From a bacterium (GTDB lineage: Bacteria; AUK180), in the NCBI GenBank assembly GCA_023144005.1, contig JAGLGN010000015.1:1-29829 (forward strand): a DNA stretch of 29,829 bases, read 5' to 3'. The notes below the pieces were generated by a model, which saw only the letters and a list, made by a program, of their open reading frames with translations, was not told where the DNA came from and did no database searches. Of this stretch, positions 1 through 29,829 are shown one piece after another. Both the position numbers and the translations under genes were made by a program. Numbering within the stretch: position 1 is the stretch's first letter; every line of letters starts with the position of its first letter.

Positions 1-321
1 ACGATACTCACCACGGCCATCACTCATAAAATCCCAAAACTCGTTAGCTTTAGCTCACTCAGACAATTGGTTATTTTCGGCTTCGCCGCCATTCATTCCT
101 GCCGTTAAAAATGTCAATGTCACTTAAACGGTTCAAAACTCTTCTGGGTTGGTCGCCCGGCGCTGCCGGGCTCCCGGTGAGTGGATGCGCGAGAAGGAAA
201 TGAAGAATGGAGGGGGTCGTGCCGATAAATTGCCGACGGTGTTTCCCTCTTTTCTTATGTTACGGATGTACTTCCCGGTTGCTTTCCCACCTCGTATATC
301 GCACTTCGTACTGTATTTATC
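1..321. other. Non-coding left flank with repeat-like text
   Basis: I see no convincing gene here. An open frame at 149-349 has unlikely composition and no ribosome binding site. A short GC hairpin lies at 155-171 (six-base stem GCCCGG/CCGGGC, five-base loop). From about 230 to 315 the sequence is pyrimidine-rich with pieces such as GTTACGGATGT and CACCTCGTA. Both recur in other gaps of this window (around 26240 and 2580, and in reverse near 6900). The stretch is best read as decayed intergenic repeat material. Confidence 0.5.
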
Positions 322-1197
322 CTATTTAAAAAAGTCCGGCAGAGAATAATCCGAAGAGCGTTCAAAGGTTTTTCCTGTTTCGACTAAGTCGGTGATCCGA
401 TCGAAATTAAAGAATCTGAACTCTCCCTTTGTATGACAGTATCCGATCAGGTATTTGGCTCTATCTTTAGTGTGTATCTCATAAGGGTCAACATCGCGCC
501 GGGAGGTTCTTCCCGAATACGGAGAATAATAATGAATATGAATGGTCTGCCTTTCCGCCATCGCCTTTTCGACCATTGACATCACCGTAGCAGCAAGTGA
601 ATGCGCTGCTGATATCTTCCTTCCCTGAAAATCTCGAAGCGACAGGACGGTATCAACGCCTTTTTCTTCTAAAAGAGGTATTATCTTATGAAAAATATTG
701 AATTTCGCTGTAAGTAATGGCATCATCTGTCTGGAATCGGCAGCCTCAACACCCAATTTTGCGGCAAGGTCCGAGATGGAAATATAGCCCGTGCCTTCAA
801 ATAATTTCTTGGTGATCCATTGCAGGTCAAAGAGCACATTCTTGAATTTCTCCTCTACATGTTTCTGCAATGCGCCGTCCAAAAACTGCACAAGATGGGT
901 TGAATGGATGGAAATAACGAATCTTTTATCGAGATACCTTGCAACTTGTTCCAGAACTTGCTTTATCGGTTTTGCCTCATCAACATCCTTCTTTGTGATC
1001 TTCTTGATAAGAAAAAGATTCTCATGGAGGGGGGTTTTGGTCTGAACGAACCAATGCAGCTTCTTCTCTATTCGCCCCAAATGGGTCAGCAGCATACCAA
1101 TCTCGTATATCTCGGCTCCCTCATTAATATTCATTCCTGTAGTGTTTATACTCAGAAAGCAAAGCGGAGCATTCTTCAACTTGATCGTATTGTCCAT
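322..1197 (-). CDS. Degenerate DnaQ-like exonuclease domain fused to a WYL domain
   Basis: The 291-residue protein has two parts. Residues about 10-180 align with the DnaQ/epsilon exonuclease fold: FLSINTTG at 14-21 replaces the usual DxETTG, HSTHLVQFL at 98-106 replaces HNxxFDxxFL, and the final HxxxxD position (155-160) reads S and P. All acidic catalytic residues are therefore missing and nuclease activity is not expected. Residues about 195-278 form a WYL domain, with DPYEIHTKDRAKYLIGY followed by RFFNFDRI, matching the ligand-binding strand pattern. No helix-turn-helix is visible, unlike most WYL regulators. A ribosome binding site GAGGG lies just before the ATG. WYL domains sense ligands, often nucleic acid or nucleotides. 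I infer a sensor or regulatory role with a nucleic-acid-binding pseudo-exonuclease half. It is transcribed divergently from the TPR gene. Confidence 0.8.
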   Translation of the reverse strand: MDNTIKLKNAPLCFLSINTTGMNINEGAEIYEIGMLLTHLGRIEKKLHWFVQTKTPLHENLFLIKKITKKDVDEAKPIKQVLEQVARYLDKRFVISIHSTHLVQFLDGALQKHVEEKFKNVLFDLQWITKKLFEGTGYISISDLAAKLGVEAADSRQMMPLLTAKFNIFHKIIPLLEEKGVDTVLSLRDFQGRKISAAHSLAATVMSMVEKAMAERQTIHIHYYSPYSGRTSRRDVDPYEIHTKDRAKYLIGYCHTKGEFRFFNFDRITDLVETGKTFERSSDYSLPDFFK

Positions 1198-1213
1198 TTA
1201 TTCCCTCGATGTT

Positions 1214-1242
1214 ATTCTATACTTTTTTCTCTGCTTTTTCAA
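1214..1242 (-). promoter_or_regulatory. Candidate promoter for the exonuclease-WYL gene
   Basis: Read on the minus strand, TTGAAA (1242-1237) and TAGAAT (1219-1214) are separated by 17 bp. The start site would fall near 1207, leaving a leader of about 10 nt that just holds the GAGGG ribosome binding site. The leader is short, so the call is tentative. Confidence 0.45.
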
Positions 1243-1273
1243 ATAGGCACGCATGTCACCCGTCATACATTCT

Positions 1274-1302
1274 TTGGCTGCTTCCAAAAAATATTGTATA
1301 AT
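1274..1302 (+). promoter_or_regulatory. Candidate promoter for the TPR gene
   Basis: TTGGCT at 1274-1279 and a perfect TATAAT at 1297-1302 are separated by 17 bp. The predicted start near 1309 would cut into the AAGGAG ribosome binding site at 1308-1313. Either the leader is very short or the real promoter is slightly upstream. Confidence 0.45.
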
Positions 1303-1317
1303 ACCTCAAGGAGTTGC

Positions 1318-2475
1318 ATGGGACAGGAATCCAAAAAGGAATTATTGATCAGGGCCTTAACCGGAAGAGCGTATATATTCTCGCTTACCGGAAGGTTTAA
1401 AGAGGCATCATTAGACTACAAACGAGGGATCACTTCTTCTGACAAAGGTGGTTTTGCCAAGAATAAGTTTTCACTGGGACTCATTATTGATTACGCTAAT
1501 TTCCTTTTCGGGGAATTGAACGATTACACAAAAGCAGAGGAAATGAATAAAATAGCCCTCAACCGGGCAGATGAGAAGAATTTCCCCGAGATATTTTCCC
1601 GCGGGATGCACGGACTCGGAAATGTTTATCGCAAGAGAGGAGATTTTGACAAGGCGGAGAAGTATTTCCAAAAAGCACTCTCAATTACCGAGCGGATCGG
1701 CTACAAGGCGGAGATCGGTAATATCTCAGATAGCCTGGGGATCCTCTATAGCGACAAAGGAGAGTACGACAAGGCACTGAAATATTTCAAGCGAAATCTT
1801 ACTATCGCTGAAGAGCTCGGGGATATAACCGGGGTTAGTACATGCAGCAATAATGTAGGCGTCCTATATCAGAATAAGGGGGATTTTGATACCGCCTTAA
1901 TATATTTCAAGAAATACCTGACAATGGCGCAACGGATCGGCGACAGAAGAGGAATTTCTGTAGCCTCCGGTAATATCGGCGTTATATATCACAACAAAGG
2001 CGATTACGACACTGCCTTAGAATATTATGATAAGTTTCTTTACATATCCAAAGAGATCGGATACAAAAGAGGAATAGCGATGGCATATAACAATATCGGA
2101 AATATTCACCAGAGGAGAAAGGAATTCGTTCCCGCATTGAAATATCTGAAGAGATCTCTTTCAATGTCCGAGAAAATGGGCGATCTGGGCAATGTCCTTT
2201 GGGCCTGCGCAAATATCGGGGATATTTATGAGAAGGAAGGGAGATTCAACCTTGCCCTGAAGTATTTGAAAAGATACCTTGCCCTATCTCAAAAAATGGG
2301 GATCAAGGGTGATATTGCCGACGGCTTTTTCTATATCGCCAACATCTATGTCAAGCTCAAGAAATTCAATAATGCCGAAGAATATCTCAAGAAAGCGGAG
2401 AAAGCATACAAAAAGACCGACAGAAAAGACTGGCGGAAAAAATTGGATGAGATGTGGAATAAGGTTAGAGCATAA
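1318..2475 (+). CDS. Tetratricopeptide repeat protein (about nine 40-residue TPRs)
   Basis: The 385-residue protein is almost entirely TPR repeats with a 40-residue period. Clear units carry the pattern (L/I/V)GxxYxxKGxxxxALxYxxxxLxxxxxxG, for example the copies starting LGNVYRKRGDF, LGILYSDKGEY, VGVLYQNKGDF, IGVIYHNKGDY and IGDIYEKEGRF. There are about seven strong copies and one weaker one at each end. No signal peptide, enzyme domain or membrane segment is present. The frame is open back to 904, but that part overlaps the opposite-strand gene and is not TPR-like. ATG 1318 is preceded by AAGGAG at 1308-1313, so I start there. TPR arrays of this type are protein-protein interaction scaffolds, often attached to cyclases or kinases in other proteins. 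This may be a stand-alone scaffold or the remnant of a larger protein. The specific partner is unknown. Confidence 0.85.
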   Translation: MGQESKKELLIRALTGRAYIFSLTGRFKEASLDYKRGITSSDKGGFAKNKFSLGLIIDYANFLFGELNDYTKAEEMNKIALNRADEKNFPEIFSRGMHGLGNVYRKRGDFDKAEKYFQKALSITERIGYKAEIGNISDSLGILYSDKGEYDKALKYFKRNLTIAEELGDITGVSTCSNNVGVLYQNKGDFDTALIYFKKYLTMAQRIGDRRGISVASGNIGVIYHNKGDYDTALEYYDKFLYISKEIGYKRGIAMAYNNIGNIHQRRKEFVPALKYLKRSLSMSEKMGDLGNVLWACANIGDIYEKEGRFNLALKYLKRYLALSQKMGIKGDIADGFFYIANIYVKLKKFNNAEEYLKKAEKAYKKTDRKDWRKKLDEMWNKVRA

Positions 2476-2727
2476 GGCATTAACCGTGTGACGCGTAACG
2501 TTTCACGTGGAGAGATCAAATATCAATTCTCTTTCTTCCTCTCCCCATTCTTCACTATTCACTTTTCACTATATTTATTCACCTCATACCTCGTACCCAA
2601 TCTGCACCGCAGACAGTTGTTTCACCGAGCCCAGGGTCCACTGCGAAGCGTGTCACTTGTGCACTTCCCCTCTGCACTAACCTCCAGCCTCCAGCCTCCA
2701 ACCCCTATATTATTCTTTGCGGGTCGC
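2476..2727. other. Gap with pyrimidine-rich repeat text and a parS-like half site
   Basis: No gene is supported. From about 2525 to 2600 the plus strand is made of variations on TTCAC/CACTTTTCAC and CACCTCATACCTCGTACCC. At 2680-2703 CCTCCAG/CCTCCA units are repeated. Very similar text occurs at 16770-16800 and 26270-26296. GTTTCAC occurs at 2500-2506 (within a parS-like site) and again near 2620. Confidence 0.45.
2499..2514. promoter_or_regulatory. Degenerate parS-like site
   Basis: The bases GTTTCACGTG at 2500-2509 match ten consecutive positions of the 16 bp parS consensus (TGTTTCACGTGAAACA). The right half is largely lost; I count 11 of 16 matches. ParB is encoded in the window and a perfect site lies at 26324. 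The match could be a weak or decayed ParB site, or chance. Confidence 0.3.
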
Positions 2728-2756
2728 TTGACTTTTCCTTCAAAATCCGTTATACT
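2728..2756 (+). promoter_or_regulatory. Strong sigma-70-type promoter for rpsU
   Basis: TTGACT at 2728-2733 and TATACT at 2751-2756 are spaced by 17 bp, each with five of six consensus bases. The predicted start near 2763 gives a 24 nt leader with an AAGGTGG ribosome binding site. This is one of the best promoters in the window and suits a ribosomal protein gene. Confidence 0.75.
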
Positions 2757-2786
2757 CGTTCTTTACACAACAAGGTGGTGAGATTA

Positions 2787-2993
2787 ATGGTAAGAGTTTA
2801 TGTAAACAGCTCAAACGTTGAAAAGGCTTTAAAGATCCTCAAAAAGAAGATCGCTAAAGAAGGAATTCTTTCAGTGCTTAAGAATAAGAGGTATTATGAC
2901 AAACCCTCTATAGCACTGAGGAAAAAGATCGCGAAGGCCAATAGACGGAGAAGAAGAAGATTCAAGAGAATGCAAAAATATCTCATTAGTTAG
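2787..2993 (+). CDS. rpsU: 30S ribosomal protein S21 (bS21)
   Basis: The 68-residue, strongly basic protein has the S21 pattern: VRVYVNSSNVEKALKILKKK at the start, then EGILSVLKNKRYYDKPS, then a helical tail rich in Arg and Lys with a six-Arg run. bS21 sits on the 30S subunit platform near the anti-Shine-Dalgarno region and assists initiation. An in-frame GTG at 2775 overlaps the ribosome binding site AAGGTGG. ATG 2787 lies eight bases after that site and gives the family's usual length, so it is the start. The gene is alone between two gaps and has its own strong promoter. Confidence 0.93.
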   Translation: MVRVYVNSSNVEKALKILKKKIAKEGILSVLKNKRYYDKPSIALRKKIAKANRRRRRRFKRMQKYLIS

Positions 2994-3078
2994 AACTTTC
3001 TGCCTTTCCCCTATTTAGTGTTATGATTCCGAACACTTAGAGACCCCTTTATTACTACAGGTCAGGCCTAGTGAAGCA

Positions 3079-3105
3079 TTGCAAGGACAGAAGGTTCTGT
3101 ATAAA
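3079..3105 (+). promoter_or_regulatory. Weak candidate promoter for the ABC exporter operon
   Basis: TTGCAA at 3079-3084 and TATAAA at 3100-3105 are spaced by only 15 bp. A start near 3112 would leave a leader of about 38 nt. It is the best match I see between rpsU and the exporter genes, but the spacing is poor. Confidence 0.3.
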
Positions 3106-3149
3106 TGCAAATCATGGAACCATTAAACAAAGGTTAAAAATAGACCGTT

Positions 3150-4883
3150 ATGAAAAGTAAACAGATAATAAAAGGATGGCTCGGCTATCTATCCCCTCAT
3201 TGGCGAAAGATATTGTTCGGAAGTGTGCTGCTCATCGTCACTTCCGGACTCTCTATAATTGCGCCCGTATTTATTAAATATATTATTGATTTCGGCATTA
3301 TGGGTAGAGATGTCAGCATACTCATGAATTCGACGATTTCCTATTTTCTCATCTACATTCTGTCATTTTATCTATCTTTCCGTGTCAGCATCCTGATGGA
3401 AGGCGTAGGGCAGGACATTATGGTAAGGCTAAAATCCGACGCATTTCTTTCAATACTGAAAAAGAAAGTCGACTTCTTTTCAGATAATCCCGAAGGAAAG
3501 CTGATCTCAAGGGTCGAAAATGACGGAGAATCGGTAAGACAGCTTTTTTCTGCGAATACTATGCGATTAGTAGCCGATGTACTGCTGCTTATAGGAATGC
3601 TTCTGGTAATGTTTCTGATCAATGCGCGGCTATTTCTGTATTTACTTGTTTCAGTAGTCCCGCTTCTGATCGTTTTGGTTTATGTTTACTCCAGATTGTC
3701 CCGGCCCAGATGGCTGAAATTCCGCAAAGTAGTTGCCGATCTATCATCATATGTCGTCGAGTATTTCAAGGGAATGGAGCTTGTGAAGTCCTTTGACCGC
3801 ATCGGTTTCATCAAGAAATCCCTGACAGCGCTTGACGGCAGGTATTTGAAGACAGGATTCCATGCCGAGGTGTTGAATATCGTATTTTTCAATATCATAA
3901 CTTTTATCCAGATACTGGGCTTCTCGGTAGTGCTCTGGTTCGGCGGAAAAATGGTGGCCAGCGGGGCCGCGACAATGGGAACGCTTGTCCTTTTCATTAC
4001 ATATATCAGGCAGTTCTTTGAGCCCATAATGAGCCTTTCGTTCCAGCTCAGCTTCATCGAAAAGGCAAAGGCATCTTCTCAGCGCTTATTCGAATTGAAT
4101 GTTGAGGACAATCGGCACGAGTATCTCGGTACGAAGGTCAAGGATTTCTGCTCAAATATAGAGTTCAAGAGTGTCGATTTTTCCTATGACCATGAAAAAT
4201 CGGTATTGAACAACATAGACCTTACGATAGAAAAAGGGCAAAGAGTGGCTCTGGTGGGAAGGACCGGCGGCGGTAAATCGACGATCATAAAATTGATCCT
4301 GAAATTGATCAAGCCCGATGAGGGCAAGATATTTATAGATGGCGTCGACCTTTTTGAAATGGATACCGTTCTGTGGAGAAAGAAGGTCGGTTATATCTCC
4401 CAGAATATCTTCCTATTTCCGGGAAAACTGATCGATAACCTGAGAATGTTCGATGAAGGCATCAGCGGCGATGACATCATGCAGACCGTTGACTTGCTGG
4501 GTTTGAATCCTTTGTTCGCGCAATTTCCCGATGGCCTTGATACGCAGGTCAGCGAAGGCGGAAAGAATTTCTCAAGAGGAGAACAGCAATTGCTGAACAT
4601 AGTGAGAGCGGTCACGGGAAATCCCGAACTCCTGATAATGGACGAGGCCACTTCCACCATAGATGCGAAGTATGAAAGACAGATAGTCGAGGCATTGAGA
4701 AGGATATCAAAGGATACGACCATGATATCCGTGGCCCATAGGATCTCTACCATTAATGATGCGGATAAGATATTTGTCCTTGAAGAAGGCGGGATAACTC
4801 ACTCCGGGAGTCATAAAGAGCTTCTCGAAAGCAGCGACATATATAGAAGATATACCTCTATTTTGGAGGGAAATAATGAATAA
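3150..4883 (+). CDS. ABC exporter half-transporter, catalytically competent subunit
   Basis: The 577-residue protein has an N-terminal six-helix exporter transmembrane domain (about 15-300) and a C-terminal nucleotide-binding domain. Visible motifs are Walker A GRTGGGKST (370-378), Q-loop Q418, signature FSRGEQ (474-479), Walker B LLIMDE with catalytic Glu499, and switch His530. The signature motif deviates from LSGGQ. The next gene has the opposite pattern: good signature, but altered Walker B and switch. In known heterodimeric exporters such as TM287/288 and BmrCD, one composite ATP site is degenerate in this way. The stop overlaps the next start by 8 bp, so the two are translated together. 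The ribosome binding site is weak. Substrate is unknown; drug, lipid or peptide export are all possible. Confidence 0.92.
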   Translation: MKSKQIIKGWLGYLSPHWRKILFGSVLLIVTSGLSIIAPVFIKYIIDFGIMGRDVSILMNSTISYFLIYILSFYLSFRVSILMEGVGQDIMVRLKSDAFLSILKKKVDFFSDNPEGKLISRVENDGESVRQLFSANTMRLVADVLLLIGMLLVMFLINARLFLYLLVSVVPLLIVLVYVYSRLSRPRWLKFRKVVADLSSYVVEYFKGMELVKSFDRIGFIKKSLTALDGRYLKTGFHAEVLNIVFFNIITFIQILGFSVVLWFGGKMVASGAATMGTLVLFITYIRQFFEPIMSLSFQLSFIEKAKASSQRLFELNVEDNRHEYLGTKVKDFCSNIEFKSVDFSYDHEKSVLNNIDLTIEKGQRVALVGRTGGGKSTIIKLILKLIKPDEGKIFIDGVDLFEMDTVLWRKKVGYISQNIFLFPGKLIDNLRMFDEGISGDDIMQTVDLLGLNPLFAQFPDGLDTQVSEGGKNFSRGEQQLLNIVRAVTGNPELLIMDEATSTIDAKYERQIVEALRRISKDTTMISVAHRISTINDADKIFVLEEGGITHSGSHKELLESSDIYRRYTSILEGNNE

Positions 4884-6609
4884 AAAGAGAATTGATACAA
4901 TAAAATTTATGATGAGGCGTTGGAAAGGCTATGAAAAGACCGCCGTTTTCATCGTTTTGCTCACTTTAGTGAATACTGCGGTAGTCCTGATATATCCCAA
5001 GATACTTGGTATGGTGATAAACGGATTGAATTCCGGGGTTTCCATGAGCAAGATCCTTGATTATATCATGATCCTCATAGGATCCGGACTTGGTGTGGCT
5101 CTCGTATATTCTCTATTGCAGTCTCAACGGTTGAGAATGAACCTCACACTCGCCAATAAGATAAGAGAAGAGATCTATTTCCGATTTACCGGATATGGTG
5201 CCCACTTCTTCAACAAATTCAGATCCGGTGATGTGGTTGCACGGCTGATCAATGATATGGAACAGCTGACCTGGTTCATGAGTTCCGGTGTTTTCAGAGG
5301 ATTGGAAGGGTTTCTGCTTCTCTTCTTCGGAACATATCTGCTCTTGAAAATAGATGTAATGCTTACCCTTATTTCAATAGTACCGTTGTTCTCGATCATC
5401 ACGATCCTCCTCTTCGCCACAGAAGAAGTTATGGAAAGCAAGTATAAGACGGTACAGAAATGGGTATCGAAGGTCAATGACTTTCTCTCATCGGCATTTG
5501 GCGGTATAGTATTGATAAAGATCCGAAATTCAGACCCTCTATTCAAGGAGATACTTGTCCGGATGCTGAAGGATCGAAAGAGCAAAGAGATCGATGCCGT
5601 AAAATTCGAAAGATTCGCTGATACATGCTATGGCGTGGGCATAATGCTGAGTATATCGCTCTTTTTGTTTTTCGGCGGAAAGGCCGCTATTGACGGACGG
5701 ATCGACATCGGACAGTTCGTGGCATTCACTCAATATCTCATCGTATTGATCGGCCCCATGTTCTCTCTGAGCTTCTTTGTCCTGGCATATGCCAGATCCA
5801 GAGCGTATATCGGCAGATTGAACGAACTGCTGGATGAGAAGAACGAGGAGAAGATGATACGCAGTATCTCCCACAAAAAGGTGGAGACCTCGGTAGATGC
5901 CGAAAACGTGACCGCGGGATACGGAGAAACTCCTGTTTTGAATAATATTTCACTCTCGATAAAAGCGGGTGAGAAAGTAGGTATTATCGGAGATGTCGGG
6001 TCCGGAAAGACAACATTGATAAAAACGCTCATGGGAATGATCCCCGCCCTGGAAGGAGAGGTCACTTTGGATGGTATTAACATTCAAAGCATCTCACTTT
6101 CTTCCATAGCGGATATGTTCGGATACGCGCCTCAGGAGAATCTCCTTTTTACCGCTTCGATAAGGGATAATATCTCCTTTTCAGATGAGAAGATCAATGA
6201 CGATCGGATCGAAGAAGTTGTTGATATAGCTCAATTTACAAGCGAGCTGGCGGAATTCGCCGGCGGATTGGGCGCAGATCTCGGAGCCGGCGGAAAGACC
6301 GTATCCGGCGGACAGATGCAGCGTCTATCCGTTGCGAGAGCTCTGGTCAGACGGCATTGCTTTTACATTTTTGATGATATCACATCCGCACTTGACCCCG
6401 AAACGGAATTGGCATTGATCTCCAAGATCAAGAAAGAGGCAGGGCAGAGTGGAATCCTAATGGTTTCATATCGGCCGTATACCCTCTCTCAGATGGAGAA
6501 GATCATTCTCTTAAGGGACGGGACAATAAGAGCGGTAGATACACATGCCTGTTTATTGGAGCGGGATGATTATTACAGGGACCTTCTTATTTTTCATCAG
6601 GGAAACTAG
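4876..6609 (+). CDS. ABC exporter half-transporter, degenerate-site subunit
   Basis: Also 577 residues with the same six-helix plus nucleotide-binding layout. Motifs are Walker A GDVGSGKTT (372-380), Q420, a canonical signature VSGGQ (476-480) and Walker B FYIFDD (496-501). The catalytic Glu position holds Asp501, and the switch histidine is Tyr532 (SYRP). This subunit's own ATP site, completed by the partner's unusual SRGEQ signature, should hydrolyse poorly. The other composite site should be fully active. That is the known asymmetric heterodimer design. The start has GGAGG upstream inside the partner's end. A terminal-inverted-repeat element begins 2 bp after the stop. Confidence 0.92.
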   Translation: MNKKRIDTIKFMMRRWKGYEKTAVFIVLLTLVNTAVVLIYPKILGMVINGLNSGVSMSKILDYIMILIGSGLGVALVYSLLQSQRLRMNLTLANKIREEIYFRFTGYGAHFFNKFRSGDVVARLINDMEQLTWFMSSGVFRGLEGFLLLFFGTYLLLKIDVMLTLISIVPLFSIITILLFATEEVMESKYKTVQKWVSKVNDFLSSAFGGIVLIKIRNSDPLFKEILVRMLKDRKSKEIDAVKFERFADTCYGVGIMLSISLFLFFGGKAAIDGRIDIGQFVAFTQYLIVLIGPMFSLSFFVLAYARSRAYIGRLNELLDEKNEEKMIRSISHKKVETSVDAENVTAGYGETPVLNNISLSIKAGEKVGIIGDVGSGKTTLIKTLMGMIPALEGEVTLDGINIQSISLSSIADMFGYAPQENLLFTASIRDNISFSDEKINDDRIEEVVDIAQFTSELAEFAGGLGADLGAGGKTVSGGQMQRLSVARALVRRHCFYIFDDITSALDPETELALISKIKKEAGQSGILMVSYRPYTLSQMEKIILLRDGTIRAVDTHACLLERDDYYRDLLIFHQGN

Positions 6610-6611
6610 TC

Positions 6612-6845
6612 GTGCACTGATTCATAAATATGATGCCAATGACTGAAGCTATTATGTTCAGCATGAGAGGAGCAAGCAAACCAGGGGACATAAAAAGAGC
6701 TTCAGCCCGAAGGGAATCTCATCTTTGGTCAATTTCTTCCTCTCTCTTCGCTTACGGACCACAAAGGGGACGCTACGCTCATTGTTCGTTGGAATTAACT
6801 CAAATCTAAGCATTCCATTGTCATCCTATTTATGAATCAGAGCAC
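6612..6845 (+). repeat. Terminal-inverted-repeat element, copy 1
   Basis: The left end GTGCACTGATTCATAAATAT and the reverse complement of the right end (GTGCTCTGATTCATAAATAG) match at 27 of the first 30 positions. The interior carries the family core: the 35 bp at 6718-6752 are identical to 25945-25979. It contains no open reading frame of note. The element starts 2 bp after the stop of the upstream exporter gene. I could not identify a target-site duplication. Confidence 0.8.
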
Positions 6846-6849
6846 TATA

Positions 6850-6896
6850 ATCACAAGAAAACATTCTCCACATATCTTTTAATGTCATTCTGAAAG
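6850..6896 (+). repeat. Dispersed repeat R3, copy 1
   Basis: The segment around ACATTCTCCACATATCTTTT and the following ATGTCATTCTGAAAG recurs with few changes at 7125-7174 and, reversed and less well, at 25728-25780. No protein is encoded. Confidence 0.65.
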
Positions 6897-6928
6897 GAGG
6901 TACGAAGTACGAGGTGCGATGTAGGAAG

Positions 6929-7012
6929 TGGAAAAAGAAACACACCCGTAACCGGAAAAGCAATATTTCGTATTTATCATTAGTTTACCAGTAACAAATA
7001 TAGAACGCCGGA
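6929..7012 (+). repeat. Dispersed repeat R2, copy 1
   Basis: A segment from GGAAAAAGAAACACACCCGT through CAATATTTCG, and a second block TAGAACGCCGGA, both reappear in the same order on the opposite strand at 26175-26262. The first 42 bp match at about 38 positions. The middle part is more diverged. Confidence 0.6.
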
Positions 7013-7026
7013 ACGAAGTAAGATAG

Positions 7027-7062
7027 GGGACATGTCGTACGCCATAGGCGTTCGTCTGTCCC
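7027..7062. repeat. Imperfect palindrome GGGACA...TGTCCC
   Basis: Outer arms GGGACA (7027-7032) and TGTCCC (7057-7062) enclose an inner stem ACGCC/GGCGT (7039-7043 and 7047-7051). A GGACAGG/CCTGTCC hairpin of related wording occurs at 16673-16692. The function is unknown. Confidence 0.5.
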
Positions 7063-7078
7063 GATGTAAAAGTACCAA

Positions 7079-7118
7079 GCGTAGAGTTGAAAATTGTGAA
7101 ACAATTGTCACTCTACGC
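7079..7118. repeat. Two-part hairpin in the exporter/dagK gap
   Basis: The arms GCGTAGAGT (7079-7087) and ACTCTACGC (7110-7118) form a nine-base stem. Inside it AATTGT/ACAATT (7092-7097 and 7101-7106) forms a second stem with a three-base loop. There is no T-tract on either side, so it is not a typical intrinsic terminator. It lies 134 bp beyond the end of the minus-strand lipid kinase gene and could still end that transcript. Confidence 0.5.
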
Positions 7119-7124
7119 CCCGTT

Positions 7125-7174
7125 AGAATCAAACGGAAACATTCTCCACATTTCTTTTGATGTCATTCTGAAAG
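7125..7174 (+). repeat. Dispersed repeat R3, copy 2
   Basis: Second copy of the 6850-6896 repeat, with AGAATCAAACGGAAACATTC leading into the shared CTCCACAT and ATGTCATTCTGAAAG blocks. The leading AGAATCA.ACGGAAACATTC part matches the reversed copy at 25728-25780 better than it matches copy 1. Confidence 0.65.
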
Positions 7175-7251
7175 AGCGGTAGCAAACGAAGAATCCATAT
7201 CCCTTCTTATCTCCACTTTTCAACCTTGAACTTTTGAACAATCTTTGCTGC

Positions 7252-8109
7252 TCACTCTTTGGGAGAGAGAAATTCGACTCCGCCAGGCAAGATCTCTATC
7301 TTGACCTTCTTTGAGGAGAATAACTCCCCGTCCCTTTGAAAGGGAACTTCCTTTGACGCGGTTATCTCTATATTCTTTGCCTGGAATATCTTGATATTAT
7401 GCGCATGAGTTATATGCGCGCCTACATAAATTTTCGGAAATAGCATAAATAGCCTCGCTTTGGAGAGTCCGTAGATAACGATAACCTCGAGAAGCCCGTC
7501 ATCCAGTATTGAATTCGGGGATATCTTCATCCTGCGGCCGAAATACTTGCCATTCGCGACAAAAATACCGTTAACATCCCAGAAGTCGTGGACGATCCCG
7601 TCAATATTTAGCTGATAATCCCGGGGCTTATGGTCTAAAAGAGCATGATAGAACCCTCTGAAATATGTTCTTGCCCCTTCAAGGTGTTTTATCACTTCCG
7701 CGTCGATGCCGGTTCCCATGATATTAAGAAAATATTGATCGTCCACCTTCGCAATGTCAACGGTCCTGGTCCCGCAGTCAGTCAACCCCTTGATGATACG
7801 AAACGGATGCCTATAAAGGCCGAGGCTGCGGGCAAAATCATTGCCCGATCCCATGGGGACCAGCCCGATCGAGGTATTCGATCCGCCTATCCCGTGAATG
7901 ATCTCATTCAATGTACCGTCTCCGCCTATGGAAACGATCGTCCGAACCCCGTCCGCCACATAACGGGATGCCAATTCCGAGGCATGCGAGCGGCCCTCGG
8001 TAAAGGCGATCTTGGCGGATCTATGAAATACATTCAGACAATTCAGGATACGCTTAAGGATTCCCTTGCGTTTGAACTTACCCGCAAGGGGATTGATTAT
8101 AAACTGCAT
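7252..8109 (-). CDS. Diacylglycerol kinase family lipid kinase (YegS/DagK/BmrU-like)
   Basis: The 285-residue protein has the DAGK catalytic domain: FIINPLAGK near the start, the nucleotide-binding GGDGTLNE at 62-69 and PMGSGNDFAR at 85-94. A C-terminal beta-rich domain ends with FQRDGELF, the RDG motif typical of the family. Members phosphorylate lipid hydroxyls such as diacylglycerol or undecaprenol-like substrates at the membrane. The exact lipid cannot be read from the sequence. The length is usual for the family. The start overlaps the sucD stop by 13 bp and carries GGAG inside sucD, so it is translationally coupled to sucD. Confidence 0.9.
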   Translation of the reverse strand: MQFIINPLAGKFKRKGILKRILNCLNVFHRSAKIAFTEGRSHASELASRYVADGVRTIVSIGGDGTLNEIIHGIGGSNTSIGLVPMGSGNDFARSLGLYRHPFRIIKGLTDCGTRTVDIAKVDDQYFLNIMGTGIDAEVIKHLEGARTYFRGFYHALLDHKPRDYQLNIDGIVHDFWDVNGIFVANGKYFGRRMKISPNSILDDGLLEVIVIYGLSKARLFMLFPKIYVGAHITHAHNIKIFQAKNIEITASKEVPFQRDGELFSSKKVKIEILPGGVEFLSPKE

Positions 8110-8966
8110 TTCTCCAGCAATTCCGGTATATCCTGAGGTAATTCCGCGACGGAAATGCCCATTTCGCTAAGAGCGGCGATCTTTGCCTGGGCGCTATCGC
8201 TTTTTCCGGCGACGATCGCTCCCGCATGGCCCATTTTTTTACCTTCGGGAGCGGTCTTGCCAGCAATAAATGTCACCGCGGGTTTGGCGAATTCATTCTT
8301 GATATATTCAGCGGCAATATATTCATCCGAGCCGCCGATCTCGCCGATCAAGGCAACGGAATGCGTATCAGGGTCATCCTTGAACAGTTTTAGAAGGTCT
8401 AAGAACCTGCTGCCTATAATAGGATCACCGCCAATACCGATCACGGTAGATTGCCCCATTCCTGCTTGAGTCAGAGCGTGGACGACCTCATAAGTAAGTG
8501 TTCCGCTCCTGGAGATCACCCCAACATTGCCCTTTTTAAAGATATGCCCCGGCATGATTCCCACCTTGGATTCTTCGGGAGTAATGATTCCCGGGCAATT
8601 TGGCCCGATAAGCACGATCCCCCTGCCGGAGGCATAGCTTTTCGCTTCCATCAGATCCCTGGAGGGAAGGCCCTCTGTGATGATAACGATAAGGCCGATG
8701 CCTGATTCTATGGATTCCCAAACGGCATCGATCGCAAATCTGGGTGGAACAAAAATACATGTGGCATCCGGCTTCAATTCGGCTACCGCCTGGGAGACCG
8801 TATCAAACACGGGCAGGCCGTGTTCTTTCCGGCCCAATTTCCCCGGGGTAACACCGCCGACGATCTTTGTCCCGTACTTGAGCATTTCTCCGGTATGAAA
8901 AGAACCGTCTCGGCCGGTAATCCCTTGAACTATTATCTTCGAGTCTTTATTCAACAGTATAGACAT
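8097..8966 (-). CDS. sucD: Succinyl-CoA synthetase, alpha subunit
   Basis: The 289-residue protein matches the alpha subunit throughout. The N-terminal Rossmann domain for CoA shows VQGITGRDGSFHT near residue 13, and GPNCPGII occurs at 121-128. The phosphorylated active-site histidine lies in GKKMGHAGA (His247). The enzyme interconverts succinyl-CoA and succinate with formation of ATP or GTP in the TCA cycle. It begins directly after the sucC stop, with GGAGG in the last codons of sucC, and overlaps the lipid kinase gene downstream. No missing residues were seen. Confidence 0.97.
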   Translation of the reverse strand: MSILLNKDSKIIVQGITGRDGSFHTGEMLKYGTKIVGGVTPGKLGRKEHGLPVFDTVSQAVAELKPDATCIFVPPRFAIDAVWESIESGIGLIVIITEGLPSRDLMEAKSYASGRGIVLIGPNCPGIITPEESKVGIMPGHIFKKGNVGVISRSGTLTYEVVHALTQAGMGQSTVIGIGGDPIIGSRFLDLLKLFKDDPDTHSVALIGEIGGSDEYIAAEYIKNEFAKPAVTFIAGKTAPEGKKMGHAGAIVAGKSDSAQAKIAALSEMGISVAELPQDIPELLEKCSL

Positions 8967-10109
8967 TTACGCCTCCTTTGAAGAAAGCTCGACCGCTTTC
9001 TTTACGGCATCGGTCATTGATGTCGTAGTTTCCATCCCCATGTCTTCAAGGATCTTTACGCCTTCTTTCTCATTGGTACCCGTTAGCCGGATAACAATGG
9101 GAATACCGATGTCCAATGCCTTCAATGCCGCTTTAATTCCGTTGGCAACATCATCGCAGCGGGTGATCCCGCCGAAAATATTAAAAAGGATGACCTTCAC
9201 CTTATCATTTGATGTGATGATATTCAGAGCGTTAATAACCTTTTCCGGATTTGAGGAACCGCCGACATCAAGGAAATTAGCCGGATCACCTCCGAAATGT
9301 TTTATCATATCCATTGTCGCCATTGCCAAACCGGCGCCATTCACGATACAGCCGATATTTCCGTCCAGAGAAACAAATGAAAGCCCCTTTTCCTTGGCTT
9401 CGATCTCCTGTGGGCTTTTATCGTCATTATTAATGAATTTTTCGAAATCCTTCAGGAAAGGTATTCCGTTGTCATCGACCACAATCTTAGAGTCAAGGGC
9501 GAGGACACGGCCGCCTTTAGTTATTATAAGAGGATTTATCTCCACAAGATTCAAATAAAGTTCGCGCGACATATTAAATATCTTATCGGCTATATACCCT
9601 ATCTGATACTTGATATTCGGATTATCAAGTGATAAATGAGAAAAGAGCTTTGCCTTGTGATGCGAACGAAGCCCTATTAGAGGGTCTATATCCATTTTCA
9701 GTATCGCGCCCGGATCCACCTTCGCTACGCCTTCAATATCCACTCCGCCCTCGGAGCAGGCTATAATAGTGAACCTTTCAGAGTCCCTGTTGACCATGAT
9801 AGAGAGGTAGATCTCATTCTCTATTTCCACCCCTTCTTCAACAAGCAGTTTCTCAACCTTATAACCCTTGATATCCAGCCCCCAGATCGAGTTTACCGTT
9901 TCTTTGATCTTTTCTTTTTCAGAAATAACCTTTACGCCGCCCGCTTTTCCGCGGCCGCCGACAAGGACCTGGGCCTTAACAACCACAGGAAGATCGCTGC
10001 TGCCACAATATCCTATCGCATCTTCTGCTTTATTGGCAACTTTCCCTTTTGGGATAGGGATTCCGTAACGGGCAAACAGTTCTTTTCCCTGAAACTCATA
10101 TAATTTCAT
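8967..10109 (-). CDS. sucC: Succinyl-CoA synthetase, beta subunit
   Basis: The 380-residue protein has an N-terminal ATP-grasp domain with VKAQVLVGGRGKAGGV (44-59), the LVEINPL metal/nucleotide motif, and a C-terminal CoA-ligase domain with NGAGLAMATMD and NIFGGITRCD. It pairs with SucD to form the ligase and decides nucleotide specificity, which I cannot call from sequence alone. AAGGAG lies six bases before the ATG. It follows the epimerase-like gene by 32 bp, so all four minus-strand genes may share the promoter at 10638-10666. Confidence 0.97.
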   Translation of the reverse strand: MKLYEFQGKELFARYGIPIPKGKVANKAEDAIGYCGSSDLPVVVKAQVLVGGRGKAGGVKVISEKEKIKETVNSIWGLDIKGYKVEKLLVEEGVEIENEIYLSIMVNRDSERFTIIACSEGGVDIEGVAKVDPGAILKMDIDPLIGLRSHHKAKLFSHLSLDNPNIKYQIGYIADKIFNMSRELYLNLVEINPLIITKGGRVLALDSKIVVDDNGIPFLKDFEKFINNDDKSPQEIEAKEKGLSFVSLDGNIGCIVNGAGLAMATMDMIKHFGGDPANFLDVGGSSNPEKVINALNIITSNDKVKVILFNIFGGITRCDDVANGIKAALKALDIGIPIVIRLTGTNEKEGVKILEDMGMETTTSMTDAVKKAVELSSKEA

Positions 10110-10141
10110 TGCTGCTCCTTTTTATATATTTCAATTATTTA

Positions 10142-10597
10142 TTATCCGTTCTTTCTTGCCCAATCGTAAGGGATCTCATTGCTGTCGAACGGCAGTCTGA
10201 ACTCATCGGGTTCCGCCGCATTATAAGGCCTTGATACCGTATTGATCACAAATGCCTCGCTTTCGGAAATACACATGAAGCCATGGTAAACACCTTTGGG
10301 GATCTTAACGACCTGCGGGTCATGCTCCCCGGAATAGAAGACCTGTGTCTCTCCGAGGGTCGGCGAATTCGGCCGGGCATCATGCAAGACGATCTTCATC
10401 ATCCCCTTGATAACGGCCATCAGGTCATCCTGCTCCTTGTGAAAGTGCCACGCCTTTACCACGCCGGGAAATGCCGTGGTAAGGTAAACCTGGCCGAAGC
10501 TCTGGTATATTTCATCATCATTGCGTATGATCTCCATCAATCTACCTCTCTCATCCGGGCGCCAAAAGAGTTTTTTTACAATTACCCCGTTTATCAT
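10142..10597 (-). CDS. RmlC-like cupin, probable sugar-nucleotide epimerase
   Basis: The 151-residue protein is a single cupin domain of the dTDP-4-dehydrorhamnose 3,5-epimerase type. KAWHFHKEQDD (48-58) matches the RGLHYQ region with the catalytic-position histidine, and KIPKGVYHGF (98-107) matches the conserved PxGxxHGF. A C-terminal Tyr-containing segment (SRPYNAAEPDE) also fits. It is shorter than classical RmlC (about 180 residues) and resembles the small variants found in polysaccharide pathways, so substrate and exact reaction are uncertain. AGGAG precedes the ATG. No other rhamnose genes are in the window; the neighbours are sucCD. Confidence 0.8.
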   Translation of the reverse strand: MINGVIVKKLFWRPDERGRLMEIIRNDDEIYQSFGQVYLTTAFPGVVKAWHFHKEQDDLMAVIKGMMKIVLHDARPNSPTLGETQVFYSGEHDPQVVKIPKGVYHGFMCISESEAFVINTVSRPYNAAEPDEFRLPFDSNEIPYDWARKNG

Positions 10598-10637
10598 AGT
10601 CTTCTCCTGTGGACATTAGCAAACTTCTAATAAGTAT

Positions 10638-10666
10638 ATTTTAGAATAAATCAAATAAAATATCAA
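10638..10666 (-). promoter_or_regulatory. Promoter for the rmlC-like/sucCD/dagK-like operon
   Basis: On the minus strand TTGATA (10666-10661) and TAAAAT (10643-10638) are 17 bp apart. The start near 10631 gives a leader of about 34 nt before the ATG at 10597. It is divergent from the plus-strand promoter at 10678-10706. Confidence 0.55.
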
Positions 10667-10677
10667 GGAGGGCGTAC

Positions 10678-10706
10678 TTGCAAAATCGGGCGAAATTGTT
10701 TATAAT
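10678..10706 (+). promoter_or_regulatory. Promoter for the small membrane protein/lepB/metK operon
   Basis: TTGCAA at 10678-10683 and a perfect TATAAT at 10701-10706 are spaced by 17 bp. The start near 10713 leaves about 18 nt of leader, containing CGGAG before the ATG at 10731. Confidence 0.65.
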
Positions 10707-10730
10707 TGAATTTGAATTTACGGAGTTAAT

Positions 10731-10931
10731 ATGGGAAGAAAGACTTACATAGCAATTATCGGCGTGATCCTTGTCTTAATCGGCTTGGCAATGCTTTATT
10801 TCGGAAAAGCACCATTGCCGTCCCTGTTGATAGTTGCCGGGTATACCCTCTTTGCTTTTGGACTTTTACCCGAGATCGATAAAGAAGACAAAAAAGTTGA
10901 CGATGATAATAAAAAGAAGAAAAAAGCGTAA
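10731..10931 (+). CDS. Small two-helix membrane protein
   Basis: The 66-residue protein has two hydrophobic segments (about 5-24 and 28-46) followed by a highly charged tail of Asp, Glu and Lys that ends in five lysines and an alanine. I recognise no family. It has a good promoter and a CGGAG ribosome binding site. Its last 29 bp overlap the start of lepB in another frame, so it is first in the lepB-metK operon and probably drives translation of lepB. It may be a small membrane partner of that region, but no function can be assigned. Confidence 0.65.
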   Translation: MGRKTYIAIIGVILVLIGLAMLYFGKAPLPSLLIVAGYTLFAFGLLPEIDKEDKKVDDDNKKKKKA

Positions 10932-11592
10932 GGGATTCTGGTTCGAGCTGCTCGATGCGGTCATATCAGCCGCGTTGATAGCGCTTGTGATAAAATCCAT
11001 GTTCATCGAAACAGCAAAGATCCCATCAAGTTCTATGGAAGATTCTCTGCTAATCGCCGATCAGCTCTTCGTAGACAAATTCCTCTACGGAGTAAGCATA
11101 CCCTTCACCAAGATAAAATTCCATATCATGGAGAAACGGTCTCCCAAGAAAAATGAGATCGTGGTCTTTATCCCGCCTACCTATGCGAAAAGCGATAAAC
11201 CGCTTTTTGTTAAGCGCTGCCTTGGAGTACCCGGGGACAAGTTGTATATGAAAGATAATGTCCTCTTTCGAAACGGAGAAAAGGTAGAGGAGGATTATCT
11301 GAAACTTGACAGGGGGAAAAGAGGGTATTTCAAAAACTGGCCGTTTCCCGAGAACTCACCCTATTACACCGCGAACAATGCCGATTTTTCAAAGGGCGAA
11401 CATGTCCTTCCGGGATCATGGCCGGCAAACGGTTCCGAATACATCGTTCCTGAGGAGTATTATTTCATGATGGGAGACCATAGGACCGATTCCTATGATT
11501 CCCGTTTCTGGGGACCGGTACATATAAGGAAGGTTATCGGCATCGTACGATTCCGATGGTTCCCTTTCGACCGCATTGGTTTTATTAAATAA
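10903..11592 (+). CDS. lepB: Signal peptidase I
   Basis: The 229-residue protein has one N-terminal membrane helix (about 15-33) and all signal peptidase I boxes. IPSSSMED (40-47) carries catalytic Ser44, FVKRCLGVPGD (102-112) carries the general base Lys104, and MMGDHRTDSYDSRFWGPV (189-206) is box E. It cleaves signal peptides from secreted proteins on the outer face of the cytoplasmic membrane. The frame is open back to 10834, but that part is a shadow of the preceding gene. ATG 10903 gives the typical basic N-terminus directly before the helix. No good ribosome binding site precedes it, consistent with coupling to the overlapping upstream gene. Confidence 0.93.
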   Translation: MIIKRRKKRKGFWFELLDAVISAALIALVIKSMFIETAKIPSSSMEDSLLIADQLFVDKFLYGVSIPFTKIKFHIMEKRSPKKNEIVVFIPPTYAKSDKPLFVKRCLGVPGDKLYMKDNVLFRNGEKVEEDYLKLDRGKRGYFKNWPFPENSPYYTANNADFSKGEHVLPGSWPANGSEYIVPEEYYFMMGDHRTDSYDSRFWGPVHIRKVIGIVRFRWFPFDRIGFIK

Positions 11593-11602
11593 AGGAGTTT
11601 AC

Positions 11603-12811
11603 ATGATACTTAAGAACAGAAATTTTATTTTTTCTTCCGAATCTGTGACCGAGGGACATCCCGACAAGGTCGCGGATCAGATCTCTGATGCCATCTTAGA
11701 TGATATGATCGCTGGCGACAGCAGCTCAAGGGTTGCTGTCGAAACGCTTGTTACCACCGGTATTTGTTTTATTTCCGGAGAGGTATCGACCAAAACCTAT
11801 TCAGATATCTTCAGTATTGCGAAGAGAGTGATCAAGAGAATCGGTTACACCAAGGAAGAATACGGTTTTTCAGATGCAACCGTGGGGATTTTGACCTCGA
11901 TAAAGAATCAGTCATCCGATATAGCAATGGGAGTAAATACTTCAAGCGACCATGAACAGGGAGCGGGCGATCAGGGAATGATGTTCGGCTACGCTACGAT
12001 CGAGACCGACGACCTTATGCCTATGCCCATTAATTTAGCTCATAAACTTACAAAAAGACTTGCATATGTCAGGAAAGAAAAAGCGGACCTCATCCCTTAT
12101 CTCAGGCCCGATGGAAAATCTCAGGTTAGCGTAAGGTACGAGGCCGGTGTTCCAAAAGAGGTCACCGCAGTTGTCATCTCGACCCAAACCGACGACATAG
12201 ACCTGGAACAGGTCCGCAATGATGTGAGAGAACATATAATCAAGTCCGTGATACCAGAAGATATGTGGGCAAAAGATATAAAGATCTATATTAATCCTAC
12301 GGGACGATTTATTCTTGGCGGGCCCGTCGCCGATACGGGATTGACCGGCAGAAAGATCATAGTTGACACATACGGCGGTGTCGGCTCTCATGGCGGCGGC
12401 GCATTTTCGGGAAAAGACCCTTCAAAGGTCGACCGCTCCGCCTCTTATATGGCGAGATATATCGCAAAGAATGTTGTTGCTTCAACACTCGCAGATGTAT
12501 GTGAAGTACAGATCGCATATGCGATCGGAGTAGCCGATCCGGTCTCTTTCATGCTGAACACCTACGGTACAGAAAAGGTTGACAGAGAGAAACTTGAAAA
12601 AACAGTCCGGGAAATGTTCCCGCTGAAACCGACACAGATAATAAAGCATCTTGACCTTTTGAGGCCGATCTATATAAATACCGCCGCCTACGGCCATTTT
12701 GGAAGGGTAGAGAAGCAAAGGCAAGTCAATTTCAATAACAAGTCCTTTGAAGGATTCACTTGGGAACGTACAGACCTTGCCGATAAATTGAAAACCGCGT
12801 TAAACGGATAG
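11603..12811 (+). CDS. metK: S-adenosylmethionine synthetase
   Basis: The 402-residue protein makes S-adenosylmethionine from methionine and ATP. Signature motifs are GHPDK (18-22), GAGDQGMMFGYA (120-131) and GGGAFSGKDPSKVDRS (264-279). AAAGGAG, spanning the lepB stop codon, lies five bases before ATG 11603. An earlier in-frame start at 11576 inside lepB lacks such a site and adds residues not usual in the family. There is no room for a SAM riboswitch in front of it, so regulation must come from the operon promoter. Confidence 0.97.
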   Translation: MILKNRNFIFSSESVTEGHPDKVADQISDAILDDMIAGDSSSRVAVETLVTTGICFISGEVSTKTYSDIFSIAKRVIKRIGYTKEEYGFSDATVGILTSIKNQSSDIAMGVNTSSDHEQGAGDQGMMFGYATIETDDLMPMPINLAHKLTKRLAYVRKEKADLIPYLRPDGKSQVSVRYEAGVPKEVTAVVISTQTDDIDLEQVRNDVREHIIKSVIPEDMWAKDIKIYINPTGRFILGGPVADTGLTGRKIIVDTYGGVGSHGGGAFSGKDPSKVDRSASYMARYIAKNVVASTLADVCEVQIAYAIGVADPVSFMLNTYGTEKVDREKLEKTVREMFPLKPTQIIKHLDLLRPIYINTAAYGHFGRVEKQRQVNFNNKSFEGFTWERTDLADKLKTALNG

Positions 12812-12823
12812 GAAATTAGTAAT

Positions 12824-13783
12824 ATGAGAAGAAGATTTTTCTTAATTACGATCATTGCAGTGATAATTCTTGCTGGATGCAACTCCAATAAATCGCCGGT
12901 ACTCGCCAAGGCGGGAAAACATGTGATCGCGCTTAATGATTTCAAGGCCGTGCTCAGCAATGATATTTATGAAGTGCTTAGTTCCGGAAAATTGAATCCC
13001 ATACATTCCCAGCACTTTTTTTCCGCTGCGATCGATAATAAAATCATGTATCTTCTTGCCTTGAAAGAGGGCGTAAAGATAGAGAAGAACGAGGCATACG
13101 ACAGGTCCAGACAAGTATTTTATTCCGGGAAGGGAGACTTTCTATCCTCGGTTAATGTATCGAAAGAGGAGATCGAGAGACTTTTTAATGAATACTATCT
13201 TCAGCTTCTTTATGCGGAAGGTTTGCGGGACACAATGCAGTACTCAGAACAGGACATCCTGGATTATTATGACAAAAACAAGGCACAGTACATACAAAAA
13301 CCCTTTATCAAAGGAAGCCGCATCGCGGTAACCGTAGATGATCCCGGTCAGTCCATTGCCGTCTTTTCTGATCTTCAGCAACTGCTGCGCAAGTACGGCC
13401 GCGATTACGATCTGTTTAAGAGCGCTGTAACAAAGAAATTTTCTGAGCGTATAAATATTTCGGAGAATGTCTCCTTCACCGATGTTCAATTGAAGATCAT
13501 TTTCAAAAAAAGCCTCGGAGAAGTGAAGAACCTCTTAAGTCACCCGACGGGCTCTTTTACTGAGCCCTATGAGATCAATAATGAAATTATCCTTTTCTTC
13601 ATCAGCGAAACGAAAAAAGAATCAAGGGAACAGACATATGAAGAGATCAAAGAAGAGCTCATCAGAGGGTTTTTGGACCTTCAGCTCACTTCTTTAAAAG
13701 CGGATAAACTCACGACCTTCAAGGCCTACAACCCCATCAAGGTAATTGTCGAAAATCCCGTGTCTCTTTTAAAAGAAAACTGA
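12824..13783 (+). CDS. Lipoprotein with SurA/PrsA-like foldase architecture
   Basis: The 319-residue protein begins with a lipoprotein signal peptide, with lipobox ILAGC at 15-19 (Cys19). Next comes VLAKAGKHVIALNDFKAVL, the start of the SurA/PpiC chaperone fold, and a long helical region. Residues about 145-265 resemble a diverged parvulin rotamase domain, including KSLGEVKNLL followed by TGSFTEPYEINNEIILFFI. The C-terminal helix returns to the chaperone part. Members act in the cell envelope on unfolded outer-membrane or secreted proteins. Whether the prolyl isomerase activity remains is doubtful because the domain is weakly conserved. The gene starts 12 bp after metK. A repeat element begins 7 bp after its stop. 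Confidence 0.75.
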   Translation: MRRRFFLITIIAVIILAGCNSNKSPVLAKAGKHVIALNDFKAVLSNDIYEVLSSGKLNPIHSQHFFSAAIDNKIMYLLALKEGVKIEKNEAYDRSRQVFYSGKGDFLSSVNVSKEEIERLFNEYYLQLLYAEGLRDTMQYSEQDILDYYDKNKAQYIQKPFIKGSRIAVTVDDPGQSIAVFSDLQQLLRKYGRDYDLFKSAVTKKFSERINISENVSFTDVQLKIIFKKSLGEVKNLLSHPTGSFTEPYEINNEIILFFISETKKESREQTYEEIKEELIRGFLDLQLTSLKADKLTTFKAYNPIKVIVENPVSLLKEN

Positions 13784-13790
13784 TTTATGT

Positions 13791-13914
13791 GTGTTCTGAT
13801 TCGTAAATACGGTAACAAAAGAGTGCTTAGATTTGAGCCAATTCCCACTAACAACTCATTGAGTACGGAGCAAAATAGCATCAGCCATTGTTGATCTATT
13901 TGTAAAACAGAGCC
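13791..13914 (-). repeat. Terminal-inverted-repeat element, copy 2 (short form)
   Basis: The left end GTGTTCTGATTCGTAAATAC is followed by the TTAGATTTGAG arm. The reverse of the right end reads CTGTTTTACAAATAGATC, then CAATGGCTGATGCTATTTTG, which is the other arm as seen in copy 4. Only about 124 bp long, it lacks the 35 bp core. It begins 7 bp after the foldase stop and ends 2 bp before the ATG of the cation transporter gene. Confidence 0.7.
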
Positions 13915-13916
13915 AT

Positions 13917-14813
13917 ATGCATCAGCACGCGCACGGAACAGAGGAAGGAGGAAAAAGACTTCTTTTTGTTGTTGTGCTCAATGCGGTCATTACTCTTTCT
14001 GAATTTATTGGGGGCTTTCTCTCGGGAAGCCTTGCGCTATTAACCGACGCATTACACAATCTCACGGATGTAACGGCCATTATTATAAGCTATCTCGCTC
14101 ATAAAAGAGCGCATAAGTCCGCCACCCCTGAGCGGACATTCGGTTTTAGAAGATCAGAGGTGGTCGCCGCGTTTTTCAATACCGTCGTTCTCATGATCAT
14201 CGCATTGTTTATTTTAAAAGAGGCCATCAGCCGAATATACCGGCCTTCAATGATAAATACCGATATCATGATAGGTGTTGCAACGGTCGGATTTTTAGGA
14301 AATCTCTTTTCAGTGCTATTACTGAAAAGGGATGTTGAATCAAATATTAATTTCAGAGCCGCTTTTCTGCATCTTCTTTCCGATACATTGTCTTCGGTTG
14401 CCGTGATATTGGGCGGTATTTTCATTAATATAACAGGAATACCGATGATCGATCCGATCCTTACGTTTGCTATAGGGGCTTATATACTGTACGCTGCCTT
14501 AAAAATACTCCTGGACGCTACGCATATATTAATGCAGGGAACACCCAAGGGCATTGATATTGAGCGTATAAAGCTGGAAATGGAGAATTTAAATGAGATC
14601 GACAACGTCCACAATATGCATGTTTGGAGCCTTAATGAGAGGCAAATCTATCTGGAGTGCCATGTTGATATCTGCCGTGACCTTAAGCTATCACAACTGG
14701 AGATCGTTAAGGCAGATATTCATCAACTGTTGAACGATGAATTTTCCATTGAACACATCACCCTTCAATTCGAATATAAGAGCTGTAAAACAAGAAATAT
14801 ATTGGATTCTTAA
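13917..14813 (+). CDS. Cation diffusion facilitator (zinc/cation exporter)
   Basis: The 298-residue protein has a short His-bearing N-terminus (MHQHAHG), six membrane helices and a cytoplasmic C-terminal domain. The metal site has the zinc-type pattern, with HNLTD in helix 2 (His47, Asp51) and HLLSD in helix 5 (His152, Asp156). Such CzcD/ZitB-type proteins export Zn2+ in exchange for protons. The ATG lies 2 bp beyond a repeat element and no ribosome binding site is visible. The frame is open back to a TGA at 13860 but offers no better start. The native leader may have been displaced by the element, or translation starts by another route. Confidence 0.92.
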   Translation: MHQHAHGTEEGGKRLLFVVVLNAVITLSEFIGGFLSGSLALLTDALHNLTDVTAIIISYLAHKRAHKSATPERTFGFRRSEVVAAFFNTVVLMIIALFILKEAISRIYRPSMINTDIMIGVATVGFLGNLFSVLLLKRDVESNINFRAAFLHLLSDTLSSVAVILGGIFINITGIPMIDPILTFAIGAYILYAALKILLDATHILMQGTPKGIDIERIKLEMENLNEIDNVHNMHVWSLNERQIYLECHVDICRDLKLSQLEIVKADIHQLLNDEFSIEHITLQFEYKSCKTRNILDS

Positions 14814-14857
14814 GCGTTCTGCTGCTACAGTATTTATGGATCTAACCTCCTCGCAAG

Positions 14858-14885
14858 TTGATTATTTTGGATTATATGTTAAAAT
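14858..14885 (+). promoter_or_regulatory. Candidate promoter for the GspE/PilB-like gene
   Basis: TTGATT at 14858-14863 and TAAAAT at 14880-14885 are 16 bp apart, in an AT-rich stretch between the cation transporter and the GspE/PilB-like gene. A start near 14892 would include the small open frame at 14908. Confidence 0.4.
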
Positions 14886-14907
14886 TAAACATCCGGAAAA
14901 AGGAGTG

Positions 14908-14991
14908 ATGTTGTCGGAACCTGGCTTTCCTGCGGGTAAATGCGGATATTCCCATCATCACAGCAAAGAAGGAGAAAATTATGAATTCTGA
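14908..14991 (+). CDS. Possible 27-residue leader peptide or small protein
   Basis: ATG 14908 is preceded closely by AAAAAGGAG and opens a 27-codon frame. It contains one cysteine and three adjacent histidines and overlaps the start of the next gene by 11 bp. The overlap could couple translation. I recognise no family and the peptide may not be made. The call rests only on the ribosome binding site and position. Confidence 0.3.
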   Translation: MLSEPGFPAGKCGYSHHHSKEGENYEF

Positions 14992-16567
14992 AAAGCTTCG
15001 ACTGGGAGATCTTCTTATTAAGTACGAGCTCATCAACGAGGATCAGCTCAACGATGCATTGAAGGCTCAGAAGGTTTCAAAAAATAAACTTGGAGAGGTT
15101 CTTATAGAAGGCGGGTACATCACCGAAGATGACCTGTTCTGGACACTTGCCAATAAATTTGAATTACCCTATATCAATCTCAATGAATCTATGGTGGACA
15201 TACAGCTGATCTCCATTTTCCCTGAGGATATGATCAAAGCGGAGGATTTCCTTCCACTGGTTAAATTCGGAAATGAGCTTACCGTCTGCATCGACGACCC
15301 GACGAATACATCGCTAATCAATAAGATCAAAGAGGTCTCTCAATGCGAGATCAATCTTTCTCTGGGATCGTATTCCGATCTAAGAATGATCAAAGAGAAG
15401 ATCATAGCAAGGTGGGAAGGAAAAGAGATCAATTATGAGAGAGCATTGGATAATTTCTTTGAGGTCATTGATGAGGGCGCTATAAATCGCCTTATCAAGG
15501 ATGAAACAATGTCCAATTTAATCCTATTCATCTTTGATGAGATCATAAAGAATTCCTGCGACTCCGCCACTATTATACACACCGATTTCGAGAACAGGGT
15601 GTTTTTTAATTTCCGGGGCCTCCGGACATTAAAAATGAAATTCCCCGCAAGTTACTGGCTTACCGTCAAAGAGAAGCTTGAAGAACTGCAGAGGGTTGCG
15701 GGCGGCACCTATATATCCCTGTCCCGGGATGTGAATTACAACTTCACCATGGAGGAATTCTCCGAGAACGCCTTAACCATTTCCAATATCCACAAAGTCC
15801 ACAAGATCACCGATATCGCAAATCTCGGCTTGACCAAGGAACAAAAGATAATAATTGACAATATTCTGCCTTTCATGAGGGGGCTATGTGTATTCACATC
15901 GAAAGATAAGGCTCTTACCCGGAAACTTACATATAATTTACTGCATTTTTATGACACGAATGAGAATATCATCCTGAAGCTTGACAAGAACGCCGTTATT
16001 CAGGGCTTTGACAATGTGATAGAGCTTGAGACGGGTGATGAACGGATAAAGTCCGGGGATTTTGATGTCCTCATCGCCGATGAATCATTGATCGATCTTG
16101 AGATCATTGCTCATATTCTGGAACAGGGGAAATTGGTTTTTTTGATCAGTCATGCCTTTTCCAGCCGGCAGTTCATCGATTTCATTTATACAAAGGGGGA
16201 AATATTTTCCCGCATCCTGCCCCACATCAAGATATTCATCACTTCCGTGATCGTGCCTAAGCTCTGCGACGCTTGTAAAGTAGAGGTTCAATTTTCTCTT
16301 ATTCCCAAAGACCTTTTCTCCTTTTATAAGGATATCAAGTTCTTTGCACCCGGAAAATGCGATCAGTGCAAGAAATCCGGATTCAACGGATTCAAAGAAT
16401 TTAATGAACTTCTCTATGTCGATGAAAATATAAAAAATATGCTGAAGGAGAATGTCCCTTCCGAAGATATTTTCAATTCATTAAAGAACGCCGGTTTTGT
16501 AGGAATAAGAGAAAAGCTTTTCGAGTTGGCGAAATCAGGGGAGATCCCCTATAATTACTTGATATAA
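14981..16567 (+). CDS. GspE/PilB-like protein with a degenerate ATPase domain
   Basis: The 528-residue protein starts with a clear GspE/MshE N-terminal domain (LGDLLIKYELINEDQLNDAL, then KLGEVLIEGGYITEDDL). It continues through the length of a type II/IV secretion ATPase. The catalytic motifs are gone: the Walker A region reads FTSKDKALTRK (305-315) instead of GPTGSGKTT. The Walker B region is GDFDVLIADES (359-369), and the His box reads QGKLVFLISHAF. The metal site is kept, with CDAC (429-432) and CDQC (460-463), followed by the usual GFNGFKEFNELL. I infer a non-hydrolysing homologue of PilB that binds other pilus parts or a regulator. GAAGGAG lies before the ATG. pilT follows after a repeat element that starts 2 bp past the stop. 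Confidence 0.85.
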   Translation: MNSEKLRLGDLLIKYELINEDQLNDALKAQKVSKNKLGEVLIEGGYITEDDLFWTLANKFELPYINLNESMVDIQLISIFPEDMIKAEDFLPLVKFGNELTVCIDDPTNTSLINKIKEVSQCEINLSLGSYSDLRMIKEKIIARWEGKEINYERALDNFFEVIDEGAINRLIKDETMSNLILFIFDEIIKNSCDSATIIHTDFENRVFFNFRGLRTLKMKFPASYWLTVKEKLEELQRVAGGTYISLSRDVNYNFTMEEFSENALTISNIHKVHKITDIANLGLTKEQKIIIDNILPFMRGLCVFTSKDKALTRKLTYNLLHFYDTNENIILKLDKNAVIQGFDNVIELETGDERIKSGDFDVLIADESLIDLEIIAHILEQGKLVFLISHAFSSRQFIDFIYTKGEIFSRILPHIKIFITSVIVPKLCDACKVEVQFSLIPKDLFSFYKDIKFFAPGKCDQCKKSGFNGFKEFNELLYVDENIKNMLKENVPSEDIFNSLKNAGFVGIREKLFELAKSGEIPYNYLI

Positions 16568-16569
16568 CA

Positions 16570-16867
16570 GTGTGCTATTCAATAAATACCATAACAATGG
16601 CTGACAGAAAGAAGAATGTTCAAAAGTTGAAATGTTCAAAGGTTAAAGGTTGGGGGATTAATTCCCCCGTAGGGACAGGGCTTGACCTGTCCTCTGTCAT
16701 TCCCAGGTGCATGACCTCGGGAACCCCGATTACATCGAGGAGCGGAAATCCATCTTCTTTCTTATCCTCACTTTACACCTCACACTTCACACTTCAAACT
16801 GCATTTATCGTTGGAATTGACTCAAATCTAAGCATTCCATTGACATGGTATTTATTGAACAGTACAC
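16570..16867 (+). repeat. Terminal-inverted-repeat element, copy 3 (exchanged interior)
   Basis: The left end GTGTGCTATTCAATAAATAC and the reverse of the right end (GTGTACTGTTCAATAAATAC) share TTCAATAAATACC, where other copies have TTCATAAATA. Both arms therefore carry the same change. The interior is not the usual core. It holds TTCAAAGGTTAAAGGTT text, the hairpins at 16652-16692 and pyrimidine-rich CACTTCACACTTC text. The right end closes 2 bp before the GGAGG of pilT. Confidence 0.75.
16652..16692. repeat. Two adjacent hairpins inside element copy 3
   Basis: GGGGGA/TCCCCC (16652-16657 and 16663-16668) with a five-base loop is followed by GGACAGG/CCTGTCC (16673-16679 and 16686-16692) with a six-base loop. 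No T-tract follows. They may still fold in RNA and end or stabilise the upstream transcript. Confidence 0.55.
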
Positions 16868-16880
16868 TTGGAGGGAAATA

Positions 16881-17954
16881 ATGGAAAATACATATTCACT
16901 GAGCCATCTTCTTACCGCCCTTGTAAAGAACGGCGGATCCGATCTTCACTTGACCGTTGGACTTCCTCCGACATTGAGAGTGCATGGCTCTCTGGTCAAG
17001 ATGAATTTGCCGGCTCTGAACCCGGCGGACATAAAGAGACTTATGGGTGAGGTGCTTTCAGATAAGCAGCGCATAAAGATAGAAGAGACGATGGAGCTTG
17101 ACTGTGCTTATGAGATCGAAGGACTTGCCAGATTCAGAGTAAACGCTTTTTTTAACCGTCTTGGGATGGCAGGGGTCTTCAGGGTCATTCCGACCAAAAT
17201 AATGACACTTACTGAATTGGGTCTGCCTCCGTATCTTGAGAAACTCGCCAATAAGAACAATGGACTGGTTCTCGTCACGGGGCCCACGGGATCCGGAAAA
17301 TCAACCACCCTTGCAGCGATCGTCCATAAGGTGAATCAAATTCGCTATGATCATATTCTTACCATTGAAGATCCTATTGAATTCGTGCACAAACCGATCA
17401 ATTGTATAGTCAATCAAAGGGAGCTCGGGACCAATACTCTCAGCTTTACAAATGCGCTGAGAAGCGCGCTGCGTGAAGATCCGGATATTATACTTGTTGG
17501 CGAGTTGAGGGATTATGAAACCATATCACTTGCTATAACCGCGGCGGAAACGGGCCATCTGGTATTCGGAACGCTTCATACCAATTCGGCAGCAGCCACC
17601 ATCGATAGAATAATCGATGTCTTTCCTCCACATCAACAGTCGCAGATCCGTACTCAGCTTGCTGAGACCATTCAAGCGGTTATCGCGCAGCAGCTTATTC
17701 CCAAGAAGAATGGGAAGGGCAGAGTAGCGGCATTGGAGATCATGATGGGAAGCTATGCCGTGAGAAGCCTTATCAGAGAAGGCAAGACCTTCCAATTGGG
17801 TACCGTAATTCAAACCAGCACCAAGGAAGGTATGATGCTTCTTGATCAATCTTTAAAGGACCTCGTGAAAAAGGGCCTGATCGATGCCAGGGAAGGGTTT
17901 CATCGGGCGATAGACAAAAAGACATTTGCAGAATATGTGAAAAGAGGGCTCTAA
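16881..17954 (+). CDS. pilT: Type IV pilus retraction ATPase PilT
   Basis: The 357-residue protein is a full PilT. Walker A GPTGSGKS lies at 134-141, the Asp box TIEDPIEF at 161-168, Walker B DIILVGELRD at 202-211, and the His box TGHLVFGTLHTN follows. The C-terminal AIRNLIRE-type retraction motif appears as YAVRSLIREGKTFQL (292-306). The hexamer pulls pilus subunits back into the membrane and drives twitching motility and DNA uptake. GGAGG at 16870-16874 lies six bases before ATG 16881. An earlier in-frame GTG at 16845 lies inside the repeat element and is rejected. glmS follows after one base, so pilT-glmS and the acyltransferase are likely one transcript. Confidence 0.95.
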   Translation: MENTYSLSHLLTALVKNGGSDLHLTVGLPPTLRVHGSLVKMNLPALNPADIKRLMGEVLSDKQRIKIEETMELDCAYEIEGLARFRVNAFFNRLGMAGVFRVIPTKIMTLTELGLPPYLEKLANKNNGLVLVTGPTGSGKSTTLAAIVHKVNQIRYDHILTIEDPIEFVHKPINCIVNQRELGTNTLSFTNALRSALREDPDIILVGELRDYETISLAITAAETGHLVFGTLHTNSAAATIDRIIDVFPPHQQSQIRTQLAETIQAVIAQQLIPKKNGKGRVAALEIMMGSYAVRSLIREGKTFQLGTVIQTSTKEGMMLLDQSLKDLVKKGLIDAREGFHRAIDKKTFAEYVKRGL

Positions 17955-17955
17955 T

Positions 17956-19794
17956 ATGTGCGGGATTATCGGATATATCGGGAAGAACAATGCCGTTGAC
18001 GCCATAATGGACGGTCTGAGAAAATTGGAGTACCGCGGTTATGATTCCGCGGGCCTTACCGTGATATCAGACGGGGCAATGGATACCTATAAGGACAAGG
18101 GCCGAGTCGCCCATTTGAATGAGATACTGCCGCAGAACCTATCGGCACCGCTGGGTATCGGGCACACAAGGTGGGCAACACACGGAAAGCCGTCAATGGA
18201 GAACTCACACCCCCATTCCGGAGGTTCTGGAGAAATCTCTATTGCACATAATGGGATCATTGAGAATTACCTCTCACTTATGAAACATCTTGAAAAAGAC
18301 GGGCATACTTTCAAATCAGAGACAGACAGTGAAATATTAGCACATCTTATTGAGAATTTCTACGAGGAAGGAGTTCTCTTGGAACAGGCCGTGAAAATGG
18401 CGCTTGATAAGGTAGAGGGAACATACGGATTGGTCGTGATATCAAAGAGAGAACCCGACAAGATAGTTGCAGCAAGGAACTCATCACCAATGATCATCGG
18501 CGTAGGTGAAAATGAGAATTTCATTGCATCGGATGCCACCGCTATAATAAAATACACCAAGAAGATAATTTACCTTGAAGATCAGGAGCTTTCTGTAATA
18601 ACCGCTAATGACATAAGGATATTCAATAAAAAGAATATTACGGTCAATAGAAAATCGCTTTCCCTGGACTGGGATGAGACACAGGTCGGAAAAGAGGGTT
18701 ATTCCCATTTCATGTTAAAAGAAATACACGAGCAGCCGAAAAGCTTCAACGCTACCCTGGCGGGGCATCTTAATCATGAGGAAGGTACCACGAGATTGGG
18801 TGGAATGACCAACTTATTTCCGGGGAATACAATTCATGATATACGCAGGATCGTAATATTGGGCTGCGGAACATCCTGGCATGCAGGACTTCTTGGAGAA
18901 TACTATCTCGAGAAGTTAACCGGAATACCCGTCGAAGTCGAATATGCCTCAGAATTCAGATATCGAAGCGCTATAATCGACAAGAGCACATTTGTTATAG
19001 CTGTTTCGCAATCGGGTGAGACGGCCGATACTATTGCCGCAATAAAAGAAGCCAAATCCAAAGGCGCCAAGGTATTCGGTATCGTCAATGTCGTCGGTTC
19101 TTCTATTTCAAGGGAAGTGGACCAAGGGCTTTATATACATGTCGGGCCGGAAATCGGCGTCGCTTCAACAAAGGCATTTCTCTCAGAAGCGCTTGGATTG
19201 CTTCTGATCGCGATATATATCGGCCGGAAAAAGACGCTGTCCTTAAAGAGCGCCCTTATAATTCTCAAGGAATTGGAAAAACTTGCTGAGAAAATGGATA
19301 CTATCCTTAAAGATGATTCCGGGTTCATTAAAGATCTGGCACGGCAATACTCAAATTACCACTCTTTCCTGTACTTGGGAAGAGATCTCTCTTTTCCAAT
19401 TGCGCTTGAAGGTGCCCTGAAATTGAAGGAGATTTCATATATACATGCAGAAGGTTATCCCGCTGGAGAAATGAAGCATGGACCTCTTGCGTTGGTAGAC
19501 CCCGATTTTCCCGTTTTTTTCATTGCCCCTACAGATGCCATCATCGAAAAGTCGCTTTCCAATATTCAGGAGATCAAGGCGAGGGAGGGAAAGATAATTC
19601 TTCTTACGGACGAACACAACGGAATACCTGATAATTTAGCAGATGCTGTAATAAAGGTTCCTCATACGATACCGGAATTATATCCCTTTCTCGAAATAAT
19701 TCCCCTTCAGTTATTTGCCTACCACATTGCCGTTTACAAAGACCGCGATGTCGATAAACCCAGAAATCTGGCGAAATCAGTAACAGTGGAATAA
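17956..19794 (+). CDS. glmS: Glutamine-fructose-6-phosphate aminotransferase
   Basis: The 612-residue enzyme makes glucosamine-6-phosphate from fructose-6-phosphate and glutamine, the first step to peptidoglycan and lipid A amino sugars. The N-terminal glutaminase domain begins with catalytic Cys2 (MCGIIGYIG) and includes HTRWATHG (70-77). The two SIS sugar-isomerase domains include GCGTSWHAG, SQSGETADT and AEGYPAGEMKHGPLA, and the C-terminus is KSVTVE as usual. The length matches the family (about 609). Its ATG comes one base after the pilT stop, so no glmS ribozyme can lie between them. Confidence 0.97.
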   Translation: MCGIIGYIGKNNAVDAIMDGLRKLEYRGYDSAGLTVISDGAMDTYKDKGRVAHLNEILPQNLSAPLGIGHTRWATHGKPSMENSHPHSGGSGEISIAHNGIIENYLSLMKHLEKDGHTFKSETDSEILAHLIENFYEEGVLLEQAVKMALDKVEGTYGLVVISKREPDKIVAARNSSPMIIGVGENENFIASDATAIIKYTKKIIYLEDQELSVITANDIRIFNKKNITVNRKSLSLDWDETQVGKEGYSHFMLKEIHEQPKSFNATLAGHLNHEEGTTRLGGMTNLFPGNTIHDIRRIVILGCGTSWHAGLLGEYYLEKLTGIPVEVEYASEFRYRSAIIDKSTFVIAVSQSGETADTIAAIKEAKSKGAKVFGIVNVVGSSISREVDQGLYIHVGPEIGVASTKAFLSEALGLLLIAIYIGRKKTLSLKSALIILKELEKLAEKMDTILKDDSGFIKDLARQYSNYHSFLYLGRDLSFPIALEGALKLKEISYIHAEGYPAGEMKHGPLALVDPDFPVFFIAPTDAIIEKSLSNIQEIKAREGKIILLTDEHNGIPDNLADAVIKVPHTIPELYPFLEIIPLQLFAYHIAVYKDRDVDKPRNLAKSVTVE

Positions 19795-20450
19795 TGTCAT
19801 TTCTCGAGCAGGCGGCAGGCCAAGTCATTTTGCTAATGGAATCGCTTGCTTGTTTTTCATCGAACATAAAAGTAGTTGCTGATCCTTTGGCAAAAGAGAT
19901 GATGGAGCAGGGCCGGCCTGTTATTTTTGTTTTCTGGCATCATAATATCCCCATAATTTTATACCGCTTCAGACATAATGGGTATATTCCATTGATCTCT
20001 CTCTCAAAGGATGCCGGCCTGTTGCTGCCGGTGCTCAATTTCTTTGGATATGGCATTTTCCGCGGATCTTCTACCCGCGGCGGGGTATCCGCCTTAAAAA
20101 GAGGGTTTTATCTTTTAAATCAGGGCCGAAGTCTGGCATTGACGCCAGACGGCCCAATCGGGCCGCGGTATTCTTTCAAAGCAGGTGCCGTTATCTATGC
20201 TGCCGAAACAGGAATTCCGGTTATTCCGGTCGGGGCGGCATTGTATAGGAAGTTTACTCTTAATACATGGGACGGTATGGAGATCCCCAAGCCCTACAGC
20301 ATTGCCTCCATCCGTGTCGGAAAGCCCTATTACTGCCATAATAAAAACAATAAAAAGGAAGATGTGGATCATTTACTGAACGCGCTTATCACTGAAGAGA
20401 AATTGGCGGAAAAGGACCTCAAGAAAAGATTGCGCACCATCTTTGCCTGA
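19794..20450 (+). CDS. DUF374 lysophospholipid acyltransferase family protein
   Basis: The 218-residue protein has the DUF374 layout: FVFWHHNIPI (45-54), LSKDAG (70-75), RGSSTRGG (90-97) and ALTPDGPIGPRYSFKAGA (115-132). These resemble the acyl-transfer and acceptor motifs of lysophospholipid acyltransferases. Members occur mostly in diderm bacteria and are linked to lipid A or Kdo pathways. The acyl acceptor is unknown. The start overlaps the glmS stop by one base (taATG), showing tight coupling to amino-sugar synthesis. Its end faces the convergent DUF456 gene with nine bases between them. Confidence 0.85.
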   Translation: MSFLEQAAGQVILLMESLACFSSNIKVVADPLAKEMMEQGRPVIFVFWHHNIPIILYRFRHNGYIPLISLSKDAGLLLPVLNFFGYGIFRGSSTRGGVSALKRGFYLLNQGRSLALTPDGPIGPRYSFKAGAVIYAAETGIPVIPVGAALYRKFTLNTWDGMEIPKPYSIASIRVGKPYYCHNKNNKKEDVDHLLNALITEEKLAEKDLKKRLRTIFA

Positions 20451-20459
20451 CTTATTGAT

Positions 20460-20975
20460 CTAGAAAATATACACCCGCATTATCGCATATGCGATCACAA
20501 GGAATGCAAAGCTGATCTTCGTGAAGACGGAAAGAGCTTTTCCTATAAGAGCGCCTATACCTGCCTTCGCGGCATGTGTGGTATCTTTTTTGTAAAGAAA
20601 TACTTCCCCTATAAATACTCCGAGAAAGGCACCGCTGAACACTCCGAAGAGCGTGCCGATGACCGGTATAACCGGTGTAAACAAAAGCCCCAGAGCAATA
20701 CTGAGAATGAGCGATAGAATAATGGAATAGGTTGATGCCTTGGCCTGTTTGGCGCCGAGAATGCCGAAGACCCAGTCAAAGAGTTCAGAAAGAGCTGCCA
20801 GAAAGATCCCTATTATGACAAATATCCAGCCGCCTGTGCCGAATATTTCCGGGTAGAGCAGCTTCGCCACCAAATTGGCCAGAACAATTACCCAGATACC
20901 GGCAAGGCCCGGGATGATCAGAATAAGCCCCGCCGTCCATAAAAGCGGCAGGGCTATTTTTAATGCAATTTCCAA
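20460..20975 (-). CDS. DUF456 family membrane protein
   Basis: The 171-residue protein is mostly membrane helices. It has the DUF456 pattern: an N-terminal helix pair with IPGLAGIWVI, then SELFDWVFGILGAKQAKAS (63-81) with the conserved GAK.xAS segment, and glycine-rich helices such as FGVFSGAFLGVFIGE. Function is unknown for the family. The start is a TTG at 20975-20973, nine bases after secF. No ATG is available upstream and the ribosome binding site is weak. It is last in the secD-secF operon. Confidence 0.82.
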   Translation of the reverse strand: MEIALKIALPLLWTAGLILIIPGLAGIWVIVLANLVAKLLYPEIFGTGGWIFVIIGIFLAALSELFDWVFGILGAKQAKASTYSIILSLILSIALGLLFTPVIPVIGTLFGVFSGAFLGVFIGEVFLYKKDTTHAAKAGIGALIGKALSVFTKISFAFLVIAYAIMRVYIF

Positions 20976-20984
20976 TATTGGTCT

Positions 20985-22076
20985 TTATCTCTTCTTTTCA
21001 AATTCAAGAACAACAGGGGCTGCAATGTAAATTGAAGAGTATGTCCCGGTTATGATCCCCACAAGAAACGCCAGGGAGAACTCATGAAGTCCCGGTCCGG
21101 CAAAAATGTAGAGACAGAACACCACCATAAAGGTAGTAAGTGATGTCATAATCGTTCTGGAAAGGGTTTTATTTATCCCGGAATTTATAAGATCACCGAG
21201 AGAGCCCTTATTATACTTTCTTGTTTCCCGTATCCTGTCATCAACCACTATCGTATCGTTGAGCGAATAGCCGATCAAGGTCAAAAGGGCAACGACCACC
21301 GAAAGATTAACCTCTTTATTCAGCAGAAGGAATACTGTCAGTGTTATCAGAACATCATGCATAAGCGCCAGTATCGCACCCAGTGAATATACGAATTCAA
21401 AACGGAATGAGATATATATCAGTATTCCGATAAGGGCAAAGAATAAGGCGTAGAACGCTGTCTGCTGGTATTTTTTACCGACAGAAGGGCCTACGAGAGA
21501 GATCCCCTCAACATCGTATTTATTGTCCGGAAACGATGCGGTAAGGACCTGCCGAAAGGAATCGACCTCCGCCTGGGTCAAGAGATTTGACAATCTCGTT
21601 TTGACCACATCCACGGTCGAAGAGTTGATATTGACGGCCAGCGGCTTATTTTCTCTGTCGTCCAGTTTGAACATTTCCTTGAACTGCTCTTCCAATTCAC
21701 CGGGGACATTAAAATATTCAATAGCTTTTCCATAATCCTTAAAGATCATATTCTCTTTTCGCGCAGCCATTATCAGTTGTTCTTTTTCCAATACGAAATC
21801 AGGCAACTTTCTTTGAATTATGAATCCCCTGTTCTCGCGGCCGACCGATTTCACCTCGGCGTTCAATTTATTCCTGATCGTTTCAAGATCTTTAATGTTC
21901 AGCTCATTTGCGAATTTTACCTGCAATTTGATACCGCCCTGGAAATCGATCCCCCAGTTAAATCCGCCGCGGATAAAGTAAAAGAGGATACCCAGGATCA
22001 GTATTGATCCGGAAATGATATATGCGTACTTCCGTGTTCCAATAAAATCATAATTTGTGTCTTTAAATAAACGCAT
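20985..22076 (-). CDS. secF: Protein translocase subunit SecF
   Basis: The 363-residue protein has six membrane helices with a periplasmic P1-like domain after the first. WGIDFQGG lies at 41-48, and the C-terminal transmembrane block includes ALMHDVLITL, LTLIGYSLNDTIVV and DRIRE. SecD and SecF use the proton or sodium gradient to help move proteins across the membrane and release them. The periplasmic insert looks somewhat longer than in E. coli SecF. AGGAG precedes the ATG, and the gene follows secD by eight bases. Confidence 0.95.
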   Translation of the reverse strand: MRLFKDTNYDFIGTRKYAYIISGSILILGILFYFIRGGFNWGIDFQGGIKLQVKFANELNIKDLETIRNKLNAEVKSVGRENRGFIIQRKLPDFVLEKEQLIMAARKENMIFKDYGKAIEYFNVPGELEEQFKEMFKLDDRENKPLAVNINSSTVDVVKTRLSNLLTQAEVDSFRQVLTASFPDNKYDVEGISLVGPSVGKKYQQTAFYALFFALIGILIYISFRFEFVYSLGAILALMHDVLITLTVFLLLNKEVNLSVVVALLTLIGYSLNDTIVVDDRIRETRKYNKGSLGDLINSGINKTLSRTIMTSLTTFMVVFCLYIFAGPGLHEFSLAFLVGIITGTYSSIYIAAPVVLEFEKKR

Positions 22077-22084
22077 ATCTGCTC

Positions 22085-23506
22085 CTATATACTGAGCTTC
22101 TTGATCTTTACTGTTCCAAGAAGGTACTCAAAACACATCCTGGTAAAGACAAGGGCTCCGAACATACCGGCAAGTATACCGATAGAAAGAGTTACAGCAA
22201 ATCCCTTCAATGGGCCGGTGCCGAATTGAAATAATACGGCTGCGGCAATAAGGGTTGTCACATTGGCATCCAATATTGTCAGGAATGCCTTGCCGAATCC
22301 CCGCCTGACAGAAGAAATGATGCTATTGCCCGTACGCATTTCTTCTTTGATCCGTTCAAATATCAAAATATTTGCATCGACCGCCATACCTACGGTAAGA
22401 ACAAGTCCGGCAATACCCGGAAAGGTCAGGGAAAAATTGAAAAGTGACATTATACCGAGAATAACAACAAAATCCACGACAAGGGCGAGATCAACGATCA
22501 CGCCTCCCCAGCGGTACACCACAATGATAAAGGCAAAGACCAGAAGAAGGCCCAGAAGAAGAGCGTTCTTTCCGCGCATTATGGAATCCTTTCCCAGAGT
22601 GGGGCCAACCGTTTGATTCTCAAGTATCTGTACCGGGGCGGGTAATGCGCCCGCTCTCAATACAAGCGCCAGATCGCGGGATTCCTGAAGTGAAGCTTGT
22701 CCGCTGATAACAGCGCTTCCGTCAGGGATCCTCTCATTTATAACGGGAGCGGAAACCACCTTGCCGTTTAAAATGATCGCTAACCGTTTCCCTACATTCT
22801 CTTCTGTAATTCTGGCAAATACCCTTCCGCCCTTGGGTTTGAAATCTATCTTGACGACGGGGCTCTGGAATTCATTGAAATCAACACGCGCGCTCTTTAA
22901 TTCATTACCATTGAGAAGCGACGGTTTCTTTATCAAGTAGGGTATTTTCCTTACAAGCCCGGTAGCCGGGTCGGTATGCTCTTCAAAAAGCAGTTGATTA
23001 TTCGGGGGGAGCGGAATTTCGCTTGGTCCAGTCATATCTTCATTTACAAAGAGATTGACCTTTGGCTGATTGTTCTCATCCACCAGTTTGAACTCCAAAA
23101 AGGCGGTTTGAGTAACAAGATTGACGGCCCTGTCTGGATCCTTCATTCCGGGAAGCTCAACAACGATCTTATTGAAGCCCTCCTTCTTGATAACCGGCTC
23201 ATTCACTCCGAATTCATCTATCCTGGAGCGGATTACCGTAATTATCCTGTCAACGACATCCTGTCTTTCTTCGGGTTTAACTTTGGAAATATCGGCGCCG
23301 AGAACAAGGTGTATCCCACCCTGAAGGTCAAGGCCCAGTTTTATCACTTTTTTGTATTTTTTCGCGTATTCTTCCGGAGGATATCTAAGCTTTCTTTCCT
23401 CATCGGAGATCTTATACCATGAAACGGTCTGCGCAACAAAAACAAGAGATAATACCAATACTACCGCGAATACTAAAAATCTCCAAAAAAACGGTTTATT
23501 GGACAT
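22085..23506 (-). CDS. secD: Protein translocase subunit SecD
   Basis: The 473-residue protein is the partner of SecF. The first helix is followed by KLGLDLQGGIHLVLG (56-70), the SecD D1 motif. A moderate periplasmic domain includes ELPGMKDPDRA and GRVFARITEENVGKRLAIIL. Five C-terminal helices carry LTVGMAVDANILIFERIKEE, the conserved helix 4 region. It is shorter than E. coli SecD (about 615), as in many other phyla. AGGAGG precedes the ATG. A promoter lies at 23549-23577. Confidence 0.95.
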   Translation of the reverse strand: MSNKPFFWRFLVFAVVLVLSLVFVAQTVSWYKISDEERKLRYPPEEYAKKYKKVIKLGLDLQGGIHLVLGADISKVKPEERQDVVDRIITVIRSRIDEFGVNEPVIKKEGFNKIVVELPGMKDPDRAVNLVTQTAFLEFKLVDENNQPKVNLFVNEDMTGPSEIPLPPNNQLLFEEHTDPATGLVRKIPYLIKKPSLLNGNELKSARVDFNEFQSPVVKIDFKPKGGRVFARITEENVGKRLAIILNGKVVSAPVINERIPDGSAVISGQASLQESRDLALVLRAGALPAPVQILENQTVGPTLGKDSIMRGKNALLLGLLLVFAFIIVVYRWGGVIVDLALVVDFVVILGIMSLFNFSLTFPGIAGLVLTVGMAVDANILIFERIKEEMRTGNSIISSVRRGFGKAFLTILDANVTTLIAAAVLFQFGTGPLKGFAVTLSIGILAGMFGALVFTRMCFEYLLGTVKIKKLSI

Positions 23507-23548
23507 ATGTCCTCCTATAATTTATTTATTATTCTATAATTAATCGAT

Positions 23549-23577
23549 ATTTTACTTTATTTACAGGAAAAATTCAA
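23549..23577 (-). promoter_or_regulatory. Promoter for secD-secF-DUF456
   Basis: On the minus strand TTGAAT (23577-23572) and TAAAAT (23554-23549) are 17 bp apart. A start near 23542 gives a leader of about 35 nt with AGGAGG before secD. Confidence 0.55.
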
Positions 23578-23612
23578 CATGTCTCAACCTGAATATGTGA
23601 ACCCGCGGACTT

Positions 23613-23631
23613 GGGGGGTATTTTATCCCCC
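23613..23631 (-). terminator. Hairpin after the NatAB-like operon
   Basis: GGGGGGTA and TATCCCCC can form an eight-base stem (one G-T pair) with a three-base loop. It lies 19 bp past the stop of the minus-strand permease gene and before the secD promoter. On the minus strand it is not followed by T residues; four T residues follow it on the plus strand. Termination is therefore plausible but not typical. Confidence 0.4.
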
Positions 23632-23649
23632 TTTTACGTCGCACCGTTC

Positions 23650-24813
23650 CTATTCGCCCTTGAAGATCACAGACTCCCTGTCAAAAAGGCGGAAAGCCAT
23701 TATTATAAAGAATCCCGCCAATAAAAAGCTCTCCAAGAGTGTAATGATCAAGTAATACCCTCTAACATCTCCCAAGATAATATTTTTCAGAAGCAGTGAA
23801 ATATTAACGATGGGAATGAACACCGTGGACATATCCGCCTCAAAACCTGGAAAGATAGAGACCATCGCGGGAAATATCACCGCCATCGTCAATGGCCCGA
23901 TATATCCCTGGGCCTCTTTCATGGACTTTGCGAACGATGCGATCGCAAAGACCAGCGCTGAAAAGATCATCGCCACAGGAAGTATCGCGAAGAATGCGGT
24001 GATCATGGTCTGGAAACTGATCTGTGCCGCGAATTGGCTGGAGGACGGCAATAGGCGAAAGGTCAAGCTGATAGAGATCAGAGAAGACGCAGAGGAAACA
24101 AGCGCGACTAGAACAGTTGTCAGATACTTGCCGATCACTATTTCTTTTCTAAGTATCGAGGCGGCCAGCAGGGTTTCAAGAGTACCACGCTCCTTCTCAC
24201 CCACCGAAAGATCGGTAGCCGGGTAAGAAGCCCCAGACATCGTTATAAGTATCAACATATAGGGCAATATCATTGCCAAGAACATCGATTTCATCTTCTC
24301 TTCAGAGGCGATGTTCTCTATTTTTACCATCACGGTATCCCAAATGTTGTCGGGAACCCCGTGCTCGACCAGTATTTCTTTTATCAATACATTTTCATAA
24401 TCACCCAGCGCATTACGCAGCTTCCTGAACTTAAGATCACTGGAGGTGTTCGCCTTGTCATAATGGAAGGTATATACCTCGCTTAAATTCTCGGTGCTGA
24501 ACTCGGCTACGAAGTGCAGTTTCTTGTCCTTAAGAAATTGTTCTATATCCTCTCTTTTTATCAATACCCAGTTGATATCCACTTCCGTGAAAATTGCGTT
24601 CATATGCGCCTTCTCTTCCGCGGTCAGATACCCGATATTGACCGTCTCCTGCGTGACCTTCTTCATCCGCGATGCCATAAAGACCGACACTCCGCCCATA
24701 AGAAGCGGCATTGCTATCAAAGGGATCAGGACAACACCGATGATCGATCTCTTGTCCCTGACAAGGTCCAGCACTTCCTTCTTAAATATAGACCATATTA
24801 TCCCGGCTCTCAT
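23650..24813 (-). CDS. ABC-2 type permease, NatB-like
   Basis: The 387-residue protein has one N-terminal helix (about 24-46), a large outside domain (about 50-190) and five or more C-terminal helices. GEKERGTLETLLAA follows the second helix and is the conserved coupling segment of NatB/ABC-2 permeases. The family exports Na+, drugs or other small molecules together with an ATPase. The substrate is unknown here. The start overlaps the ATPase stop by ATGA, so the two are made together. A hairpin follows the stop. Confidence 0.88.
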   Translation of the reverse strand: MRAGIIWSIFKKEVLDLVRDKRSIIGVVLIPLIAMPLLMGGVSVFMASRMKKVTQETVNIGYLTAEEKAHMNAIFTEVDINWVLIKREDIEQFLKDKKLHFVAEFSTENLSEVYTFHYDKANTSSDLKFRKLRNALGDYENVLIKEILVEHGVPDNIWDTVMVKIENIASEEKMKSMFLAMILPYMLILITMSGASYPATDLSVGEKERGTLETLLAASILRKEIVIGKYLTTVLVALVSSASSLISISLTFRLLPSSSQFAAQISFQTMITAFFAILPVAMIFSALVFAIASFAKSMKEAQGYIGPLTMAVIFPAMVSIFPGFEADMSTVFIPIVNISLLLKNIILGDVRGYYLIITLLESFLLAGFFIIMAFRLFDRESVIFKGE

Positions 24814-25547
24814 GTCTCTTCTCCTACCAATTTAAAAAAGACACTCTCAAGCGGAATATCCTTATAAGAACTCCGGAGCTCTTTCAAATCTCCCGAATAG
24901 AGCATTTCCCCTTTGTGCATGATCCCTACATCATCGCAGAGATATTCGGCCTCCGAAAGAATATGAGTTGACAGAACAAGCGTCTTCCCCTTGCCTTTCG
25001 ATTCCTTGATGAAATTGACGATAGTCCGCGAAGATATAACATCCAATCCGTTAGTGGGTTCGTCCAGTATAAGTATTTCGGGATCATTGATCAGCATTCT
25101 TGCGATAGATACTTTCTGTTTTTCACCTGTTGACAATTTCCCGCATCGTGACTTCAGGATATCTCCCATATTGAGCATCTCAACGATCTCCTTAAAGCGT
25201 GATTTTATCAGATGATCCTCTACTAAATTCAATTTACCGAAATATTTCGCCACCTCTTCCGGATAGAGACGATCATAGACGCCGGTGTTGCCTGATATGA
25301 ATCCCAGTCGCTTTCTGTGAGCAAGTTTATCATCAAAGATGGACTTTCCCTTATATAGTATATCGCCTTTTGATGGGGAAAATATCGTCGCGATGGTTCT
25401 TAATGTTGTGGTCTTTCCTGCCCCGTTCGGGCCGAGTAACCCAAAGATCCGCCCCGGTGTAACAGTAAATGACGCACCTTTGACCGCTTCAACTATTCCC
25501 TTTTTGGGAATCTTAAATCTCTTCCAAAGGTCCTTGACTTCGAGCAT
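24810..25547 (-). CDS. ABC transporter ATPase, NatA-like
   Basis: The 245-residue protein has one nucleotide-binding domain: Walker A GPNGAGKT (39-46), signature LSTGEKQ (138-144), Walker B ILILDE (158-163) and switch His195. The Q-loop region reads GFISGNTGVYDRLYPEE, as in NatA-type sodium/drug exporters. The open frame runs nine codons further upstream, but ATG 25547 has GGAGG just before it and gives the usual start MLEVKDLWKRF. It precedes and overlaps the permease gene. A good promoter and a palindrome lie directly upstream. Confidence 0.9.
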   Translation of the reverse strand: MLEVKDLWKRFKIPKKGIVEAVKGASFTVTPGRIFGLLGPNGAGKTTTLRTIATIFSPSKGDILYKGKSIFDDKLAHRKRLGFISGNTGVYDRLYPEEVAKYFGKLNLVEDHLIKSRFKEIVEMLNMGDILKSRCGKLSTGEKQKVSIARMLINDPEILILDEPTNGLDVISSRTIVNFIKESKGKGKTLVLSTHILSEAEYLCDDVGIMHKGEMLYSGDLKELRSSYKDIPLESVFFKLVGEET

Positions 25548-25564
25548 ATGTCCTCCGCTCCATA

Positions 25565-25593
25565 TTTTTACCATTTTTCGGGGTTATTGTCAA
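25565..25593 (-). promoter_or_regulatory. Promoter for the NatAB-like exporter
   Basis: On the minus strand a perfect TTGACA (25593-25588) is followed after 17 bp by TAAAAA (25570-25565). The start near 25558 leaves a leader of about 11 nt that includes GGAGG. Confidence 0.55.
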
Positions 25594-25601
25594 TTGCATT
25601 G

Positions 25602-25615
25602 CTCACCAAGGTGAG
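25602..25615. promoter_or_regulatory. Palindromic candidate operator upstream of the NatAB-like promoter
   Basis: CTCACC and GGTGAG are perfect inverted arms around AA, eight bases upstream of the -35 box. The position fits an activator or repressor site. No regulator gene is adjacent, so the binding protein is unknown. Confidence 0.4.
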
Positions 25616-25727
25616 AAATGGGTGATAGGTGGGCGAAATGAATAAAGAAAGATAGAAGGAGGAAAAGAACATGAAGAATAATTCGAAGGAAGAAAGTCCG
25701 GAGTGTAGATAAGGAGAGGGATGTAGG

Positions 25728-25780
25728 ATATAATAACATTAAAGAAGTGCGGAGAATGTTTCCGTGTGATTCTACGCCCA
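25728..25780 (-). repeat. Dispersed repeat R3, copy 3 (reversed)
   Basis: Read in reverse it begins GGGCGTAGAATCACACGGAA, then ACATTCTCCGCACTTCTTTA and ATGTTATT. This matches 7113-7165 including the CTACGCCC text just before that copy. Flanking sequence 25616-25727 has only purine-rich text with no gene. Confidence 0.6.
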
Positions 25781-25800
25781 TCCTCCCTCCACCCACCCAG

Positions 25801-26072
25801 GTGATCTGAGTCATAAATAAGATGACAATGGCTGATGCTCTTTTGCTCCGTATTCAAGGCGCGAGGAACGCTGCATACCCAGCGCGGTCTGTGAGCGATG
25901 AGCAACGCAGAAGACATATAAAGAGCTTCAGCCCGAAGGGTAAGCTCATCTTTGGTCAATTTCTTCCTCTCTCTTCGCTAGCGTACCACCAATAGTACGC
26001 CGCACTCATTATTCGTTGGAATTGGCTCAAATCTAAGTAATCCATTGTTATCGTATTTATGACTCAGAACAC
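25801..26072 (+). repeat. Terminal-inverted-repeat element, copy 4
   Basis: The left end GTGATCTGAGTCATAAATAA and the reverse of the right end (GTGTTCTGAGTCATAAATAC) both carry GAGTCATAAATA where other copies have GATTCATAAATA. The core at 25945-25979 is identical to copy 1. The left interior contains GGCTGATGCTCTTTTGCTCC, as in copy 2. It lies in the gap between the divergent NatAB-like and parS/GH18-like/parAB regions. Confidence 0.8.
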
Positions 26073-26174
26073 CATTCTCCAGGGACGGAGGTGGTGAATT
26101 TTTCAACCCACTTATTTGTCATAATTGGATGTATAAAGTTAAAATATTCAACCTTCCGTCCCGTAGGCTGATAG

Positions 26175-26262
26175 CTCCGGCGTTCTATTTCATTTATCGA
26201 GTGATTTTAACATGGTACACGAAATATTGTTTTTTCGGTTACGGATGTGTTCTTTTTCCCTT
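26175..26262 (-). repeat. Dispersed repeat R2, copy 2 (reversed)
   Basis: Contains the reverse of TAGAACGCCGGA at its left and the reverse of CAATATTTCG plus CCGTAACCG at its right. The order and spacing are as at 6929-7012. It is followed by CCTAACCTCCAGCCTCCAAC text also seen near 2683. Confidence 0.6.
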
Positions 26263-26299
26263 TCCCAACTAACCCCTAACCTCCAGCCTCCAACCTCGC

Positions 26300-26324
26300 A
26301 ATCGGGCTCCGGCGCAGCCCGATT
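26300..26324. repeat. Hairpin touching the parS site
   Basis: AATCGGGCT (26300-26308) and AGCCCGATT (26316-26324) form a perfect nine-base stem with a seven-base loop. Its last base is the first base of the parS site. It may be a terminator-like structure or a part of the partition site. Confidence 0.55.
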
Positions 26325-26339
26325 GTTTCACGTGAAACA
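26324..26339. promoter_or_regulatory. parS centromere site
   Basis: The 16 bases TGTTTCACGTGAAACA are a perfect match to the chromosomal parS consensus bound by ParB/Spo0J. ParA and ParB are encoded about 1.6 kb downstream. ParB loads here and spreads as a CTP-dependent clamp, and ParA then moves the complex apart. Position near parAB suggests the replication origin region may be close, but no DnaA box cluster was seen. Confidence 0.95.
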
Positions 26340-26381
26340 TTTTTTTCTTGCTTTTTTTTATATTTTATTGTAAATTACATC

Positions 26382-27923
26382 ATGACAAAGAAAGTACTAT
26401 TCGTTTTTATTGTTTCTCTCTTTTTTGCATCTTCGCCAAATCCAAGCAATGCGATATGGCATTGGCACAAGAACATTGTCTTCACCCCCGAACATCTGGA
26501 GATCCTGTCACGAACTGATTTTACGGACATATTCATTCATTCCGGTTCTTTTCAGATGGTCAAGGGCCATCGCGGTGACAGAAAGCCGGATTTTTCAGGC
26601 GTGGAGTTCGATCCAAACGCGGAAATGCTGTCGGATGTGTTGAATAATTTCAAAATTCACCTGGTATATACTTTTGAAAGCTGGGGGAAACATACATTTT
26701 ATTCGGATTTTATGAAAGCAGAGCCAGTTTTGGCTAGGGAATTTATAATCTCTGTTGTGAAAGACCAGATCCAACAGTTCACCGCCAAGGGGATCAGAGT
26801 AGATGGTGTTCAAATGGACCTCGAAGGAGCCGGAATCGACCTTTCCCTTTATGCTGATCTCCTTGTAGCGACCAAAGAGAGCTTCCCCGATAAAGAGATC
26901 TCTCTTTCACCGATGGTGGGTTGGCTTAAGAAAAAAGAATTCAAGAAGATCCTTGACACCATTGACTTTTATGCGCCCATGGTCTATGATTATCAGCGGG
27001 GAAAGAAATTGTCTGATGACACAAGGATCACCGATATTAACTGGATCATAAGAGTGGTGGATACCTGCGAATCCCTGAAGAAACCGTATTTCCTAGGATT
27101 GCCTTCTTACTATTACCGAATCTTTTACAATGAAGAGATGAAGCGCGTAAATTCTTGGACCTTCGTCGATTTCGAAGAACTTTCCGAAAACAAGGCTTTT
27201 TCTCTCGTACATAGCAAAAAGAATTATTCACTTTGGGATAAAGAGATGTACAATGGGGACAATCACTATTTATACCGTGTCGAGAGACCGGTTTTTTTCA
27301 AATTCTACTTTTTTCCCAGGGGATCGCACCTTCTCTTTGATGTGATCACCCCCGCCGGATTCAAGGCATATGTGGACGCGGCATATTCCCGCAACCCGGA
27401 ATTCATGAGAGGAATATCTGTTTTCCGCTATACCAAACCTGGCGAGAAGGTACTTCTCCGTACCTCTTATTTCCCCTATATTTTCGGCAATCAATCTCTT
27501 ATTCCAAGGGGCATCCCCTCTGTTAACCTTTACAATACAAGCCCGGGAGAAGAGGTTTTCAATGTATCTCTGAAGAATGTTGGAAATTGCGAATCCCTTG
27601 TCGAGTATAATTCAGTTCAGCTTCTTCTGAAGCTTCCCGGCAGGAAAGTGAAGGCGGTTGTAAAGAACAATTTTGACAATTTCGATTATTATTTCGACGG
27701 CGAAAACAACACCACTTACATAACTTTCGCAGAGAGCTTTCTTGATCTTGCCGAAGAGGTCGCCTCCGGGCCGATCACCTTGGAGGTAATGGGCGAAAAG
27801 CCGTTATCCGTATTCTATCAGACCTGGATCAAGGGCCCGGACGGAAATTACTACGGCATTGATCTTGAGAACTGGGAAGAGGCTGATATCCTGCATCCCG
27901 CCGTTTCGGCCGAGGGGGATTGA
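26382..27923 (+). CDS. Secreted GH18-like TIM-barrel protein (DUF3142-like)
   Basis: The 513-residue protein has a signal peptide (about 1-24, ending SNA). The barrel part contains VDGVQMDLEG (140-149), close to the GH18 active-site pattern DGxxxDxE with Glu148 at the catalytic position. DFYAPMVYDY (195-204) matches the GH18 MxYD strand. The segment DLSLYADLLVATKESFPDKE followed by LSPMVGWL also resembles the DUF3142 family of unknown function. A beta-rich C-terminal part (about 380-500) may be a carbohydrate or wall-binding domain. I infer a glycan-acting or glycan-binding envelope protein. The ATG lacks a visible ribosome binding site. It ends one base before parA, an unusual partner for a partition operon. 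Confidence 0.7.
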   Translation: MTKKVLFVFIVSLFFASSPNPSNAIWHWHKNIVFTPEHLEILSRTDFTDIFIHSGSFQMVKGHRGDRKPDFSGVEFDPNAEMLSDVLNNFKIHLVYTFESWGKHTFYSDFMKAEPVLAREFIISVVKDQIQQFTAKGIRVDGVQMDLEGAGIDLSLYADLLVATKESFPDKEISLSPMVGWLKKKEFKKILDTIDFYAPMVYDYQRGKKLSDDTRITDINWIIRVVDTCESLKKPYFLGLPSYYYRIFYNEEMKRVNSWTFVDFEELSENKAFSLVHSKKNYSLWDKEMYNGDNHYLYRVERPVFFKFYFFPRGSHLLFDVITPAGFKAYVDAAYSRNPEFMRGISVFRYTKPGEKVLLRTSYFPYIFGNQSLIPRGIPSVNLYNTSPGEEVFNVSLKNVGNCESLVEYNSVQLLLKLPGRKVKAVVKNNFDNFDYYFDGENNTTYITFAESFLDLAEEVASGPITLEVMGEKPLSVFYQTWIKGPDGNYYGIDLENWEEADILHPAVSAEGD

Positions 27924-27924
27924 G

Positions 27925-28689
27925 ATGAAATGCAGGATCATTGATATAGCCAATCAAAAGGGCGGAGTTGGAAAAACGACCAGCGCCATAAATCTCGCGG
28001 TGGGAATATCCTTGTGGGAGAAAAAGGTCCTTCTGGTGGATTTTGACCCGCAGGGCAATACAACAACAGGGCTTGGAATAGATAAAAGGGAAAATATAAA
28101 CAATATTTACGGCCTGATCACGGGTAAGTGCTCCCTGGACCATACCATATTGCATTTCTCCGAGTATCTCGACATTATACCGGGTGGAGAAGACCTCAGT
28201 GCCCTCCCCATGGAGGTATATAATGATAAAGATCGTCTATTCATTTTGAAAAAACTTCTTTCGGAACTAAGGCAACATTATGATTTTATCATTATCGATA
28301 CACCGCCCTCATTGAATCTGATCACATTGAACGGCATAATCGCGGCAGATGAGCTACTGATACCGGTACAGGCGGAATTCTACGCTCTTGAGGGTATAAC
28401 ACAGGTGTTGAAAACGTTAAAAAAGGTGAAGCGCTACACCGGAGAATCTATTCTGAAGACCTATTTTCTGGTCACCATGTACGATGTGAGGACTTCTATC
28501 AGCAAACAGGTCCGACAGGAATTAGAGAAGCATTTCTCCTCGGATGTCCTCAAGACAGTGATCCCTCGGAATGTGAGAATAGCGGAAGCGCCGGGATTCG
28601 GAGAATCCGTCCTTACATATGCGCCCCTTTCAAAAGGAGCGTATGCCTATAAAGAGCTCGTGAAAGAAATAATGGAGATGAAAATATGA
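27925..28689 (+). CDS. parA: Chromosome partitioning ATPase ParA
   Basis: The 254-residue protein is a ParA/Soj-type ATPase without an N-terminal DNA-binding extension, as in chromosomal systems. It shows the deviant Walker A motif KGGVGKTT (12-19), VDFDPQGN (38-45) and IIIDTPPSLNLIT. It dimerises with ATP on DNA and is released by ParB. The frame is open back to 27859, but ATG 27925 has GAGGGGG just upstream and gives the usual start. It begins one base after the upstream TIM-barrel gene and overlaps parB by ATGA. Confidence 0.96.
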   Translation: MKCRIIDIANQKGGVGKTTSAINLAVGISLWEKKVLLVDFDPQGNTTTGLGIDKRENINNIYGLITGKCSLDHTILHFSEYLDIIPGGEDLSALPMEVYNDKDRLFILKKLLSELRQHYDFIIIDTPPSLNLITLNGIIAADELLIPVQAEFYALEGITQVLKTLKKVKRYTGESILKTYFLVTMYDVRTSISKQVRQELEKHFSSDVLKTVIPRNVRIAEAPGFGESVLTYAPLSKGAYAYKELVKEIMEMKI

Positions 28690-29549
28690 GTGCCCAGAAG
28701 AAAAGAATAGGATTGGGACGGGGGCTCGACGCCCTTTTCACAGATGAAGGCTCTTCTTCAAATGAAATCCTGATGATCCCGTTGGGTAAACTGCTGCCGA
28801 ACCCCGAACAGCCGAGAAAACATTTCAGTGAGGAGAAGATCATTTCTCTTGCCGATACAATAAAGAAAGAAGGCGTTATCTCACCTCTTATTGTAATAAA
28901 GAAGGACAATACATATCTTATAGTCGCAGGCGAGAGACGCTACCGCGCCTCTAAAATTGCCGGACTGAACGAGTTGCCTTGTATTGTAAGGGACCTTCAC
29001 TCGGATGATATTCTGACCATATCTCTCATCGAGAATATTCAAAGAGAAGACCTCAACCCGATAGAAGAGGCGATGGGAGTAAAAGATATCCTTTCAAAAA
29101 CCGGGTTCACTCATGAGAAGGTCGCAAAGATACTCGGTAAGTCCAGAACCTATGTGACCAATCTTCTCCGCTTGCTAACCCTTCCAGCTGTAATTATAGA
29201 CCTGATCGCCAATAATAAGCTCAGTGAAGGGCATGGCAGAACGCTTGTAGGTATGTCGGACGAGACCGCTTTGAGATTTGCTAAGAAGGTGATCGAGAAC
29301 GATCTGAGCGTCAGAAAGCTCGAGGAGATCGTAGGCATACGGAAAGAAAGATCGAAAAAAGGGCCCAAAGCGGTAAAAGCAAAAAAAGACCTCTTTATCT
29401 CACATATCGAAAAGGACTTGGCGAATAATCTGTCAAGGGATGTCAGGCTGAGATCGAATAAGGATTATCGGGGGGAGATACGGATCTCCTTTTATGATCT
29501 TGACGATCTGAACGGTTTATTGGACTTGCTGAAAAAACTAGTGCGCTGA
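28686..29549 (+). CDS. parB: Chromosome partitioning protein ParB
   Basis: The 287-residue protein has GRGLDALF (11-18), the ParA-contact segment, then NPEQPRKHF (39-47). The CTP-binding box GERRYRAS (82-89) is followed by ENIQREDLNPIEEA (116-129). A helix-turn-helix (about 138-165) reads parS, and a C-terminal dimerisation part follows. It binds the parS site at 26324 and spreads on CTP binding. The last codons and the stop (GTG CGC TGA) are the first bases of a repeat element, so the C-terminus may have been altered by its arrival. Confidence 0.96.
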   Translation: MSAQKKRIGLGRGLDALFTDEGSSSNEILMIPLGKLLPNPEQPRKHFSEEKIISLADTIKKEGVISPLIVIKKDNTYLIVAGERRYRASKIAGLNELPCIVRDLHSDDILTISLIENIQREDLNPIEEAMGVKDILSKTGFTHEKVAKILGKSRTYVTNLLRLLTLPAVIIDLIANNKLSEGHGRTLVGMSDETALRFAKKVIENDLSVRKLEEIVGIRKERSKKGPKAVKAKKDLFISHIEKDLANNLSRDVRLRSNKDYRGEIRISFYDLDDLNGLLDLLKKLVR

Positions 29550-29711
29550 TTATAAATATGTTAACAATGGAACGCTTAGATTTTAGTCAATTCCAACGAA
29601 CAATAAGCGCAGCGTACCCTCTGTGGTCCGTAAGCGAAGCGAGAGGAAGAAATTGACCAAAGATGATCTTCCCTTCGGGTTGAATCTCTTTTTCTGTCTT
29701 CTGTGTTGCCA
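29541..29711 (-). repeat. Terminal-inverted-repeat element, copy 5 (one end missing)
   Basis: It begins GTGCGCTGATTATAAATATG, then carries the TTAGATTTTAGTCAATTCCAAC arm (split here as TTAGATTTT and AGTCAATTCC) and the reversed core with AAATTGACCAAAGATGA. The expected opposite terminal repeat is absent; after 171 bp a second copy starts. The first nine bases are the end of parB, including its stop codon. Confidence 0.75.
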
Positions 29712-29829
29712 GTGCTCTTTTTCATAAATACGATGACAATGGAATGTTTAGATTTGAGTCAATTCCAACGAACAATAAGCGCAGCGTACCCTCTGTGGTC
29801 CGTAAGCGAAGCGAGAGGAAGAAATTGAC
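29712..29829 (-). repeat. Terminal-inverted-repeat element, copy 6 (cut by window end)
   Basis: It starts GTGCTCTTTTTCATAAATAC in the same orientation as copy 5. The 73 bases at 29757-29829 are identical to 29585-29657. The first 45 bases differ at several positions, so the two are not a simple recent duplication over their whole length. Confidence 0.75.

Follow-up and report, generated by a model that had tools for sequence, protein, structure and literature searches.

Why the two ends of an intergenic repeat that encodes no protein should carry the same variants within one copy is the question raised by contig C7 of a draft bacterial genome of 2.67 Mb in 38 contigs (G000), whose 29,829 nt form the window analysed here. 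A preliminary description had read the repeats of this window as a non-coding, multicopy, MITE-like family lacking an internal transposase, and the copies that we examined bear this out. We propose a non-autonomous mobile element of the MITE class, moved by an enzyme acting in trans on a TA target, whose matched ends would descend from few source lineages and whose interiors would be exchangeable; we give this reading a probability of about 0.65.

Architecture and distribution of the repeat

The element consensus is an imperfect palindrome of 274 bp, made of a left module of ~102 nt and a right module of ~172 nt that are diverged inverted copies of each other. Aligned over its full length, it matches its reverse complement at 66% identity, and both strands fold end to end (minimum free energies of -101 and -107 kcal/mol). 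The terminal inverted repeats span ~32 nt (AGTGNTCTGATTCATAAATACGRTRACAATGG), the end sequence reading TAGTGNTCTGATTCATAAATA, so that the element has the short, transposase-free build of a MITE. Facing arms mostly lie 206-208 nt apart (207 nt in most full copies) and the remaining spacings fit added modules, since tandem multiplication was seen for left as well as right modules, in arrays such as L-L-R-R. In the DNA around the matches, no facing pair of terminal repeats enclosed a transposase-sized interior; spacings reached ~580 nt at most, the larger ones being mostly arrays, and an autonomous copy with a large interior was rejected on this ground.

Six copies had been claimed in the window, of which four are two-armed, one of them degenerate, while the remaining two consist of right modules in tandem, truncated where the contig ends. 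Copy 1 (6611-6846, plus strand, 236 nt) directly follows the stop codon of an ABC-transporter gene and joins a shortened left module to a full right module, with terminal repeats at 6612-6642 (plus) and 6815-6846 (minus); its ortholog in the sister species (G001) is 94.7% identical in the interior. Copy 2 (13790-13916, minus strand) is the degenerate one, a 127-nt remnant that fills the gap between two genes and whose arms are unmatched to each other (18/32); at this locus, the sister species has the same ends around a ~600-nt composite containing a full element. Copy 3 (16569-16868, plus strand) begins right after one stop codon and stops just before the ribosome-binding site of the next gene, its arms being conserved and its interior replaced. 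Copy 4 (25800-26073, plus strand) is full-length (274 nt) and belongs to a subfamily with GAGTC ends, the variant being present in both the left (25801-25831, plus) and the right (26042-26073, minus) terminal repeat. It is flanked by CCCACCCAG and ATTCTCCAG, a repeated composite, and is missing from the sister species at this place. Reading the sequence again, we recovered the matched variants reported for both arms of copy 1 (GATTCATAAATA), copy 3 (TTCAATAAATACC) and copy 4 (GAGTCATAAATA).

The tandem right modules (29540-29710 and 29711-29829) lie in reverse orientation with a period of 172 nt; the end of the first lies in parB, and the second is cut off at 29829. At 29540-29549, parB takes its final codons and its stop from the element end, which in G001 yields a different C-terminus.

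The similarity is far from limited to these six copies. A 25-nt end pattern, allowing up to three mismatches, gave 171 matches in G000 against 0 for the reversed control pattern. A second end pattern detected 196 ends in G000, 239 in G001, which is the only other genome of the genus in the comparison, and 0-2 in 39 other genomes, three of them from the same family. Among 60 genomes searched, the full consensus was present in G000 and G001 only. The repeat family is real and genome-wide and, among the genomes searched, the element is confined to one genus. Only 2 of 87 clusters lay inside an ORF; with its 196 ends in G000, the element thus shows the many dispersed intergenic copies expected of a MITE. 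No element matches were found in viral contigs or plasmids; the phage records, searched with one window gene, returned glmS fragments only. Searches against Rfam 15 left the window without a hit at gathering scores, and in three loci nothing matched the element at E≤1.

Mobility, target site and candidate movers

Mobility of the kind expected of a MITE is visible at two orthologous loci that are occupied in G000 and empty in G001 (C35:10222-10742 and C35:211037). At the former, the empty site reads AAAATTAATAAGCGAGG against AAAATTAATAAGTG...CACTAAGCGGGG in the occupied one, with TA or TAA duplicated; the latter is less clean and does not restore a clean TA. Genome-wide, TA borders 98 of 211 ends (46%), giving the flanked form TAGTG...CACTA, the next base outward is rarely G (14/211 ends), and TA stands at both ends in only 11 of about 70 two-armed copies. 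On the sequence of these borders, TA is the likely target for insertion.

Copies have also been lost. At C35:17366-17638, G001 keeps only AGTGTTCT-TATTCAGATCACT, a palindromic footprint as would be left by loss of the DNA between two copies of TGATTCA, the 7-nt direct repeat inside the arms; locus L036 represents the reverse case, with a ~633-nt composite in G001 and a footprint in G000. Members of the GAGTC end subfamily mostly share their flanks (CCCACCCAG / ATTCTCCAG), in the window at 25791-25799 and 26074-26083 and at many other loci, so that the element seemingly inserted into another repeat and the composite then multiplied.

The enzyme acting in trans, which we infer from the element and not from a gene found, would be IS630/Tc1-mariner-like or of an unrecognised type. 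Our search for an enzyme of this group, which covered DDE_3 (the IS630 domain), found no such transposase in G000 or G001. The DDE_3 partner with matching ends that would mark an IS630/Tc1-mariner MITE is found in neither, and an IS630 partner identified through DDE_3 was rejected, the domain being missing from both genomes of the genus.

The preliminary description had also considered a REPIN and suggested looking for a RAYT gene with matching ends. The inverted-dimer architecture, with its 66% identity to the reverse complement, would suit a REPIN, and G000 does contain five RAYT-like Y1 transposase (Y1_Tnp) genes (L031-L035, at C25:41650, C25:45530, C33:42723, C13:249217 and C1:22136), of which the fragments searched score below the NCBIfam cut-off. 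However, none of the five has element ends adjoining it, and different inverted repeats (TTATGCAACAAATGCAACAACCGTCCCC; AAACTCTTCACACTCTTCACCAACGTCCCT) border the RAYT genes for which the flanks were inspected, at least two of these having short inverted repeats of their own (TTATGCAACA...CAACCGTCCCC; AAACTCTTCACACTCTTCACCAACGTCCCT). Moreover, the ends read TAGTGNTCTGATTCATAAATA, without a GT(A/G)G head, and are TA-flanked, unlike those of IS200/IS605-type enzymes, which make no larger duplication (PMC2817692). As we found neither a RAYT gene flanked by the same repeat nor a GT(A/G)G head followed by a GC-rich hairpin, we regard mobilisation by any of these RAYTs as very improbable and do not class the element as a REPIN.

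Co-variation of the arms and its origin

That arms co-vary within copies, as had been claimed, is confirmed far beyond chance by permutation and by tree-based tests. In 69 two-armed copies from both species, the mean identity of the two arms was 26.8/32, compared with 25.0±0.17 when the right arms were permuted, and none of 5000 permutations reached the observed value, so that the arms do not vary independently. Likewise, arms shared 108 non-consensus states (46±6 permuted), and rare matched states numbered 26 against 3.1 by permutation. The covariation analysis that had been called for was run on 65 full-length copies as an R-scape-like test, combining a G-test with average-product correction and a null in which parsimony changes were redistributed along the tree. 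An arm-partner pair ranked first of 36,585 column pairs, and arm partners made up 5 of the top 12. Under this conservative tree null no single column pair was significant (best E~0.65); only the set was, with a summed partner-column covariation of 285 against 0±19 (maximum 78 in 300 simulations) that fell to ~0 once partners were slid by 1-3 columns. The 66 pairs of the inner stem, on the other hand, showed no covariation (11.9 vs 1.9±22). Covariation is confined to the terminal partner columns.

Matched double changes occurred on 23 branches, compared with 3.1 in simulations (maximum 8). Since the tree rests mostly on interiors, ends may be misplaced where interiors were exchanged, and some of these 23 branches may represent one end lineage placed on several branches. 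Clusters of matched changes that are rare in other ends occur at C34:46487, which carries three of them (positions 14, 17 and 20), the C at position 20 occurring in no other end of 254, and also at C20:57901 (positions 9 and 14) and C6:75292 (positions 11 and 14).

Such arms might be expected if selection kept the entire element able to pair into a hairpin of RNA or DNA, acting as an mRNA 3' stabiliser, an RNase III site or a terminator. The consensus does fold end to end, and 26 of 84 ends facing the 3' end of a gene are no more than 15 nt away from its stop codon, as counted with simple ORF calls and without a null model. This proximity fits insertion tolerance downstream of genes, and a putative role in mRNA 3' ends is possible. 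Against selection on the hairpin stand the 66 inner-stem pairs without covariation, mismatches rich in transversions (111/190, two columns excluded), no strong G-U excess on one strand (28 vs 51), the lack of an Rfam match and the wholesale replacement of interiors, and we consider it improbable. In particular, a whole-element RNA structure was rejected because inner covariation is absent; a naive RNAalifold consensus carried no information on the inner stem.

Template switching, in which a hairpin formed during replication would let one arm be copied from the other and match several sites at once, is a more serious but still tentative alternative. It is an established mechanism at hairpins (PMC8794818; PMC8604942), and it would account for the excess of matched double-change branches and for the clustered changes at C34:46487, C20:57901 and C6:75292; simple founder inheritance explains the triple match at C34:46487 less well than copying between arms does. 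Yet the inner palindrome should also have been converted and shows no covariation, part of the 23 events may stem from interior exchange misplacing ends on an interior-based tree, and differences between resident orthologs are one-sided. Among orthologous resident copies with unique flanks in the two species, we counted by eye about two dozen arm changes, none of them a clean matched pair and one of them ambiguous (C2:13570, column 23), in the few comparisons with both arms available. Copy 3, the best of the examples first put forward, cannot be polarised: its right arm reads TTCC in G001 and TTCA here, but the neighbouring gene, and hence the left arm, is missing from the G001 assembly.

Taken together, the one-sided changes between orthologs and the inner palindrome without covariation suggest that matched ends are inherited from source lineages: arms seem to have been matched there and not maintained in place. 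The choice originally offered, between selection for pairing and copying of one arm from the other, was therefore too narrow in lacking this third route, although arm copying does fit C34:46487. According to our proposal, a few source lineages would insert copies, each bearing two matching ends, since recognition would require both at once; sub-families would hence be told apart by their matched end variants. Once a copy is inserted, its arms would decay independently, and the interior could be lost by hairpin-driven deletion or replaced via recombination or gap repair with other repeats. Consequently, the two ends would have a longer common history than either has with the DNA between them.

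Interior exchange, neighbouring repeats and relation to known families

Replacement of interiors is most evident at C30:29997, where the end is identical to that on G001 contig C50 (33/33) and the outer flank is 98% identical, while the interior differs from the first inner bases. A retained end with a different interior in G001 was also found at window copies 2 and 3 and at the parB-side end (29540). Both genomes are draft MAGs, and chimeric assembly is a possible source of apparent interior swaps; 33 nt of repeat would rarely be enough to mislead an assembler, but longer composites might be. It is conceivable, though unlikely, that the ends are stable address sites at which a process acting on matched terminal repeats swaps whole interiors, both ends staying and co-evolving as a pair. 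If this were true, intergenic DNA would be reshuffled as cassettes between genomic sites.

The element has other repeats as neighbours. A second intergenic family (GGAGAATGTTTCCGTGTGATTCTA) adjoins it in the window (6846-6896, 7124-7174 and 25741-25774), and further shared intergenic modules (CACACCCGTAACCGGAAAA...; GGGACATGTCGTACGCC...GTTCGTCTGTCCCGATG) lie at 6921-7060 and 26219-26269. In G000, a larger inverted repeat at C28:21040-21500 (GGAGTTTTGATCCGTCTTTGCT) surrounds a GC-hairpin cassette and one end of the element, which seems to be nested here in a further repeat family. The intergenic DNA resembles a patchwork of several repeat families, and most of it is replaced between the species, whose genes are roughly 93-98% identical. 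At locus L088, tRNA matches lie at 2955-3027 (minus) and 3154-3226 (plus), with a partial third at 3236-3273 (plus), slightly more than 1 kb from an element copy.

Among known systems, RUP of Streptococcus pneumoniae and the Correia elements of Neisseria resemble the element in being short, non-coding, intergenic and folded, with terminal inverted repeats and ~100-200 copies, and both have a TA target. As judged from their descriptions, the element differs from them in being longer and palindromic throughout and in having interiors exchanged behind retained ends. Furthermore, RUP has a proposed IS630 partner (PMC3049150), whereas G000 and G001 lack a DDE_3 transposase. BOX of S. pneumoniae, with end modules and a variable number of internal modules over 67-637 bp (PMC3049150), is similarly modular and highly variable in size, but in the element both left and right modules multiply (L-L-R-R) and the whole is an imperfect palindrome. 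REPINs and REPs with a RAYT share the dispersed inverted pair of related modules and the presence of RAYT genes in the genome; here, however, the RAYTs have other flanking repeats, and the ends are TA-flanked and without a GT(A/G)G head. Finally, ERIC/IRU sequences of enterobacteria are, like the element, imperfect palindromes, intergenic and high in copy number; they measure 127 bp against its 274 bp, and its taxonomic range is one genus. Copy numbers for ERIC/IRU are given in PMC10969869. The repeat is best called a MITE-class element found only within its genus in the databases searched, the MITE class itself being already known.

Quantitative examples such as this family are rare: both ends of a small mobile repeat co-vary, the remainder of the full-length palindrome lacks the signal, and a close sister species allows changes at insertion to be told from later ones. 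The family also illustrates that a selected structure cannot be concluded from co-varying arms alone. Genes remain roughly 93-98% identical, while the DNA between them is remodelled through duplicated modules, hairpin deletion and replaced interiors. With ~200 ends per genome, the element thus represents an unusually well-documented case of how gene-free genomic parasites evolve.
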